This document shows positions 1 to 64,000 of a stretch of DNA of 64,000 nucleotides, one piece after another. Position numbers and translations under genes: made by a program. A model generated the notes under the pieces. It did not search any database. It was given only the letters and a program-made list of their open reading frames with translations, and was not told where the DNA came from. The first letter of the stretch is position 1. The number at the start of each line of letters is the position of its first letter. The DNA is taken from contig ONDS01000004.1 in the NCBI GenBank assembly GCA_900316685.1, forward strand, positions 1 through 64,000, in the 5' to 3' direction. Origin of the DNA: an uncultured Prevotellaceae bacterium. GTDB taxonomy: Bacteria; Bacteroidota; Bacteroidia; Bacteroidales; Bacteroidaceae.

Positions 1-1
1 G

Positions 2-73
2 CAAAAATTCAACCCTGAAAAAATCTTCACAACGGAAGAAAATGTTAAAAGTGTTAATTTGCTTGCCTCTTAA
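2..73 (+). CDS. possible 3' end of an upstream gene
   Basis: The first bases hold an open frame that enters from outside the window and ends at a TAA at 71-73 (about 23 residues, ending VNLLAS). It is too short to recognise, and the other frames are not excluded. It is listed only because it directly precedes the repeat-rich spacer. Confidence 0.25.
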   Translation, partial: QKFNPEKIFTTEENVKSVNLLAS

Positions 74-99
74 TATAGATTACCCCTCCTTTGGAAAAG

Positions 100-172
100 A
101 GAATAATAAGAGGTTGGGACATTATCTTACAAACCACCCCTGCCCCTCCTTTGGAAAAGGAGGGGAGAGGGG
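100..172. repeat. dispersed intergenic repeat with C-rich hairpin
   Basis: This is a copy of a repeat seen five times in the window. It reads roughly GGTTGGGACATT, then TTACAAACCACCCCT, then an inverted repeat CCCCTCC-TTTGGAAAA-GGAGGGG that can fold as a hairpin. Other copies are near 1425-1620, 11456-11545, 42825-42970 and 46255-46316. The rest of 1-320 holds no convincing gene. Confidence 0.7.
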
Positions 173-228
173 AAAAATAGTCAAATTGTTGAATAATATG
201 TTTATTTGTCATAAAAAAATACTAAATG

Positions 229-260
229 TTTGTTTCTCTCGTTATTAATTCGTACCTTCG
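229..260 (+). promoter_or_regulatory. Bacteroidetes-type promoter for the guanylyltransferase gene
   Basis: A -33 box TTTG (229-232) is separated by 20 bases from a -7 box TACCTTCG (253-260). The match to the family consensus TTTG-N19/20-TAnnTTTG has one mismatch. Transcription would start near 266, leaving a leader of about 55 bases. Confidence 0.55.
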
Positions 261-320
261 TACACAGAAAAGGATTGTTATACCTACAAACGCTAAACCT
301 ATATAATAATAAGACTATTC

Positions 321-1409
321 ATGAACAACCAACAATACTACTGCGTCATTCTGGCGGGCGGAAAAGGCAAACGGCTCTGGCCATGCAGCCGCCAAGGCGA
401 ACCTAAACAATTCATTGATTTCTTCGGCACGGGCAGGACCCAACTCCAACAGACTTTCGACCGTTATGCCAAACTCATGCCTGCCGAGAATGTCTATGTG
501 TGCACGAACCACGAATACGCCCCCATGGTGGCCCAACAGCTGCCCGATGTGCCCCAGGACAACATCCTCTCCGAGCCCGTGAACAGAAACACCGCCCCGA
601 GTGTGGCCTGGGCCTGTTACCGCATCAAGAAGAGATGTCCCAGTGCCAGCGTGATTGTTGCTCCCTCCGACCAGGCGGTGCTCAACATCGACGTGTTCGT
701 GAGCGACATCTCCGGAGCCATGGATTTCGTGGTCAACCATAACATCTTGGTGGCCTTGGGCATCATCCCCTCCCGTCCCGAACCCGGCTACGGCTACATC
801 CAGATAGGCGAGCCCGCGCCGCACGAAGGCATGTACCACGTGAAGTCGTTCACGGAGAAGCCCGAGCGCGAGTTCGCCCGTGTGTTCATGGAGAGCGGCG
901 AGTTCTACTGGAACACCGGTATCTTCCTCGCCAATGTCCAGACCTTCATCGACTGTTTCTCCCACCACTTCCCCCACGTGTTCCGTCCTATCGACAACGA
1001 CGAGACCAACCTTTCCATCGAGGAGGAGCACGACTATGTGCACGAGCATTTCCGCGTGTATCCCAACCTGTCGATGGACGACTGCATCCTGGAGAACAGC
1101 GACAATGTGTATGTGCTTCGCTGCAACTTCGGTTGGGCCGACATGGGCACCTGGCACTCCATCTATGAGGCGATGAGTAAGGGCGAGGGCGACAATGTGG
1201 TGATCGATTCCCACGTGATCATGGACGACTGCCACGACAACATCATCAAGTTGCCGAAAGGTCGTCTGGGTGTGATCAACGGTCTGGAAGGTTTCATCGT
1301 GGCCGAGGAAGACAATGTGCTGTTCATCTGCAAGAAAGGCGACTCGTCGGCCATGGTGCGCAAGTATGTTAATGAGGTGCAGATGCAGTTGGGAGAGGAA
1401 TTCGTTTGA
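321..1409 (+). CDS. manC: mannose-1-phosphate guanylyltransferase
   Basis: This protein makes GDP-mannose from GTP and mannose-1-phosphate in the cytoplasm, the entry step for GDP-mannose and GDP-fucose sugars in surface glycans. At 362 residues it fits the single-domain form without the phosphomannose-isomerase half. The N-terminal nucleotide-binding loop LAGGKGKRLWPCSR, the PSDQ segment, the FTEKP motif and the WNTGIF motif are all visible. The start follows a good promoter and gives the usual short N-terminus before VILAGG. The gene stands alone and is followed by a strong hairpin terminator. The symbol is by family resemblance; related guanylyltransferases acting on other sugars are less likely. 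Confidence 0.9.
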   Translation: MNNQQYYCVILAGGKGKRLWPCSRQGEPKQFIDFFGTGRTQLQQTFDRYAKLMPAENVYVCTNHEYAPMVAQQLPDVPQDNILSEPVNRNTAPSVAWACYRIKKRCPSASVIVAPSDQAVLNIDVFVSDISGAMDFVVNHNILVALGIIPSRPEPGYGYIQIGEPAPHEGMYHVKSFTEKPEREFARVFMESGEFYWNTGIFLANVQTFIDCFSHHFPHVFRPIDNDETNLSIEEEHDYVHEHFRVYPNLSMDDCILENSDNVYVLRCNFGWADMGTWHSIYEAMSKGEGDNVVIDSHVIMDDCHDNIIKLPKGRLGVINGLEGFIVAEEDNVLFICKKGDSSAMVRKYVNEVQMQLGEEFV

Positions 1410-1424
1410 AGATTAAAGGAAAAA

Positions 1425-1622
1425 GGTTGGGACATTGTCTTACAAACCACTAATACCCACCCCGGCCCTCCCGAAGGGAGGGAGAAAAGAAAGAGGTTGG
1501 GACATTGTCTTACAAACCACTAATACCCACCCCGGCCCTCCCGAAGGGAGGGAGAAGGAAAAGAGGTTGGGTCATTGTCTTACAAACCACCCCTGCCCCT
1601 CCTTTGGAAAAGGAGGGGAATG
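1425..1622. repeat. three tandem copies of the dispersed C-rich repeat
   Basis: The block AGGTTGGGACATTGTCTT followed by ACAAACCAC and a C-rich arm occurs three times in a row. Two copies end in GGCCCTCCCGAAGGGAGGG and the third in CCCCTCCTTTGGAAAAGGAGGGG, so the hairpin is kept while its bases vary. Confidence 0.75.
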
Positions 1623-1641
1623 AGTTAGCTTGATTTGGAAT

Positions 1642-1679
1642 ACGATAAACGCCGCGCTGAAAAGTGCGGCGTTTATCGT
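1642..1679 (+). terminator. strong hairpin downstream of manC
   Basis: A perfect 14-base stem is formed by 1642-1655 (core AAACGCCGC) and 1666-1679 (core GCGGCGTTT), with a 10-base loop. There is no long T tract, so it could act in either direction or only stabilise the 3' end. Confidence 0.6.
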
Positions 1680-1694
1680 GTAAGTATTCTGTTC

Positions 1695-2105
1695 ATTCTT
1701 TCACCGTGAGGCGACGATGCTCTCTATGAGACAATATACTATTCACCGTGAGGCGACGATGCTCTCTATGAGACAATACTATTCACTATGGGCGACGATG
1801 CTCACTATGAGACAATACTATTCAGTATGAGGCGACGATGCTCTCTATGGGAAAATACTATTCACTATGAGGTGACGATGCTCTCTATGAGACAATATAC
1901 TATTCACCGTGAGGTGACGATGTCCTCTATGAGACAATACTATTCACTATGAGGCGACGATGTCCTCTATGAGACAATACCATTCACTATGAGGCGACGA
2001 TGTCCTCTATGAGACAATACCATTCACTATGAGGCGACGTTGTCCTCTATGAGACAATACTATTCACTATGAGGCGACGATGCTCACTATGGAACGATGC
2101 TCACA
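1695..2105. repeat. minisatellite, about 10 copies of a 40-base unit
   Basis: Degenerate tandem copies of a unit reading TATTCACTATGAGGCGACGA then TGCTCTCTATGAGACAATAC fill this spacer. Units are 39-42 bases and differ by single substitutions (for example CTCTCT versus TCCTCT). The array runs into the last codons of the HIT gene on the opposite strand. No open frame is conserved from unit to unit. Confidence 0.85.
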
Positions 2106-2499
2106 ATGAGAGGAAGGCTTCGTTGATGCGTCGGGCTGCATCCGCCATCTCCTCGTCGCTCAGTTTGAGCTTGGGGTTGGAGAAGAGCATGTCTTTCTCA
2201 CTCTGCATGGGAATGAGATGTATATGTGCGTGAGGCACCTCCAGTCCGAGCACAGCCATACCCACCTTCACACACGGGAAAGCTATCTTGATGGCCTTTG
2301 CCACCTTCTTGGCGAAGACATGGTATTCCGCCGTTTCCTCGTCGGTGAGGTCGAAGATGTAATCCACTTCCCTCCGGGGAATGACCAGCGTATGACCTTT
2401 CACCAAGGGGTTAATATCCAGGAAAGCGTAGAACTTGTCGTTCTCGGCACATTTATAGGAGGGAATCTCTCCGGCTGCTATTTTTGAAAAGATGGACAT
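2101..2499 (-). CDS. HIT family nucleotide hydrolase
   Basis: The 132-residue protein has the histidine-triad signature HAHIHLIP near residues 90-97 and the upstream LDINPLVKGHTLVIPRR segment typical of HINT-type proteins. The family hydrolyses adenosine phosphoramidates and dinucleotides in the cytosol. It starts MSIFSKIAAGEIP, the usual HIT N-terminus. It lies 63 bases downstream of greA on the same strand, the order commonly seen in Bacteroidales, so co-transcription is likely. The stop codon sits inside the last unit of the minisatellite, so the final residues may have been shaped by that repeat. Confidence 0.9.
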   Translation of the reverse strand: MSIFSKIAAGEIPSYKCAENDKFYAFLDINPLVKGHTLVIPRREVDYIFDLTDEETAEYHVFAKKVAKAIKIAFPCVKVGMAVLGLEVPHAHIHLIPMQSEKDMLFSNPKLKLSDEEMADAARRINEAFLSL

Positions 2500-2562
2500 G
2501 TTGTAATTTTGAATTTTGAGTTTAAAATGGTTGCGCAGGGCGATGAGAAGCTATGGATGCTA

Positions 2563-3030
2563 TCATCCTACGGTGATTTTGTCGATACGCAGTTTGATGG
2601 TTCCACGCGGAATCTGTATCTCCACCTCGTCGCCCACTTTCTTGTTCAGTAGTCCCTGTGCTATAGGAGTCTTGATAGAGATTTTCCCTTCGCGCAGGTT
2701 GGCCTCGTTCTCGCTCACGATGGTATATGCCATCTTCGCCTTGGTGGTCAGGTTGGTCATTTCCACCTTCGAGAGAATCTGCACGGCATCGGTGCTGAGT
2801 CGCGAGGTGTCAACGATTTTCGCTTCGGCGATGGCCAGTTTAAGCCTGTTGATCTTATCTTCGAGATGTGCCTGTGCCTCTTTGGCGGCATCATATTCCG
2901 AATTCTCACTTAGGTCGCCCTTGTCGCGGGCTTCAGCGATGGCAGCTGATGCTTTGGGCCGTTCCACGGACTCCAAATGTAATAATTCGGCCACGAGTTT
3001 GTCGTAGCCTTCTTGCGACATGTATGTCAT
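2563..3030 (-). CDS. greA: transcription elongation factor GreA
   Basis: GreA stimulates the RNA-cleavage activity of backtracked RNA polymerase. The 155-residue product starting MTYMSQEGYDKL has the N-terminal coiled-coil finger, with the acidic tip around GDLSENSEYDAA, and the C-terminal FKBP-like domain (PIAQGLLNKKVGDEV). An upstream ATG at 3213 would add 61 residues that resemble no GreA and overlap the promoter region, so the start at 3030 is chosen. A -7 box TACTTTTG on this strand (3151-3158) implies a leader of about 115 bases. Confidence 0.93.
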   Translation of the reverse strand: MTYMSQEGYDKLVAELLHLESVERPKASAAIAEARDKGDLSENSEYDAAKEAQAHLEDKINRLKLAIAEAKIVDTSRLSTDAVQILSKVEMTNLTTKAKMAYTIVSENEANLREGKISIKTPIAQGLLNKKVGDEVEIQIPRGTIKLRIDKITVG

Positions 3031-3256
3031 AATTGTTTCTTTTAAGTTAATAGCTTTTCTTTTGGCAAGCAAAAAAACTAAGAATTCCGACATCCACTGA
3101 TGCGCCGGAATCCTATCATCGTTATTAGTGCTCCTTAATAATATCGTCTGCAAAAGTAATGTTTTTTCCCGAACCCACCAATTTTTTCCAATAAAAAGTT
3201 CATTAATTTCCAAATCATTCGTATTTTTGCATATCCTCTACAGTTAGCGCTAATAC

Positions 3257-4552
3257 ATGATGATGACACCAGAGAAAAGAGACGCCATCATACGTCTCAT
3301 CAAGCAACAAGTGGTGCCCGCCGTGGGTTGTACCGAACCCGCGGCTGTGGCCCTGGGAGTGGCAAGAGCCACCGAGTTGTTGGGATGCACTCCCGAGAAG
3401 ATCAAGATATGGCTGAGTGCCAATATGCTGAAGAACGCGATGGGCGTAGGCATACCTGGCACGGGTATGATAGGTTTGCCCATTGCCGTGGCTTTGGGAG
3501 CCTTGGTAGGCAAGTCGGAATACGGCTTGGAGGTCTTGCGCGATGTCAACCCCGCCGCCGTAGCACGCGGCAAGGTGTTCATCAGCGAAGACCGCATCCA
3601 GCTATCGTTGGAAGAGCACGACCCCGACAAGCTGTTCATCCGTGTGGTCTGCCTCTCTGGCGACCACGAGTCGGAAGTGGTGATCAAGAGCGGCCACACT
3701 CATTTCGTCTATCTCCGCCGCGACGATGAGGTGACGCTCGACGAGCAATCCACGTCGACGGAATCGAAAGAAACATCCGAAGAGGTGTCACTCACCCTCC
3801 GCGAGGTGTATGACTTCGCCCGGGATACCGACCTCGATGCCCTGCGTTTCATCCTTGAGGCCAAGCGTCTGAACGAGGCCGCCGCCCGCATCGGTTTGCG
3901 CGACAACTACGGCCATGAGCTGGGCAAGACGATGTGCAGCCCGTTGGGCAAAGGCATCATGGGCGACAGCATCTTCTCGAAGATCCTCTCCGTGACCAGC
4001 TGTGCCTGCGACGCCCGTATGGCTGGTGCCAAGATACCAGTGATGAGCAACAGCGGCAGCGGCAACCAAGGCATCTGTGCCACCATGCCCGTGGTGGTGT
4101 TCGCCGAGGAGAACCACAACACCGAGGAGGAGCTCATACGCGCCCTCATCCTGAGCAACCTGACTGCCATCTATATGAAGCAGAGCCTCGGTCCACTCTC
4201 CGCCCTGTGCGGCTGTGTGGTGGCCAGCACGGGCAGCAGTTGCGGCATCACCTACCTGATGGGTGGCACTTACGAACAGGTGTCGTTCTCGGTGAAGAAC
4301 ATGATCGCCAACCTCACCGGCATGATTTGCGACGGAGCCAAACCCAGTTGCGCCCTGAAGCTGACCACAGGCGTGGGCACCGCCGTGATGAGTGCCATGC
4401 TCGCCATCCAGCATCGTTACGTGAGCAGTGTGGAAGGCATCATCGACGACGATGTGGACCGCAGCATCCGCAACCTCACCTCCATCGGCAGCAAGGGAAT
4501 GGACGAGACCGACCGTTTCGTGTTGGACATCATGACGAGCAAAGGGGGATAA
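3257..4552 (+). CDS. cyuA: UPF0597 / L-cysteine desulfidase family protein
   Basis: The 431-residue protein matches the CyuA/YhaM family (formerly UPF0597), related to the alpha part of Fe-S serine dehydratases. Members break L-cysteine into pyruvate, ammonia and sulfide. The signature VPAVGCTEPAAVALG near the N-terminus and the cysteine-bearing segments CGCVVASTGSSCGI and MICDGAKPSCAL, which would ligate an iron-sulfur cluster, are present. A -7 box TATTTTTG at 3222-3229 lies just upstream. It diverges from greA and is followed after 45 bases by the DsbD-type gene on the same strand, a possible sulfur and redox pairing. The exact substrate is inferred from the family. Confidence 0.8.
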   Translation: MMMTPEKRDAIIRLIKQQVVPAVGCTEPAAVALGVARATELLGCTPEKIKIWLSANMLKNAMGVGIPGTGMIGLPIAVALGALVGKSEYGLEVLRDVNPAAVARGKVFISEDRIQLSLEEHDPDKLFIRVVCLSGDHESEVVIKSGHTHFVYLRRDDEVTLDEQSTSTESKETSEEVSLTLREVYDFARDTDLDALRFILEAKRLNEAAARIGLRDNYGHELGKTMCSPLGKGIMGDSIFSKILSVTSCACDARMAGAKIPVMSNSGSGNQGICATMPVVVFAEENHNTEEELIRALILSNLTAIYMKQSLGPLSALCGCVVASTGSSCGITYLMGGTYEQVSFSVKNMIANLTGMICDGAKPSCALKLTTGVGTAVMSAMLAIQHRYVSSVEGIIDDDVDRSIRNLTSIGSKGMDETDRFVLDIMTSKGG

Positions 4553-4597
4553 AGAAAAGGATGGGAGGAAGTTACCATACCAATTAAATTATACAGG

Positions 4598-6688
4598 ATG
4601 ATTAGGAAAATTACATGGTTATGGGCGACACTGATGCTGATGGCCACGACCATTGTCGTGGCACAGCCATCCATGCCCGTACACTTCAGCGTCAAACAGC
4701 AGCAGAGTTCACCCGAGGTGGTGGATGTGGTGTTCACCGCCACCATCGACAATGGTTGGCATGTCTATTCCACCAACCTACCCGACGGCGGCCCTGTCTC
4801 AGCCACCTTCCATGACGAAGGCTCTACGGGAGCCAAGCCCCAAGGTACCTTGCAAGCCAGGGGCAAGGAGAAGAGCGAAAACGACCCCCTCTTCGATATG
4901 AAGGTCCGCTTTTTCGAGCAAAACGTCACCTTCGTGCAACGCTATAAAGTGACCGACAAGGAATACCACATCAAAGGCTACTTAGAGTATGGAGCCTGCA
5001 ACGACCAGATGTGCCTCCCTCCTACCACCGTGGAGTTCGACTATACCGGGAAAGGACCCCAGAAAGCAGACAAAGCCGAAGCACAGCCCACAGCAGCAGC
5101 CGTGGCTCAGACGGAGCAATCAGAAAAAACTGACACCCCCGAGAATGCCGAACAATCCGAGACTTCCGACCAATCTGACAACCCCGACCAAGCCAAGGCA
5201 TCCGACACTTTAGGCACCTCCAACACCTCCGACACATTGGCCCTCTCAGGCCTGACAGACAAGTCGGGTTGGTGGGCACCTATGGTCGACGAACTGAAAG
5301 CCTATGACGGCAGCGCCATTGCCGACCACTCCTTGCTCTATATCTTCCTTATGGGTTTCGTGGGCGGCCTGCTCGCCCTGTTCACGCCCTGTGTGTGGCC
5401 CATCATCCCCATGACCGTGAGTTTCTTCCTCAAGCGGTCGAAAGACAAGAGCAAGGGAGTGCGCGATGCCATCACCTACGGCATCTCCATCGTCGTCATC
5501 TACTTGGCCTTGGGACTGCTCATCACCGCCCTGTTCGGTGCCCAGACGCTCAACAGCCTGGCCACCAACGCCGTGTTCAACATCATCTTCTTTCTTCTGT
5601 TGGTGGTGTTCGCCCTCTCGTTCTTCGGATGGTTCGAGCTGCGTCTCCCCTCATCATGGGCCAACAAGGTAGACAACAAAGCCACACAGACGAGCGGTCT
5701 GGTGTCTATCTTCCTCATGGCTTTCACCCTGGCACTGGTTTCCTTCTCGTGCACCGCCCCCATCGTGGGTTTGCTGTTGGTGGAAGCCGGCACCTCCGGC
5801 AACTGGATCGGTCCCGCCGCCGGTATGTTGGGTTTCGCCATCGCCCTTGCCCTGCCCTTTACCCTCTTCGCCCTCTTCCCTACATGGCTGAAGCAAGCCC
5901 CGAAGTCAGGGTCATGGATGAACACTATCAAGGTGGTGCTAGGTTTCATAGAGTTGGCCTTCGCCCTGAAGTTCTTCTCCGTGGCCGACCTCGCCTATGG
6001 CTGGCATCTGCTCGACCGCGAGGTGTTCCTCTCGCTGTGGATAGCCATCTTCGGGCTGTTAGGTCTTTACCTCGTCGGCATGTTCAAGTTTCAGAGCGAC
6101 CTGGTGGATGGCGACCCCAAGCCCATGCCAGTGCCCTGCATCATGCTCGGTTTGTGCTCCCTGGCCTTCGCCATCTATATGATACCCGGTTTGTGGGGCG
6201 CGCCCTGCAAGGCCGTGAGTGCCTTCGCTCCCCCCATGTACACCCAGGACTTCAACCTCAACACCCATGAGGTGCGTGCCGCCTACACCGACTACGATGA
6301 GGGTATGGCCGCCGCCAAGGCGCAGGGCAAGCCCGTGTTCCTCGACTTCACCGGTTTCGGTTGCGTGAACTGTCGCAAGATGGAAGCCGCGGTATGGACC
6401 GACCCCACGGTGGCCAAGAAGTTGACCAACGACTTCGTGCTCATCTCGCTCTTCGTCGACGACAAGACACCCCTGCCCGAGAAGCGTGAAGTCGTCCTGC
6501 CCTCGGGAGAGAAGAAGACCCTCCGCACCATCGGCGACAAATGGAGCTACTTGGAGCAGATGAAGTTCGGCCATCTCACCCAGCCCCTCTACGTGTTGGT
6601 AGACAACGAGGGACGTCCGCTCACCGGCTCCTTCAGCTATAAGGAAGACGTGGATGCCTTCCTGAAGTTCTTAGATTATAAGAGGTGA
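4598..6688 (+). CDS. dsbD: DsbD-type thiol:disulfide interchange protein
   Basis: This inner-membrane protein would carry electrons from cytoplasmic thioredoxin to periplasmic proteins, including apocytochromes. A signal peptide is followed by an N-terminal DsbD-alpha domain with a cysteine pair (CNDQMC, about residues 133-138), then a low-complexity Ser/Thr/Asp/Gln linker. The central membrane domain has the two redox cysteines in FTPCVWPIIP and FSCTAPIVG. The C-terminal thioredoxin-like domain has CVNC at residues 589-592. The length of 696 is above the E. coli protein mainly because of the linker. A supply of reductant is needed for covalent haem attachment to CxxCH proteins such as those at 15-42 kb, although that link is only inference. 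Confidence 0.9.
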   Translation: MIRKITWLWATLMLMATTIVVAQPSMPVHFSVKQQQSSPEVVDVVFTATIDNGWHVYSTNLPDGGPVSATFHDEGSTGAKPQGTLQARGKEKSENDPLFDMKVRFFEQNVTFVQRYKVTDKEYHIKGYLEYGACNDQMCLPPTTVEFDYTGKGPQKADKAEAQPTAAAVAQTEQSEKTDTPENAEQSETSDQSDNPDQAKASDTLGTSNTSDTLALSGLTDKSGWWAPMVDELKAYDGSAIADHSLLYIFLMGFVGGLLALFTPCVWPIIPMTVSFFLKRSKDKSKGVRDAITYGISIVVIYLALGLLITALFGAQTLNSLATNAVFNIIFFLLLVVFALSFFGWFELRLPSSWANKVDNKATQTSGLVSIFLMAFTLALVSFSCTAPIVGLLLVEAGTSGNWIGPAAGMLGFAIALALPFTLFALFPTWLKQAPKSGSWMNTIKVVLGFIELAFALKFFSVADLAYGWHLLDREVFLSLWIAIFGLLGLYLVGMFKFQSDLVDGDPKPMPVPCIMLGLCSLAFAIYMIPGLWGAPCKAVSAFAPPMYTQDFNLNTHEVRAAYTDYDEGMAAAKAQGKPVFLDFTGFGCVNCRKMEAAVWTDPTVAKKLTNDFVLISLFVDDKTPLPEKREVVLPSGEKKTLRTIGDKWSYLEQMKFGHLTQPLYVLVDNEGRPLTGSFSYKEDVDAFLKFLDYKR

Positions 6689-6916
6689 GAAGTGAGGGGT
6701 GAAAAGTGAGAGGTGAGAAGTGAGAGGTGAGGGGTGAGAGGTGAGGGGTGAGAGAAATGCTTAAAGGCCACTCGCTACTCATCACTCAGAACTCATAACT
6801 CATAACTCATAACTCATCACTCATCACTCGTAACTCATCACTCATCACTCGTAACTCATCACTCATCACTCAGAACTCATCGCTCATCACTCATAACTCA
6901 TCACTCATAACTCAAC
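6689..6916. repeat. two blocks of period-7 repeat
   Basis: After the DsbD stop comes GTGAGAG/GTGAGAA/GTGAGGG repeated, then ACTCATA/ACTCATC/ACTCGTA repeated up to the clpS start. Both have a period of seven bases. No gene or promoter is seen in the spacer. Confidence 0.85.
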
Positions 6917-6919
6917 CAC

Positions 6920-7222
6920 ATGCCACAGGAACAATCAGCCATCAAGGAACGGCAAGACACCAAGTACAAGGAGCCCAAGCGCTATAAGGTCATCATGCAC
7001 AACGACGATTTCACTACGATGGATTTCGTGGTGAAAGTGCTCATCATGGTTTTTTTCAAGTCAGATGCCGAAGCCAATACTTTGATGCTGAAGATACACC
7101 ATAGCGACCAGGCCGTGGTGGGGATATACAGCTACGACGTAGCCCTGTCGAAGATACGCAAGGCCACCACCATGGCCCGCGACGAGGGTTTCCCCCTCCG
7201 CCTGAGTTGCCAACCCGAATAA
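6920..7222 (+). CDS. clpS: ClpS, adaptor of the ClpAP protease
   Basis: ClpS binds proteins that begin with a bulky hydrophobic residue and hands them to ClpA. The 100-residue protein has a disordered charged N-terminus, then HNDDFTTMDFV, in which the paired aspartates line the N-degron pocket, and the IHHSDQAVVGIY segment with the pocket histidine. It is the first gene of clpS-clpA-aat, with 21 bases to clpA. The start codon directly follows the heptamer repeat, which leaves no room for a conventional promoter close by. Confidence 0.95.
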   Translation: MPQEQSAIKERQDTKYKEPKRYKVIMHNDDFTTMDFVVKVLIMVFFKSDAEANTLMLKIHHSDQAVVGIYSYDVALSKIRKATTMARDEGFPLRLSCQPE

Positions 7223-7243
7223 CCCTTCATCCAACACCGAACC

Positions 7244-9484
7244 ATGCCAGAACTTACCCATACCACCAATGCCAACTTAGCCCTTAACCGCAGCGTCCAG
7301 TTGGCAAGCGAATACCGTCATGAGTTTATCACTCCCGAGCACCTGCTCTTCGCCATCAACGAACAGATACCCTTCCAGATGGTGATCACCATGTCGGGTG
7401 GCGCCTTCCCCGCCCTCAGCGACAAGCTAAAGGCGGAATTGGAGAAACTGGAACGTGTGCCCGACAACGTAGACTATCAGATCAGCACATCGATGCAACT
7501 CGACTATGTGCTGCAGCGGGCATACGAACAAGTACGCTCCTCCTCTGCCGTCGCCCTCGACATCCCCCATCTTGTGCAGGGCATCCTCCAGTTGCACGAG
7601 AGCACGGCTGCGCGCATCCTCCTGTCGTCCATCACCGATACGGAGGCGGAGTTTCTGTCAGGACTGGTGAGTTTCTACGAGTTTGACGACAAAGGCGACA
7701 GTTTGGACGACGATGATGAAACAAGTGAAAACGAGGATGGCGAGGAGGAAGCCTGGCAACAGTTGGTGACCTGTCTGAACGACCACGTGGCCGACCACAA
7801 CCCCCTGATTGGTCGTGAGCAGGAGCTGGAGCGAACCATCCAGGTGCTCTGCCGCCGCGACAAGAACAACCCCCTGCATGTGGGCGAGCCCGGCGTGGGC
7901 AAGACCGCCCTCGTCTACGGCCTGGTGGAGCGCATCGTCAAGGGCGAGGTGCCCGAGCGTTTGAAGGACAGCCGTGTCTACCTGCTCGACCTTGGATCTC
8001 TCGTTGCCGGCACCCAGTACCGCGGCGATTTCGAGAAACGCGTCAAGATGGTGATGGACGGCATCAGCAAGGAACCCTCACCCATTGTCTATATCGACGA
8101 GATACACAACCTGGTAGGAGCCGGTCGCACCAACGACGACTCATTGGATGCCTCCAACATGCTCAAGCCCTATCTCGAAGGCGGACATATCCGGTTCATC
8201 GGTTCCACCACCTACGAGGAATACAACCGCTATTTCTCGCGCAGCAAGGGCATGGTGCGCCGTTTCCAGCAGATAGACATCCCCGAGCCGAGCATCGACG
8301 AAGCCGTGCATATCGTGGAGCGTCTTCAGCCCGTGTATGCCGAGTTCCACCATGTGAGCTATGCCGATGGTGTGGCTCGTTATGCCGTGGAGGCCAGCCA
8401 TAAGCACATCAACGAACGGTTCCTTCCCGACAAGGCCATCGACCTGATCGACGAGGCCGGTGCCTGGTGCGAGATACATCCCGAGGGCAGCAACGAGGTG
8501 GACCGCACGATGATCAACCAAGTGCTCTCCAAAATTTGCAAGGTCGACGCCATGGCCGTGGAGACCGACGACAACAGTCGCCTGGAAACGCTCTACGAGC
8601 ACATGAGCGCCCAGATATACGGTCAGGACGAAGCCATCCGCCAGGTGGTGGAGTCCATCCAACTCTCCAAGGCCGGTCTGACCGACGAAGACAAGCCCTT
8701 GGCCGCTCTGCTCTTCGTGGGTCCCACGGGAGTGGGCAAGACCGAGGTCGCCCGTGTGCTGGCGCGTGAGTTGGGAATCAGCTTGGTGCGTTTCGACATG
8801 AGCGAATACACCGAGAAACACGCCGTGGCCAAACTTATCGGCTCACCGGCGGGCTACGTGGGATATGACGACGGCGGTCTGCTCACCGATGCCATCCGCA
8901 AGTCGCCCAACTGCGTGCTGCTGCTCGACGAGATAGAGAAAGCCCATCAGGACATCTACAATATCCTGCTGCAAGTGATGGACTACGCCCGTCTGACCGA
9001 CAACAAAGGGCGTCAGGCCGATTTCCGCAATGTGGTGTTGCTGATGACATCGAACGCCGGCGCCCAATATGCCGGTCAGGCATCGGTAGGTTTCAGCGGT
9101 CAGGTGAGCAAGGGCGAAGCTATGCTCCGTCAGGTAAAAAAGACATTCAAGCCCGAGTTTCTCAACCGCCTGTCGGGCACAGTGGTGTTCAACGATATGG
9201 ACCGCCAAATGGCCAGCCTGATTCTCGACAAGAAATTGCGTGAGTTGGACACCAAATTGGCCGCCCGCGGTGTGAGCATGACACTCACACCCGCCGCCCA
9301 TGAGTGGTTGCTCAACGAAGGATATACCAAGGAGTATGGAGCCCGCGAGTTCGACCGTGTGATCGCCCAGAAGCTCAAGCCCCTGCTCATGCGCGAGATA
9401 CTCTTTGGCAAGCTCAAGGAGATGACCATCGATGTGGTACGTGGAACATTGAACATTGAACGTGGAACTTTGAACGTGGAATGA
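7244..9484 (+). CDS. clpA: ClpA, ATP-dependent unfoldase of ClpAP
   Basis: This AAA+ ring protein unfolds substrates and feeds them to ClpP, which is not in the window. An N-terminal Clp-N domain (about 1-140) is followed by an acidic linker and two AAA+ modules with Walker A motifs GEPGVGKT (about 214-221) and GPTGVGKT (about 493-500). Walker B motifs ([17 protein letters not shown]) are present. A SVGF sequence occupies the ClpP-docking loop position. The last 14 residues are two copies of a heptapeptide, RGTLNIE and RGTLNVE, encoded by the same kind of period-7 DNA repeat found between genes, so the natural C-terminus appears to have been extended by repeat growth. Confidence 0.95.
9437..9483. 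repeat. heptamer repeat inside the 3' end of clpA
   Basis: Five to six units of the form GAACATT/GAACGTG/GAACTTT run to the clpA stop codon. Since 3 x 7 = 21 bases, the frame stays open and yields a seven-residue protein repeat. Confidence 0.8.
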
Positions 9485-9556
9485 CGGCTTAGGGTCGAGT
9501 GCTCTTTGGACTATTCTCTTGCCCCTTGCCTCTCACCCCTCACCCCTCAAGAAGGT

Positions 9557-10198
9557 ATGGTGTTTGAATTAGATGACAGCCTGACCTTTCCCTCACCTGT
9601 TTTAGGCGAGCCCGACGGTTTGTTGGCCGTGGGTGGCGACTTGAGTGTCGACCGCCTGATCATGGCTTATAGTTATGGCATCTTTCCCTGGTACGCCTTC
9701 CGCCAGGGCGAGATACATTGGTATTGCCCATTGGATAGATTCGTCATCTTCCCTTCAGAGATACATGTGTCGCACTCCATGCGCACCCTGCTCCGCAAGA
9801 ACATGTACACCTGTAGCGTGAACAAGCGTTTCGAGGAGGTGATACAGGCCTGTAGCGAGCAACGCATAGAGGAAGAGGGAGCCTGGTTGGGTCCCGACAT
9901 GATAGAAGCCTATACCGAACTGTACCGACAAGGCTTTGCCTATTCCGTGGAGGTGGAGGACGAGGACGGCCGGTTGGTGGGCGGTCTTTACGGAGTGAAC
10001 CTCGGCCGTTGTTTCTTCGGCGAGAGCATGTTCTCGCGTGTGCCCAGCGGCAGCAAGATAGCGCTTATATGGTTGGCGCGATGGATGGAGGCGCATGGAG
10101 GCACGCTGATAGATTGTCAATTCGAGACCCCCCATCTCAAGTCGATGGGAGGTCGTCATATATCCTACAAGGAGTATTTGGATTATTTAAGGAGGTAA
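9557..10198 (+). CDS. aat: leucyl/phenylalanyl-tRNA-protein transferase
   Basis: Aat adds Leu or Phe to proteins with N-terminal Lys or Arg, creating the N-degron that ClpS reads. The 213-residue product begins MVFELDDSLTFPSP and contains the family hallmarks EPDGLLAVGGDLS, AYSYGIFPWY and GGLYGVNLGRCFFGESMFS. A longer frame from 9506 would add residues encoded by repeat-like DNA (CTCACCCCTCACCCCTCA), so the start at 9557 is preferred. It follows clpA closely, so adaptor, unfoldase and degron-maker appear to be encoded together. Confidence 0.92.
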   Translation: MVFELDDSLTFPSPVLGEPDGLLAVGGDLSVDRLIMAYSYGIFPWYAFRQGEIHWYCPLDRFVIFPSEIHVSHSMRTLLRKNMYTCSVNKRFEEVIQACSEQRIEEEGAWLGPDMIEAYTELYRQGFAYSVEVEDEDGRLVGGLYGVNLGRCFFGESMFSRVPSGSKIALIWLARWMEAHGGTLIDCQFETPHLKSMGGRHISYKEYLDYLRR

Positions 10199-10412
10199 GG
10201 AGTTTAGGAGTTCAGGGGTACGGGAGTTTAGGAGTTAGGGAGTACGGGAGTTTAGGAGTTCGGGAGTTTAGACATTACCAAAGAACGCTCAACTCTCAAC
10301 ACTCAACACTCAACATTCAACACTCAACACTAAACACTAAACACTCAACACTAAACGCTCAACACTAAACACTCAACACTAAACACTAAACACTCAACAC
10401 TCAACACTCAAC
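10199..10412. repeat. short-period repeats after aat
   Basis: The first half alternates GGAGTTTA/GGAGTTCA-type octamers; the second half is CACTCAA/CACTAAA heptamers. An apparent frame through it is an artefact of the repeat. Nothing else is seen. Confidence 0.85.
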
Positions 10413-10413
10413 C

Positions 10414-11406
10414 TTAAACACCTCTCAGTCGGTCGAAATACGTGATGATTTCCTCCCACGTCTTGAATGTGTCGCTGCGATAGGGTATCACCGTGCCCAT
10501 AAAACCTTCGCACGGCTTGGCGGAAATCAGGAAATCACCCAACAGCAACTGCGGTTGGTTGGTGAAGACGACATGATTGTAGGCCGGCACATTGATATAT
10601 TCCTCCGCCCATGACACAACTTCTGCCATGCGGCTTGTCTCATCCTTAGCCGACCGAGGAGCAGGAGCCACGATATATACATCATATTCCTCTATCAACC
10701 GACGGAACGCCTTTTGGGCACTCGCCTCCGCCATACCACGGCGGTCGATGAGCGCATCGGTGGCGATGAACACCTTCTCCCGTTCCCTCCTTTGCTGACG
10801 GTCGTCCATCCATCGTATCACCGGCAACACGGCGTGCATGAATGACTGGTCGTCCATCCTATGGCCGCCATGGAAACGTATGGCCGTGGGGTAATGCTCA
10901 CAGAACAAGTCGTAGGTATCCACCAAGTCGTCCTTGTCGCCGAAAAGGCCTACCACCCTACCCTTTTCCTCATCGTCGATGCCGAGGAAGTTACGGTTGG
11001 TGATCTCCTTATACTCCTTGACCAACGCTTTGGTGACGATGAAATCCTGCACCCCGTCTTTTCTCGGACTGAAGAATCGTTGCGCTCCTGTGAGTCCATG
11101 ACTGACCATGGTGTCGCCGATGCGCAGCGCCGGGTTGATGATGATACGGTCGTAGCCATAGAGCATCTCCGTATACATGCCACCCATCGATGTGCCGATG
11201 ATGAGGTCGGGCTGTTGCTCATGACACCATTGCTGGAGCATGTCGACAGCCTCCTGTGGATGTAAAGGTATATCCTCTGCCACGATGGTGGCTTGGCATA
11301 ACACTTCGCGCAGTCGCTGCACTGTGCCAGACTGCGCCGACGAGCCGAAACCGTGAACATACATCACCTTCTTGCCCGCCATGATATCAGGAAACTGTTG
11401 TAACAT
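10414..11406 (-). CDS. YqiA-like esterase fused to a HAD-like domain
   Basis: Residues 12-205 form a compact alpha/beta hydrolase of the YqiA/YcfP type: VMYVHGFGSS at the oxyanion region, nucleophile Ser in GTSMGG, an acid in LFGDKDD and a histidine in FHGGHRM. Residues 215-330 resemble the C-terminal part of HAD-fold 5'-deoxynucleotidases (LLGDFLI..., FKTWEEIITYFDRL). The usual DxDxT catalytic motif is absent, and the sequence there reads IATDALID. The substrate is unknown. An internal start at 11382 (MAGKKVMYVHGF) is also plausible. The gene stands alone between repeat blocks. Confidence 0.75.
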   Translation of the reverse strand: MLQQFPDIMAGKKVMYVHGFGSSAQSGTVQRLREVLCQATIVAEDIPLHPQEAVDMLQQWCHEQQPDLIIGTSMGGMYTEMLYGYDRIIINPALRIGDTMVSHGLTGAQRFFSPRKDGVQDFIVTKALVKEYKEITNRNFLGIDDEEKGRVVGLFGDKDDLVDTYDLFCEHYPTAIRFHGGHRMDDQSFMHAVLPVIRWMDDRQQRREREKVFIATDALIDRRGMAEASAQKAFRRLIEEYDVYIVAPAPRSAKDETSRMAEVVSWAEEYINVPAYNHVVFTNQPQLLLGDFLISAKPCEGFMGTVIPYRSDTFKTWEEIITYFDRLRGV

Positions 11407-11708
11407 TAATATTAGGAGTTATGTGAATTAAAAGCTAATAATAATGAAGAATAATAAGAGGTTGGGACATTCTTTTACAAACCACCCCTGCTTGAAGATT
11501 TTGTCCGCTTAAGGACTAAATCGCCTTTGGAAAAGGAGGGGAGGAAGATACCTTCCTTTATCTTCCTTTACCTTCCTTTACCTTCCTTTACCTTCCTTTA
11601 TCATCCATTACCTTCCTTTATCTTCCATTACCTTCCTTTACCTTCCTTTACCTTCCTTTATCTTCCTTTATCTTCCTTTATCTTCCTTTATCTTCCTTTT
11701 CTTTATTA
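11407..11708. repeat. dispersed repeat plus decamer repeat
   Basis: A degenerate copy of the GGTTGGGACATT/ACAAACCACCCC repeat (11456-11545) is interrupted by a short unrelated stretch. It is followed by about 15 units of CTTCCTTTAC/CTTCCTTTAT. The 102-residue frame across it is made only of repeat and is not called as a gene. Confidence 0.85.
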
Positions 11709-11710
11709 TT

Positions 11711-11878
11711 TTAGTCCCATACTGAGAAGGAGGAAGGAGCCACAGGCTGCTCCTCCTCGTATTGCGCTTCATTGCCCAACTGCTCCCCGTTGCCCACTGA
11801 ATTATGGATACCAGGGTCCATCAAGTCTTCCATGACTACCTGTTTGATGGCAGGACACACATATTGCATTTTTTCCAT
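11711..11878 (-). CDS. 55-residue protein downstream of the M6 protease
   Basis: A complete small frame starts MEKMQYVCPAIKQVVMEDLM and ends SVWD. The beginning (charged Met-Lys segment, aromatic, Pro, then hydrophobic alternation) and the closing Trp-Asp resemble short Bacteroidales proteins that start MKKYxxPxxxV and end in WD or WE. The middle is acidic and Asn/Gln/Glu-rich. It begins 23 bases after the protease stop on the same strand, so it is probably co-transcribed. No signal peptide is present. The function is unknown; a protease partner, inhibitor or secreted peptide precursor are guesses. Confidence 0.6.
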   Translation of the reverse strand: MEKMQYVCPAIKQVVMEDLMDPGIHNSVGNGEQLGNEAQYEEEQPVAPSSFSVWD

Positions 11879-11901
11879 TCTTATAAAGATATATACGATA
11901 A

Positions 11902-14900
11902 CTACTTGATTACTATTTTCTTACCACCCACGATATAAATGCCTTTGGGTAGGTTGGAGCCATTCATCCGGCGTCCTTGCAAGTCATAGACCTCCTGTCC
12001 GTTGATACCATCGAGAGCCACGATGCCCTGAATGGCCGTCGTGTCCTCCTTCGGTTCGAACAGGAATACCTTCACCTGCTTTGCCACCTCCTTAGGTACC
12101 GCAAGGTAGGCCTTATGAGCCTTCGACTCGAAGGCGGCGCCGTTCTCCTCCTTCCAATAGAATCCCACCTCCTTGCCTTCTGGCTGTACCAAATGATAGA
12201 AATATACCTCATTGGCCGCCTTGGCAGGACCGGCCACAGTCATGCCGTCTTCGTCGAGACCATAGAGCATATTGGCATCGTCGCCTTCACCCTCCTCGTC
12301 GGTCACGGTGAACACATAGGTGTCAGCCTCGGCCTTGAGCACCACGCCCGTAGCGGCAGGTATCACATCGCCCTCGGCATAGGTGAGACCGATGACCAAA
12401 TCATCGCCTACCACACTATAGGTGCGCGCCTCAACGCCTGCCGGCACCACCAGGTTTTTCTCACCATAGTAGAGAGTGGCATAGCCCACCTTGCTCACGG
12501 TCACCTCGATGGTTTCCGGTTCCGGCTCTATTTCCCTGTAGAGATAGATATCTTGCTGACCGGTGGCATATACACGGAACATATCGCTGGTGCTGTTGTA
12601 TTTCAGGTAATATTCCTTACCAACGTTGAGCACGGAGGCCACATGGTCGGCATCAATATCGATGGTCCACTGCGAATGGTCGGTCATCGAGGAGCTGGTG
12701 GTCAGATAAGCCTTCCTCGAACCCGAGGTAGATGTCGTCGTACCGAGATACGCCTTTTCATCCTCATCGTACAGCGCCCATAAGCCGGATTCCGTTCCCT
12801 CCTCGAGTACCAAGCGTTTTGCTGCGTTACCTGCGATGGCAAGGTCGATGACATCATTCACGGGGCGTACCGTAGCCGCCAGGCCCTTATTGGTGTCAAA
12901 GCCATTATATGCCACATATTTATTATCCGCGTAGCTCACCACGAGATAGTTCTTGCCCGCCACGAGTTGGTCGGCACTGGTGACCAGCTGATACTGTCCC
13001 TCGCCCTCACCGGGCAGGATGCTGGCAGGCTCAACGGTCAGCGTGTACGAGGCCGATGCCTCGTTGTAATTATCATCACCGGCAAACGAAGCCGTGATGA
13101 CCGTCGTGCCTTCAGCTATGAGCGTCACCTCGCCGGTGGTGGCATCCACAGTGGCCACCTCAGTATTGTCGCTGCTGTAAGTGACCGTCAGTCCCTTCGG
13201 TTCGATGGAGAGCGTGGGCAGGGTGAACGCCTCGCCCAGGGTAACAGTCAGTTCCGTGGGGTTGAACGCCATGGTCACATCCTCTTTCACCACTGGCGGC
13301 ACGTCCTCTTGAGACTCCGCATAGAGGTGCGCCACCACCATCGATGCGGTGGGCGAACTGGTATATGTGGTGAATCGCGGACTGTTCACATTGTACAACA
13401 TGGTGCCGTAGGAGCCAAAGGCCATGGCCACGCCCCCATTGGTATCGTCTGTCAAGGTCCATGCCTTCTCCTCACCGGCGAAAGCCAGTTTCTTGGCCGC
13501 CGTGGCATAGAGATACTGTCCCTCGTCGTTGACGAACATCCAACCATCGGCCGATTTCAAGGCGGTGAACACCACCACGTCGTCGTTGACTGTCGCCACC
13601 TCATTATCAGAGCTCATGGTCACATCCACCGCCGTCAAGTAGGCGGAAGAACTTGTGGTCTTCAATGAACCCGCCGCCTTGGCTTTACCCTCGTTGACGA
13701 TGACGTAGCGCATACCGCTCACCATTCCGTCGACGGAGCTGACCAACTTGAAATATTGCGAGGTAGGAGTCTTGATGATATATTGGGCTGTAGCCACCGC
13801 ACTCTGTTCCTCCTCGGTCACGGCAATGGCTTGTATGGTCGTGGTGGTCTCTACGTTGATAGGCTGGGTATAGAGCGTGCTCTCCGTGGTCGGTGTGGAG
13901 CCATCGGTGGTGTAATAGATGACCGCCCCCTCTGTTTGGCAGGAGATACTGACCTGTTGCGCCTCAGTATAGGTGCCGCCCGCCGGCGAGAACACCGGTT
14001 TGGCTACGCTGCTCACACCCACGAAGTTGAATGATATGGTCTTATAGCTGTCGTTGTTCTGTGTGATTTGCTCTACCGACGAGTCCATGTAATACGTACC
14101 ATCGGAATTCTTGTTGTAGAACTTGGCCGCCGGAGTGGATGACTTGCTGAACGAATTGCAGTTACCATAAGGGAAGGGGTCGTTGGCCATGCCCTCTTCG
14201 GTATAATACTTCGAGCCCATGTAGGTATAGTACTGATACTGGTTGTCGGCAGCTATCCACGTCATGCGCTGGTGCGAGGGGTTGTCGTTGGGTTCGTTGG
14301 CAGCCCACACCTCGGCATCATAGTCTACATGCAGGATGAGCAGGCCCGCACCTGGCAGGCTGGCATCCCATCCCCTTTTCTGTCTGTTTTCGAGCAGGTA
14401 ATACTCATTGCTGTTGCCGCCATTGTAGATGATGTAGCTCTCGCCTCCATCCTGAAGCGACTTCATGCCCGTCACCGCCTGGCTTTTTGTCAGTTCGATA
14501 GGCTCTTTCCATCCTGCCACCCATCGTTCATAGCTGGTGTAACCCGCCGGTTGGAAGCCATTGCCGTTATACGAACCGCTATCCATGAGGTCCCAGTTGC
14601 CCATGCCCTGTCCGCCGCTGTAGTCGGTATCGTAGAAGTCGGGATAACCCAGGCAGTGGCTGAACTCATGGCACATGGTGCCTATACCCGCAATAGAGCC
14701 AGTAGAGCCATCCAGTTCGGCACCGCAGGCGTAGGTGTCGATCTTCACGCCATCGAGGGTCACGGCCCCCGTCCCATCGCCATACATCGCGGCTTGGCTC
14801 AGTTGCCACTCGTGGGGCCAGATGGTGGAAGAAGCACCTCCGTCGGCCTCGCCCTTGCCGGCATAGACCACATACACTTGGTCTACCTCGCCATCGCCAT

Positions 14901-15549
14901 CCCAATCGTAGTCGGCATAGTTTACTTGACTATTGGCCAGTTTGACCGCCTCGATGACCATGGTAGCAGGATATTTGTCGTTGCCGCTGCTATCGTTGCT
15001 GCCGTAGTACGACATATTTTTCGACACGGTGACCGGTCCCACCACATCGAAGGTCAGTTCGAACTGGCCGTCGCTCTGTGCATAGAAATAATCGTACATC
15101 GACCCCTTGAAGTTGCCGTACGAAAAATTCACCTCGTTGGCGATGCGTTGGTAGAGTGCATTGTCATTGGAAGCGTTGAACGATTTATCAATGTAATTGA
15201 CCAATATGATGAGTCCTTTTTTAGCACCTTGGTAATTGCCCCACTCGCCCACACGCCTCTGCGCCATTTTCCGGGTGCGCCGTGTGTTCTCTCTCGCCCT
15301 TTTTTCCTTGGCGCGGGCCATCACCTGGCGCGCATCCACCGGTTGGAACACGTCGGAGCCATCCACCGACAGATAGGCTTTGCCGTCGTCGGCCATCCAA
15401 TAGTGTCCGTGTTCGTCGCCCACGAGCCGTGCGGTAACCGTTGTACCATCGGTCAGGGTAAGCACCTTGGTCAGTCCCCTCTTGGCGGGAACGGCGCTGG
15501 CGCAAAGCGTCATCATGGCCAGCATGAAGCAGGATAGAATTTTTTTCAT
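11902..15549 (-). CDS. secreted M6-family metalloprotease with T9SS-like C-terminus
   Basis: A signal peptide (to about residue 20) and a basic pro-segment precede an M6-type peptidase domain with the zinc motif HEFSHCLGYPD at residues 294-304 and a downstream MGNWDLMDSG. After it come a chitobiase-C-terminal-like module (YYTTDGSTPT, about 520-600), two lipocalin- or lectin-like segments of unknown type, and a Big2-like immunoglobulin fold (VTYSSDNTEVATVD). The last 40 residues (VYDLQGRRMN..LPKGIYIV) look like the type-A sorting domain of the type IX secretion system. It probably degrades host or dietary proteins at the cell surface. A -7 box TAATTTTG lies at 15622-15629 without a clear -33 box. 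Confidence 0.87.
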   Translation of the reverse strand: MKKILSCFMLAMMTLCASAVPAKRGLTKVLTLTDGTTVTARLVGDEHGHYWMADDGKAYLSVDGSDVFQPVDARQVMARAKEKRARENTRRTRKMAQRRVGEWGNYQGAKKGLIILVNYIDKSFNASNDNALYQRIANEVNFSYGNFKGSMYDYFYAQSDGQFELTFDVVGPVTVSKNMSYYGSNDSSGNDKYPATMVIEAVKLANSQVNYADYDWDGDGEVDQVYVVYAGKGEADGGASSTIWPHEWQLSQAAMYGDGTGAVTLDGVKIDTYACGAELDGSTGSIAGIGTMCHEFSHCLGYPDFYDTDYSGGQGMGNWDLMDSGSYNGNGFQPAGYTSYERWVAGWKEPIELTKSQAVTGMKSLQDGGESYIIYNGGNSNEYYLLENRQKRGWDASLPGAGLLILHVDYDAEVWAANEPNDNPSHQRMTWIAADNQYQYYTYMGSKYYTEEGMANDPFPYGNCNSFSKSSTPAAKFYNKNSDGTYYMDSSVEQITQNNDSYKTISFNFVGVSSVAKPVFSPAGGTYTEAQQVSISCQTEGAVIYYTTDGSTPTTESTLYTQPINVETTTTIQAIAVTEEEQSAVATAQYIIKTPTSQYFKLVSSVDGMVSGMRYVIVNEGKAKAAGSLKTTSSSAYLTAVDVTMSSDNEVATVNDDVVVFTALKSADGWMFVNDEGQYLYATAAKKLAFAGEEKAWTLTDDTNGGVAMAFGSYGTMLYNVNSPRFTTYTSSPTASMVVAHLYAESQEDVPPVVKEDVTMAFNPTELTVTLGEAFTLPTLSIEPKGLTVTYSSDNTEVATVDATTGEVTLIAEGTTVITASFAGDDNYNEASASYTLTVEPASILPGEGEGQYQLVTSADQLVAGKNYLVVSYADNKYVAYNGFDTNKGLAATVRPVNDVIDLAIAGNAAKRLVLEEGTESGLWALYDEDEKAYLGTTTSTSGSRKAYLTTSSSMTDHSQWTIDIDADHVASVLNVGKEYYLKYNSTSDMFRVYATGQQDIYLYREIEPEPETIEVTVSKVGYATLYYGEKNLVVPAGVEARTYSVVGDDLVIGLTYAEGDVIPAATGVVLKAEADTYVFTVTDEEGEGDDANMLYGLDEDGMTVAGPAKAANEVYFYHLVQPEGKEVGFYWKEENGAAFESKAHKAYLAVPKEVAKQVKVFLFEPKEDTTAIQGIVALDGINGQEVYDLQGRRMNGSNLPKGIYIVGGKKIVIK

Positions 15550-15679
15550 CTTCTAGTGTTGTAAAGTTGTGTCATCTGGGTTAACAAAAGCAGTCTCTCA
15601 CCTTATTGATGAAAGGCGCGGCAAAATTAGCAAAAAAAAGTGATAATCACTCATTTATTGCCTTAAAACTTGTCAAATC

Positions 15680-17152
15680 TCATCTGCCCTTTGTCTCCAC
15701 CCTTTCGTCGGAGAGTATCTCGCGGGCGGCGCTACGGCTGTCGAACTCCACCTTTGTCTTGGTGAAATCGGGTGTGTTGAAAGAATAGAGTGTCTCGCTG
15801 TAATACTCTTTGGGATTACGCTGGGGCAAGAGGAAAGGTTTGGTGAAACGTCCCTGCTCGTCGACCGAGGTGAGGAACAACTGGGTGTAGAGCCCGTTTT
15901 CCCTTCTCGAGGTGAAGACCACCCAATGGCTGTTGACGTTCCAGTTATGGAAGCTGTCGGCATCGGGACTGTTGATTTCGTCGATGGGCCGTGCCTCGCC
16001 CGTGGCCAGGTCGAGCAGCCACTGTTCGCTCTCCTTATGCCAGACGGAGAAATAGCCATAATCCATGAGTGTGAAAAGGATGTATTTGCCATCATAAGAA
16101 GGCCGTGGCCATGTAAGGCTCTTGCCCATCTTCACCGCATTGAAGAGCGTGTCGACATGGTCGCCGTAGGTGCCGGTCTCGGGGTCGAAACTGATCTTGC
16201 AGAGGTTGTATTTCTCGTCCTTGTAATGTGCAGGATATTCCTGTTGCTTACAAGTCATGTAATAAAGCGTCTTGCCATCGGGGGAAAAGACCGGTGTGTT
16301 CTCCGACCAGTCGGGTGTCATCAGCAGCGAGTCGGTGATCATCTCATGCGTGGAGGGATTGTATACGAACACATCCGAGGAGAGGTCGAACACCTCGATA
16401 CGCTCGTCGTGCACCACATGGAATCCCTGTCGTGTCTGGTTGGTGGAGAAGGCGCAGTACTTGCCCGAGGGGTGCCAATAGGGATAGACCATCGAGCCGC
16501 CGAGCAGGTCGCTTTTCGCCTTGAGCCATTCGCGTTTCCCGTCCTGTTGTATCATCGTCGCCCCATGGTCGCCGCGCACATGGAACACGAAACGTGAAGG
16601 GTCTGTGCGGTTGCTGGAGTGACAGTTGACGCATTGCCCGGGAATACGGGTGTTGTCGATGATTTCATACTCGTCGAAGGTCGACAGGTCGCGCTGATAC
16701 AGTCCCATGTGGCTGAACACCTCATAGCCAGGTGCTATGCGTCGGTAGGTCAGTCCCCACTCGTCGAGGGCATACGGACTTACATGGATGGCGAAGGCCT
16801 TGTACTGGGTCCACTGGCCATCGTTCTTGGCGCAGACGGTCACCGTGAGGTCCTTGCCCTTGTTCTTCTCCAGCAGTGCGTGCCAGTCATCCTCGTCGAA
16901 GTCGGCATATTCGCCGTTGGCTTGCACCTCGGAGCCATCTGCCCCCTTTACCACCACATCCATGCGCTCGCAGTCGCCCTTCATGTTGAAGTTGAGCGGC
17001 GCGATGCCCACGGGGATGGTCACCTCGGTATAGTCGGGATAGATGGCCGGCAGGTCGGAAGACTGCTGTGGGTTGTCGGGACGGTCGGAACAAGCGGCGA
17101 GGAGCAATCCCCCCACGAAACAGAATAAGAAGATACGGGCTGTGTTCATCAT
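15680..17152 (-). CDS. PD40/TolB-like propeller lipoprotein with CxxCH motif (copy B)
   Basis: A lipoprotein signal peptide ends at Cys21 (LLLAAC). The next region carries the family motif LPAIYPDYTEVTIP and an Ig-like stretch. CVNCH follows at residues 174-178, the pattern used for covalent haem attachment. The second half has repeated strands with SPDGKTLYYM and PSYDGKYILF, as in PD40/TolB propellers. Its ATG overlaps the stop of the membrane-protein gene upstream by four bases, so the two are translationally coupled. No catalytic motif is recognised. It probably sits in the periplasm or on the outer membrane. Haem binding is an inference from CxxCH alone. Confidence 0.7.
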   Translation of the reverse strand: MMNTARIFLFCFVGGLLLAACSDRPDNPQQSSDLPAIYPDYTEVTIPVGIAPLNFNMKGDCERMDVVVKGADGSEVQANGEYADFDEDDWHALLEKNKGKDLTVTVCAKNDGQWTQYKAFAIHVSPYALDEWGLTYRRIAPGYEVFSHMGLYQRDLSTFDEYEIIDNTRIPGQCVNCHSSNRTDPSRFVFHVRGDHGATMIQQDGKREWLKAKSDLLGGSMVYPYWHPSGKYCAFSTNQTRQGFHVVHDERIEVFDLSSDVFVYNPSTHEMITDSLLMTPDWSENTPVFSPDGKTLYYMTCKQQEYPAHYKDEKYNLCKISFDPETGTYGDHVDTLFNAVKMGKSLTWPRPSYDGKYILFTLMDYGYFSVWHKESEQWLLDLATGEARPIDEINSPDADSFHNWNVNSHWVVFTSRRENGLYTQLFLTSVDEQGRFTKPFLLPQRNPKEYYSETLYSFNTPDFTKTKVEFDSRSAAREILSDERVETKGR

Positions 17153-18912
17153 TGTTTTTGGTTTTGAAGGATGTAATACCAGAATGTGTGGCGATAAACA
17201 TCGAGCGAAGGGGAATGCGGACCCTCATTCGACACGATACGTGAGAACTGGGCGAAGTCGTTGATCACCTGGGGTGCGACGAGGCCTTCTGGTGGGGTCT
17301 GCCTTCGACCGGCGTATGCCATGACTAAGGCTTGCTGACAAAGAGAGGGAAAATAATTCGCTTTCTGCTGAACAACAGGGAGATATTGCACCACCTTGTC
17401 CAAGTCACAACTGAGCAAGGGATAGGCCATCAGATATTGCATGGCCAAAGTATTGGTGCTGTCGCGTAGGAACAGTTGTCCCACCATACGGTCCTGTTCC
17501 GTTTCGCTGAACAGGAAATCCTCGTTATAAGTCCTTCGTCTTAACTTGCCATAGACGGGGTCATTGTTGATGGTCTGTTCATTGCCCAGCAATTGGCGAG
17601 TACGTTTCGCCCATTTGCGATAGAACATCGTTTTCTCGAGCATGGAGATGTATTTCTCCGCCACCTTGTAGTGGCCGCCAATGAGGTTGGTCTCCACCAA
17701 CCGTTTCACCGCTCGGCAACTCTTGTTATTGTTAGGCAACATCTCCATGGTCTCAAAGGCGAAGCGTTGCGCCGTATTGACCATGCCTAACTGGAAATAA
17801 ACCTCACCGTTGAGCAAGGAAGAAGTAAAATTGCGTTCAAAACCAGGAAACATCCCCTGTACCCCATGTTGGTAGAAGCCGAACAGACGTTCCCCCATCT
17901 GGTTGGTCATGCCCAATGCCAAGTTGGTGGCGCAGACACTCATGGGCAAATCGAGATGATCTTTGGAGGCCTTGTCGAGGATGGCGTTCCATTGTCCGGT
18001 ACGTACCAGGAAGTCATAGTCAATCAGTCCATACGTCTTGGCGTCATAAGACGGGGAAACGACATACCATAACGTCAATAACAACATGGTCGTCACCGCC
18101 GCCACATAAGGTCCACGGAGTTTCACCTTATTGCACAGCCAAGAAGCCACAAAAGGAAGGAGCGCCGTCAGCGCCATCGTTGCCACCATGACCGGCGGCA
18201 CCTCTTTTGGGAAACGGTGATAATCAATGCCACGAAACAGCGACGACAAGGGATAAGGAGCCAACAGACCACTTGCCAAGACAACGGCCACAGCGTAGAC
18301 GATCACCGCAGCAGCATATAGTGCCCCATGAGTGTCCTTCTCTGTGAAAAGTCGCAAGCCCACATACAACGCCACCATAAGCATAGCCGGTCCGATGAAC
18401 CAATAGAGTAGTGGCAAACCGAGAACGACGAAAGCCACCTGCGACCATTTTCCCCGAGGCCAGGCCCACATGGCCACAAGGGCCAGGAGGAATGACACCA
18501 CGAAAGAAAGCATGGTGTTGGTATCGCCCATCAGATACCATACCATCAGTACGGGGATGAACGAGAGAAGGTAAGCCAGTGAGAGTGAAGCGTCGGCCCT
18601 ACACTGCCGGCGAATTAATACCCAGCACAGCCGCTGTATCAACATATAGAGGGTAGCGATGATGACCGCCCCAAAGAGAGGATTATTGTAAAACTGGACC
18701 AAGAACTCCGCCAGCCACCGTCCCAGGCCACCCGGTTGAGCCATCCGCTCTGCGAAATACCCGCCATCGAACAGGAACAGTTGGAACTGCTCATGAAAAG
18801 CCAAGGCGGAAGGATATTTCACCCACCAGAAAAGGAAAGCCAAACAACCCAGAATGAGTGTCGCTCCTATTTTCCACGACTTGCCTATGAACGTACCCAT
18901 CATCTGCCACAT
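17149..18912 (-). CDS. polytopic membrane protein, DUF6057-like (copy B)
   Basis: The 587-residue protein has an N-terminal half with about ten hydrophobic segments and the family motif YPSALAFHEQFQLFLFDGG just after the first helix. The C-terminal half is soluble and helical, like tetratricopeptide repeats (NTAQRFAFETMEML, RAVKRLVETNLIGGHYKVAEKY, MFYRKWAKRTRQLL). Its start codon shares TAATG with the stop of the DUF4369 gene, and its end overlaps the CxxCH lipoprotein gene by four bases. The function is unknown. The constant pairing with a CxxCH lipoprotein suggests a membrane complex. Confidence 0.65.
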   Translation of the reverse strand: MWQMMGTFIGKSWKIGATLILGCLAFLFWWVKYPSALAFHEQFQLFLFDGGYFAERMAQPGGLGRWLAEFLVQFYNNPLFGAVIIATLYMLIQRLCWVLIRRQCRADASLSLAYLLSFIPVLMVWYLMGDTNTMLSFVVSFLLALVAMWAWPRGKWSQVAFVVLGLPLLYWFIGPAMLMVALYVGLRLFTEKDTHGALYAAAVIVYAVAVVLASGLLAPYPLSSLFRGIDYHRFPKEVPPVMVATMALTALLPFVASWLCNKVKLRGPYVAAVTTMLLLTLWYVVSPSYDAKTYGLIDYDFLVRTGQWNAILDKASKDHLDLPMSVCATNLALGMTNQMGERLFGFYQHGVQGMFPGFERNFTSSLLNGEVYFQLGMVNTAQRFAFETMEMLPNNNKSCRAVKRLVETNLIGGHYKVAEKYISMLEKTMFYRKWAKRTRQLLGNEQTINNDPVYGKLRRRTYNEDFLFSETEQDRMVGQLFLRDSTNTLAMQYLMAYPLLSCDLDKVVQYLPVVQQKANYFPSLCQQALVMAYAGRRQTPPEGLVAPQVINDFAQFSRIVSNEGPHSPSLDVYRHTFWYYILQNQKQ

Positions 18913-19493
18913 TAAATTTCAGCCATTCTTTTGAGGAAAGCACCCAACACTGTGCTATCCACATTTTCCGCGATGCGACGTGTATAGTCTTTATAAACGA
19001 GATGAGCACTGTCAAACTGCTGTTTGAGTTGTTCCGCAGCGACTTTCTCACCTTTGTCCTTCAACTCTTTACTTTGGTGACGGAAAGCGGCGTAATTACG
19101 GTTATGCTCTTCCGTCGTCTCCTTCCATCGCTGCAAGGTATCATTCAGCGGAGTGCCCGAGGCAGAACTTACCCTGCCGATATGTACCTGCAATTCGCCT
19201 GGTTCGACGACTACCAGGAGCGTCTGAGTGTTCATGCGATAATGGTAATCAAGCAGGATTTGCGCCATCATCACAGTGTCGCGTGAGAATTCAAACTTGC
19301 CGTCTTTGATCTCGATGGAGTCAACCACCTCACGACGTGTGTCCCCCATAGGCACCAAGAATATCCGCTTACCATTCAAGGACGGGTCATCCACTGTCCC
19401 CATGATATGACACACTCCTGTTTTGTCATTTCCACAAGCGATGGCCAGCAATATCATGCCTACGGCCATCACGGATTGCAATGCTTTTCTCAT
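18912..19493 (-). CDS. DUF4369-type lipoprotein
   Basis: The 193-residue protein starts with a lipoprotein signal peptide (LLAIAC, Cys20) and then a DUF4369-like beta domain (GTVDDPSLNGKRIFLVPMGD, DSIEIKDGKFEF). In most relatives this domain precedes a thioredoxin-like domain; here it is followed only by a charged helical tail, so the redox domain is absent. It lies between the two membrane/lipoprotein pairs of the left arm, 22 bases after one lipoprotein gene and overlapping the next membrane gene by one base, so it belongs to the same operon. Confidence 0.7.
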   Translation of the reverse strand: MRKALQSVMAVGMILLAIACGNDKTGVCHIMGTVDDPSLNGKRIFLVPMGDTRREVVDSIEIKDGKFEFSRDTVMMAQILLDYHYRMNTQTLLVVVEPGELQVHIGRVSSASGTPLNDTLQRWKETTEEHNRNYAAFRHQSKELKDKGEKVAAEQLKQQFDSAHLVYKDYTRRIAENVDSTVLGAFLKRMAEI

Positions 19494-19515
19494 TTCTATG
19501 TTTTACGTAATAGGT

Positions 19516-20991
19516 TTACTTAATCTGTACATGCACCCTTTCCTCTCCAAACACCTGCCTATAAGCCTCCTTCATGTCGAAGTCGACCTTCGTCTTGGTG
19601 AAGTCGGGCACATTATAGGAATCCATCATCTCGAAATAGAACTTCTTAGGATTTCGCTGGGGCAAGAGGAAGGGCTTGGTGGCCTTGCCATCGTCGCCCA
19701 TGCAGGCGAGGAAGAGTTGTGCATACATGCCGTTCTCACGTTTCGATGTGAACACGAACCAGCGACTATCGCTGCTCCAGTTGTGGTAACTCTCCACGTC
19801 CGGGCTGTTCACCTCGTCCATCCTCCTTACCTCACCTGTCTTGAGATCCATGAGCCAGAGGTCGGCATCAGGTTGGCAGACGGGGAAATTGCTGCGGCTG
19901 GCCCTGGTGTACATCAGCCACCGACCTTCATAGGAGGGACGAGCCAAGACATAGCTGCAACTGTCTTTCGGCCCGTTGAGCAAGGTGTCCACCTGTGAGC
20001 CATAAGAGCCCGTCTGGGCATCGAAGGGTATGGCACAGAGGCTACATTTCACTTTCTCGTATTCAGCCGGCACATCGCAAGGTTTCGACGTACTGTAATA
20101 GAGCGTTTTACCATCGGCCGAGAAAGCCGGGAAAATCTCCAGGTCGGGAGTCTGCAGCAAGGGCGAGAGCACCAGTTCGTTGGTTCGTGTATCGAGGATG
20201 ATGATATCGCTGAACTTATGATACACCTCTATCCTCTGACCTGTGCCCGTGAAGAAACTCTGGTGTACCGAGTTGGTGGCGTAGGCACAATAGTCGCCCT
20301 GCGGATGCCAGTAGGCATAACTTCCCGCCGCCTTGGTGCTGTCGGTCTTGGTGTCGTACCATCGCTGCACCCCCTCTTTCTGCACCATGGTGCCTCCCCC
20401 CTCGCCACGGATCTGGAGGGTGAACTGTTGGGGGTTGGCCCGGTTGGGCGTATGGCAGTTCATGCACCGTCCCGGCACCGCCGTTTCCGTAAGGATGGGA
20501 TCCTCGCGGAAGGAATGGAGGTCGCGCTGATAGATGCCTATATTGCCCCCCACCTCATAACCAGGCGGTATACGCCGATAGGTCAGGCCATAATCATCAA
20601 GCCGATAGGAGCTCACCTGCATCTTGAAATCACGGTATTGGCGCCATGTACCATCTTGGAGCACACAGACGGTGAAGGTCAGCGCGCCACTTATGTTTTG
20701 CTCGGTCAGCTCGCGCCATTCTTCGGCATCGAAGTCGGCATAGTCGCCCTGGGTGTGCATCTCTCCCCCCTTGCTCCCCTTGACCACCACATCCATGCAG
20801 TCGATGTCGCCCCCATCAAAGTTAAAGTTCATCGGGGCGATATCGGCAGGGATGGTCACCTCCACATAGTCGGGATAAATCCTGGGCAACTCATCAACCT
20901 GCATGGGGTTCTCCACCTGCATGGAACAAGCACCCAGACAGGCGGCAAGGAGCAAGGCTACAGCCATCCTTATGACAAGCGATTTATTCAT
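19516..20991 (-). CDS. PD40/TolB-like propeller lipoprotein with CxxCH motif (copy A)
   Basis: A paralogue of the protein encoded at 15680-17152 with the same layout: lipobox (LGAC, Cys22), LPRIYPDYVEVTIP, an Ig-like segment, CMNCH at residues 176-180, a conserved YWHP, and propeller strands (FSADGKTLYYSTS, PSYEGRWLMYT, SSDSRWFVFTSKRENG). Cysteines outside the lipobox and CxxCH are not conserved among the three copies, which points to the CxxCH as the functional element. The gene overlaps the upstream membrane-protein gene by eight bases. Confidence 0.7.
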   Translation of the reverse strand: MNKSLVIRMAVALLLAACLGACSMQVENPMQVDELPRIYPDYVEVTIPADIAPMNFNFDGGDIDCMDVVVKGSKGGEMHTQGDYADFDAEEWRELTEQNISGALTFTVCVLQDGTWRQYRDFKMQVSSYRLDDYGLTYRRIPPGYEVGGNIGIYQRDLHSFREDPILTETAVPGRCMNCHTPNRANPQQFTLQIRGEGGGTMVQKEGVQRWYDTKTDSTKAAGSYAYWHPQGDYCAYATNSVHQSFFTGTGQRIEVYHKFSDIIILDTRTNELVLSPLLQTPDLEIFPAFSADGKTLYYSTSKPCDVPAEYEKVKCSLCAIPFDAQTGSYGSQVDTLLNGPKDSCSYVLARPSYEGRWLMYTRASRSNFPVCQPDADLWLMDLKTGEVRRMDEVNSPDVESYHNWSSDSRWFVFTSKRENGMYAQLFLACMGDDGKATKPFLLPQRNPKKFYFEMMDSYNVPDFTKTKVDFDMKEAYRQVFGEERVHVQIK

Positions 20992-22636
20992 GTCGGCCTC
21001 CTTCCATCATTCTCTTCACATAATCGGCATAGGGCGAATTGGCCACATTTCCACGAGCCTGTATACAGCGCACGGCATCCTGATAGCCCCGAGGCATTTG
21101 TGAATAGCCACCATACTGCTGTGCCCAGGACAGGTGTTGCATGAAGTCCTGAACATTGCCCTTGAGCAACAGCTGCGCAAGGAAATAGTCGAGTGCCATC
21201 TTGTTGGATGGGTTGTCGACAAACAAAAGTCCCATCATCTTGTCGATTTCGGGATAACTGAACAGGAAACTGTTCTTATACCTGCACGCGCGGACGCGCG
21301 CCCATTCGGCATGGGCATTGACCTTGGCATCATTGTACAGGCAGGTCTCCGCCTCCTTGGCCCAACTACGGTAGAAAAGGCTCTTTTTCAACAAGTCGAG
21401 TTGTTTGGCTGCCACGTCATACTGTCCATTGACGATCATGCACTCGGCGATGCGCTTGGTAAGGCGCCCGCTCTTCCGCAGGTTCAGGATGGACTCCTGC
21501 GTATCAAAAGCATAACGCTGGGCGGAATTGACCATGCCCAATTGCCAGAACACCTCGGAGGTGGGGAGCATCGACGTGAGGTCACGCGTGCGTGGCATGA
21601 ACAAGGCATCCTCGCCGCTCTGGTAGAATTCGAACTGCCGTTCCGCCAACTGCCGTTTCATGGCAAGGGCCAGGTTGACGCTCTGCGACCAGAAGGGTGT
21701 ACGCACCGTGTAGTGCCGTGCTCGGTCGATGATATCGTCCCACCGCTCATATCGGATGAGGTAGTCCTGGCGGATGAGCTCGTACTTGTCTCTGTCGAAG
21801 CCCTTTTCCGCCGCCCAAAAGGCCAAGAGGAGCAACGACACCACCGTGGCGATCCCGCTCGCCGGGCGGAGGTTGTCGCCCCATCTGCCTACCGCAGCCA
21901 ACAGCACTATGACTGCCGGGATGAGCACTTGGAGAAGAGGCACCATCATGGGTATGCGGTAGTAGTTCAGTCCCCAGGCCACCATCTTGGCGGGCCACTG
22001 GGTGAGCAGCCACTGGTTGGCTGCGAACAGGCAAAGGCCCATGTACAGCAGCAGCCAAGCATTCTTCCAGCCCAAAGCCATGACGCGCAGGGCCACATAC
22101 AGCCACGCCACGGGACCGATGAGCCAATAGAGCGAGGGTATAACCAACAAGTCGGGCCATGCGCTTTTCCTTCCCATCAACAGAGTAGCCCACAACGCCA
22201 TGACGAGTGCCACGGGGTAAGAGAGCAACACGCTCTCGTCGCCCATGTGCCAGAGGAGCAACAGGGGCGGGATGTAGGATAGGAAATACGAATTAGTAAA
22301 TCCGAAATCCGAAATCTGGGAATTGGCATTGCCTGAACTTCTGAACTTCTGAACTCCCGAACTCCTGATGACCCTCCAGGTTAATTGCTGCAAGGTCAGG
22401 AAGAGCAGGGCCAGGAGCAACGCCCCGAGCCACGGTATGTAATAAAACTGCGTGATGAATTCGCCGATGTAATCCGCCAAACCACCTGCCACGCCGATGC
22501 GCTCCCGGAAATAATCGCCGGTGAAGAGAAACAGCTGATACTGTTCCTGATACGACAGCGCATGAGGATAAGCCAACCACCAAAAGAGGTAGATGGCCAA
22601 TGCGAACAACAGCGGTATGATGATTCGACTTTTCAT
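20984..22636 (-). CDS. polytopic membrane protein, DUF6057-like (copy A), with repeat insertion
   Basis: A 550-residue relative of the copy B membrane protein, with YPHALSYQEQYQLFLF near the N-terminus, about ten membrane segments, and a helical C-terminal half (NSAQRYAFDTQESIL, IAECMIVNGQYDVAAKQL, LFYRSWAKEAETCL). About 25 residues after the VIRSSG segment (around residues 93-118) are encoded by octamer and nonamer DNA repeats of the intergenic kind, placed between two hydrophobic segments without breaking the frame. A good promoter lies 17-48 bases upstream. It leads the five-gene left-arm operon ending at 15680. The function is unknown. Confidence 0.65.
   Translation of the reverse strand: MKSRIIIPLLFALAIYLFWWLAYPHALSYQEQYQLFLFTGDYFRERIGVAGGLADYIGEFITQFYYIPWLGALLLALLFLTLQQLTWRVIRSSGVQKFRSSGNANSQISDFGFTNSYFLSYIPPLLLLWHMGDESVLLSYPVALVMALWATLLMGRKSAWPDLLVIPSLYWLIGPVAWLYVALRVMALGWKNAWLLLYMGLCLFAANQWLLTQWPAKMVAWGLNYYRIPMMVPLLQVLIPAVIVLLAAVGRWGDNLRPASGIATVVSLLLLAFWAAEKGFDRDKYELIRQDYLIRYERWDDIIDRARHYTVRTPFWSQSVNLALAMKRQLAERQFEFYQSGEDALFMPRTRDLTSMLPTSEVFWQLGMVNSAQRYAFDTQESILNLRKSGRLTKRIAECMIVNGQYDVAAKQLDLLKKSLFYRSWAKEAETCLYNDAKVNAHAEWARVRACRYKNSFLFSYPEIDKMMGLLFVDNPSNKMALDYFLAQLLLKGNVQDFMQHLSWAQQYGGYSQMPRGYQDAVRCIQARGNVANSPYADYVKRMMEGGRHE
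22285..22375. repeat. intergenic-type repeat inside a membrane-protein gene
   Basis: The segment contains AATCCGAAATCCGAAATC and GAACTTCTGAACTTCTGAACTC, the same style of short repeat that fills spacers elsewhere. The reading frame of the host gene stays open through it. Confidence 0.7.
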
Positions 22637-22652
22637 TTGAAGATATTCCCTG

Positions 22653-22684
22653 CAAAATTAGTCCTATTTTTCGTGACTACCAAA
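22653..22684 (-). promoter_or_regulatory. promoter of the left membrane/lipoprotein operon
   Basis: On the minus strand a TTTG box (22681-22684) is followed after 20 bases by TAATTTTG (22653-22660). The first start codon is 17 bases from the -7 box, so the leader is very short. The surrounding bases closely match the promoter at 23069-23100. Confidence 0.65.
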
Positions 22685-22717
22685 TTTTTTGGGGAATAGT
22701 CCTTACATGCAAGCAGA

Positions 22718-22760
22718 CAAAAAGTTCAAAGTTCAACATTCAACGTTCCACGTTCCACGT
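22718..22760. repeat. short heptamer repeat
   Basis: GTTCAAA, GTTCAAC, ATTCAAC, GTTCCAC units of seven bases run up to the stop of the ATPase-family remnant. Confidence 0.7.
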
Positions 22761-22761
22761 A

Positions 22762-23046
22762 TCACATTCCCCAGACGGTGATGGGATGACCCTGGTAGTC
22801 CATCTCACGGCGCCAGATCTTTTCCTCCCACGGACGGGTTTTCGAGCGGTCGAAGATGATGAGATGGCCCTCCTCTACGCCACCTGATATGTCCATATAC
22901 TCCCAGGTCTGTTGCAGGCCTTTCTCGATGGTCTTCTCCAAGTCGCCGCGGAGGATCTTCAGTTCCAGGTCGAATCTCTTGAGCGGATCCAAAGTATAAT
23001 TGAAGTTGGGCCTGTTAGGCCCCGCCGTATTGAAAAAACGTTCCAT
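22762..23046 (-). pseudogene. internally deleted remnant of an AAA-ATPase/nuclease family gene
   Basis: The 94-residue frame begins MERFFNTAGPNRPNFNYTLDPLKRFD and ends in a segment with IFDRSKTRPWEEKIW and ITVWGM. In the large Bacteroidales family I recognise (about 500 residues, AAA domain plus C-terminal PD-(D/E)XK-like nuclease), these are the two extreme ends of the protein. The P-loop and everything between are missing. The frame is intact and a good promoter precedes it, so a short fusion peptide might still be made, but the ancestral activity cannot remain. Confidence 0.65.
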
Positions 23047-23068
23047 GGTGAATTCTGCTTAATCCTTG

Positions 23069-23100
23069 CAAAAATAACCTTATTGTTCGTAACCGCCAAA
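23069..23100 (-). promoter_or_regulatory. promoter upstream of the ATPase remnant
   Basis: TTTG (23097-23100), 20 bases, then TATTTTTG (23069-23076) on the minus strand. It shares long stretches with the promoter at 22653-22684, including a T-rich CCAAATTTTnGGGG edge, so the two look like duplicates. Confidence 0.6.
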
Positions 23101-23178
23101 TTTTGGGGATGCTTTCGGGTATAAAGGGACATAATCGTGATGGCAGATGCCATTGTAACCGTTGAGTGGCACACGAAA

Positions 23179-23204
23179 GAGAGCCGTGGAAATCCACGGC
23201 TCTC
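23179..23204 (-). terminator. hairpin ending the left SusCD operon
   Basis: GAGAGCCGTGG (23179-23189), a 4-base loop and CCACGGCTCTC (23194-23204) form a perfect 11-base stem just after the last lipoprotein fragment. A matching hairpin ends the right SusCD operon at 37581-37606. There is no marked U tract. Confidence 0.6.
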
Positions 23205-23227
23205 AATGGTAGTATCACTGTAAAGGA

Positions 23228-23758
23228 TTATTTTGCCTTGAAGTGCCAGTAGGTGGCTTCGCCCCATCCGCCAAGGGCATTGGCATTGCCTTTATCATCA
23301 TGTCCAGGATAAACCAGCGTCATCTTACTGCCTGTCAGGTAAACGACCTCGTAAGCACCGGGTCCCCATGTGGCTTTCGAAGGCATCGTAGCACCTGTGT
23401 TGATGATCCACGGCCAGAGGATGGCATCGGTCTTCAGTTCACCGACCTTCCACTCATCGCCCTCAATCGAATTCAATTCGAACACACCGTTACGAATAAC
23501 TTCACCATTGGCTGTATAACTGGTCAACATGCCGGCAGGAGTGAATGTCATATAGGCTTCGAGGTCGCCATCACCATGGTTCACACCACCTTCGGAGTGG
23601 TCCAACTGCTGGTTGAAGCCACCACCACTATCGGGATCGTCGTTCGTGGAGATTCCCCACCACTGGGCACCACCGCCATTGATACCGATTTCGGAGCCGG
23701 CCCCAAACGGTACCAGAGACGGAAGTATCCCATGTCCAGGTCTTACCGGCCTCATCAT
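23228..23758 (-). pseudogene. C-terminal fragment of a broken SusE/F-like lipoprotein
   Basis: The meaningful frame runs from about 23702 (AGSEIGINGGGAQWWG) to the stop and ends WGEATYWHFKAK. It is the second copy of a beta-rich domain also present in the middle fragment. The residues before AGSEIG are out-of-frame reading of the preceding domain. The stop is natural and is followed by the operon hairpin. Relatives are surface lipoproteins that bind ligand next to SusC/SusD. Confidence 0.6.
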
Positions 23759-24170
23759 AGCCAGTCAGCATACCGGCAAGGTCGGAGTTACTGCAGAAGT
23801 GCCAATAGGTGGCTTCGCCCCATCCGCCAAGAGCATTGACATTGCCTTTATCATCTACACCCGGATAAACGAGCGTCATCTTATCGGCAGTCAGGTAAAC
23901 GATTTCATACATTCCTGTACCCCATCCGCACTGTGACGGAGTTTTGGCACCGGAATTGATGACCCACGGCCACAGGATGGCATCGGTCTTCAAGTCGCCA
24001 ACCTTCCACGCAGTAGGATCGCTCGGGTCGTAGTTCTGCACCTCGTATGCTCCTTGGCGAACCAGATTGCCTTCCTTGTCGTAACTCTTGATCAAACCAT
24101 CCTCGGTGATAACCATATAAGCATCGAGATCGCCATCACCATGGTTCACACCACCTTCGGAGTGGCTCAA
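23628..24170 (-). pseudogene. middle fragment of the broken SusE/F-like lipoprotein
   Basis: This frame really begins near 24269 (AGSEIGINGGG) and contains a full beta domain (HSEGGVNHGDGDLDAYM, KVGDLKTDAILWPWVINSG, EIVYLTADKMTLVYPG, WGEATYWHF), then KTWTWDTSVSGTVW. It shifts frame at GGGCCGGCTCC and runs into the nonsense tail RLRNRYQWRW. A single skipped base at that point would rejoin the next fragment. Confidence 0.6.
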
Positions 24171-24192
24171 CTGCTGGTTGAAGCCACCACCA

Positions 24193-24741
24193 CTATCGGG
24201 ATCGTCGTTCGTGGAGATTCCCCACCACTGGGCACCACCGCCATTGATACCGATTTCGGAGCCGGCCCGTAATGGAGGTATCCCATTTCCAAACCTTTGA
24301 TCCGTAATCGTTGGAAGCCAAGATCTTGATTGCCGGATCCAATTCCTGCTGCACGAAGACAGTCAATGTGGTTTCCGTAGTAGTAACGGAACCGTCGGAG
24401 TTCAAATGACGGATAAAGATGGGCTGGTTAGGATCGGAGCCACGGCCCGGTTTGAGAGAGAACGAGCCGGAAGCGCCGGAAGCCAACAAGTTCATGCTCC
24501 CATCGCCACGATAGTTGTAAATCTGTACCTGACGCCCTGGATTGGTAACATATTTGATATAGTTACCATCAGCGGCCTCCCGTAACATCGCCTCATCAGC
24601 ATACTGTGTGAATGTGATGCCATTGAGAAGGTCGGACTCGCTGGCAGTGACAGTATTATTGTCGACGCTCTCTTGGGCAGGGTCGCAAGCAGTGAGTGCG
24701 AAGGCACCTGCCAGAAGTGACATAAATAATATCTTTTTCAT
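24193..24741 (-). pseudogene. N-terminal fragment of the broken SusE/F-like lipoprotein
   Basis: A lipoprotein signal peptide (ALTAC, Cys19) is followed by an Ig/PKD-like domain resembling the N-terminal part of SusE-type proteins and by KVWKWDTSITG. At GGGCCGGCTCC the frame shifts and ends in the same nonsense tail as the middle fragment. It starts 24 bases after the SusD stop, so it is the third gene of the left SusCD operon. Either the gene is broken, or the assembly has the same error at both near-identical repeats. Confidence 0.65.
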
Positions 24742-24765
24742 ATTTTTCTTACATTTATTAAGTGA

Positions 24766-26505
24766 TTACTGCCACTGAGAGTAGTAGGCAGATGTACCTT
24801 CCCAACCGGCATTCTGTTTGATGGCACCATTGGCCAAGTCAACCTGTGCCTGCGGGATACGATAGTAACCTTTAGTAGCCTTGTAGCGTTCGGAGTATTT
24901 GCCTCCTTGTGCCTTCATCACGGTAGCCTGGCCATCATTGTGGATGGCTCCACCCTCCTGTTTGTCAAGAGCAGCCTCGGCGATTCCCCAGCGACGCATA
25001 TCGTCCCAGCGGTATCCCTCGAAAGCCAACTCCCAGCGACGCTCGTTCTGCAAAGCCTGCAAAGAGTAACCCACAGGGGGAAGTCCGGCACGGGCACGCA
25101 CCTCGTTCATTCCCTTGTCAGCATCCTGATAGAGTTCTGAACGCATCAGCAAGACATCAGCATAGCGGATGAGCGGCAGGCTCTGGGCATGGGAAGCCTG
25201 GAAATGTCCCGACTCGCCACTACCCATCAGTTCAGCACAGAAGGAGTAGAAGGAACCGCCACCGGAGCGTACGGCACAATACTTCTTCTGGTGCAGGCCA
25301 GTGGCCTCCATCCAGTTACTGGTATTGCTCCAATCATAATCATCCGGGAATTCAAGCACGGAAGCCTCACGACGCTTGTCCGACGGTTCTGCCGCCTTCC
25401 ATTCGTCATAGAAATTAGGTGACACAGGGCCACATCCCCAACCAGTTCCGAAAGGATAGGTGCTGCCAGCCGTGCCCTTTTTGAAAGAATCGGAATCTTG
25501 CCATGCACCGTTGCGGATACCGAAGAAGAGGGCGTACTGGTTGCTCTGGTGCAACTGTGAGCCGCTCCAGTCAGTCAGATAGAGGTAGTTGATGGCGAAG
25601 AGCACTTCCTTATTGCCTTCGCTCCAGGTCTCTGACAGGTCAGCCACGAAGTCATAATCGGCCTTGGTCTTCGAATTGGAGTAGGGCCAGAGCGAACGAT
25701 AGTCGGCGAGCAACCCATGTCCAGACTTGGCGACGATGTCGTCGAGCACCGTTTTCACATAATTGGCATCGATGGAAGCCTCGCCAGCAGGCAGCGTCGA
25801 CTGGCCAAAGAAACCGGTATAGAAGAGGTAAACACGAGCCAGCAAAGCGCCTGCAGCCCATTTACTCACCTTGCCATAAGCCAGTTTCTGCCATCCATCA
25901 TAAGGATAGGAAGGCATGATTTCCCAAGCCTCTTTCAAGTCGGCACCAATCTTGGAATAGATTACCTCGGGCTGCACCTGCTCGGGTGAAACCTGGGCTT
26001 CCGCCACATTCTCAGGAGCCTTTTCCACCATTGGGACATAGCCGAAACATTTCACGAGGTCGAAATAGTTGAAAGCACGCATGAAGAGCAATTCACCTTT
26101 CGCCTGATTGCGCAAGTCCTCATCAGCGACATTATCCACGGCAGACAACGCGGAATTGGCACGGGCGATGGCCTTGTAAGCCGCCGACCAGAGAGAGTTC
26201 ATCTGCTCATTGTTGGCATAGAGGAAATGGTCGAGTGCCTGTGTGGCCTTATCGTCGGAGCCACCACCACCATACATATCGTCGGAGGCGAGATTGGAGT
26301 AGGTGAAATATTGGCCTACATCATTGTTGGCGAAAGGCTGATAGAAAGAAGCCTCATATACCGACGCGATCATCTGATTGACATCGTTCTCGGTCTTCGG
26401 GAAGTTGCTGCTATCCTTGCCGGAATAGTTTTCCGAGTCGAGGAAGTCCTCGCAACTGGTTAGCATGAAGGCAGCAGCCAATCCATATAAAAATATCTTT
26501 TTCAT
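24766..26505 (-). CDS. SusD/RagB-family outer-membrane lipoprotein (left)
   Basis: The 579-residue lipoprotein (lipobox LTSC, Cys18) has the SusD layout: SusD-like N-terminal region with repeated helical pairs, MRAFNYFDLVKCFGYVPMV, and a C-terminal domain with LPLIRYADVLLMRSELYQ and the ERRWELAFEGYRWDDMRRWG motif. SusD forms the lid over its SusC partner and captures the ligand. It follows SusC by 18 bases. The ligand is not predictable from sequence and no degradative enzymes are nearby. Confidence 0.92.
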   Translation of the reverse strand: MKKIFLYGLAAAFMLTSCEDFLDSENYSGKDSSNFPKTENDVNQMIASVYEASFYQPFANNDVGQYFTYSNLASDDMYGGGGSDDKATQALDHFLYANNEQMNSLWSAAYKAIARANSALSAVDNVADEDLRNQAKGELLFMRAFNYFDLVKCFGYVPMVEKAPENVAEAQVSPEQVQPEVIYSKIGADLKEAWEIMPSYPYDGWQKLAYGKVSKWAAGALLARVYLFYTGFFGQSTLPAGEASIDANYVKTVLDDIVAKSGHGLLADYRSLWPYSNSKTKADYDFVADLSETWSEGNKEVLFAINYLYLTDWSGSQLHQSNQYALFFGIRNGAWQDSDSFKKGTAGSTYPFGTGWGCGPVSPNFYDEWKAAEPSDKRREASVLEFPDDYDWSNTSNWMEATGLHQKKYCAVRSGGGSFYSFCAELMGSGESGHFQASHAQSLPLIRYADVLLMRSELYQDADKGMNEVRARAGLPPVGYSLQALQNERRWELAFEGYRWDDMRRWGIAEAALDKQEGGAIHNDGQATVMKAQGGKYSERYKATKGYYRIPQAQVDLANGAIKQNAGWEGTSAYYSQWQ

Positions 26506-26523
26506 ATCTGTGTTTCCTTATAT

Positions 26524-29500
26524 TTAGAATTTAATGTTTACACCGACCATATAGGTGCGCGGGTTCGGATAGAAACCGTTGTCGATACCAGCGGCCCAAC
26601 CGTAGCTGTAACCACCATCGGCACCCATTTCAGGATCCATGCCGGAATAACCGGTAATGGTAAACAGGTTCTGCGCTGCGAAGTAAAGCCTCAACTGCGA
26701 GAACGGACTATTCTTCCAGATATTGGTGAAATCATAGCCAAGTGTAATGTTCTGAATCTTCACATAATCAGCATCCTCGAGCCAAATGTCAGACATGGTC
26801 ATGAAGTTGATGTTCTTCAAGTTGTTGAGCTTCGGCAAGAAGTTGGATGTGCCTTCACCACGCCAAGAACCATACACCAATTTCTGGCTCAGGTTGTCGG
26901 CCATGTTGGAGTCGTTGTTGGTGGAGCGCAGGATCTGCTGTCCAAAAGCACCAGCAGCGGTGATGGAGAAATCAAATCCTTTGTACGACATGTTGATATT
27001 CAGACCGGCAGTCCAATCGGGATGGGGATCACCGATATTGCAACGGTCGGACGAGTCGATGACATTGTCACCATTGGTGTCAACATAGATTAGGTCGCCC
27101 GGCTGCGGGTTGCCACCATGGATATTGTCGGTATAGGTCTGTTTCCATGCATCCACCTGGGCTTGGTTCTGGAACACGCCAGCGGTCTTCATGCCATAGA
27201 AGTAACCAATGGGTTCGCCCTCCTCTGCACGGTAGACCTCTTCTGAGCCTTGGATCAGCACGCTGCCCGGACCGTGGATGATGCCTTCGCCGTTGTTGAT
27301 CTTGGTCACCTCGTTCTTGTTGTAAGCCACATTGAAGTTGATGCCATAGCGGAAATCGCCGACATGATCATTCCAGTTCAGTCCGAGTTCAACACCCGAG
27401 TTCTTCACGTCGCCACCATTGACATAGGGAGCGCCAAGACCATAGACAGCCAGGATAGGAGCCTGGAGCAACCAGTCCTTGGTTTTCTTCACATAGTAGT
27501 CGAAAGCCAGTCCCAGACGACTGTTGAGGAAGCGGGCGTCGATACCGAGGTCGATCTGCTCAGAGGTTTCCCATGTCACGTCAGGATTCTGCAGCACATC
27601 GGCATATCCACCTGTGGTGGGAGCGGTATGGTTGGCCACACCTTGGTTCACTCCATAGAAGTAACCATTGGCAGCAGCGAACGAGAAAGTTGTCAAGTAT
27701 TGGAAGTTGGAAATGCTCTGATTACCATTCTGACCCCAAGAAGCACGCAGTTTCAAGAAGTTGAGCCAACTCTGTGCCGATTCCATGAAACTCTCATTGG
27801 TGACCACCCAACCGATAGAAGCCGAGGGGAAGTAACCCCAACGGTGACCTTTGGCGAAATTGGAGGAGCCATCGGCACGGAGAGTGAACTGTGCCATGTA
27901 ACGCTCATCATAGTTGTAACTGGCACGTCCGAAGAAAGATGCCAAGGACCAGTCGCCAATAGGATAACCATTAAGAGCCACGTCGGCCAATTGCGCATTT
28001 TGTGTATTTCCCACCCAAGCACGTTTCCAGTCATCCTCGAAGAGGTTGTTCTTACCAGATGCTTCCAGATGCTCACCGTAAGAATTCTTCTGGATGGTGT
28101 TACCTATCACCACATTGAGGTTATGCAGACCAAACTGCTTGGTGTAAGACAAAGTGTTCTCCCAAGAGATCTGGGAGCCTACATCCAGACTTTGGCTGGC
28201 GCCATCCTGTGTAGCCACATCTGTACCGTTGGCATGGATACGAGTCATGCTGCGGTAGGAACCAGACCAGTAGCGATAACCGAACTGTGATTTGAAGATC
28301 AGGTCCTTGATGGGTTGGATTTGCAGATAAGCCGACATGAAGAGGTTCCACCCCTTACTGGCGTGCAGACCCAGTCCTTTGGTATCGGCGTTGGCCAACG
28401 GGTTGACAGGTGTCGCGCCGAGGTTATAACCGGCAGCAGCATAATCGGCGTTGGTGAAGTAGTCACCATTGGCATTGTAAGCAGGAATCAAGGGGTTGCC
28501 TATGAGCAGGTCGTGCATGTTGTTCCAATACATATTGCCCGTATCGATACCCTCATTTCCTGTATGGTTGAACGTGAAGTTCTCACCCACTTTGATGATG
28601 TCGAAATCCTTGCCTTTGAGAATGGTATGGTCGGAATTCAGGCGTACGTTGTAACGTTCGTAGTCCGACTGGTTATTTCCACCGAAGATACCTTTCTGGT
28701 TGGTGTAGGAGAAGCCAAGTGCGAAGGTGGAGATATCGTTACCACCGATGACACCGATAGAATGGTTGGTGATGGGAGCGCCTTTGTGATACGACTCTTC
28801 TATCCAGTCGGTTCCATTCCATGTTCCATCCATGATGCTCTGATAGGTATCAGCAGGAAGCATGCTCTTCCAATCCTTGAAATCCTGACCATCGTTGAAA
28901 GCGATAAGGTCTTGTGCATACATGAACTCCTTGGCATTGAGTACATCGGGTTTCTTGGCCAGGTATTGCCAACCTACGTAGCCGTCGTAACTCACTTGGA
29001 TTTTTCCGGCCTTGCCCTGCTTGGTGGTCACGAGAATCACACCGTTGGCGGCACGGGCACCGTAGATGGCTGCCGAGGCGGCGTCCTTCAGCACGTCGAT
29101 GCTCTCGATGTCATTCGGGTTGAGCGAATTGATATCGCCACCAGCCACACCGTCGATCACATATAGAGGAGCGGAGTCGCCCATGGTACCGATACCACGG
29201 ATGTTCACCTTATAGCCCGAACCAGCCTGACCTGACGACTGCACGATCTGTACACCAGGACTCTGGCTCTGCATGGCGGCAAGCGCGTTGGTGGTGTTCA
29301 GTTTGGCGATGTCGTCACCCTTCACCTGGACGGTGGCACCGGTGACGAGTTTTTTCTTCTGCACACCATAACCTACTACCACCACTTCCTCGAGCACGTC
29401 GGCATCCTCGGTCAGGTCGATGGTGAAGTTGGACTGGTTGCCCACCACGACTTCCTGCGTCTTGTAGCCGATGTAGGAGATGACGATGGTAGCACCCGGC

Positions 29501-29739
29501 TGCACATTGAGAGAGAAATTACCGTCCAAGTCGGTAACCGTTCCGTTCGAAGTACCTTTCTCCATGATGGTGGCGCCGATGACGGGGCCTCCAGCATCAC
29601 TCACGGTACCTGTGACTGTCTTTGACTGCTGAACCGCCTCGGGAGCGGCTTCGGACGAGGCATAGGCAGGGGAGGCAGCGAGGCCCACCATGGCACATGC
29701 ACCCATCAGCAGCACCGTTTTTCTGAAATTGAAATTCAT
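26524..29739 (-). CDS. SusC/RagA-family TonB-dependent receptor (left)
   Basis: The 1071-residue outer-membrane transporter has a signal peptide (MNFNFRKTVLLMG), a carboxypeptidase-regulatory-like domain (TGTVSDAGGPVIGATI), the SusC-type EEVVVVGYGVQKKK segment, a plug (PLYVIDGVAGGD, ASAAIYGARAANGVILVTTK) and a 22-strand barrel ending in a terminal Phe. It imports ligands captured by SusD using TonB energy. Its first 120 codons are nearly identical in DNA to those of the right SusC while later parts diverge, which suggests recombination between them. Confidence 0.94.
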   Translation of the reverse strand: MNFNFRKTVLLMGACAMVGLAASPAYASSEAAPEAVQQSKTVTGTVSDAGGPVIGATIMEKGTSNGTVTDLDGNFSLNVQPGATIVISYIGYKTQEVVVGNQSNFTIDLTEDADVLEEVVVVGYGVQKKKLVTGATVQVKGDDIAKLNTTNALAAMQSQSPGVQIVQSSGQAGSGYKVNIRGIGTMGDSAPLYVIDGVAGGDINSLNPNDIESIDVLKDAASAAIYGARAANGVILVTTKQGKAGKIQVSYDGYVGWQYLAKKPDVLNAKEFMYAQDLIAFNDGQDFKDWKSMLPADTYQSIMDGTWNGTDWIEESYHKGAPITNHSIGVIGGNDISTFALGFSYTNQKGIFGGNNQSDYERYNVRLNSDHTILKGKDFDIIKVGENFTFNHTGNEGIDTGNMYWNNMHDLLIGNPLIPAYNANGDYFTNADYAAAGYNLGATPVNPLANADTKGLGLHASKGWNLFMSAYLQIQPIKDLIFKSQFGYRYWSGSYRSMTRIHANGTDVATQDGASQSLDVGSQISWENTLSYTKQFGLHNLNVVIGNTIQKNSYGEHLEASGKNNLFEDDWKRAWVGNTQNAQLADVALNGYPIGDWSLASFFGRASYNYDERYMAQFTLRADGSSNFAKGHRWGYFPSASIGWVVTNESFMESAQSWLNFLKLRASWGQNGNQSISNFQYLTTFSFAAANGYFYGVNQGVANHTAPTTGGYADVLQNPDVTWETSEQIDLGIDARFLNSRLGLAFDYYVKKTKDWLLQAPILAVYGLGAPYVNGGDVKNSGVELGLNWNDHVGDFRYGINFNVAYNKNEVTKINNGEGIIHGPGSVLIQGSEEVYRAEEGEPIGYFYGMKTAGVFQNQAQVDAWKQTYTDNIHGGNPQPGDLIYVDTNGDNVIDSSDRCNIGDPHPDWTAGLNINMSYKGFDFSITAAGAFGQQILRSTNNDSNMADNLSQKLVYGSWRGEGTSNFLPKLNNLKNINFMTMSDIWLEDADYVKIQNITLGYDFTNIWKNSPFSQLRLYFAAQNLFTITGYSGMDPEMGADGGYSYGWAAGIDNGFYPNPRTYMVGVNIKF

Positions 29740-29740
29740 A

Positions 29741-29759
29741 CCTTATATTATATATAAGG
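29741..29759 (-). promoter_or_regulatory. palindrome in the leader of the left susC
   Basis: CCTTATAT-TAT-ATATAAGG is a perfect inverted repeat immediately before the start codon. A close relative stands in the right susC leader at 30304-30320. It could be a protein-binding site or an RNA hairpin that hides the start. Confidence 0.5.
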
Positions 29760-29806
29760 GGGCGAAACCGTTATTACACTTTCTTTTTTCCGATAAGCAT
29801 CATGTT

Positions 29807-29823
29807 TTTAGGTTTGACTTTAT
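29807..29823 (-). promoter_or_regulatory. 17-base element shared by both susC leaders (left copy)
   Basis: In the direction of the left susC this reads ATAAAGTCAAACCTAAA. The same 17 bases occur at 30238-30254 in the direction of the right susC. Between here and the palindrome are 47 bases; on the right the spacing is 49. A -7 box TAATTTTG lies further upstream at 29944-29951, giving a leader near 200 bases. The rest of 29740-30395 has no open frame. Confidence 0.55.
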
Positions 29824-30136
29824 AATAATATAGTATTTAGGTCGCGTATAACATCTTCACTTTTTCATCGCTTTTATCTCTCTCAACATCTTTCGCTTCT
29901 AAGGAATATCGCCCTTGGTTAGGAGCTATTTCATTTCAATTTGCAAAATTAAACCTTTTTTTTGATTTGCCATAATACTATTTTGCCAAATATTGACACT
30001 TTTCTTTCTGTAACATTTATTTTTGAAATAGTATCAGAAATAGCTAAAATAGTATAACACACACCTTGGAATTATTTGTTTTTTGTATCTATTATATACC
30101 TATTTGTATCAAATTGGAACAAATAGGCAAAGAGCA

Positions 30137-30168
30137 TTTGTGAAATAAATAAAAAAGATTTATATTTG
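30137..30168 (+). promoter_or_regulatory. promoter of the right susC
   Basis: TTTG (30137-30140), 20 bases, then TATATTTG (30161-30168), a full match to the Bacteroidetes consensus. Transcription would begin near 30175, about 220 bases before the ancestral ATG at 30396. Confidence 0.65.
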
Positions 30169-30237
30169 CCAACTGAAATGATGTGTTTTTAGCAGTAGAT
30201 TTGTCGTATTTCCAAATAAGATAACAAGATATTAACA

Positions 30238-30254
30238 ATAAAGTCAAACCTAAA
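30238..30254 (+). promoter_or_regulatory. 17-base element shared by both susC leaders (right copy)
   Basis: ATAAAGTCAAACCTAAA, identical to the left copy. It is followed by CCTATCGAAACAAAAAGG, which resembles CTTATCGGAAAAAAG after the left copy, and then by the palindrome, so the leaders are homologous over more than the element. Confidence 0.55.
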
Positions 30255-30303
30255 GCTTCTGCCTATCGAAACAAAAAGGAACAAACGCGAAATCTCATCA
30301 TGT

Positions 30304-30320
30304 CCTTATTATAAATAAGG
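30304..30320 (+). promoter_or_regulatory. palindrome in the leader of the right susC
   Basis: CCTTATT-ATA-AATAAGG, an inverted repeat of the same type as 29741-29759 but 75 bases from the ATG rather than adjacent to it. Confidence 0.5.
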
Positions 30321-30436
30321 TGATGAATCGGGTCGTATTGGCCATATAAATAACCAAAGAGTTTATACTATTTAACCTAAGAAAATACTTAAAGTATGAA
30401 TTTCAATTTCAGAAAAACGGTGCTGCTGATGGGTGC

Positions 30437-33400
30437 ATGTGCCATGGTGGGCCTCGCTGCACAGGTACCGTGAGTGATGCTGGAGGTCCGGTTATCGGCG
30501 CCACCATCATGGAAAAAGGTACTTCGAACGGAACGGTTACCGACTTGGACGGTAACTTCTCTCTCAACGTGCAGCCGGGTGCTACACTTGTGATTTCCTA
30601 CGTCGGTTATAAGACCCAGGAAATCGCCGTGGGCAGCCAGAGCGTGATCAACATCGACCTGACCGAGGATGCCGACGTGCTCGAGGAAGTGGTGGTGGTA
30701 GGTTACGGTGTGCAGAAGAAAAAACTGGTGACCGGTGCCACCGTCCAGGTGAAGGGTGACGACATCGCCAAGCAGAACACCACCAACGCCCTTGGTGCCA
30801 TGGCTTCATCCACTCCCGGTGTGCAGATCACCCAGAATTCCTCGCAGCCCGGTAAGAGCTACAAGGTGTACATCCGTGGTATCGGTACCACAGGTGATTC
30901 GCAGCCTCTGTACGTGATCGACGGTGTGGCCGGTGGCAACCTCGACGGTATCAACCCCGCCGATATCGAGAGCATCGACGTATTGAAGGATGCCGCCTCG
31001 GCAGCCATCTACGGTGCCCGCGCCGCCAACGGTGTGATCCTGGTGACCACCAAGCAAGGCAAGGCCGGCAAGGTGGAGATCACCTACAACGGAGCCATCG
31101 GATGGTCGAACGCCTACAAGCGTCCGCAGCTGCTCAACGCCCAGCAGTTCATGACCATCATGGACGAATATAACTTCAACACCTCTGGTGTCAAGACGGA
31201 CTTCGCAGCCTATGTTCCCCAAGACATCCTCACCAAGGCCAACAGCGGTTGGAGCGGCACCGACTGGTGGGGCAAGTTCAGCAACGACAATGCTGTGCAG
31301 CACAACCACTCCGTGACCTTGACCGGCGGTACCGACCGTTCGAAGTTCGCCATGTCGTACACCTATACCGGCAACGAAGGTATCATGGGTGCTGATATGG
31401 CTTCCTACTATCACCGCCACACCATCCGCATGAACAGCGACCATGTGCTCCTGCGTGCCAAGGACTTCGATGCCATCACCATCGGCGAGAACATCTCCAT
31501 CGGCTACAGCAAGAACCACGACCTGGCAGAGGACGGCATGTACTGGAGCTATATCCACAGCTTGCTGCAGACCACCCCGCTCCTACCGCAGTATGCAGAT
31601 AACGGTGAAGTCTACAATTATCTTGGCTACGGTGCCGGTTGGAACGACTATTGGTTCAGCAACCCCTGGGAGAACCTCACCAAAGGTGGATTCAACTCCG
31701 AGGCCGAGAGCCGCAGCTTCAACGCCAGCGCCACTGCCTTCATGACCATCCAGCCCATCAAGGGTCTGCGCTTCCGCACACAGTTCAACTACAACTGGGG
31801 TTCCGGCGCTTACCGCAACTTCGGTGAGCCTCGTTCTCCCAGCCCCGGTTCAGGTGTCGTGAGTTCCTATTCTTCCAGCCAGAACTCATGGCTGAGCACA
31901 GGTTACTCCATCGAAAACACCCTGACCTACGACTTCCCTCTCTTCGGCGGTCATAAGATTAGCGCGATGGTCGGCCAGAGCTTCCAGAGCAGCGGTTGGA
32001 GCTTCAACCTCAATGGTTCCAACAAGGTGGCTGCCGGCAAACAGCTCGCCACACTGAGAGGATGGGATACCGCTTGGCTTTCCAACTTCAACCTTGAAAG
32101 CGCCACGGATGCCTCTCTCGGCAGCAACCCCAACGACGAGGAATACCTCGCCTCTTGGTTCGGCCGTGTGAACTGGGACTACAATGAGACCTACATGGCC
32201 ACCTTCACCATGCGTTACGACGGTTCGAGTATCTTCACCGACGGCAAGCGCTGGGGTATCTTCCCCTCCATCTCCGCTGGTTGGGTGATGACCAACGAAC
32301 CCTTCATGCAGAGCGTGCGTAGCTGGATGGACTATTTCAAGATCCGCGCTTCTTGGGGACAGAACGGTAACAACCGCATCGCCAAGTACCAATACTTGGC
32401 CACCATCGCCCTCTCTGAGAACGGTGCCCCTGGCTATAAGTTCGCTTCCGACCTGGCCACCTCCGTTGCCGGCACCCCCAACACCGGTGCTTACGCCAAC
32501 ATCGTGCCCAACCCCGACCTGACCTGGGAGACCTCCGAGCAGCTCGACTTCGGTTTCGACGCCCGCTTCCTCGACAGCCGTTTGAACGTGAACTTCGACT
32601 GGTATAAGAAGACCACGAAAGACTGGTTGATCACCGGCCCGATGATCGCCGTCATGGGTACCAACCCCGCCGCCATCAACGGTGGTGACGTGCAGAACAC
32701 CGGTATAGAGCTCGCCGTCAACTGGAACGACCGTATCGGCAGCGACTTCCGCTACAACGTAGGCGTGAACTTCGCCACCAATAAGAACGAGGTGACCCGT
32801 ATCGCCAACGACAACCACTACATCAATGGTAGCGGTGGTATCCTCTCACAAGGTACAGAGTTCTTCTACCGTGCCGAGGAAGGCAAGCCCATCGGCTACT
32901 TCTATGGCATGTCTTACAGCGGTGTCTGGCAGAACCAGGCGGAGATCGATGCCGCCCGTGCCGCAGGCAAGGCCGTGCTCGACAATGCCCAGCCAGGCGA
33001 CCTTATCTGGGACGACTGGAATGGCGACGGTGTGATCACCCACGCTGAAGGCAACAACTGCGACCGTCATGAGATTGGTAACCCCAACCCCGACATCACC
33101 CTGGGTATCAACCTCGGTCTGGAGTGGAAAGGCCTGGACTTCTCGGTGAGCGGTTCCGGTGCTTTCGGCATGCAGATCATGCGTTCGTACCGTTCGTTCG
33201 GCGACTCCTGGTGGCACAACTACGACACCACCATCCTGAATCGTTGGCATGGCGAGGGTACCTCCAACAGCCAGCCGCGTATCTCGGGTACCGGTCACCA
33301 GAACACCATCTGGGTGTCCGAGCGTTACATGGAGGATGCCGACTACTTCAAGATCAGGACCATCACGCTGGGTTACGACTTCAAGCATCTCTGGAAGTCT

Positions 33401-33583
33401 TGTCCGTTCCAGCAGCTCCGCTTCTATGTGCAGGCTCAGAACCTCTATACCTTCACCGGTTACACAGGTCTCGATCCCGAGGTGGGTTCGTCTGGTGGCG
33501 CCGAGGGTTGGGCTTCCGGTATCGACCTGGGTCTTTACCCACCGTCGCGTACTTTCTTAGTGGGTGCTAGTATTAAATTCTAA
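30437..33583 (+). CDS. SusC/RagA-family TonB-dependent receptor (right), signal peptide out of frame
   Basis: From TGTVSDAGG onward this is a complete SusC: regulatory-like domain, EEVVVVGYGVQKKK, plug (SQPLYVIDGVAGG), long barrel and terminal Phe. The ancestral start is at 30396, where MNFNFRKTVLLMGACAMVG is encoded exactly as in the left SusC. Just after GLAA, 61 bases present in the left gene are missing, so the frame meets a TGA at 30471. The open frame given here starts at an unrelated ATG and lacks a signal peptide, so the product could not be exported unless the deletion is an assembly error. SusD follows after 14 bases. Confidence 0.85.
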   Translation: MCHGGPRCTGTVSDAGGPVIGATIMEKGTSNGTVTDLDGNFSLNVQPGATLVISYVGYKTQEIAVGSQSVINIDLTEDADVLEEVVVVGYGVQKKKLVTGATVQVKGDDIAKQNTTNALGAMASSTPGVQITQNSSQPGKSYKVYIRGIGTTGDSQPLYVIDGVAGGNLDGINPADIESIDVLKDAASAAIYGARAANGVILVTTKQGKAGKVEITYNGAIGWSNAYKRPQLLNAQQFMTIMDEYNFNTSGVKTDFAAYVPQDILTKANSGWSGTDWWGKFSNDNAVQHNHSVTLTGGTDRSKFAMSYTYTGNEGIMGADMASYYHRHTIRMNSDHVLLRAKDFDAITIGENISIGYSKNHDLAEDGMYWSYIHSLLQTTPLLPQYADNGEVYNYLGYGAGWNDYWFSNPWENLTKGGFNSEAESRSFNASATAFMTIQPIKGLRFRTQFNYNWGSGAYRNFGEPRSPSPGSGVVSSYSSSQNSWLSTGYSIENTLTYDFPLFGGHKISAMVGQSFQSSGWSFNLNGSNKVAAGKQLATLRGWDTAWLSNFNLESATDASLGSNPNDEEYLASWFGRVNWDYNETYMATFTMRYDGSSIFTDGKRWGIFPSISAGWVMTNEPFMQSVRSWMDYFKIRASWGQNGNNRIAKYQYLATIALSENGAPGYKFASDLATSVAGTPNTGAYANIVPNPDLTWETSEQLDFGFDARFLDSRLNVNFDWYKKTTKDWLITGPMIAVMGTNPAAINGGDVQNTGIELAVNWNDRIGSDFRYNVGVNFATNKNEVTRIANDNHYINGSGGILSQGTEFFYRAEEGKPIGYFYGMSYSGVWQNQAEIDAARAAGKAVLDNAQPGDLIWDDWNGDGVITHAEGNNCDRHEIGNPNPDITLGINLGLEWKGLDFSVSGSGAFGMQIMRSYRSFGDSWWHNYDTTILNRWHGEGTSNSQPRISGTGHQNTIWVSERYMEDADYFKIRTITLGYDFKHLWKSCPFQQLRFYVQAQNLYTFTGYTGLDPEVGSSGGAEGWASGIDLGLYPPSRTFLVGASIKF

Positions 33584-33597
33584 TCCGACAACAAGTT

Positions 33598-35481
33598 ATG
33601 AAGAAATATATATTATCAGCGTTGGCTGTATTGTCAGCGACTTTGTTTACAGCTTGTAACGACATGCTGGACACCGACCCGCGTCCTACACAGTTGACCG
33701 CTGCCACCTTCCCCGGTAAGGCGGCAGACGTGGAGGCCGAGCTGGCAGGTATCTACAGCATCATGAACACAATGGGCGGCGGCGATGCCGACAACCAGAA
33801 CCCGTTCTACTGGTGGGAGGTGATGTCCGACAACTGCTACGGCAGTGGCGGTTTGCAGGACAACAAGGTGAAGTCTCTCCATCACCTCGTCCAGATGAAC
33901 AGCAACCAATATGAAGCTCCCTTCATCCTTCTCTATGGCGGTATCTCCCGTTGCAACAGCTTAATCGAGACCATCGACAATGTGCCTTGGACAGCAGCCG
34001 AGAAAGCCACTCGCGACCAATACCTCGGCGAGGGCTACTTCATGCGCGGTCTCTATTACCTTTGGCTCAGCCAGTTGTTTGGCGATGTGCCTCTGATCAC
34101 CTCCACCACCATCACCGACGAGATGCAGCAGCAGGTGAGCGCCGAGGAGAAAATCTATCCGCAGATCCTCTCCGACTTCACCTCCGGCAAGAACCTCATG
34201 GGTACGACCAAGGGAAGAGGCGACGGCCATGCCAACAAGTTCGTGGCTGAGGCGTTCCTCGCACGTGCCTATATGTTCTGGGCAGGATTCTACAAGAACG
34301 TTTCCGAACTCGCCACCGGCGATGCCACCATCGACCTGGTCGAGCAGGAAGGCTGCCCCGGCGGTTCCATCTCGAAGGCCGATGTGGTCAATGGCCTGAA
34401 CGACATCATCAACAATGGCGGTTACAAGCTCTGCAAGGACTTCCGCTCTCTTTGGCAGTACTCCAACAGTCTGCTTTGGGATGAGGCACACGATGGCAAG
34501 GGCCACGCCTATGCTTTCATCGCCGACATGCCCCGTGAGCTGTGCTTCGACCAGCCCGGCATGGGCAACGGCAACACCGAGGAGCTCTTCCAGATCCAGT
34601 TCATGAACGCCTCGAAATGGGCTATTAACGGCACCTATAACACCGCACGTATGTACTCCAACTACATCTCCGTGTTCTGGGGTCTCCGCGTCAACGGCAA
34701 CAACGGCAACCGCGACTACACCTATCCGTTCACACAGGGTTGGGGACAGGGTTCTCCCTCGTGCAACATCTGGGACGACTGGACAACAGCCGAGCAAAAA
34801 GGCGGTTACAGTGATATCCGCAAGCTCGGTTCGTTGATCGACTGCGAAAACGAGCTGACGGAATACACCTATGTGAAGGACGACTGCGAAGAGTCGGGCT
34901 ATGCCGTGAAGAAATACAACGCCATCACACTGGATGCTTGCGCCACACACGACGATCCTTGGTGGACCATGACCAATGGTTATACCAGCAGTTCCCTTGA
35001 CAACAAGATGCAGGGCGACCACTTCGAGGACTTCTATCTGATGCGTTATGCCGACGTGCTGCTGATGGCTACCGAGCTTACCGGCAACGCTTCCTACATG
35101 AACCAGGTGCAGGCTCGTGCCGGTGTGCCCCAGACAGCTTACTCCTTGCAGGCCGTACAGAACGAGCGCCGCTGGGAGTTCGCCTTCGAGGGACTTCGCT
35201 TCAACGATATGCGCCGCTGGACGGGCGACGAGCCCAACGAAAGCTCCTACGCTCCGAAGGCCCTTCAGGCACAGAGCGGCAAGATGATTGTTTGTTTGGG
35301 TGACAAGGCCAATAAACGTAAGATGGAGCACATGACCTGCTCGTGGACCAAGCGTTACATCGACACCAACGGCTTCCTGGCCAAACCGCAGAGCCAGATC
35401 AATTTGATGAATGGCAATCTACAGCAGAACCCCGGATGGGATGGCACGAATACTGAGACCCAATACAAGACACTTTACTAA
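33598..35481 (+). CDS. SusD/RagB-family outer-membrane lipoprotein (right)
   Basis: The 627-residue lipoprotein (lipobox FTAC, Cys20) has the SusD fold signature GGISRCNSLIETIDNVP, YFMRGLYYLWLSQLFGDVPLI, the C-terminal YLMRYADVLLMATEL and NERRWEFAFEGLRFNDMRRW. It is only moderately similar to the left SusD and longer by about 50 residues, so the two systems probably bind different ligands. It forms an operon with the right SusC upstream and two lipoprotein genes downstream. Confidence 0.92.
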   Translation: MKKYILSALAVLSATLFTACNDMLDTDPRPTQLTAATFPGKAADVEAELAGIYSIMNTMGGGDADNQNPFYWWEVMSDNCYGSGGLQDNKVKSLHHLVQMNSNQYEAPFILLYGGISRCNSLIETIDNVPWTAAEKATRDQYLGEGYFMRGLYYLWLSQLFGDVPLITSTTITDEMQQQVSAEEKIYPQILSDFTSGKNLMGTTKGRGDGHANKFVAEAFLARAYMFWAGFYKNVSELATGDATIDLVEQEGCPGGSISKADVVNGLNDIINNGGYKLCKDFRSLWQYSNSLLWDEAHDGKGHAYAFIADMPRELCFDQPGMGNGNTEELFQIQFMNASKWAINGTYNTARMYSNYISVFWGLRVNGNNGNRDYTYPFTQGWGQGSPSCNIWDDWTTAEQKGGYSDIRKLGSLIDCENELTEYTYVKDDCEESGYAVKKYNAITLDACATHDDPWWTMTNGYTSSSLDNKMQGDHFEDFYLMRYADVLLMATELTGNASYMNQVQARAGVPQTAYSLQAVQNERRWEFAFEGLRFNDMRRWTGDEPNESSYAPKALQAQSGKMIVCLGDKANKRKMEHMTCSWTKRYIDTNGFLAKPQSQINLMNGNLQQNPGWDGTNTETQYKTLY

Positions 35482-35503
35482 TGTTTTTAATCAAGTAATC
35501 AAT

Positions 35504-36268
35504 ATGAAAAAGATATTTTTGCTTTTTGCAGCTGTATGTGCATTTGTAGCTTGCGATCCTGTTCACGAGGATATCAGCAATGGCAATCACATCACAGCCG
35601 ATGAATTGATAGCGAAGTCCAGCGTCACTGTTGACAAGTCTGCTGATGGCAAGAATGGTAACATTGTTACCTGTTCGACCTCGGCCCCGGTTACCGCAAA
35701 GTGGAATATTGGTGGCAAGGAAATGGTTGGTAACTTCGCTTCGAAGAAGATGAGGACTGGTGATTGGACTGTTACCCTTATTGGTCTTTGCGCTGATGGT
35801 ACTGAGGTTACGGCTGATTTCCCCATCAACTGTGAGGTTGAGACAGATCCGATTAAGAAAGTCTGGATTTATGGTGAAGATCCTGTAAGGGAACCTGCAT
35901 TCTGGCTCGATTGCACTAACGATGGTAACGAAGGACGTTTCAGTGATAATGAAGGAAGACATCTGCCCTATCTGAAAGGCGACGTCTATTTCGGCCTCAA
36001 GACCCTCGTCTTTGAAATCGTAGATAGTGAAGAAGGTTCGTTTCGCTGGGGACCAGGCGATGGCCTTACGGCTCGCATCATGAACGGTTGGTGGTCCAAC
36101 GTTTATTATGACGATATGCCTATTACCCTCCCCTATTGGGAACTTCCTCTCACCGAAACGATTGCTAAGGAGTGTGCTGCCACAGATGATGGCGGTGAAG
36201 GTCGTGACCTTTCCATCTTGATGACGCACGGCAAAATTAAAATCAAGTCTGTTTACTATGAGATATAA
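35504..36268 (+). CDS. SusE/F-like lipoprotein (right)
   Basis: A 254-residue lipoprotein starts MKKIFLLFAAVCAFVAC (lipobox FVAC, Cys17). The N-terminal PKD-like part (APVTAKWNIGGKEMVGNF) resembles other proteins found third in SusCD operons; the rest holds aromatic-rich strands (RWGPGDGLTARIMNGWW). A longer frame from 35411 would overlap the SusD gene and lacks a signal peptide at its start, so ATG 35504 is preferred. It is the counterpart of the broken lipoprotein on the left arm but has only one C-terminal domain. It probably binds ligand at the cell surface. Confidence 0.7.
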   Translation: MKKIFLLFAAVCAFVACDPVHEDISNGNHITADELIAKSSVTVDKSADGKNGNIVTCSTSAPVTAKWNIGGKEMVGNFASKKMRTGDWTVTLIGLCADGTEVTADFPINCEVETDPIKKVWIYGEDPVREPAFWLDCTNDGNEGRFSDNEGRHLPYLKGDVYFGLKTLVFEIVDSEEGSFRWGPGDGLTARIMNGWWSNVYYDDMPITLPYWELPLTETIAKECAATDDGGEGRDLSILMTHGKIKIKSVYYEI

Positions 36269-36306
36269 TCATTTCTTATATGTATAATTTTAACAAATCC
36301 GTTATA

Positions 36307-37524
36307 ATGAATAGTTTTAAGAAATTTAGTAAGCTCGCACTCGCCGCACTTATCACATCAAGTCTGTTTACAGCTTGTAGTGATGAGATTACCGAGACTC
36401 CAGGTAATACCATATATACTGCAAACGTTGCTAATCTCAAAAGCGTCGGAAATGCTGTAGATTTGGGTCTTCCCAGCGGTACCTTGTGGGCTGATATGAA
36501 TGTTGGAGCAACATCAGAATCCGACAATGGCATTCTCTTCGTTTGGGGTGATGCCACAGGCACACAAGTGACGCCAACCACTTCGACATCCTATACAGAT
36601 GTCACCTCACCTACTCCTGAATCCGTTTTGTTCAACATGTACAAGGGTGCAGAGAAAGAGGGTTACATGTACGATACGCTCAATGTCTATAAGGAAAACA
36701 TATTGCCTCTGCTTTCGCACGTGGAATTCGCTGATATAGACGACATCGTCAGGGATGTATTCGACCAGGTCAAGGAAGGTAAGACAGGCAAGTTGGTGGC
36801 AACCATCATCAATGGTGGCGATATCCTTTGCCATTGCGACTCGAGCCTGGAAGCAGGAGCTCCGTTTTATCATGCAAACAATCCTATTTATTGGGACAAG
36901 GAAAGCAAATCTTGGGAGACCATCACCATCGATGACACTAAAGGCCTCGAGCTCACTGTCGACCTGATTGACTCCACAAAGGTGAAATTCTTCGAGTGCA
37001 CTGAAGGTAATAAGTATACAGAAGTCAAGGATGATATATTCTATCCTGACCTGGAACAGCGTAAGGATTATGCGGGCGGCGACTTTTCCGCTCCTGCTTA
37101 TCTGATCATCGCCAATGCACAGCACGACCCAGCCACCGCCAATTGGGGCAGCAACTGGCAAATGCCCTCCACCAAGCAAATGCAAGAGTTGATTGACAAA
37201 TGCGAATGGGAATTTGTAGGTAATGGCTACAAGGTGACCGGTCCGAATGGGAACAGCATCTTCCTGCCCGCAGCAGGTTATCGTTACGGCGACAAGGTGT
37301 TCGGAAACGGGAATGCTGGCTACTATGCCACGGGCGAAATACCCGGATCCTACCATTTCCCGTCGATGGCTGAGCAAGTCAATGGTTCTAATGGCAGCAT
37401 GAGTAGTCCCAGCAACATACCCAACGTGTTGATCTTCCAGTATGGGCAGTTTGCTAAATCCGTTAAGATCTACAGCAACTTGAGTACGAGTTACGGATTT
37501 TCCGTCAGACCGGTACAGAAGTAA
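36307..37524 (+). CDS. surface lipoprotein with VDLGLPSGTLWA domain
   Basis: A 405-residue lipoprotein begins MNSFKKFSKLALAALITSSL with a lipobox FTAC. It contains VDLGLPSGTLWADMNVGA and NWGSNWQMPSTKQMQELIDKC, motifs of a domain widespread in Bacteroidetes and related to the Fibrobacter major paralogous domain, here split by an insertion of about 150 residues that carries no recognisable motif. It is the last gene of the right SusCD operon and has no counterpart on the left arm. An upstream ATG at 36280 is possible. The role is unknown; a surface binding or adhesion function is a guess. Confidence 0.65.
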   Translation: MNSFKKFSKLALAALITSSLFTACSDEITETPGNTIYTANVANLKSVGNAVDLGLPSGTLWADMNVGATSESDNGILFVWGDATGTQVTPTTSTSYTDVTSPTPESVLFNMYKGAEKEGYMYDTLNVYKENILPLLSHVEFADIDDIVRDVFDQVKEGKTGKLVATIINGGDILCHCDSSLEAGAPFYHANNPIYWDKESKSWETITIDDTKGLELTVDLIDSTKVKFFECTEGNKYTEVKDDIFYPDLEQRKDYAGGDFSAPAYLIIANAQHDPATANWGSNWQMPSTKQMQELIDKCEWEFVGNGYKVTGPNGNSIFLPAAGYRYGDKVFGNGNAGYYATGEIPGSYHFPSMAEQVNGSNGSMSSPSNIPNVLIFQYGQFAKSVKIYSNLSTSYGFSVRPVQK

Positions 37525-37580
37525 AAAATCATGTCAGTGCTTCATTAACAGAAATGTGTAGAGGCACGTACCATCAAAGT

Positions 37581-37606
37581 GGGCTGGCTCTTGAATGAGC
37601 CAGCCC
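37581..37606 (+). terminator. hairpin ending the right SusCD operon
   Basis: GGGCTGGCTC (37581-37590), loop TTGAAT, GAGCCAGCCC (37597-37606): a perfect 10-base stem placed like the hairpin at 23179-23204 on the left arm. Confidence 0.65.
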
Positions 37607-37671
37607 ATTCTTACAGTTATTGCTTGACTTTGGGGCAGTAGATTCTTACCGTTTTGTCAATCATTCAAAAG

Positions 37672-37689
37672 AGTTACCTTTTGGTAACT
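37672..37689. promoter_or_regulatory. inverted repeat upstream of the right membrane-protein gene
   Basis: AGTTACC-TTTT-GGTAACT is a perfect 7-4-7 inverted repeat 74 bases before the start of the next gene. It has the size of a regulator-binding site. No consensus promoter was found here. Confidence 0.4.
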
Positions 37690-37762
37690 TACCACTGGGT
37701 ATCTTTTTGTATTTATAGACATTGGTTTGCTCACGAGTACCTGTAATTCACTCATATTTAGC

Positions 37763-39583
37763 ATGAATAACAAAAGCATAATATCCAAGGCCATCCTCTA
37801 TGTAAGCCTATTGGCTTTCATGTGTTCCGCAGTGTATATCCTTTACATCAACCAAGAGGTGCTCTATACGGCACACGACCGTTCCGAGTTTCTCCCAGGA
37901 ACCCCCTTCTTCGACCGGCTCATGTCGAAGCCCTTCGGTCTGATGCAGTATGTGGGTGCCTGGCTCACGCAACTATTCTATCATCCCGCCTTGGGCGCCG
38001 CCGTGCTGTCGGCATTATGGGCACTCATTTTTATCGTGGGCGCCAAGGCCTTCCGTTTGCACGGCAGCGCCTCTGCACTGATGCTACTGCCGATAGCCTG
38101 TCTGCTTACCTCCATTGTCGATATAGGCTATTGGATATACATCTTCACCATCCGTGGTTATTGGTTCTCGCAGTCGGTAGGCTATCTTGTCATGCTTCTG
38201 CTCCTTTGGATAGCCCGCAGCACACCCCGCAAATGGCACCTGATGTGGTATTTGATGAGTGTCTTGCTCTATCCTGTGCTGGGCTGGTTCGCCTTGCTTC
38301 TCATCCTTTGCCTGGCACTTACCCAAAAGCCCTCATGGCGTGAAGGTGTGGGTTTCACCCTGATGCTCTTCGCCGCCTTTTTCTGGCGGGGCTGGCTCTA
38401 TTCTGACCTGAAGCTCGACGATGTGGTGCTGGCCGGGCTGCCACGCTTCATCACGCCAAGCGACAGAAGCGACCATCTCACCACCCCGTTCTATGTGCTG
38501 GGTACAGTCTCTTTGCTGATACCGCTATGCCGTAGGTATCTGTTCTGTACCAAGAGTGAGAATGCTAGACTGAAAGTCAAATGGTTCTTCCCCCTGTTGT
38601 GTGCAGTAGCAAGCATCTTCTTTGCATGGACGTTTATGTTCAAAGACAAGAACTATATCAATGAAATGCGTATGGTGCGCTACGGTGAAAACGACCAATG
38701 GCAAGACGTGCTCAAGGTATATGCCGATAACCCCAAACCAACGACTACGATGGTGTTTCTCAAAAATGTCGCCCTGATGCATGAGGGTGGTATACTTGAC
38801 CGTTCGTTCAAATCAGGTAACATTGGTTTCAATATAAACAATCCCGATACGCTCCATGTATCTTTTTTGAATATCGCATCGCCCTTGGTTGATTACAATT
38901 ATGGTATGATGAATGAATCTATCCGACTGAATTTCGAACTTGCCATACAAAAGGGATTCTCTCCTTTCCATCTTAAGATACTTTCCCGTTGTGCATTGGC
39001 TGCCGGAGACGAAAAACTGCTGAAACGGTATATTACTCTGCTACACCATCATCCTTTTTACAGCGACTGGCAACCGGCTCCGGTAGCGGCTAAGGTGAAA
39101 GAGCTGCAATATTCATACCCCGATGAGATTACGGGTGTAGAAAACAGCGATAGTTATATAGTCAATAGCATTTGTCTATGGTATAAAGCAGATAATAAAG
39201 TGGCTTCAGAGCAAGCCTTGCTCTATTCTATGATTCGTTGTGACGGAGGTTGCTTCTGGCCATCGCTGCGTAAGTTTTTGGTCTTGCATGAAGGCGAAGA
39301 TTTTCCTGTGCATGCACAGGAGGCTTATATCCTGTTTATGGATAGGGCTCCGGAAGAAAAGCGGATGATGATTCCAGTAGAACAGGATATCTACGAGCGT
39401 TACCTACAATTCTGTGCAACCCTTGAACGGAAGGTCAAGCCTGGGTTGACACTTGGAATGGTCGCAGAGGACATGCGTGACGAATGGGGAGACACCTATT
39501 GGTATTATTTCTTCTTTGGAAGACAATATAGCAATGTGTTTAACAGGGAAAACAACAGAAATACCATCATAATACGACAATGA
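37763..39583 (+). CDS. polytopic membrane protein, divergent DUF6057-like (copy C)
   Basis: The protein starts MNNKSIISKAILYVSLLAF and has about ten membrane segments, then a soluble helical half (LHHHPFYSDWQPAPVAAKV). It keeps the size, layout and position before a CxxCH lipoprotein of the other copies. The usual EQ(Y/F)QLFLF motif is replaced by YTAHDRSEFLPGTPFF, so it is the most divergent copy. Its second half is visibly richer in A and T than its neighbours. The frame open from 37727 offers an earlier ATG. The stop overlaps the next start by four bases (ATGA). Confidence 0.6.
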   Translation: MNNKSIISKAILYVSLLAFMCSAVYILYINQEVLYTAHDRSEFLPGTPFFDRLMSKPFGLMQYVGAWLTQLFYHPALGAAVLSALWALIFIVGAKAFRLHGSASALMLLPIACLLTSIVDIGYWIYIFTIRGYWFSQSVGYLVMLLLLWIARSTPRKWHLMWYLMSVLLYPVLGWFALLLILCLALTQKPSWREGVGFTLMLFAAFFWRGWLYSDLKLDDVVLAGLPRFITPSDRSDHLTTPFYVLGTVSLLIPLCRRYLFCTKSENARLKVKWFFPLLCAVASIFFAWTFMFKDKNYINEMRMVRYGENDQWQDVLKVYADNPKPTTTMVFLKNVALMHEGGILDRSFKSGNIGFNINNPDTLHVSFLNIASPLVDYNYGMMNESIRLNFELAIQKGFSPFHLKILSRCALAAGDEKLLKRYITLLHHHPFYSDWQPAPVAAKVKELQYSYPDEITGVENSDSYIVNSICLWYKADNKVASEQALLYSMIRCDGGCFWPSLRKFLVLHEGEDFPVHAQEAYILFMDRAPEEKRMMIPVEQDIYERYLQFCATLERKVKPGLTLGMVAEDMRDEWGDTYWYYFFFGRQYSNVFNRENNRNTIIIRQ

Positions 39584-41094
39584 AAAGACATATCCATCCC
39601 TATTTCCAGCTTCTGGCGACCGCTCTCATGCTTTTCTTGGCATCGTGTGCGAATCACCCCGACGTGCCCTCTTCGTCGAAAGAGGCCAAGAGCCTGCCAG
39701 CCATCTTCCCCGATTATTGCAATGTGACCGTGCCCTGCAACATCGCGCCACTCAACTTCATGTTGCCCGCCGATGAGTACGAAGCGTGCGTGGCCCGCTT
39801 CAGCACGCCCGACGGGCAGCAGCAGACCTACGGCAACGGTGTGAAGGTACAGATAGACGAAGACGAATGGCACGACATGCTCAACGCCACGAAAGGCAAG
39901 AGCATGAAGGTGGAGGTGTGGGGTCTCAAGAAAGATGGCGAATGGCTGTCGTTCAACCCCTTTGAGATACATGTGGCCCAGGAGCCCATCGACGAATATG
40001 TGTCGTATCGCCTCATCGAACCATCGTATGTGGCTTGGAACTTCATGGAGATATCGCAACGCAACGTCACCACGTTTGAGGAGACACAGATCTTCAACAA
40101 CGAGATCACCAGCACCGACCGTGCCAAAGGCCAGTGCATCAACTGCCACAGCTACCAGAACTACAAGACCGACAACATGCTCTTCCATGTACGCCTGTCC
40201 AACGGCGGCACCGTCATCGTCAACGACGGCAAGATCTCGAAGGTGGACCTCCGACGCGACTACACCATCTCGGGCGGTGCCTATCCCGCTTGGCACCCCA
40301 CCGCCAAGTTGGTGGCTTTCGCCGCCTGCAAGACACGCCAGGCCTTCCATACCGCCAATCCCAACAAGATAGAGGTGTTCGACCTGGCCAGCGACCTGAT
40401 ACTCTACGATGTGAACACCGACTCGGTGAGCATCATCTGCAACGACACCACCACGCTGGAGGTCTACCCCACTTGGTCGCCCGACGGCAAGTACCTGTAT
40501 TACTGCAAGACCATGCCTCTGCCGGAGGAGTTGCGCGACAAGGATATCCGGTTCACCTTCGAGAAAATACAGTACAACCTGTATCGACGTACATTTGATG
40601 AGGCTACTCATCAGTTCGGCAATGAGGAGCTCGTCTACGACGCCGTAGCACAGGACAAGAGTGCCACATTGCCCCGCGTGAGTCCAGACAACCGTTACCT
40701 GCTCTTCGCGCAGGGACGCTATGGCTGCTTCCATATCCGCCACACCGACGGCGACATCGTCTGTATGCCACTTGCCGCGGATTCGGTAGCACAGGGCGGG
40801 GAGAAACCTTCTCCCTTGGACCTCAGCCTCTTCAACAGCGAAGGGTTCGCCGACAGTTATCCCTCCTGGTCGAGCAACGGCCATTGGATCATGTGCTCCA
40901 GTCGTCGAGGCGATGGCAACTACAGCCGCATCTACTTCGCCTATTTCCACGACGGCAAGGTGGAGAAGGCCTTCATGCTGCCGCAGGAAGACCCCGAGCA
41001 TAACACTTACAACATCAAATGCTACAACCGCCCGGAGTTCATGGTCGAGCCGGTACGTTTCGATGCCGAAGACTTCAGCAGGGCTTTCTTCTGA
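39580..41094 (+). CDS. PD40/TolB-like propeller lipoprotein with CxxCH motif (copy C)
   Basis: The third member of the family: lipobox LASC (Cys23), LPAIFPDYCNVTVP, CINCH at residues 186-190, then AWHP and propeller strands (WSPDGKYLYYC, VSPDNRYLLFAQG, WSSNGHWIMCSSRRGDG). It is coupled to copy C of the membrane protein by ATGA overlap, the mirror image of the left arm. The family keeps CxxCH although the surrounding residues differ (SYQNYK here, SSNRTD and TPNRAN in the others). Haem attachment, metal binding or a structural disulfide are the options. Confidence 0.7.
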   Translation: MKRHIHPYFQLLATALMLFLASCANHPDVPSSSKEAKSLPAIFPDYCNVTVPCNIAPLNFMLPADEYEACVARFSTPDGQQQTYGNGVKVQIDEDEWHDMLNATKGKSMKVEVWGLKKDGEWLSFNPFEIHVAQEPIDEYVSYRLIEPSYVAWNFMEISQRNVTTFEETQIFNNEITSTDRAKGQCINCHSYQNYKTDNMLFHVRLSNGGTVIVNDGKISKVDLRRDYTISGGAYPAWHPTAKLVAFAACKTRQAFHTANPNKIEVFDLASDLILYDVNTDSVSIICNDTTTLEVYPTWSPDGKYLYYCKTMPLPEELRDKDIRFTFEKIQYNLYRRTFDEATHQFGNEELVYDAVAQDKSATLPRVSPDNRYLLFAQGRYGCFHIRHTDGDIVCMPLAADSVAQGGEKPSPLDLSLFNSEGFADSYPSWSSNGHWIMCSSRRGDGNYSRIYFAYFHDGKVEKAFMLPQEDPEHNTYNIKCYNRPEFMVEPVRFDAEDFSRAFF

Positions 41095-41246
41095 TTTTCC
41101 TTTTACGACTACGGAATGAACGAATCATACGACCACGGATTTCCGTGTAACAGCGTCTTATTTTTGAAAAAGAATTTGTATTTTTGTGGCATATTACTCC
41201 AATTGCACAAATAAGTGCATTTTCCGGGAAAGATAAAAAGGTTCAG

Positions 41247-42803
41247 ATGAAGTATTTTCACCTCTTTTACACGTTACTCTTCGGTGTGGCAGTGGTCCTG
41301 TTTTTCGGGATGGCCTATCCGCATCACCTGCATTATCAGGAGCAGTTCCAGCTGTTTCTCTTCGACAGCGACTATATGTGGGAGATTGTCAAGTTGCCGG
41401 GAGGTGTCTCCGACTTATTAGGGCGTTTCTGCACACAGTTCTTCCTTTATGCCTGGGTGGGAGCGCTCATCATCGGCGTACTGCTCGCAGCGGTGCAGCT
41501 GCTCACGCTACGTTTGGCCAACTGGGGGTATCTTTATGGATTGAGTTTTGTGCCTTCGCTGCTGCTCTGGCTCTTCCTGCTCGACGAGAACGCGCTGTTG
41601 GGCGGTGTGTGGGCCGTCGTGCTCACATTGCTCGCTTCCTGGGCTTTTGACAAGCTGCCCAAGGGATGGATACAAAGCATATCGCTCATTGCCGCCGTTC
41701 CCCTACTCTACTGGATGGCGGGTCCTATCTGTGTGGTGTTTTTCCTGCTGCAAGTCCTTCGACAGCCGTTGACGAAAGGTCAAGGTTCAAAGGAGAATGT
41801 TCAACGTTCAATGTTCAATGTTCAACGTATCTCGCTCATCGCCGCGTTCGCACTTCAGGTGCTCATGCCCCTGCTCCTGTCGCAGTTTCTCGCAGTACGT
41901 GAGGGCGGCCTATGGTACGGCATCCACTACCATCGCTACCCGACGGTTACACCGATGCTGCTTTGGGGAGCGGCCTTGTCTGTCGTCGTTCTCGTGTACC
42001 TTGTCAGCATCATGCACCGTTGGGTAGGCTCCTCGAAGGGTCTTGTGGCATCGCTCCTCTCCTTTGCGGTGGTGGCCATCGCCATGGGCTTCCTGGTTGG
42101 CAAGCACGCCAATTTCAAGGCGGAGAAAGTGATGGGCTACGACTTCATGGCCTGCCACCAGCAGTGGAACCGCATACTCGACACCATCAGTGCAGAGAAG
42201 CCCAACAACCAGATAGGCGTGACGGTGCAGAACCTGGCGTTGGCGATGCAGGGAATGCTCGTCAGCCAACTGTTCGAATACAACCAGAACGGCATCGCCG
42301 GCCTCTTGCCCGAAGTGCAGACCGATGCCACCAGTCCGATGCCCACTGCCGAGGCATTCTATCAACTGGGCATGACCAATATGGCACAGCGCACCGTGTT
42401 CGAGGCCCAAGAGGCCATTCTCGATTTCCAGAAGAGTGGCCGATGCTACAAGCGGTTGGCGCAAACCAACCTGATCAACGGCCATTACGATGTGGCCCGC
42501 AAGTATCTCCAGGCCCTGCAGAAGACCCTCTTCTACAGCGATTGGGCCAATGAGACGCTGCCCTTGCTGGGCAATGAGGAAGCGATAGCCAAGCACCCCG
42601 AATACGGACGGTTGCGCCAAATGGGCTATAAGGAAAACTTCTTTTTCGGCGACCTTGTGACCCCGGAGATGCTTGAAAGCCTCTACTTCGGCAACACCGA
42701 CAACCGCCTGGCGTATGAATACTTGGTGGCTTACTATCTATTGACGGGCGACCGCGAACGCTATACACAATTAATGCTCCGCGGACAAAGCAAAAAAGAT
42801 TAA
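41247..42803 (+). CDS. polytopic membrane protein, DUF6057-like (copy D), with repeat insertion
   Basis: This 518-residue protein begins MKYFHLFYTLLFG and carries YPHHLHYQEQFQLFLFDSD, about ten membrane segments and the helical C-terminal half (NMAQRTVFEAQEAILDFQKSG, LINGHYDVARKYLQALQKTLFY). It is closer to copies A and B than to C. Unlike them it has no CxxCH lipoprotein gene after it. Around residues 178-195 the DNA is a heptamer repeat (TTCAACG/TTCAATG) encoding NVQRSMFNVQR between two membrane segments. A -7 box TATTTTTG is at 41179-41186. The frame open from 41184 gives an unlikely longer N-terminus. Confidence 0.62.
   Translation: MKYFHLFYTLLFGVAVVLFFGMAYPHHLHYQEQFQLFLFDSDYMWEIVKLPGGVSDLLGRFCTQFFLYAWVGALIIGVLLAAVQLLTLRLANWGYLYGLSFVPSLLLWLFLLDENALLGGVWAVVLTLLASWAFDKLPKGWIQSISLIAAVPLLYWMAGPICVVFFLLQVLRQPLTKGQGSKENVQRSMFNVQRISLIAAFALQVLMPLLLSQFLAVREGGLWYGIHYHRYPTVTPMLLWGAALSVVVLVYLVSIMHRWVGSSKGLVASLLSFAVVAIAMGFLVGKHANFKAEKVMGYDFMACHQQWNRILDTISAEKPNNQIGVTVQNLALAMQGMLVSQLFEYNQNGIAGLLPEVQTDATSPMPTAEAFYQLGMTNMAQRTVFEAQEAILDFQKSGRCYKRLAQTNLINGHYDVARKYLQALQKTLFYSDWANETLPLLGNEEAIAKHPEYGRLRQMGYKENFFFGDLVTPEMLESLYFGNTDNRLAYEYLVAYYLLTGDRERYTQLMLRGQSKKD
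41778..41830. repeat. heptamer repeat inside a membrane-protein gene
   Basis: GTTCAAA, GTTCAAC, GTTCAAT units of seven bases sit within the coding sequence and keep the frame open. It is the same unit type as the spacers at 22718-22760 and 63913-63950. Confidence 0.75.
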
Positions 42804-43110
42804 AGGATTAAATGATTAGGCAAAAGAGGTTAGGGGTTTTTTTTACAAACCACCCCTAACACCCACCCCTAACACCCACCCCGGCCCTCCCAAAGGGAGG
42901 GAGATGGGAAAGAGGTTAGGGCTTTTTTTACAAACCACCCCTACCCCTCCTTTGGAAAAGGAGGGGAGGGAGGAAGTTAGCTTGCTTTTGTCATACTAAT
43001 CGGCGGTATTCGCCGTCAAAAACAATTCGTTGAATTCGTGTAATTCGTTGTCAAAAACAATTCGTTGAATTCGTGTAATTCGTTGTCGAAAAGAATAATC
43101 TGGAGTTGGA
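42804..43110. repeat. dispersed C-rich repeat and a 32-base tandem repeat
   Basis: Two copies of the ACAAACCACCCCT/GGAGGG repeat (42825-42970) are followed by tandem copies of CAATTCGTTGAATTCGTGTA plus ATTCGTTGTCAAAAA. No gene is seen. The preceding membrane-protein gene and the following kbl gene converge on this spacer. Confidence 0.75.
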
Positions 43111-43119
43111 GAGGAAAAG

Positions 43120-44310
43120 TTATTCCTTCAGGACCCCGAGTTCTCGTCCTACCTTAATGAAGGCAGCCACACACTTGTCGAGTTGTTCGCGGGTATGTCC
43201 GGCGGAAATCTGCACGCGGATGCGCGCCTGACCTTTGGGTACCACAGGATAGTAGAAGCCCGTGACGTAGATACCCTCTTCCTGCATCTTGGCTGCATAC
43301 ACCTGCGAGAGCTTGGCATCGTAGAGCATGACGGCACAGATAGCACTCTGCGTGGGTTTGATGTCGAAACCAGCAGCCATCATCTTGTCGCGGAAATAGT
43401 TGACGTTCTCCACCAAGCGGTCGTGAATCTCATTGCTCTCCTTAAGCATCTTGAACACCTCGAGCGAAGCGCCGATGATGCAGGGAGCCAAGGAGTTGGA
43501 GAAGAGGTAAGGACGCGAGCGCTGGCGCAACAACTCGATAATCTCCTTGCGCCCCGTGGTGAAGCCGCCGAGAGCGCCGCCAAAGGATTTGCCCAAAGTG
43601 CCGGTATAGATATCCACCCTGTCGTAGGTATTGAAGAATTCGCTCACGCCATGGCCTGTCGCTCCCACCACACCGGCGGAATGGCTCTCATCAACCATCA
43701 CGAGGGCATCGTAACGCTCCGCCAGGTCGCAGATCTTGTCCATAGGAGCCACATTGCCATCCATGGAGAAGACACCATCGGTACAGATGATACGGAACCG
43801 TTGGGCCTGGGCCTCCTGCAAACAGCGTTCCAAGTCGTCCATATCGGCATTGGCGTAACGATAGCGTTTGGCCTTGCACAGACGCACGCCATCGATGATG
43901 GAAGCATGGTTGAGCGCATCGGAGATGATGGCATCCTCCTCGGTGAACAGTGGTTCGAACACCCCGCCGTTGGCATCGAAGCAGGCGGCATAGAGAATGG
44001 TGTCTTCGGTATGGAAATAGTCGGAGATGGCCTGTTCCAGTTCCTTGTGGATATCCTGCGTTCCACAGATGAAACGTACCGACGACATGCCGAAGCCCCT
44101 ACGGTCCATCATCCGTTTGGCACCCTCGATGAGTCGGGGATGGTCGGATAATCCAAGATAGTTGTTGGCACAGAAGTTGAGCACAGGCTGCCCTTTGACA
44201 GTGATTTCGGCTTTTTGGGGACTTTCAATCAATCGTTCTTCCTTGTAAAGTCCTGCTTCACGAATCTCAGCAATGGTCTGCTGGAGATGTTCTTTCATTT
44301 TTCCGTACAT
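43120..44310 (-). CDS. kbl: glycine C-acetyltransferase (2-amino-3-ketobutyrate CoA ligase)
   Basis: A pyridoxal-phosphate enzyme that splits 2-amino-3-ketobutyrate with CoA into glycine and acetyl-CoA. The 396-residue product starting MYGKMKEHLQQTI matches the E. coli enzyme in length. NFCANNYLGLSDHP, the HASIIDGVRL segment, DESHSAGVVGATGHG and the PLP lysine in GTLGKSFGGALGG are visible. The upstream ATG at 44340 adds ten residues not typical of the family. It diverges from tdh, whose product supplies its substrate. Confidence 0.93.
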   Translation of the reverse strand: MYGKMKEHLQQTIAEIREAGLYKEERLIESPQKAEITVKGQPVLNFCANNYLGLSDHPRLIEGAKRMMDRRGFGMSSVRFICGTQDIHKELEQAISDYFHTEDTILYAACFDANGGVFEPLFTEEDAIISDALNHASIIDGVRLCKAKRYRYANADMDDLERCLQEAQAQRFRIICTDGVFSMDGNVAPMDKICDLAERYDALVMVDESHSAGVVGATGHGVSEFFNTYDRVDIYTGTLGKSFGGALGGFTTGRKEIIELLRQRSRPYLFSNSLAPCIIGASLEVFKMLKESNEIHDRLVENVNYFRDKMMAAGFDIKPTQSAICAVMLYDAKLSQVYAAKMQEEGIYVTGFYYPVVPKGQARIRVQISAGHTREQLDKCVAAFIKVGRELGVLKE

Positions 44311-44507
44311 AGTATTTAGATTTAAAAGATTAGGAGTCACTCATCACTCTTTTCCGCTTACAAAATAACACTATTTTTTCCATATACGAATGGTACTTGG
44401 GTGTTTTTTTTCAAAAAAAATGTGGTTGGCGCATTTTTTTCCTTTCAAAATGTCTGAATATGAAAAAAAAATATTTTCTTTGCAACCAGAAAAACATCTT
44501 CTCCGCC

Positions 44508-44537
44508 CTCATACTTGCGTGAGCAAGACTGATGGGC
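44508..44537 (+). promoter_or_regulatory. structured leader before tdh
   Basis: CTTGC-GTGA-GCAAG forms a small hairpin, and flanking GCCCTCAT and ATGGGC could pair as an outer stem. It lies about 30 bases before the tdh start. It matches no riboswitch I can name. Confidence 0.35.
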
Positions 44538-44566
44538 AAAGAACACAACCCTTAAATTGAATCATT

Positions 44567-45511
44567 ATGAAAAATATCCTGGTAATAGGTTCTACGGGGC
44601 AGATAGGCTCCGAGCTGACAATGGAACTGCGCAAGCGTTATGGTAACGACCACGTGGTGGCGGGTTATATCCATGGTGCCGAACCCAAAGGCGAATTGTT
44701 GGAAAGCGGTCCCTCGGCGCTGGCCGATGTGACCGACGGCGAGATGTTATCGGAGGTGGCACGCAAATACGATATCGACAGCATCTACAATCTTGCCGCC
44801 CTCCTTTCCGTGGTGGCAGAGTCGAAGCCCCGCTTAGCATGGAAGATAGGCATCGACGGACTGTGGAACGTGTTGGAGGTGGCCCGCGAGCGTCATTGTG
44901 CCGTGTTCACCCCCAGCAGCATCGGTTCCTTCGGCCGCGAAACGCCCCACATGATGACCCCCCAGGACACCATCCAGCGTCCTCGCACCATCTACGGTAT
45001 ATCGAAGGTGACCACCGAGCTACTGAGCACCTACTACAACATCAAATACGGTGTAGACACCCGCTCTGTGCGTTTTCCCGGCATCATTTCCTACAAGACC
45101 CTTCCCGGAGGGGGCACCACCGACTACGCCGTCGATATATTCTACAGTGCCGTGCGAGGCGAACGTTTCGTCTGTCCGCTGAAGGAAGGCACGATGCTCG
45201 ACATGATGTACATGCCCGATGCGCTGCGTGCCGCCATCATGCTGATGGAAGCCAATCCCGATAGATTGGTACACCACAATGGCTTCAATGTGACGGCCAT
45301 GAGTTTCGCGCCCGAGAAAATCTACGCCGAGATAAAGAAACACAAACCCGACTTCGAGATGGTGTACGAGGTAGACCCGCTCAAGCAGTTCATCGCCGAG
45401 AGCTGGCCCGACCGCATGGACGACACCTGCGCACGCCGCGAATGGGGCTGGGCTCCCACCTACGACATTGTGCGCATGACGCAAGACATGTTGGAGAAAT
45501 TGAAATGTTAA
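44567..45511 (+). CDS. tdh: L-threonine 3-dehydrogenase, SDR/epimerase type
   Basis: The 314-residue protein belongs to the extended short-chain dehydrogenase form of threonine dehydrogenase, unrelated to the zinc enzyme of E. coli. It oxidises threonine to 2-amino-3-ketobutyrate with NAD. The Rossmann motif GSTGQIGSEL, the YGISK catalytic Tyr/Lys, and the LPGGGTTDYAVDIFY and SWPDRMDD segments are characteristic. It lies opposite kbl, so both steps from threonine to glycine are encoded together. Its stop overlaps the convergent NigD-like gene by four bases. Confidence 0.92.
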   Translation: MKNILVIGSTGQIGSELTMELRKRYGNDHVVAGYIHGAEPKGELLESGPSALADVTDGEMLSEVARKYDIDSIYNLAALLSVVAESKPRLAWKIGIDGLWNVLEVARERHCAVFTPSSIGSFGRETPHMMTPQDTIQRPRTIYGISKVTTELLSTYYNIKYGVDTRSVRFPGIISYKTLPGGGTTDYAVDIFYSAVRGERFVCPLKEGTMLDMMYMPDALRAAIMLMEANPDRLVHHNGFNVTAMSFAPEKIYAEIKKHKPDFEMVYEVDPLKQFIAESWPDRMDDTCARREWGWAPTYDIVRMTQDMLEKLKC

Positions 45512-46176
45512 AATTCAAAATTCCATTCTTTCCACCCCTCATAAGTATTGACCAGAACTTTTAACCCATCGCCGGCTACCATGTCGGCGGTGGGTATACT
45601 TATGTATACCAGGGAAGAATAATATTCAGGCACACCGTTCTGGTTGTGGAAGAGACGCAATTGCAGGTGCTTCGTATGGTCGTCGTTTTCCGTCCTCTCG
45701 TCGATTAGCATGCCCACGGACTGCCTCACCGTATCATCATCGGTGGCACCGGTCATGATACGCAGTCCCAGATTGAGGAACTTGCCATTGGCGCTTATCC
45801 AGGCAGTCTCGACGTTTTTTATCGGGTCGTAGACCGGCTCTTTCACGTTTTCCGTCGGTTTGGGTTCAAGGGTGATGAGCTGTACCATGGAGTGCACCTT
45901 GTTGGTCGTTCCCGTGGTGGTGGCATCGTAGTAAGCCAGCACACGGTAGAGTGAGTCGGCGGTGACCACCCAGTCCGACGAATAAGGCGAAGCGAAGAAC
46001 ACGCGATTGCCCTCGTCGGTGTCGATATAATCGATTGAGCCTACTGCATTGGAATGAGCGAGGGCAAAATCGGCCCGCATATAGGACAATTTGCCGTCGC
46101 CCGTATCGTAGTCGTGCGAGGTGCAGGCCGCTAACAAGCAGACGAGTGAGAACAGCAGTATTTTCTCTCTTATCAT
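45508..46176 (-). CDS. NigD-like lipoprotein
   Basis: A 222-residue lipoprotein (LLAAC lipobox, Cys18) with the layout of NigD-like proteins of Bacteroidales: an N-terminal beta barrel region (GNRVFFASPYSSDWVVTADS) and a C-terminal immunoglobulin-like domain ending GDGLKVLVNTYEGWKEWNFEF. Relatives include a protein of the nig locus associated with bacteriocin production in Prevotella nigrescens, but most occur without it and have no known role. It is a single gene convergent with tdh. Confidence 0.8.
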   Translation of the reverse strand: MIREKILLFSLVCLLAACTSHDYDTGDGKLSYMRADFALAHSNAVGSIDYIDTDEGNRVFFASPYSSDWVVTADSLYRVLAYYDATTTGTTNKVHSMVQLITLEPKPTENVKEPVYDPIKNVETAWISANGKFLNLGLRIMTGATDDDTVRQSVGMLIDERTENDDHTKHLQLRLFHNQNGVPEYYSSLVYISIPTADMVAGDGLKVLVNTYEGWKEWNFEF

Positions 46177-46254
46177 GACAAGGGTATTAGGGGGATAGTG
46201 CTTAATTGAGAAGTTTTTTGATGAGGAACTATCAGTCGGCTAAGATGGATATAT

Positions 46255-46316
46255 ATATTGTTAGGACATTTTTTTACAAACCACCCCTACCCCTCCTTTT
46301 CCAAAGGAGGGGAGTG
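46255..46316. repeat. dispersed C-rich repeat
   Basis: TTAGGACATTTTTTTACAAA then CCACCCCTACCCCTCC and TTTTCCAAAGGAGGGG. In this copy the loop strand is inverted (TTCCAAA rather than TTTGGAAA) while the stem is kept. Confidence 0.7.
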
Positions 46317-46319
46317 AAG

Positions 46320-47531
46320 TTACCCCATAGTTAGAGAGGAGCTGGCCGGTTGCGCGGTCAGTGCCTTGTAATGGTTGATGGCGGGGTTGGCGTACATGAG
46401 CAGGATGATGTGCCGGATGAAGTCGCGGTCATCTGCCCCCTCGGTGTGCGCCATCTCGATACGCTGTTCGAGGTATGCGGCGAAGGATTGTTGCTCTTTC
46501 GGGCCGCAGTCGCCTTCCACCCTCTTCTGCAGGCAGGATATCACATGGTCGTTGTCATGGCCGTCGACGTCGCCACCCAGCATCCGCAGTGCCACCAGGT
46601 TGGAGGGATAGAGGCGATAATGGAGGTGGATCTGACGGTCGATATATGCCGCCACGCCATCGAACAGCTCAGCCTTGGGCACGTCGCCCAATGAGCGCAG
46701 GTAATCGTCGATGCACGGAGCGCAATGATAATGAATGCCCCCCTTATATCCCATGATGCCCGTGCGCATGCTTATCACATCGTCGTTGGCCGACTTGCGG
46801 AAAGCGGGATTCACATGGCGGCACCAGAGTTCCCGTGCCTTGAGGTAGTCGCAGGGGTCGTACTCGTAGGAGATGGCCAGGGGCACGATATGCAACGCCA
46901 CCAGCCTGTCGACGACGGAGCCCTCGCCCCCCATCGCCATCATCTTGAGTATGGCAGGTTGCGTGCGGTCGTCAGAGTCCTTCGCCCTGCCTTCTCGCTG
47001 GGCTATCCAGATGTTCTCCTTCTTCTCAGCCACGGCATAGTGCATATAATCCGACAGTTGCCGGCTCGCCATGAGCATCTGCCGCGGCGGCAGCGACCGT
47101 TGTACGATGAACGATTTGTTGACCCTGACGAGGTCGCGCACCCATGGCAGAGAGAGCAGGTTGTCGCCGATGGCTATCTCGCAGGTTGTCGGAGCCTGCG
47201 CATCGATGAGCAGTTTGTCGAGCAAAGCCGAGTCGAGCACGATGTCGCGATGGTTGCTCACGAAGGTATATCGCTGTTGGATGTCGACGGCCGAGACATT
47301 GATATCGCATCCTGTGCTCGCTTTGGCCAGTAGCCGTTGGAGGAAGACATAGCAGAAAGTTTTCTGGAAGTCGAGATTGGTCTTGCAGGTACGCATCATC
47401 GCTGCCACTTGCTGCACCGGTGTGTCGGGCAACACATAGGGCAATACGGCGAGGAACTGCTTGTCGGCCAACAGCCGTTCGTAGACCTCGGGCAGCTCTT
47501 CAGGATTATATGGTCGGATATCGTCGTACAT
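46320..47531 (-). CDS. PlsC-like acyltransferase
   Basis: The 403-residue protein has the acyltransferase motifs SNHRDIVLD (the NHxxxxD block, near residue 96) and REGRAKD (the EGxxx block), so it probably transfers acyl groups to a phospholipid or ornithine-lipid precursor. The C-terminal 200 residues are of no known type. The start at 47531 (MYDDIRPYNPEELPEVYERL) is chosen because upstream codons are translated repeat (FNDELFNDEF). It lies after ddl on the same strand, the order seen in many Bacteroidales. Confidence 0.75.
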   Translation of the reverse strand: MYDDIRPYNPEELPEVYERLLADKQFLAVLPYVLPDTPVQQVAAMMRTCKTNLDFQKTFCYVFLQRLLAKASTGCDINVSAVDIQQRYTFVSNHRDIVLDSALLDKLLIDAQAPTTCEIAIGDNLLSLPWVRDLVRVNKSFIVQRSLPPRQMLMASRQLSDYMHYAVAEKKENIWIAQREGRAKDSDDRTQPAILKMMAMGGEGSVVDRLVALHIVPLAISYEYDPCDYLKARELWCRHVNPAFRKSANDDVISMRTGIMGYKGGIHYHCAPCIDDYLRSLGDVPKAELFDGVAAYIDRQIHLHYRLYPSNLVALRMLGGDVDGHDNDHVISCLQKRVEGDCGPKEQQSFAAYLEQRIEMAHTEGADDRDFIRHIILLMYANPAINHYKALTAQPASSSLTMG

Positions 47532-47685
47532 TTTTGAATTGTGAATTTTGAGTTTTGAATTTTGAGTTATCGCGCTAGCGCGATGAAGAAATGAAGAATG
47601 ATGAATTGTGAATTCGTCATTGAATAATTCGTCATTGAACAATTGCGAAGCAATCATTCAACATTCATCATTCAACATTCAACAT
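47532..47685. repeat. mixed short repeats with a short palindrome
   Basis: Contains TTTTGAATTTTGAGTTTTGAA, a palindrome CGCGCTAGCGCG, and AACATTC/AACATTCATCATTC-type heptamers. It runs from the acyltransferase start to the ddl stop. Confidence 0.7.
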
Positions 47686-48687
47686 TCAGAACTGGTTTTC
47701 CACGATGTCGGTGAGCACATCGGTCATGTTGAGTCCGGCGGCCCTCACCTGCTGCGGTATGAAGCTGGTGGGTGTCATGCCCGGCGTGGTGTTCACCTCA
47801 AGCATGTTGATGCGTTCCGTACCGTCGGCGTTCTTGGTGAGGATATAGTCGATGCGTATGATGCCATTGCAATGCAGGATATCGTAGATGGCGCTGGTGA
47901 GTTGGCGCACCCTGCGTGCCGTATCTTCGGAGATTCGCGCCGGAGTTATCTCGTCCACCTGTCCGTTGTACTTGGCGTCGAAGTCGAAGAACTCATTCTT
48001 CGTCACCACCTCGGTGATGGGGAAGAGCACCTCTTTCTCCCGTGTCTTATAGCATCCGATGGTGATTTCCGTACCTTCAAGATACGACTCCACCATCACC
48101 TCGTCGCTCTCCATCATGGCCTTACGCATGGCGGGCGCCAGTTGGTCGATATTCTTCACTTTCGACACGCCGAAGCTGCTGCCGTCGGAGGAGGGCTTGA
48201 CGAAACAAGGCATGCCCACCTTCTGGAGAATCTCCTCGTCGCTCACCAGATGCTCGTAGCCGCGGCGTATGAGCAAGCTCTCGGCCACGCTCACTCCATA
48301 TCCCCTGAGGTATTGGTTGAGTACGAACTTATCGAAGGTCATGGCCTCGACAAGCACCCCGCTGGTGCTGTAGGGCAGGTTCACCAAGTCGAAATATCCC
48401 TGCAGGATACCGTTTTCGCCCGGTGTGCCATGTATGGTGATGTAGGCGTAGTCGAAGTGTACCACCTTGCCGTTCTCCATGAAGGAAAAGTCGTTGCGGT
48501 CGATGGGTGTCGATGTACCGTCGTGCAGGTTGGCATGCCAGTCCTGTCCCTTGATATCTACGATATACACATTATACCGCTGCTTATCGAAAAAGGAATA
48601 AAGACCTTGTGCCGAACGGAGAGACACATCGTGTTCGGAGGAGTCGCCACCACAGACGATGGCAATTGTACGTTTGATGGGTTGCAT
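47686..48687 (-). CDS. ddl: D-alanine--D-alanine ligase
   Basis: Makes the D-Ala-D-Ala dipeptide for peptidoglycan. The 333-residue ATP-grasp protein has the N-terminal GGDSSEHDVSLRSA, the VKPSSDGSSFGVSKV nucleotide-binding strand and the C-terminal LEVNTTPGMTPTSFIPQQ metal-binding motif. MurF, which uses the dipeptide, is encoded at 59991-61292. It follows rluD by 69 bases, a spacer filled with a period-9 repeat. Confidence 0.95.
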   Translation of the reverse strand: MQPIKRTIAIVCGGDSSEHDVSLRSAQGLYSFFDKQRYNVYIVDIKGQDWHANLHDGTSTPIDRNDFSFMENGKVVHFDYAYITIHGTPGENGILQGYFDLVNLPYSTSGVLVEAMTFDKFVLNQYLRGYGVSVAESLLIRRGYEHLVSDEEILQKVGMPCFVKPSSDGSSFGVSKVKNIDQLAPAMRKAMMESDEVMVESYLEGTEITIGCYKTREKEVLFPITEVVTKNEFFDFDAKYNGQVDEITPARISEDTARRVRQLTSAIYDILHCNGIIRIDYILTKNADGTERINMLEVNTTPGMTPTSFIPQQVRAAGLNMTDVLTDIVENQF

Positions 48688-48689
48688 AT

Positions 48690-48745
48690 TGGGTTATGAA
48701 ATTTGAAATACGAAATTTGAAATATGAAATTTGAAATACGAAATG
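48690..48745. repeat. period-9 repeat between rluD and ddl
   Basis: GAAATTTGAAATACGAAATTTGAAATATGAAATT-type units in the short spacer; related to the AATCCGAAATCC insertion inside the gene at 22285-22375. Confidence 0.75.
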
Positions 48746-48756
48746 ATGCCGGCTGT

Positions 48757-49812
48757 TTATTCTATGCGCTTATTGGCAGCATAGGCCCGCCAGCGTGTGA
48801 TGAGTTTGGAGAAATCCTCGGGCCATGGGGCATTGAAGTCCATTTCCTCGCCGGTGATGGGATGTTGGAATCCGAGGGTCATGGCATGTAGTGCCGGCCG
48901 CCGGCATATCTGCATACCGTTGTGGATAAAGGCATTATACGACGCGCTTCTCTCGCCCCGTAGTATCTCGGTGCCCCCATAGCGTTCGTCGCTGAAGAGG
49001 GGGTGGCCGATATGCCGCATGTGGGCACGTATCTGGTGGGTGCGCCCCGTTTCCAACCGGCATTCCACAAGCGTGACGTATCCGAAACGTTCGAGCACTC
49101 GGTAATGTGTGACCGCCGTCTTGCCGATGCCGGAGTCGGGCGGAAACACCTCCATGCGCAGTCGGTCGTGGGGGTCGCGTGCGATGTTGCCCTCTATGCG
49201 CCCTTCATCATCGATGAAGTTGCCCCACACGAGGGCGTTATACAGGCGGCGGGTGGTCTTGTTGAAAAACTGTATGCCCAGTTTCGATTTCGCCTCGGGA
49301 GTCTTTGCCACCACCAACAGTCCGCTCGTACCCTTGTCGATACGGTGCACCAATCCCACCTCGGGGTCGTTGGGGTCGTATTCCTTCATATCGCGCAGGT
49401 GCCACGCCACGGCATTAACCAATGTTCCGTTGAAATTGCCGCAACCTGGATGCACCACCATACCTGCCACTTTGTTGACCACCATGATATAGTCGTCTTC
49501 ATAAACGATGTTCAGAGGTATCTCCTCGGGCACGATAGACGTGTCGAAAGGCGGCCGGTCGAGCATGATGGTAATCACGTCGAGCGGTCGTATGCGGTAG
49601 CTGTTTTTCGTGGGATTGCCGTTGACAAACACGTAGCCCGCATCTGTGGCTCTCTGTATGCGGTTGCGCGTGGTATGTGGCATGTGGTCGGCCAAGAAAC
49701 GGTCGAGCCTCACGCTGTCCTGCCCTTTGTCCACCTCGAAGCGATGGTGCTCGAAAAGCGACTGTTCCTCCTCTTCCTCCAGTTCTTCTATGATAGCTTT
49801 GAGATCACTCAT
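48757..49812 (-). CDS. rluD: RluA/RluD-family 23S rRNA pseudouridine synthase
   Basis: The 351-residue protein has an S4 RNA-binding domain (DRFLADHMPHTTRNRIQRA) and the catalytic domain with the active-site aspartate in HRIDKGTSGLLVVAK and the GRTHQIRAHM motif. It would isomerise uridines in the large ribosomal RNA. An acidic helix (EELEEEEEQ) leads the N-terminus. It is nine bases downstream of the PASTA gene, in the conserved order PASTA-rluD-ddl-acyltransferase. Confidence 0.92.
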   Translation of the reverse strand: MSDLKAIIEELEEEEEQSLFEHHRFEVDKGQDSVRLDRFLADHMPHTTRNRIQRATDAGYVFVNGNPTKNSYRIRPLDVITIMLDRPPFDTSIVPEEIPLNIVYEDDYIMVVNKVAGMVVHPGCGNFNGTLVNAVAWHLRDMKEYDPNDPEVGLVHRIDKGTSGLLVVAKTPEAKSKLGIQFFNKTTRRLYNALVWGNFIDDEGRIEGNIARDPHDRLRMEVFPPDSGIGKTAVTHYRVLERFGYVTLVECRLETGRTHQIRAHMRHIGHPLFSDERYGGTEILRGERSASYNAFIHNGMQICRRPALHAMTLGFQHPITGEEMDFNAPWPEDFSKLITRWRAYAANKRIE

Positions 49813-49821
49813 GATGCATAG

Positions 49822-50568
49822 TTAGTTGGAAGCAGCGGGTGCGGAAGCAGGAGCCGGAGCAGGAGCCGGAGCGGCGGGCTTGGATGCCGACTCGCTCTTT
49901 TCCTCTTTATGTTCCGTTTTCTTAGGCCGTGGACGTGGCCGTTTGGGTTCATCATCCTCCAACCCGGTATCCTCTAAGGTAGGTTGCGTGAAGGTCACCT
50001 CCTCGCTGAGGTCTCTGCGCCCATCACCCACCTGTATGGTCAACAAATCTTCGGTCGACACGAGGTCGCCTTCGAAGAGGCTCCTTCCTCGGCATTTCAG
50101 TCCGTACACCCAATCGCGCTCGCCCGGCACATACTCAGGGTCGCCCAGTTTGAATCCGAGGGCGGTGAGCTTGTTCTGTGCGTCGCGCAGGGAGCTGTTG
50201 TCGATGATGTCGGGAATGGCTATCGACGGAGAGTGCGAACCATTGATCTTTACGTAGACCACGCGGTCGGGCTTGATGATATCGCCGGCGGCTATCGACT
50301 GTTCGAGTATGCAGTCGGGCGGCAGCGATTTGACGAAATCGGTGTCGCTCACCTCGAGATTCAGGTCGAGGCTGTCGAGCATGGCCTCAGCCTGCTCGAA
50401 ACTTTTATGTACGATATCGGGCATTTCCACCGACTGTCCATGTCGTGTGTACAGTTCCAGTCCATATTTGAACCCCAGGGCCAAGAGCACGACGATGACA
50501 GCCATCGCGAGCAGGTTGCCCCACAGATGTTTACTCAACAACTTTTTGAAGAAAGACTGCTTTTCCAT
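49822..50568 (-). CDS. membrane-anchored PASTA-domain protein
   Basis: A single membrane segment (about residues 18-36) is followed by PASTA repeats (MPDIVHKSFEQAEAMLDSL, IPDIIDNSSLRDAQNKLTALG) and a Lys-rich, Ala-Pro tail. PASTA domains bind muropeptides or penicillin-binding partners at the cell wall; here there is no attached kinase or transpeptidase. It is the first gene of the operon with rluD, ddl and the acyltransferase. The promoter at 50592-50622 is of the dispersed-repeat type also found three times before folP. Confidence 0.88.
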   Translation of the reverse strand: MEKQSFFKKLLSKHLWGNLLAMAVIVVLLALGFKYGLELYTRHGQSVEMPDIVHKSFEQAEAMLDSLDLNLEVSDTDFVKSLPPDCILEQSIAAGDIIKPDRVVYVKINGSHSPSIAIPDIIDNSSLRDAQNKLTALGFKLGDPEYVPGERDWVYGLKCRGRSLFEGDLVSTEDLLTIQVGDGRRDLSEEVTFTQPTLEDTGLEDDEPKRPRPRPKKTEHKEEKSESASKPAAPAPAPAPASAPAASN

Positions 50569-50591
50569 TTCTGAAAACGGTTATATAGGTG

Positions 50592-50622
50592 CAAAGATAG
50601 TGCAAGTTGAGCGAAGAACAAA
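50592..50622 (-). promoter_or_regulatory. promoter of the PASTA operon, repeat-borne
   Basis: On the minus strand TTTG (50619-50622), 19 bases, TATCTTTG (50592-50599). The spacer includes CGCTCAACTTGCAC, identical to the folP promoters. A decayed second copy lies next to it at about 50650-50695. Confidence 0.65.
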
Positions 50623-50693
50623 AAGAATTATTCTTTTTTTATTCCGAAACGCCGCCTATCTTCTGAAAAGATAGTGCGAGCCCGGCTAAGAAC

Positions 50694-50726
50694 AAAAAAA
50701 CAGGAATAAGCTATGCTCCTTCCTGT
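50694..50726 (-). terminator. terminator of rpmH
   Basis: In the gene's direction: ACAGGAA stem, a 13-base loop, TTCCTGT, then a run of T. It is the most classical terminator in the window. Confidence 0.65.
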
Positions 50727-50751
50727 CGTCAATGGTGATAAGTGAAATCAC

Positions 50752-50907
50752 TTACTTTCCGTGGTGCTCATCAGAAACGGTGAGTTTCTTACGGCCCTTG
50801 GCACGGCGCGAAGCCAGCACACGACGGCCATTCTTGGTGGACATTCTTTCACGGAAGCCGTGCTTGTTCACTCTTCTGCGGTTGTGGGGTTGAAATGTTC
50901 TTTTCAT
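50752..50907 (-). CDS. rpmH: 50S ribosomal protein L34
   Basis: A 51-residue, strongly basic protein begins [18 protein letters not shown] and contains [19 protein letters not shown], the diagnostic L34 sequence, with a short C-terminal tail [11 protein letters not shown] -7 box TATCTTTG lies at 50931-50938 and a second TACTTTTG at 50964-50971 on the same strand. It diverges from efp. It was not paired here with rnpA or dnaA, which usually neighbour it in other phyla. Confidence 0.97.
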
Positions 50908-51184
50908 TTTATTATGTATTTATTGTTATGCAAAGATAAGGACGTTTTTGACCTTTTGGGGTGCAAAAGTACTCATTTCTTTTGAAATAACAAAGTTTTC
51001 TTCGATTTTTAGTTCTTTCTTTTGCGTTTTTTTCGAAAAAGAGGTGGTTATGGCACTGATTTTCTTTATTTTGCACCCCTTAGGAATAGATTTTCTATCA
51101 TTTGGCGCAGGAAAACGGGATTTTTTATTAATTTTGCAGCGAAAAAGTCGAAGATTCCGCACATAACATTAACAAATTATACAG

Positions 51185-51751
51185 ATGATCAAATCACAAG
51201 ACATTAAAAAAGGTACTTGCATCCGTATGGACGGCAAGTTGTATTTCTGCATCGATTTCCTCCACGTGAAACCCGGCAAGGGCAACACCATCATGAGAAC
51301 AACCCTCAAGGATGTGGTGAGCGGTCGCGTTTTGGAGAAGCGTTTCAATATCGGTGAGGCATTGGAAGACGTGCGCGTGGAGCGTCGTCCCTATCAGTAT
51401 CTCTACATGGAGGGTGAGGATTATATCTTCATGAACCAGGAGACCTACGACCAGATACCCATCAGCAAGGAGCTCATTACCGGTGTTGACTTTATGAAGG
51501 AGAGCGACGTGGTGGATGTGGTGAGCGACGCCGACACCAACACCATCCTCTATGCCGAGATGCCCGTGAAGACCAACCTGCGCATCACCCACAGCGAGCC
51601 GGGTGTGAAGGGCGACACCGCCACCAATGCCACCAAGCCCGCCACCTTAGAGACAGGTGTCGAGGTGCGCGTACCTTTGTTCATCAATGAGGGCGACCTG
51701 ATCCAGGTGGACACACGCGACGGCTCTTACCTGCAGCGCGTGAAAGAATAA
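51185..51751 (+). CDS. efp: translation elongation factor P
   Basis: EF-P rescues ribosomes stalled on proline runs. The 188-residue protein has the three beta-barrel domains, with the KPGKGNTIMRT loop whose lysine is the position modified in enteric bacteria. No modification enzyme is encoded nearby. A -7 box TAATTTTG is at 51129-51136. The C-terminus GDLIQVDTRDGSYLQRVKE is typical. Confidence 0.95.
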   Translation: MIKSQDIKKGTCIRMDGKLYFCIDFLHVKPGKGNTIMRTTLKDVVSGRVLEKRFNIGEALEDVRVERRPYQYLYMEGEDYIFMNQETYDQIPISKELITGVDFMKESDVVDVVSDADTNTILYAEMPVKTNLRITHSEPGVKGDTATNATKPATLETGVEVRVPLFINEGDLIQVDTRDGSYLQRVKE

Positions 51752-51755
51752 CAAC

Positions 51756-52802
51756 ATGAGATATTCCATCATCGTTCCCGTGTTCAACCGCCCCGACGAG
51801 GTGGACGAACTGCTCGAAAGCCTCACCCGCCAACAGGAAAAGGATTTTGAGGTGGTTATCGTGGAAGATGGATCGACCAAGACATGTAAGTCAGTGTGTG
51901 AGCGCTATGCCGACACACTTGACTTACATTATTTTTTCAAGGACAACTCCGGTCCCGGCCAGAGCAGGAACTATGGTGCCAAGCGTGCCAAGGGCGAGTA
52001 CCTGATCGTGTTGGATTCCGATGTGGTGCTCCCCGAGGGTTATCTCGCCGAGGTGGAGAAGGAGTTGCGCCGTAAGCCCGCCGATGCCTTCGGCGGTCCC
52101 GACCGCGCCCATGAGTCGTTCACCGACACTCAGAAAGCCATCTCCTACTCAATGACCAGTTTCTTCACCACCGGCGGCATACGCGGCGGCAAGAAGAAAC
52201 TCGACAAGTTCTATCCCCGTTCGTTCAACATGGGCATACGGCGTGAGGTCTACCAGCAGTTGGGTGGTTTTTCGAAGATGCGCTTCGGCGAGGACATCGA
52301 CTTCAGCCTGCGTATCTTCCAGGGTGGCTACCATTGCCGTTTGTTTCCCGAGGCATGGGTGTGGCATAAGCGGCGCACCGACTTCCGTAAGTTCTTCCGC
52401 CAGGTGTTCAACAGCGGCATTGCCCGCATCAACCTGATGAAGCGCCATCCCGGGTCGTTGAAGGCCGTACACCTGCTGCCCACCGTATTCACCGTGGGCA
52501 CCATTGCGCTCATCCTCCTCTCCGCCGTGGGTCGTGTGCTCATGGAATATGGTGGCGAGGACAGTATCCACCGTTTCTACTGGCTCTGCGCCGCCCCGTG
52601 GATACCTATCCTGCTCTTCTGTCTCGTCATCTTCATCGATGCGAGCATCCGCAACAAGAGCCTCAAGATAGGTGCGCTGAGCGTGTGCGCCTCGTTTGTG
52701 CAGTTGTTCGGCTACGGTTGCGGATTTCTGGTGGCATGGTGGAAACGTTGCGTACTGGGCAAGGACGAGTTCCAGGCTTTTGAGAAAAACTTCTATAAGT
52801 AG
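51756..52802 (+). CDS. family 2 glycosyltransferase with C-terminal membrane segments
   Basis: The 348-residue protein begins SIIVPVFNRPDEVDELL and has VIVEDGSTK and the LDSDVVLPEG metal-binding motif of GT-A inverting transferases, then RFGEDIDFSLRI. Two hydrophobic helices near residues 235-310 would anchor it in the inner membrane. It probably adds a sugar to a lipid-linked glycan; donor and acceptor are unknown. The start lies 4 bases after efp, so the two share a transcript. Confidence 0.85.
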   Translation: MRYSIIVPVFNRPDEVDELLESLTRQQEKDFEVVIVEDGSTKTCKSVCERYADTLDLHYFFKDNSGPGQSRNYGAKRAKGEYLIVLDSDVVLPEGYLAEVEKELRRKPADAFGGPDRAHESFTDTQKAISYSMTSFFTTGGIRGGKKKLDKFYPRSFNMGIRREVYQQLGGFSKMRFGEDIDFSLRIFQGGYHCRLFPEAWVWHKRRTDFRKFFRQVFNSGIARINLMKRHPGSLKAVHLLPTVFTVGTIALILLSAVGRVLMEYGGEDSIHRFYWLCAAPWIPILLFCLVIFIDASIRNKSLKIGALSVCASFVQLFGYGCGFLVAWWKRCVLGKDEFQAFEKNFYK

Positions 52803-53030
52803 AGAGGTGAGAGGTGAGAGTTAAGAGGTGAGAGTTAAGAGTTAAGAATTAAGAGTTAAGAAAAATAGTCTGACAGCAGAGTATTGTCCAAACTCCTAAA
52901 CTACCAAATTCCTAAACTCCTCAACTACTGAGCTCCTCAACTACTGAACTCCTCAACTACCAAACTCCTCAACTACTGAACTCCTCAACTACCAAACTCC
53001 TCCCCCCCAACTCCCAACTCCTGAAAACTA
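52803..53030. repeat. octamer and heptamer repeats
   Basis: GAGTTAAGA/GAGGTGAGA units are followed by CTCCTCAACTACTGAA/CTCCTCAACTACCAAA repeats that reach the radC start. No other content is seen. Confidence 0.8.
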
Positions 53031-53037
53031 CATCATC

Positions 53038-53730
53038 ATGGAACAAGGCAAACTCAACATCAATGAATGGAGCGAGGAAGACCGCCCCCGCGAGCGGTTG
53101 GCCCGTCTGGGCGCCTCGGCACTGAGCAATGCCGAGTTGCTCGCCATACTCATTGGTTCGGGCACCCCCGAGGTCACTGCCGTCGACCTGATGAAGCAAG
53201 TGCTCAAGCAGTGCGGCGACAACCTCAACACCCTTGGCAAGATGAGCATCGGCGAGCTGATGGCCTTCAAGGGCATCGGCATGGCCAAGGCCATCACTAT
53301 CCTTGCCGCCTGTGAGCTGGGAAAGCGGCGCCAGGCCGAACGAGCAGCAGACCGACAGGACTTCAGCTCCCCCACCCTCATCTACCAGTTCATGCGCCCG
53401 AAGATGCAAGACCTGGATGTGGAAGAGGCATGGATCATGCTGTTGAACCAGAACTACAAGCTCATCAAATGCGAGCGTCTCTCCCATGGCGGCATCACCG
53501 AGACATCCGTCGACCTGCGCCTTATCATCAAGCAATGTGTGCTCAACAACGCCACCGTGCTGGTGCTCTGCCATAATCACCCCAGCAACAACCCCCATCC
53601 CAGTCGTGACGACGACCAGCTCACACAACGTGTGAAGAAAGGGTGCGACATCATGCGCATCCATCTGCTCGACCATCTCATCATCACCGACGGACAATAT
53701 TACAGCTACCGCGAACAAGGAAGACTATAA
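53038..53730 (+). CDS. radC: RadC/JAB-domain protein
   Basis: The 230-residue protein has a helix-hairpin-helix region (LNTLGKMSIGELMAFKGIGMAKAI) and the JAB metalloprotease-like motif HNHPSNNPHPSRDD with the zinc ligands HxH and Asp. The family was named for DNA repair, but that role is doubtful; a peptidase or nuclease function has been proposed. It stands alone after repeat DNA. Confidence 0.9.
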   Translation: MEQGKLNINEWSEEDRPRERLARLGASALSNAELLAILIGSGTPEVTAVDLMKQVLKQCGDNLNTLGKMSIGELMAFKGIGMAKAITILAACELGKRRQAERAADRQDFSSPTLIYQFMRPKMQDLDVEEAWIMLLNQNYKLIKCERLSHGGITETSVDLRLIIKQCVLNNATVLVLCHNHPSNNPHPSRDDDQLTQRVKKGCDIMRIHLLDHLIITDGQYYSYREQGRL

Positions 53731-53854
53731 GTAAAAAAGGAAGTAAAAGAGGGAGTTAAGCTCTTCGTGCAGTACCATAGTCCACAACGGAGTATCATCC
53801 TATTTAACTTCCAGGAGCGAAACGAATCAACTTCCAATTTAATATAAGAAAAAA

Positions 53855-54175
53855 ATGACACAGGAAGAAAAGACGAACATAGAAGAACGCATCGTTGACG
53901 TGCTACGCACCGTCTTCGATCCCGAGATACCCGTGAACATCTACGACTTGGGACTGATTTACAAAATCGACGTGAAGGACGATGCGTCGGTCGACATCGA
54001 CATGACCTTCACGGCGCCCACCTGTCCCGCCGCCGACTTCATCCTCGAAGACGTTCGCCAAAAGGTAGAAGGTCTTCGCGAGGTGACCAGCGCCAATGTG
54101 CAGTTGGTGTTCGAGCCCGTCTGGGACAAGGACATGATGAGTGAGGAAGCAAAAGTGGAATTAGGTCTGGACTGA
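53855..54175 (+). CDS. MIP18/DUF59 family protein, SufT-like
   Basis: The 106-residue protein has the family motif VFDPEIPVNIYDLGLIY and TFTAPTCPAADFI with its conserved cysteine. Members help mature iron-sulfur proteins. No suf or isc gene is nearby. Its TGA overlaps the ATG of the next gene by one base (TGATG). Confidence 0.88.
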   Translation: MTQEEKTNIEERIVDVLRTVFDPEIPVNIYDLGLIYKIDVKDDASVDIDMTFTAPTCPAADFILEDVRQKVEGLREVTSANVQLVFEPVWDKDMMSEEAKVELGLD

Positions 54176-54939
54176 TGAAAAACGTATATTTTCTCTCCGA
54201 TGCCCACCTTGGTTCTCTGGCCATCGAACACGGGCGCACACAGGAACGCCGTCTGGTGCGTTTCCTCGACACCATCAAGCACAAAGCCAGCGCCATCTAT
54301 CTGCTGGGCGACATGTTCGACTTCTGGAACGAATACCGCTATGTGGTGCCTAAGGGTTTCACACGCTTCCTTGGCAAGCTGTCGGAGCTCACCGACATGG
54401 GAGTGGAAGTGCATTACTTCACCGGCAACCATGACATTTGGACCTATGGCTATCTGGAGAAGGAATGTGGTGTGATCCTGCACAAGCAACCGCTGACCAC
54501 CGAGATTTACGGCAAGGTGTTTTTCCTGGCCCATGGCGACGGACTGGGCGACCCCGACCCCAAGTTCAAGTTCCTGCGCCGTATGTTCCACAACCGCTTT
54601 TGCCAGAAAGCCCTCAATTTCGTGCATCCCCGCCAAGGTATGTGGCTCGGTCTGCATTGGGCCAAACACAGTAGGCTGAAACGCGCCGACGGCAAGGAGC
54701 TACCCTACCAGGGCGAGGACAAGGAATGGTTGGTGCTCTTCACCAAGGAATACATGAAGACGCACGACAATATCGACTATTTCATCTACGGCCACCGGCA
54801 TATAGAGCTCGATCTGAATCTGTCGAGAAAGAGCCGTATGATCATCCTCGGCGACTGGATATGGCAGTTCTCCTATGTAGTGTTCGATGGCGAACACCTG
54901 TTCTACGAAGAGTACGTAGAGGGAGAGAGTCAGCCGTAA
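54175..54939 (+). CDS. lpxH: UDP-2,3-diacylglucosamine hydrolase, LpxH-like
   Basis: A calcineurin-type phosphoesterase of 254 residues that would cleave UDP-2,3-diacylglucosamine to lipid X for lipid A. The metal ligands are seen in SDAHLGS, GDMFDFW, GNHD, AHGDGLG and GHRHIEL. It is translationally coupled to the MIP18-type gene. Other metallophosphatases share these motifs, so the symbol is by best resemblance (length and AHGDG block). Confidence 0.85.
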   Translation: MKNVYFLSDAHLGSLAIEHGRTQERRLVRFLDTIKHKASAIYLLGDMFDFWNEYRYVVPKGFTRFLGKLSELTDMGVEVHYFTGNHDIWTYGYLEKECGVILHKQPLTTEIYGKVFFLAHGDGLGDPDPKFKFLRRMFHNRFCQKALNFVHPRQGMWLGLHWAKHSRLKRADGKELPYQGEDKEWLVLFTKEYMKTHDNIDYFIYGHRHIELDLNLSRKSRMIILGDWIWQFSYVVFDGEHLFYEEYVEGESQP

Positions 54940-55016
54940 TGCCGCCAAAAACGGCCTATTAGTTGAGAAAAAACGATAATTGGTTGAAATAATTTTTATT
55001 TAGACCTATTCTATAT

Positions 55017-55156
55017 TATATTTGCAGCGCAAAATAGAACAATTTATACATCTTTATCACATCAATCAGAATCATAAGAAATCAGGTTTGTAGAATCAAG
55101 TTAAGTCTTTTTTATGCGAGAAAGCACACTTCGTGAGAAGCGTGCTTTCATTTTTT
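55017..55156 (+). ncRNA. candidate small RNA between lpxH and ackA
   Basis: A -7 box TATATTTG at 55017-55024 would start a transcript near 55030. It would end at the hairpin 55120-55149 (AAAGCACACTTC-GTGA-GAAGCGTGCTTT) with TTTTTT at 55151-55156. No coding frame lies inside and the next genes face the other way. The -33 box is poor, so this is tentative; the hairpin could simply end lpxH. Confidence 0.3.
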
Positions 55157-55160
55157 AGGG

Positions 55161-55200
55161 ACACCCCCTATCCTCTCCTTTGCGGGAAGATAGGGGGTGT
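55161..55200. terminator. hairpin between convergent lpxH and ackA
   Basis: ACACCCCCTATC (55161-55172) and GATAGGGGGTGT (55189-55200) form a perfect 12-base stem. It can serve either strand; it begins 18 bases after the ackA stop. Confidence 0.65.
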
Positions 55201-55217
55201 ATTCCGTGGGTAGAGAA

Positions 55218-56408
55218 TCACAGGAGATTCATCGTATCGGTGGCGATCATCAGTTCCTCGTTGGTGGGAATGACACAGACGGTAACCTTTGAGCCCTCGG
55301 CCGAGATGATGGCCTCTTCGCCACGCACCTTATTGCGCTCGGCATCGAACTGAACGCCCAGGAACTCCATGTCCTTGCACACTTCCTCGCGCATACCTAT
55401 CTGGTTCTCGCCCACACCGGCGGTGAAGACAATGACGTCGAGTCCGCCCATGGCGGCAGCATAAGCACCGATATATTTCTTGATACGATAGAAATACATA
55501 TCCTGGGCCAGCTGGGCACGGGCGTCGCCCTCGAGGGCAGCCTTTTCCACATCGCGCATATCGCTCTTGCCACCGGTGAGGCCAGCCACACCGCTCTTCT
55601 TGTTGAGCAGGTTCGACATGCCATCGGCATCGAGACCCAGTTTCTTCTCAATGAACGTCACAGCGCCACCGTCGATATCGCCGGCGCGTGTGCCCATCAT
55701 CAAGCCCTCCAGCGGGGTGAGACCCATCGACGTGTCGATACACTTGCCGTCTTTCACGGCGCAGATGGAGCCACCGTTGCCCACATGGCAAGTTACCATC
55801 TTGGTGCCTTCGGCCTTGATACCGAGGAACTCGCAGGCACGAGCCGACACATAGCGATGGCTGGTGCCATGGAATCCATAGCGGCGTATGCCATATTTCT
55901 CATAGAGTTCGTAAGGTATGGCGTACATATATGCCTTTGGCGGCATGGTCTGGTGGAAAGCGGTGTCGAAGACGCCCACCTGAGGCAGTCCCGGCAACAG
56001 TTCCTTCACGGCATTGACACCCTTGAGGTTGGCGGGGTTGTGCAGCGGGGCCAGGTCGGAGCATTCCTCGAAAGCCTTGAGCACTTCGTCGGTGAGCACC
56101 ACGCTCTTATTGAATTTCTCTCCACCGTGCACCATACGATGCCCCACGGCGTCTATCTCCTTGAGGTCTTTGATGACTCCTATCTCGGGATCGGTGAGCA
56201 AGGAGAAGATGAACTTCACGCCCTCGGTGTGTTCGGGTATGTCGTGCATGATCTGCTTCTTCTCGCCATTGGCCAGTTTCACTTTCACAAACGACCCATC
56301 AAGTCCTACGCGCTCAGCGCCGCCCGATGTCATCACACTCTTGTCGTCCATGTTATACAGTGCATATTTAATAGACGACGAGCCACAATTGAGAACTAAA
56401 ATTTTCAT
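55218..56408 (-). CDS. ackA: acetate kinase
   Basis: Makes ATP from acetyl phosphate in the acetate pathway with Pta. The 396-residue product starting MKILVLNCGSSSIKY has the ASKHA-fold motifs HRMVHGGEKF, FDTAFHQTMP, HGTSHRYVS and HVGNGGSICAV. The open frame extends 57 codons upstream through repeat DNA, but the chosen start is the universal one. In many relatives pta lies directly upstream; here a GxxExxY gene stands between them. Confidence 0.96.
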   Translation of the reverse strand: MKILVLNCGSSSIKYALYNMDDKSVMTSGGAERVGLDGSFVKVKLANGEKKQIMHDIPEHTEGVKFIFSLLTDPEIGVIKDLKEIDAVGHRMVHGGEKFNKSVVLTDEVLKAFEECSDLAPLHNPANLKGVNAVKELLPGLPQVGVFDTAFHQTMPPKAYMYAIPYELYEKYGIRRYGFHGTSHRYVSARACEFLGIKAEGTKMVTCHVGNGGSICAVKDGKCIDTSMGLTPLEGLMMGTRAGDIDGGAVTFIEKKLGLDADGMSNLLNKKSGVAGLTGGKSDMRDVEKAALEGDARAQLAQDMYFYRIKKYIGAYAAAMGGLDVIVFTAGVGENQIGMREEVCKDMEFLGVQFDAERNKVRGEEAIISAEGSKVTVCVIPTNEELMIATDTMNLL

Positions 56409-56420
56409 ACTTTTGAATTT

Positions 56421-56488
56421 TTGAAAGAAATATGAATAATGTGAATAATTTGGATTGTTGAAAGAAATATGAATAATATGAATAATAT
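56421..56488. repeat. left flanking repeat of the GxxExxY gene
   Basis: Two direct copies of GAAAGAAATATGAATAAT followed by GTGAATAAT or ATGAATAAT. The inverted copy is at 56964-56993. Confidence 0.7.
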
Positions 56489-56511
56489 ACTTATAGTTTG
56501 CACAACAATTA

Positions 56512-56943
56512 TCACCCTTGAATATAGTCCTTATAGTTGTCTTGGGAGAGTAAAACAAAATTATCATCATCCTCAACATATAAGTATCTTTCAGCCCTTA
56601 GCCCTATCTCACCAAAATTTAGGAGGAGTCCTCTTTCTTTATGTGTCATGCGCATATAATTAAAGAGTTGGGCACGATGATCTGAACTAATATGTTCAAC
56701 GGATTTTAATTCTACAATCACTCCTTTGTAATAGAAGTCGGCAATAAATACTTTCTTTAATAATACTGTTTTGTAATACAGACGAAGCGCCTTTTCGCGT
56801 TCAAAAATCATTCCTCTTGAACTCATTTCTATCTCAAGAGCCTCTTGATATATCAATTCTGACATACCTCTTCCTAATGTGTTATACACTTCCATTGCGG
56901 CTCCCACGACATCATAAATATCGAGATATTCGCTCCTCGTCAT
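56512..56943 (-). CDS. GxxExxY-family protein
   Basis: The 143-residue protein carries the naming motif as GRGMSELIYQEAL, then FYYKGVIVELKSVEHISSDHRAQLFNYM, which looks like the PD-(D/E)XK nuclease core (acidic residue, E-x-K). The family is common, often multicopy, and without a proven role. It is much richer in A and T than its neighbours. It lies between pta and ackA, flanked by inverted repeats, which suggests it arrived as a unit. The motif Gly-x-x-Glu position reads GRGMSE, a slight departure. Confidence 0.8.
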   Translation of the reverse strand: MTRSEYLDIYDVVGAAMEVYNTLGRGMSELIYQEALEIEMSSRGMIFEREKALRLYYKTVLLKKVFIADFYYKGVIVELKSVEHISSDHRAQLFNYMRMTHKERGLLLNFGEIGLRAERYLYVEDDDNFVLLSQDNYKDYIQG

Positions 56944-56963
56944 CAGAAACTATAACAGCCTAA

Positions 56964-56993
56964 GATATTATTCAAATTATTCACATTTCTTTC
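56964..56993. repeat. right flanking repeat of the GxxExxY gene (inverted)
   Basis: Reverse complement of the left repeat: GAAAGAAATGTGAATAAT then TTGAATAATATC on the minus strand. Confidence 0.7.
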
Positions 56994-57010
56994 ATATACC
57001 ACTCAACATT

Positions 57011-58018
57011 CTATTTGGCGTCCATGGCCTGGCAAGCGGTGATGGCCACCAAGTAATAGATGTCTTCGACGGAGCAGCCACGGCTCAGGTCGTTCACAGG
57101 ACGAGCGATACCCTGGAGGATGGGACCGATGGCGATGGCGTCGCCCAGACGCTGCACCAGCTTATAAGCGATGTTGCCCACCTCGAGGTTGGGGAACACC
57201 AGCACATTGGCCTTGCCGGCGATATCGCTGCCCGGCGCCTTCTTGTTGCCCACCGAGGGCACGAGGGCGGCATCGGCCTGCAACTCGCCATCTATCTTAA
57301 GAGCCGGATCGAGCTCACGTGCCAGACGAGTGGCCTCAATCACCTTGTCCACCACCTCGTGTGTGGCGCTGCCCTTCGTCGAGAAGCTCAGCATGGCCAC
57401 GCGTGGGTCGTCGAATCCCGCTACGCTGCGTGCCGTCTGTGCGGTGCACACGGCAATCTGCGACAGTTGTCCGGCATCGGGCATGGGAGTGACCGCCACG
57501 TCGCCCACCACAAGCACACCATTCTCGCCGTACTCCGGCTTCTGTGTGATGAGGAGCATGGCACCGCTCACACAGGTGATGCCCGGGGCGCACTTGATGA
57601 TTTGCAATGCAGGGCGAAGCGTCTCACCCGTGGTCGACAAGGCACCGGATATCTGTCCGTCGGCTCCCTCGGTCTTGATGATCATGCACCCCAGGTAGAG
57701 CGGGTTCTTCACCAGCTCGCGGGCTTTCTCGATGGTCATTCCTTTTTTCTTACGCAGTTCGGTAAGCAGTTGGGCATACTCCTCGCTCTTGGGATTGTTT
57801 TCGGGGTCGATGAGTGTGGCCTTGTCGATGTTTTTCAGATTCCATTTGTCAGCCAAAGCGTGCACCTCGTCGGGGTTGCCGATAAGGATCAGGTCGGCGA
57901 TGTCTTCCTCCAGCACGCGATCGGCGGCTTTCAATGTACGCTCCTCGGTAGCCTCGGGGAGCACGATGCGCTGTTTGTTGCTCTTAGCGCGTTCAATGAT
58001 TTGTTGTATTAAACTCAT
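57011..58018 (-). CDS. pta: phosphate acetyltransferase
   Basis: Converts acetyl-CoA and phosphate to acetyl phosphate. The 335-residue protein is the short, single-domain form, with RIVLPEATEERTLKAADRVL at the start, GCMIIKTEGADGQISGALSTTGETLRPALQII, and FPNLEVGNIAYKLVQRLGDAIAIGP near the end. It heads the pta-(GxxExxY)-ackA unit. No consensus promoter was found in the 75 bases to cdaA. Confidence 0.96.
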   Translation of the reverse strand: MSLIQQIIERAKSNKQRIVLPEATEERTLKAADRVLEEDIADLILIGNPDEVHALADKWNLKNIDKATLIDPENNPKSEEYAQLLTELRKKKGMTIEKARELVKNPLYLGCMIIKTEGADGQISGALSTTGETLRPALQIIKCAPGITCVSGAMLLITQKPEYGENGVLVVGDVAVTPMPDAGQLSQIAVCTAQTARSVAGFDDPRVAMLSFSTKGSATHEVVDKVIEATRLARELDPALKIDGELQADAALVPSVGNKKAPGSDIAGKANVLVFPNLEVGNIAYKLVQRLGDAIAIGPILQGIARPVNDLSRGCSVEDIYYLVAITACQAMDAK

Positions 58019-58092
58019 GCTTTTAAGTATTATGTTGATAATTAAATGAGATCATTGAATGGGAGTTAAAAGGGGTGTTAAAGGGGACATAA

Positions 58093-58875
58093 CTAAAAAT
58101 CCATTTCCTTGGTGAGGATACTCTCGAGGTCTTCCGCCGACAGACGTGGCTTGAGTTCACCGTTGATGGCTATGCTGATGCGCCCCGTCTCCTCGCTCAC
58201 GGCTATGGCCAGGGCATCCAGTTCCTGCGAGATACCCAATGCGGCGCGATGGCGCAGGCCAAACTCCTTAGGGATGTCGAGGTCGTGCGATACGGGCAGG
58301 ATACATGCCGCCGCCTTGATGCGGTTGCGCGAGATGATCATGGCCCCGTCGTGCAGAGGCGAATTCTTGAAGAAGATATTCTCGATGAGCCGTTGGTTGA
58401 TGGAGGCATCGATCACGTCGCCCGTCATCACTATCTCGTCGAGCGACTGCTTGCGCTCCATGACGATGAGTGCTCCCACCTTGCCTTTCGACATATTCTG
58501 GCAGGCGCGTACGATGGGCATGATACCCTCGTTCTTCTTTCCTTTCTTCGCGTCTTTATGTTTTTTCGAGGTGAAGGCGTTCACCAGGTTCATCACCCGC
58601 TGGTGCGCACCGAGGTTGTATAGGAACTTACGTATCTCCTCCTGGAAGAGTATGATGATAGCGATACCACCCACGCTCACCAACTTGTCGAGGATAGACC
58701 CCATGAGCCTCATCTCCAGTATACCGCTCACGAGCAGCCAGATGAGGATAAAGATCATGATGCCGACGAACACATTCATCGACTTCGTCTCGCGCATCAG
58801 CCTATACAGGTAATAGAGCATGAAGGCCACGAGCAAGATGTCAATCACATCTTTTATGCCAAAATCCAGAAACAT
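58093..58875 (-). CDS. cdaA: diadenylate cyclase CdaA
   Basis: Makes cyclic di-AMP from two ATP. Three N-terminal membrane segments (about 10-75) precede the DAC domain with the DGAMII and RHRAALGISQELDALAIAVSEETG motifs. The 260 residues match the CdaA form. It begins two bases after folP, so they are co-transcribed from the triple promoter. CdaA commonly controls osmotic and cell-wall balance, and murF lies on the other side of folP. Confidence 0.94.
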   Translation of the reverse strand: MFLDFGIKDVIDILLVAFMLYYLYRLMRETKSMNVFVGIMIFILIWLLVSGILEMRLMGSILDKLVSVGGIAIIILFQEEIRKFLYNLGAHQRVMNLVNAFTSKKHKDAKKGKKNEGIMPIVRACQNMSKGKVGALIVMERKQSLDEIVMTGDVIDASINQRLIENIFFKNSPLHDGAMIISRNRIKAAACILPVSHDLDIPKEFGLRHRAALGISQELDALAIAVSEETGRISIAINGELKPRLSAEDLESILTKEMDF

Positions 58876-58877
58876 CG

Positions 58878-59705
58878 TTATTGAGTTTTTTCCTCTTTAG
58901 CCATATTTGTCAGATGCTCCACAATACGTACAGCCTCGACAGCAGGCTGCACATCATGCACACGCAGGATATGCGCGCCCTTCATCAGCGCCAGGGTATG
59001 GATGATGGAGGTGCCATTGAGGGCCTCGTCGGGTGTGACGCCCAGTAGCCGATGTATCATCGACTTCCTCGACACGCCCACCAGGAGGGGCAGCCCCATC
59101 ACGTGCAACCGCTCCATGTGGGCCAGCACGCGATAGTTGTCGTCCAGCGTCTTGCCGAAGCCAAAGCCTGGGTCGAGCACGATGTCGGCAACCCCCATGT
59201 CGTGGAGCACATCGACCTGCGTGGCGAAGGTGCGCAGCATCGTCGTCACATCAGGTTGTGTTGACATCAGCACATAAGGCACGCGCAGTCGCGCCACCAT
59301 GCGGAACATGTCGTCGCTGCCTCCCGACACGTCGTTGACCATCGCCACCCCATATTCCTCCACACACATACGCGCCACATCCGGGCGGAACGTGTCGACG
59401 CTCAGTGGGGTGTCGGGACATGTCCTCTTCACGAGGGGAAGGAAGCGCCGCAGGCGGCTCATCTCCTCCTTCTCATCGACGGGAGTCCCTCCAGGTCTTG
59501 TGGAACAGCCTCCGATGTCGAGTATCGCCACCCCATGGGCCACCATGTCGAGCATCCGCTGGGTAGCGGCATGGTCGTCCTGCACCCTACTCTCAGCGAA
59601 GAACGAATCGGGTGTGGCATTAAGGATGCCCATAACCACAGGAGTATGTAGTGATAGCAAATGTCCCCCTAAATCAAGCGACAGTGATGCCTTGTTTTTC
59701 ATCAT
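58878..59705 (-). CDS. folP: dihydropteroate synthase
   Basis: Joins p-aminobenzoate to the pterin diphosphate in folate synthesis and is the sulfonamide target. The protein has MGILNATPDSFF, DIGGCSTRPGG, SVDTFRPDVA, NDVSGG and VLDPGFGFGKT. Two adjacent ATGs (59705 and 59702) are possible; the longer frame to 59819 would encode the repeat (YFAQLALPL twice) and is rejected. The -7 box of the nearest promoter ends only three bases before the first ATG, so the message may have no leader. Confidence 0.94.
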   Translation of the reverse strand: MMKNKASLSLDLGGHLLSLHTPVVMGILNATPDSFFAESRVQDDHAATQRMLDMVAHGVAILDIGGCSTRPGGTPVDEKEEMSRLRRFLPLVKRTCPDTPLSVDTFRPDVARMCVEEYGVAMVNDVSGGSDDMFRMVARLRVPYVLMSTQPDVTTMLRTFATQVDVLHDMGVADIVLDPGFGFGKTLDDNYRVLAHMERLHVMGLPLLVGVSRKSMIHRLLGVTPDEALNGTSIIHTLALMKGAHILRVHDVQPAVEAVRIVEHLTNMAKEEKTQ

Positions 59706-59708
59706 CTG

Positions 59709-59739
59709 CAAAGGTAGTGCAAGTTGAGCGAAATACAAA
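59709..59739 (-). promoter_or_regulatory. folP promoter, copy 1
   Basis: TTTG (59736-59739), 19 bases, TACCTTTG (59709-59716) on the minus strand; start codon three bases further. Confidence 0.7.
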
Positions 59740-59789
59740 ATAAATAACGAAGTTTTTATTTTTATTTCCGAAACGCAGCCTACCTTATC

Positions 59790-59820
59790 CAAAGGTAGTG
59801 CAAGTTGAGCGAAATACAAA
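59790..59820 (-). promoter_or_regulatory. folP promoter, copy 2
   Basis: TTTG (59817-59820), 19 bases, TACCTTTG (59790-59797) on the minus strand, identical in both boxes and spacer length to copy 1. Confidence 0.6.
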
Positions 59821-59905
59821 ATAAATAACGAAGTTTTTATTTTTATTTACTTTGCCTCGCTGAGCGAACAGTGACCTCCGGTTCAGAAACGCAGCCTACC
59901 TTATC

Positions 59906-59936
59906 CAAAGGTAGTGCAAGTTGAGCGAAATACAAA
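59906..59936 (-). promoter_or_regulatory. folP promoter, copy 3
   Basis: TTTG (59933-59936), 19 bases, TACCTTTG (59906-59913) on the minus strand. It is 16 bases from the divergent murF promoter. Confidence 0.6.
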
Positions 59937-59952
59937 ATAAAACGCGATTTAT

Positions 59953-59983
59953 TTTGTATTGTCTGCATCTTGCACTACCTTTG
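59953..59983 (+). promoter_or_regulatory. murF promoter
   Basis: TTTG (59953-59956), 19 bases, TACCTTTG (59976-59983). The start codon at 59991 is seven bases from the -7 box, so little or no leader is expected. Confidence 0.7.
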
Positions 59984-59990
59984 CACCATC

Positions 59991-61292
59991 ATGAACATTA
60001 AGACCCTATACGATATTTTCCTGCGTCACCCCGTGGTGACCACCGACAGCCGTGACTGTCCTGAAGGTTCCATCTTCTTCGCGCTGAAAGGCGAGACGTT
60101 CGATGGCAACAAGTTTGCGAACAGCGCCTTGGAAAAGGGCTGCGCCTACGCCGTGGTCGACGAGGCCGAGTTTGCGCCCGAGGGCGATGACCGTTTCATC
60201 CTCGTCGAGGATAGTTTATTGGCCTTGCAGGCCTTGGCCCGCCACCACCGTCGCACCCTGGGCACCCCCATCGTGGGCATCACCGGCACCAATGGCAAGA
60301 CGACCACTAAGGAACTGGTATCCGCCGTGCTGTCGAAACGATTCAACACACTATACACGCAAGGCAACTTCAACAACCCCATCGGCGTGCCGAAGACCTT
60401 GCTCCGCCTGACACCCGAGCATGAGATGGCTGTGGTGGAGATGGGAGCCAGCCACCCCGGCGACATCAAGGAACTGGTGGAGATAGCCGAGCCCGACTAT
60501 GGCATCATCACCAATGTGGGGAAAGCCCACCTGCAGGGCTTCGGCAGTTTCGAGGGTGTGATCCGCACGAAGTGCGAACTCTACGACTACCTGCGCGCCC
60601 ACGGTAAGCACACCGTCTTCATCGACGCTGGCAATGAGCACCTCCTGCCTATGGCCCAAGGATTGGAACAGGTGCTTTACGGTGTGGGCGAGCGAGCTAA
60701 CCAGGCTGTGAGCGGCGAGGTGGGTCCCTGTGCGCCCTACCTCACCTTCGACTGGTGGCAGCGGGATGGCGTGCGCCATCATGTGCAGACCCATCTGATA
60801 GGCTCGTATAATATCTTCAACATGTTGGCCGCCGCCACGATAGGACTCCATTTCGGTGTCAGTCCCGAGCAGGTGGACGAGGCCCTGGTTGGTTATGTGC
60901 CGAGCAACAACCGCTCACAGTTGTCGGAAACGGCGCACAACCACCTCATCATCGACGCCTACAATGCCAACCCCACGAGCATGGCCGCCGCCATCGGCAA
61001 CTTCCGTGTGATGGATGTGAGCCCTAAGATGGCCATCCTTGGCGACATGGGCGAACTGGGCCCGACCAGTCAGGAAGAGCACCAGAAGGTGGTGGATACC
61101 CTGAAGCAGTCCGGCATCGACCAGGTATGGTTGGTGGGCGAACAGTTCGCGAAGACCGACTGCAGCTATCGCAAATTCGCCGATGTGGAAACGGTGAAAG
61201 CCGCCCTCACGGCCGAGAGTCCCCAGGGTCATTACATCCTGCTCAAAGGCAGCAACTACATGCACCTGTACGAGTTGCCGCCATTGCTTTGA
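59991..61292 (+). CDS. murF: UDP-N-acetylmuramoyl-tripeptide--D-alanyl-D-alanine ligase
   Basis: Adds the D-Ala-D-Ala dipeptide to the peptidoglycan precursor. The 433-residue protein starts MNIKTLYDIFLRHP and has the Mur-ligase nucleotide loop GITGTNGKTTTKEL, the EMGASHPGDI segment, NVGKAHLQGFGS and IDAYNANPTSM. A frame open from 59970 uses TTG inside the promoter and is rejected. Its substrate is made by the Ddl encoded at 47686-48687. Confidence 0.96.
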   Translation: MNIKTLYDIFLRHPVVTTDSRDCPEGSIFFALKGETFDGNKFANSALEKGCAYAVVDEAEFAPEGDDRFILVEDSLLALQALARHHRRTLGTPIVGITGTNGKTTTKELVSAVLSKRFNTLYTQGNFNNPIGVPKTLLRLTPEHEMAVVEMGASHPGDIKELVEIAEPDYGIITNVGKAHLQGFGSFEGVIRTKCELYDYLRAHGKHTVFIDAGNEHLLPMAQGLEQVLYGVGERANQAVSGEVGPCAPYLTFDWWQRDGVRHHVQTHLIGSYNIFNMLAAATIGLHFGVSPEQVDEALVGYVPSNNRSQLSETAHNHLIIDAYNANPTSMAAAIGNFRVMDVSPKMAILGDMGELGPTSQEEHQKVVDTLKQSGIDQVWLVGEQFAKTDCSYRKFADVETVKAALTAESPQGHYILLKGSNYMHLYELPPLL

Positions 61293-61367
61293 ATGTATCC
61301 ACATGACGTTTTGTCGGGAAGGAAAAGCCGCACGCTACTACGTTTTTCGAAGAAAAACAAATAAAAA

Positions 61368-61399
61368 TTTGTGGATGTGGAGGAAAAGCCTTATCTTTG
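61368..61399 (+). promoter_or_regulatory. promoter of tRNA-Pro
   Basis: TTTG (61368-61371), 20 bases, TATCTTTG (61392-61399), 28 bases before the mature 5' end. Confidence 0.65.
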
Positions 61400-61427
61400 C
61401 ACCGCTTTTCCAAAAAGGGAGGCTTTT

Positions 61428-61503
61428 CGGGATGTAGCGCAGTTGGTAGCGCACTACGTTCGGGACGTAGGGGTCGGGCGTTCGAGTCGCCTCATCCCGA
61501 CCA
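61428..61503 (+). tRNA. tRNA-Pro (anticodon CGG)
   Basis: A complete cloverleaf: acceptor stem CGGGATG pairing with CATCCCG, D-arm AGCGCAGTTGGTAGCGC, anticodon stem CTACG/CGTAG around loop TTCGGGA (anticodon CGG), T-arm GGGCGTTCGAGTCGCC, discriminator A and an encoded CCA. It serves CCG codons. Confidence 0.95.
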
Positions 61504-61508
61504 AAGAC

Positions 61509-61547
61509 GACAAGAACCGCAGAGGACAGCGGTTCTTGTCTTTTTTT
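61509..61547 (+). terminator. terminator of tRNA-Pro
   Basis: GACAAGAACCGC (61509-61520), 8-base loop, GCGGTTCTTGTC (61529-61540), then TTTTTTT: a perfect intrinsic terminator. Confidence 0.9.
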
Positions 61548-61560
61548 ACATGAGTTTTAT

Positions 61561-61591
61561 TTTGCCGTAGCCCGCACTTTTTGTATATTTG
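61561..61591 (+). promoter_or_regulatory. promoter of the WYL regulator
   Basis: TTTG (61561-61564), 19 bases, TATATTTG (61584-61591), 44 bases before the start codon. Confidence 0.65.
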
Positions 61592-61634
61592 CACACAAAT
61601 ACACCCCGCCGTCCCACCAATACAACCATCCATC

Positions 61635-62576
61635 ATGAAAATCCCCAACAAATTCAAGGAATACATCTGGTTGTTGAACACCATCCGCAAGGCGCGCAAG
61701 ATTTCGCTCGCCGACATTAACCGCAAATGGATACAGACCGACATGAGCGGCGGTGAGAAGATGGCCCGCTCCACCTTCAACCGCCACAAGGATGCCATAG
61801 AAGACATCTTCGGCCTTTACATCGACTGCGACCTCCAAGACGGTTATAAGTATTTCATCGGCAACGAGAGCGTGCTTCATGAAGACAGCATGCAAAACTG
61901 GATGCTCTCCACCCTGTCGGTGAACAACATCATCAGCGAGAGCCTGTCGTTGCAGGCGCGCATACTGCTCCAACCCGTGCCCTACGAGGGCGAATACCTG
62001 AAGACGGTGATCGAGGCCATGAAGAAGAGTGTGAGGATAGCCGTGGAGTACAGGAAATACGGCACCGACGTGCCCAACCACCTCACCTTCGAGCCCTACT
62101 GCATCAAGCTGTTCAAGCAGCGTTGGTACATCCTGGGCCATTTCCACCGCGAGGCTACCGCCGAGAAGCCCAAGGCCGACTATTTCGGCGTCTTCTCCTT
62201 CGACCGCATCCTCGACATGTCGCTTACCGACATCAAGTTCGAGATTGATCCCGATTTCGACGGCCAGGAGTATTTCAACGAGAGCTATGGCGTGTTGGTC
62301 GACGACGACACCCCTTGCGAGCGCATCGTCATCAGGGCCTACGGCTATGAGCGCTATTACCTGAGAGACCTGCCCATCCACAAGAGCCAGCGCGAGATAG
62401 GCCACGGCGAGGATTTCGCCGACTTCGAGTTGACGATGCGCCCCACGGTCGACCTTAGCGGCCACCTGTTGAGCCGGGGCAACCAGGTCAAGGTGCTCGC
62501 ACCGGAATGGTTGGCCGAGGAGATACGCAACATGCACATGGAAGCCGCCGCCATGTATACACCGGAAGAAAGATGA
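61635..62576 (+). CDS. WYL-domain transcriptional regulator
   Basis: The 313-residue protein starts MKIPNKFKEYIWLLNTIRKA with a helix-turn-helix-like N-terminal region (ISLADINRKWIQ, MARSTFNRHKDAIEDIFG). A WYL domain follows (VEYRKY, FEPYCIKLFKQRWYILGHF, the family WYL appearing as RWYIL) with a C-terminal WCX-like part (LTMRPTVDLSGHLLSRGNQVKVL). WYL domains sense ligands, in some cases nucleic acids, and several control phage-defence or DNA-damage genes. The kinase gene begins 7 bases after its stop, so the two form an operon. Confidence 0.87.
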   Translation: MKIPNKFKEYIWLLNTIRKARKISLADINRKWIQTDMSGGEKMARSTFNRHKDAIEDIFGLYIDCDLQDGYKYFIGNESVLHEDSMQNWMLSTLSVNNIISESLSLQARILLQPVPYEGEYLKTVIEAMKKSVRIAVEYRKYGTDVPNHLTFEPYCIKLFKQRWYILGHFHREATAEKPKADYFGVFSFDRILDMSLTDIKFEIDPDFDGQEYFNESYGVLVDDDTPCERIVIRAYGYERYYLRDLPIHKSQREIGHGEDFADFELTMRPTVDLSGHLLSRGNQVKVLAPEWLAEEIRNMHMEAAAMYTPEER

Positions 62577-62583
62577 TAAAGCG

Positions 62584-63912
<1,329 letters not shown>

Positions 63913-63990
63913 GAATGTTGAATGTTGAATGTTGAATGTTGAGTTGTCGCCTTCGGCGATGTAGAAATTGCAAATGTTGAATTATGAATT
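63913..63990. repeat. heptamer repeat at the window end
   Basis: TTGAATG repeated, then a short palindrome TCGCCTTCGGCGA, then more TTGAAT-like units to the end of the window. Confidence 0.75.
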
Positions 63991-64000
63991 GCCAAACAAT

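Follow-up and report, generated by a model that had tools for sequence, protein, structure and literature searches.

What kind of system is formed when SusC and SusD genes are flanked on both sides by membrane proteins of the DUF6057 family and by lipoproteins with a PD40 match and a CxNCH motif? DUF6057 has no function assigned in Pfam, and our literature search found no paper naming DUF6057 or PF19529. The window analysed here, meaning the whole 64-kb stretch of DNA, covers the initial 64 kb of a contig of 170 kb, part of a 3.15-Mb draft genome (89.8% complete) from a gut bacterium that is probably Prevotella-like and of the order Bacteroidales. Within it, two SusC-SusD sets diverge at 29.7-30.4 kb, and the open reading frame (ORF) list together with Pfam places four DUF6057 genes (hereafter M) and three CxNCH/PD40 lipoprotein genes (hereafter P) on their outer flanks. 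Adjacent SusC and SusD genes mark this as a SusCD uptake locus, and the ORF list agrees with the coordinates and gene order given in a preliminary description, which had called the locus mirrored.

Organization of the two arms

The arms share an intergenic region (29740..30395) with promoter-like motifs at 30137(+) and 30245(-). The left arm, on the minus strand, begins with a TonB-dependent outer-membrane SusC of 1071 aa (26524..29739; TIGR04056, E 1e-278, with SusC homologues in the PDB), followed by a SusD lipoprotein of 579 aa (24766..26505; PDB SusD-family chains, best E 1.7e-29) and a SusE-like repeat lipoprotein gene (23228..24741) recognized from its ORFs and an internal repeat (155 bp, 96.8% identical). 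This last gene is divided into three ORF fragments around the repeat, the two outer ones matching no Pfam family, and is a longer single ORF in relatives (e.g., 4363-5847 of locus L035). A terminator-like hairpin with perfect 12-bp arms (23179..23204, minus strand) separates the SusCDE genes from M2 (20984..22636, 550 aa; PF19529, E 1.3e-134), P2 (19516..20991, 491 aa; PF07676, E 7.2e-9; motif CMNCH), a DUF4369 lipoprotein (18912..19493, 193 aa; PF14289, E 3.1e-12), M1 (17149..18912, 587 aa; PF19529, E 4.5e-163) and P1 (15680..17152, 490 aa; PF07676, E 1.5e-7), all on the minus strand.

On the plus strand, the right arm opens with a second SusC (30396..33583; TIGR04056, 896 bits), in which an ATG at 30396 comes with 64 bp identical to the start of the left SusC. 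About 60 bp of left SusC sequence are missing near this start, and the frame breaks, leaving an open ORF from 30437. This break and those in the left SusE-like gene could be draft assembly errors rather than true decay of either gene, since such repeats can mislead assembly. The right SusD (33598..35481, 627 aa; PDB SusD-family chains, best E 3.7e-17) is followed by a SusE-like lipoprotein ORF (35411..36268), which has a relative in locus L045, and by a second lipoprotein-like ORF of 414 aa (36280..37524); neither matched Pfam at E <= 1, the first being tested from 35501. A hairpin with perfect 11-bp arms (37580..37607, plus strand), which falls outside the terminator-like list, precedes M3 (37727..39583; PF19529, E 2e-64), P3 (39580..41094, 504 aa; PF07676, E 1.7e-12) and M4 (41244..42803; PF19529, E 1e-138), an M with no P behind it. 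Each SusC/SusD operon had been described as ending in a SusE/F-like lipoprotein and a perfect hairpin; both hairpins are indeed perfect, but the left lipoprotein gene lies in three ORFs and the right arm has two lipoprotein-like ORFs.

Other parts of the preliminary description can be retained. All four membrane proteins that it had called DUF6057-like match PF19529 (E 4.5e-163 to 2e-64) with 218.9 to 544.6 bits against a curated cut-off of 29.8. P1, P2 and P3 carry a single CxNCH each, and the coupling of M to P by start/stop overlap holds for three pairs (M stop/P start at 17149/17152, 20984/20991 and 39583/39580), giving two pairs and a DUF4369 lipoprotein on the left and one pair and an extra M on the right, as had been proposed. 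Where the term "mirrored" implies duplication, it does not apply: the arms are only 52% (SusC), 33% (SusD) and 22% (M1/M3) identical, and they belong to separate cassettes in the M tree described below. Judged by these comparisons, the arms are two different recurrent cassettes, and the right one is not a mirror copy of the left. The host genome has no strong DUF6057 gene besides these four M genes; a fifth, weak one lies on another contig. Two of the genome's 13 SusC genes over the family cut-off are in the window.

The gene order SusC, SusD, SusE-like lipoprotein and the TIGR04056-family SusC recall SusCD-containing polysaccharide utilization loci (PULs). However, a Pfam scan of a subset of the window ORFs found no glycan-degrading enzyme and no PUL regulator linked to SusCD, in agreement with the earlier reading, and an M-P-DUF4369-M-P block, probably a separate unit, follows here. 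A peptide transporter of the BT2264 type was also considered and rejected; among the nine SusC chains listed at E <= 1e-30, BT_2264 gave the weakest match, which lends no support to a peptide cargo.

The M-P pair and its linkage to SusCD in other genomes

M and P were followed through 393 genomes of the host's order, with at most three candidates scored per genome. A strong P match was found in 47/393 genomes and M in 49/393 (best match of at least 127 bits), all 47 lying within the 49; the P set comprises all genomes with a best E <= 8e-74, including two with a partial P at a contig end (G172 and G267). The two M genomes that lack a full P (G034 and G177) are both contig-end cases; in G177, M is directly followed by a partial P. 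One further genome (G154) encodes a 259-aa P-like protein, consisting of the N-terminal part with CVNCH, and no M, and in three genomes over the DUF6057 cut-off (G411, G281 and G364) the matches are all short, at 30-60 bits, and P is absent.

The same pairing is seen gene by gene. Among M genes of 430 aa or longer, P lies directly downstream on the same strand for 187/192 in the named loci (80 loci, the best of 428 confirmed relatives and mostly Prevotella-like) and for 60/69 in the unnamed stretches (chosen from listed matches, not a random sample; the window is not counted), leaving 5/192 and 9/69 M genes, respectively, with no P directly behind. Some contigs entered twice under two names (L060/L198 and L105/L194), so the 269 P rows and 240 M rows hold 260 and 235 distinct sequences. 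Outside the order, a full M occurs in 2/365 genomes across the phylum (G493 and G454), each time followed directly by a P with CMNCH. Weaker DUF6057 matches outside the order, of about 20 bits, were set aside: three of those examined (L220-L222) adjoin a gene that we recognized as murG-like, and the frame was taken to be presumably that of a cell-division SEDS protein. The M-P pair is the conserved unit.

Larger arrangements also recur. The left-arm order SusC-SusD-SusE-like-M-P-DUF4369-M-P recurs across the named loci, in many cases opposite a third pair oriented towards it. Where 4.5 kb or more of sequence precedes the first plus-strand M, a same-strand SusD falls within the 4.5 kb upstream of that M in 43 of 62 named loci (both observations come from the best 80 of 428 relatives). 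In a quick tree of 93 M proteins with several long branches, built from uncensored M of at least 480 aa in the unnamed stretches and the window plus a random draw of 30 uncensored M from the named loci, the clade that holds M3 has six members and that of M4 has four, both wholly SusCD-linked (support 100), with M1 and M2 in two other groups. This separation indicates that the right arm is its own cassette. M4-type proteins have P directly behind them in loci L199 and L206 and stand without it in L185, L186 and the window. The arms are recurrent gene sets, which supports the preliminary description: left-type and right-type cassettes are both found again in relatives, parts of the two lie near each other in L045, L098 and L200/L201, and in L098 a left-type M-P block stands beside a right-type SusCD.

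Linkage to SusCD was counted with M at contig ends and with no SusD in view treated as censored (9/69 in the unnamed stretches; 29/148 on the plus strand and all 44 on the minus strand in the named loci, the best 80 of 428). In the unnamed stretches, SusD lies within 6 kb upstream of 23/60 uncensored M, compared with 25/255 other genes that are 200 aa or longer (Fisher p 5e-7, genes not being independent by descent), and of 17/43 uncensored M of the order sample; no SusD is found within this distance for 37/60 and 26/43, respectively. Counting over co-directional runs gave 24/53 M, versus 29/535 other genes in named (best 80 of 428) and unnamed loci together. Because SusD is missing from the 6 kb upstream of 37 of these 60 M, the pair does not belong to SusCD as a component; it stands on its own and is frequently, though not invariably, linked to SusCD. 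On the M tree, the SusCD label needs 22 changes against a shuffled mean of about 31, suggesting that the linkage has been gained and lost many times.

Signals between genes point to a similar division. A scan for a consensus of the Bacteroidota type placed a promoter-like motif before M2 (22653..22684, minus strand). In the named loci (best 80 of 428 relatives), such motifs precede the first M in 38/77 cases versus 137/4000 random windows, later M in 1/69 and P in 2/143; they precede SusC in only 1/7 cases and SusD in 0/42. Perfect hairpins with 9-bp arms lie between SusE/SusD and the first M in 16/49 cases versus 64/980 length-matched random stretches. The M-P block is hence probably its own transcription unit, apart from the SusCD block.

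Fold models of M and P

The M1 model (pLDDT 94.9) joins a GT-C-like membrane half to a TPR half. Six GT-C rows appeared among the 50 listed fold matches, the remainder being mostly TPR or TPR-like, and the absence of other membrane families from this listing carries little weight. Sequence searches of M against known GT-C families found no similarity, and a profile comparison with one ArnT-like protein gave no match; one source describes sequence identity among GT-C families as low or undetectable (PMC6801728). M keeps acids at two loop positions (loops 1 and 2) known from GT-C enzymes. In the predicted first external loop after TM1, an acid lies within 2 residues of E41 in 233/240 M rows, E41 itself being 90% conserved and not invariant; the loop-1 acid is described as absolutely critical in known GT-C enzymes (PMC7801869). 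M resembles TMTC1-4 and PMT/STT3 in its predicted GT-C-like membrane half with these acids, and TMTC in its predicted TPR half, but differs in lacking detectable sequence similarity, in a loop-1 acid that is not invariant, in being bacterial and in being paired with a lipoprotein.

General protein O-glycosylation of the Bacteroidota, whose protein-transferring enzyme is called unknown for Tannerella in one source (PMC8729774), belongs to the same phylum as the DUF6057 host. However, DUF6057 is over its cut-off in only 52/393 genomes of the order, which makes it too rare for the general O-glycosylation enzyme and means that it does not serve the phylum as a whole.

The P1 model (pLDDT 92.1) is a TolB-type propeller with an N-terminal domain, as in the TolB fold. 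P differs from TolB of Tol-Pal in having an N-terminal cysteine at the place of a lipid anchor (99% of the alignment, although a simple lipobox pattern fits only 167/269 rows), in having CxNCH in 268/269 rows (260 distinct sequences) and in its gene context, with no Tol-Pal family among the Pfam-scanned ORFs around it.

Competing explanations and a putative function

M-P is a conserved paired envelope module repeatedly tied to SusCD, and its function is putative. Our best guess, a tentative one, is a periplasmic TMTC-like GT-C/TPR protein-modifying module with a lipoprotein partner beside SusCD. The explanation placed next, which we regard as doubtful, is that M and P build a scaffold that spans the envelope and has no enzymatic role, in which the TPR half of M together with P would assemble, position or energize outer-membrane complexes such as SusCD. 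The TolB-type and TPR folds of the models, the incomplete conservation of the loop-1 acid and the several different neighbours of the pair all suit a scaffold, whereas the acids kept at both GT-C loop positions and the lack of Tol-Pal families among the Pfam-scanned neighbours do not. Below it we rank, as unlikely, a standard locus for carbohydrate uptake that has its enzymes elsewhere and takes M-P along as a general accessory of the envelope. SusC and SusD are unremarkable members of their families, and in relatives a GH2-type gene is found directly upstream of M (5/8 cluster members), a GH43-type gene adjoining the pair (3/16), a HATPase/Y_Y_Y sensor gene behind P (3/10) and an AraC-type gene before M (5/7), with GH26, GH115 and AXE1 genes also seen in their stretches; a chorismatase-like gene adjoins the pair in 14/20. 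Yet the scanned window ORFs include no such enzyme, and the M-P order recurs with no enzyme constant in the neighbourhoods of relatives.

Improbable, and ranked lower again, is the suggestion of an envelope redox or haem-handling system with P as a c-type cytochrome. P has the CxxCH expected of one, exactly once in 267/269 rows (the single row with none is in L170), and the motif is almost invariant. Ordinary cytochromes c carry CxxCH on a helix of a haem-binding fold, whereas in the P1 propeller, modelled without haem, it lies on a beta strand (174-181); among the other H or M positions of P only H402 is kept at >=90%, and the aligned membrane half of M has no widely kept histidine. Cytochrome c assembly proteins (PF01578) occur in 46/47 P genomes versus 272/346 others, which keeps a haem role in play. 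The host genome has such a protein, which we take to be CcsBA-like, with relatives at E <= 1e-10 in 39/47 P genomes versus 163/346 others. This distribution, uncorrected for kinship, is compatible with haem and also with kinship, and one genome (G345) has P and no PF01578 match. The strand position weakens the redox reading, which we consider less likely than the protein-modifying module. As for the context of haem nitrite reductase, no NrfA (PF02335) was found in the host draft genome. Last, and very improbable, is that the two arms are adjacent by chance, which the preliminary description would have accepted if pairs were as common away from SusCD as beside it. The answer to that check is mixed: pairs do also stand alone, but M lies near SusD above the background of other genes, and parts of the left and right types are found close together in three other settings.

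Returning to the GT-C/TPR protein-modifying module, we infer an enzyme activity for M, and its link to SusCD, along the following lines. One block would encode a SusC-SusD-SusE-like outer-membrane complex and a second, probably transcribed apart, one or more copies of M-P. M would be an inner-membrane protein whose GT-C-like membrane half, working on the periplasmic side, uses a polyprenyl-phosphate donor as the source of a sugar or another group, and whose TPR domain holds a protein acceptor. P, predicted to be a lipid-anchored TolB-fold propeller with its almost invariant CxNCH, may serve as the dedicated acceptor or as an adaptor carrying the product to the outer membrane, and where SusCD is adjacent the SusCDE complex may be the modified or docked partner. 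The full proposal, that DUF6057 and the CxNCH TolB-fold lipoprotein constitute a hitherto undescribed two-component system by which bacteria modify proteins, in which a TMTC-like transferase of the GT-C/TPR kind has its own lipoprotein partner, and which has been repeatedly recruited to outer-membrane uptake complexes and other operons and decorates or licenses envelope proteins, is a speculative one that we hold to be possible rather than probable.

Because DUF6057 is so tightly paired with one lipoprotein family, the functions of the two can be tested jointly. Should the GT-C reading prove wrong, it would still hold that a TolB-like lipoprotein travels as a unit with a TPR membrane protein, often beside uptake systems. 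Should it be true, M would be a further bacterial enzyme type in the glycosylation of envelope proteins among Bacteroidales of the gut and rumen, and some SusCD systems may carry their own modification machinery.

Genes recurring beside the M-P pairs of relatives

Certain genes recur next to the DUF6057 membrane protein (M) and the CxNCH/PD40 lipoprotein (P) in relatives. A gene of the Beta_elim_lyase family, which we take to be threonine-aldolase-like, lies immediately 5' of M in 13 of the 16 members of its cluster (L037, L048, L050, L052, L054, L060, L061, L063, L079, L088, L099, L198 and one more, where L060 and L198 name the same contig). The window itself encodes an aminotransferase-class gene (43120-44340), presumably kbl, and an epimerase-type gene (44567-45511).

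A chorismatase-like gene, assigned from a weak TIGR04444 match and a Rid-type domain, has an M-P pair no more than 300 bp away on its own strand in 14 of the 20 members of its cluster, with L105 and L194 representing one contig (L035, L041, L070, L077, L096, L105, L108, L109, L165, L173, L194, L205 and others). When such a gene was sought in the window's genome, the sole Rid-like match was weak.

Peptidase genes and a P-like protein

Next to the left arm lies a large peptidase of the M6 type, which carries Big_2 and chitobiase-C-like domains (11902-15549, minus strand). Two distant genomes have a peptidase M49 gene 5' of an M-P pair: at L156:7146-8780 it lies immediately upstream, at L218:9639-11333 approximately 2.6 kb upstream. 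A 259-aa protein of genome G154 (C168, L227:6278-7054) combines the N-terminal part of P with CVNCH, and no M adjoins it.

Promoter-like motifs and the small ORF ahead of M2

In the region 59709-59983 the minus strand bears three identical promoter-like motifs (59709, 59790 and 59906), and the plus strand has a motif similar to them at 59953. Another promoter-like motif, at 23069, accompanies a 94-aa ORF (22762-23046, minus strand) between the hairpin and M2, for which comparison with Pfam returned zero matches. In the relative's locus L096, M is preceded by an AAA-ATPase/PD-DExK gene, and the 94-aa ORF may be the leftover of a similar gene.
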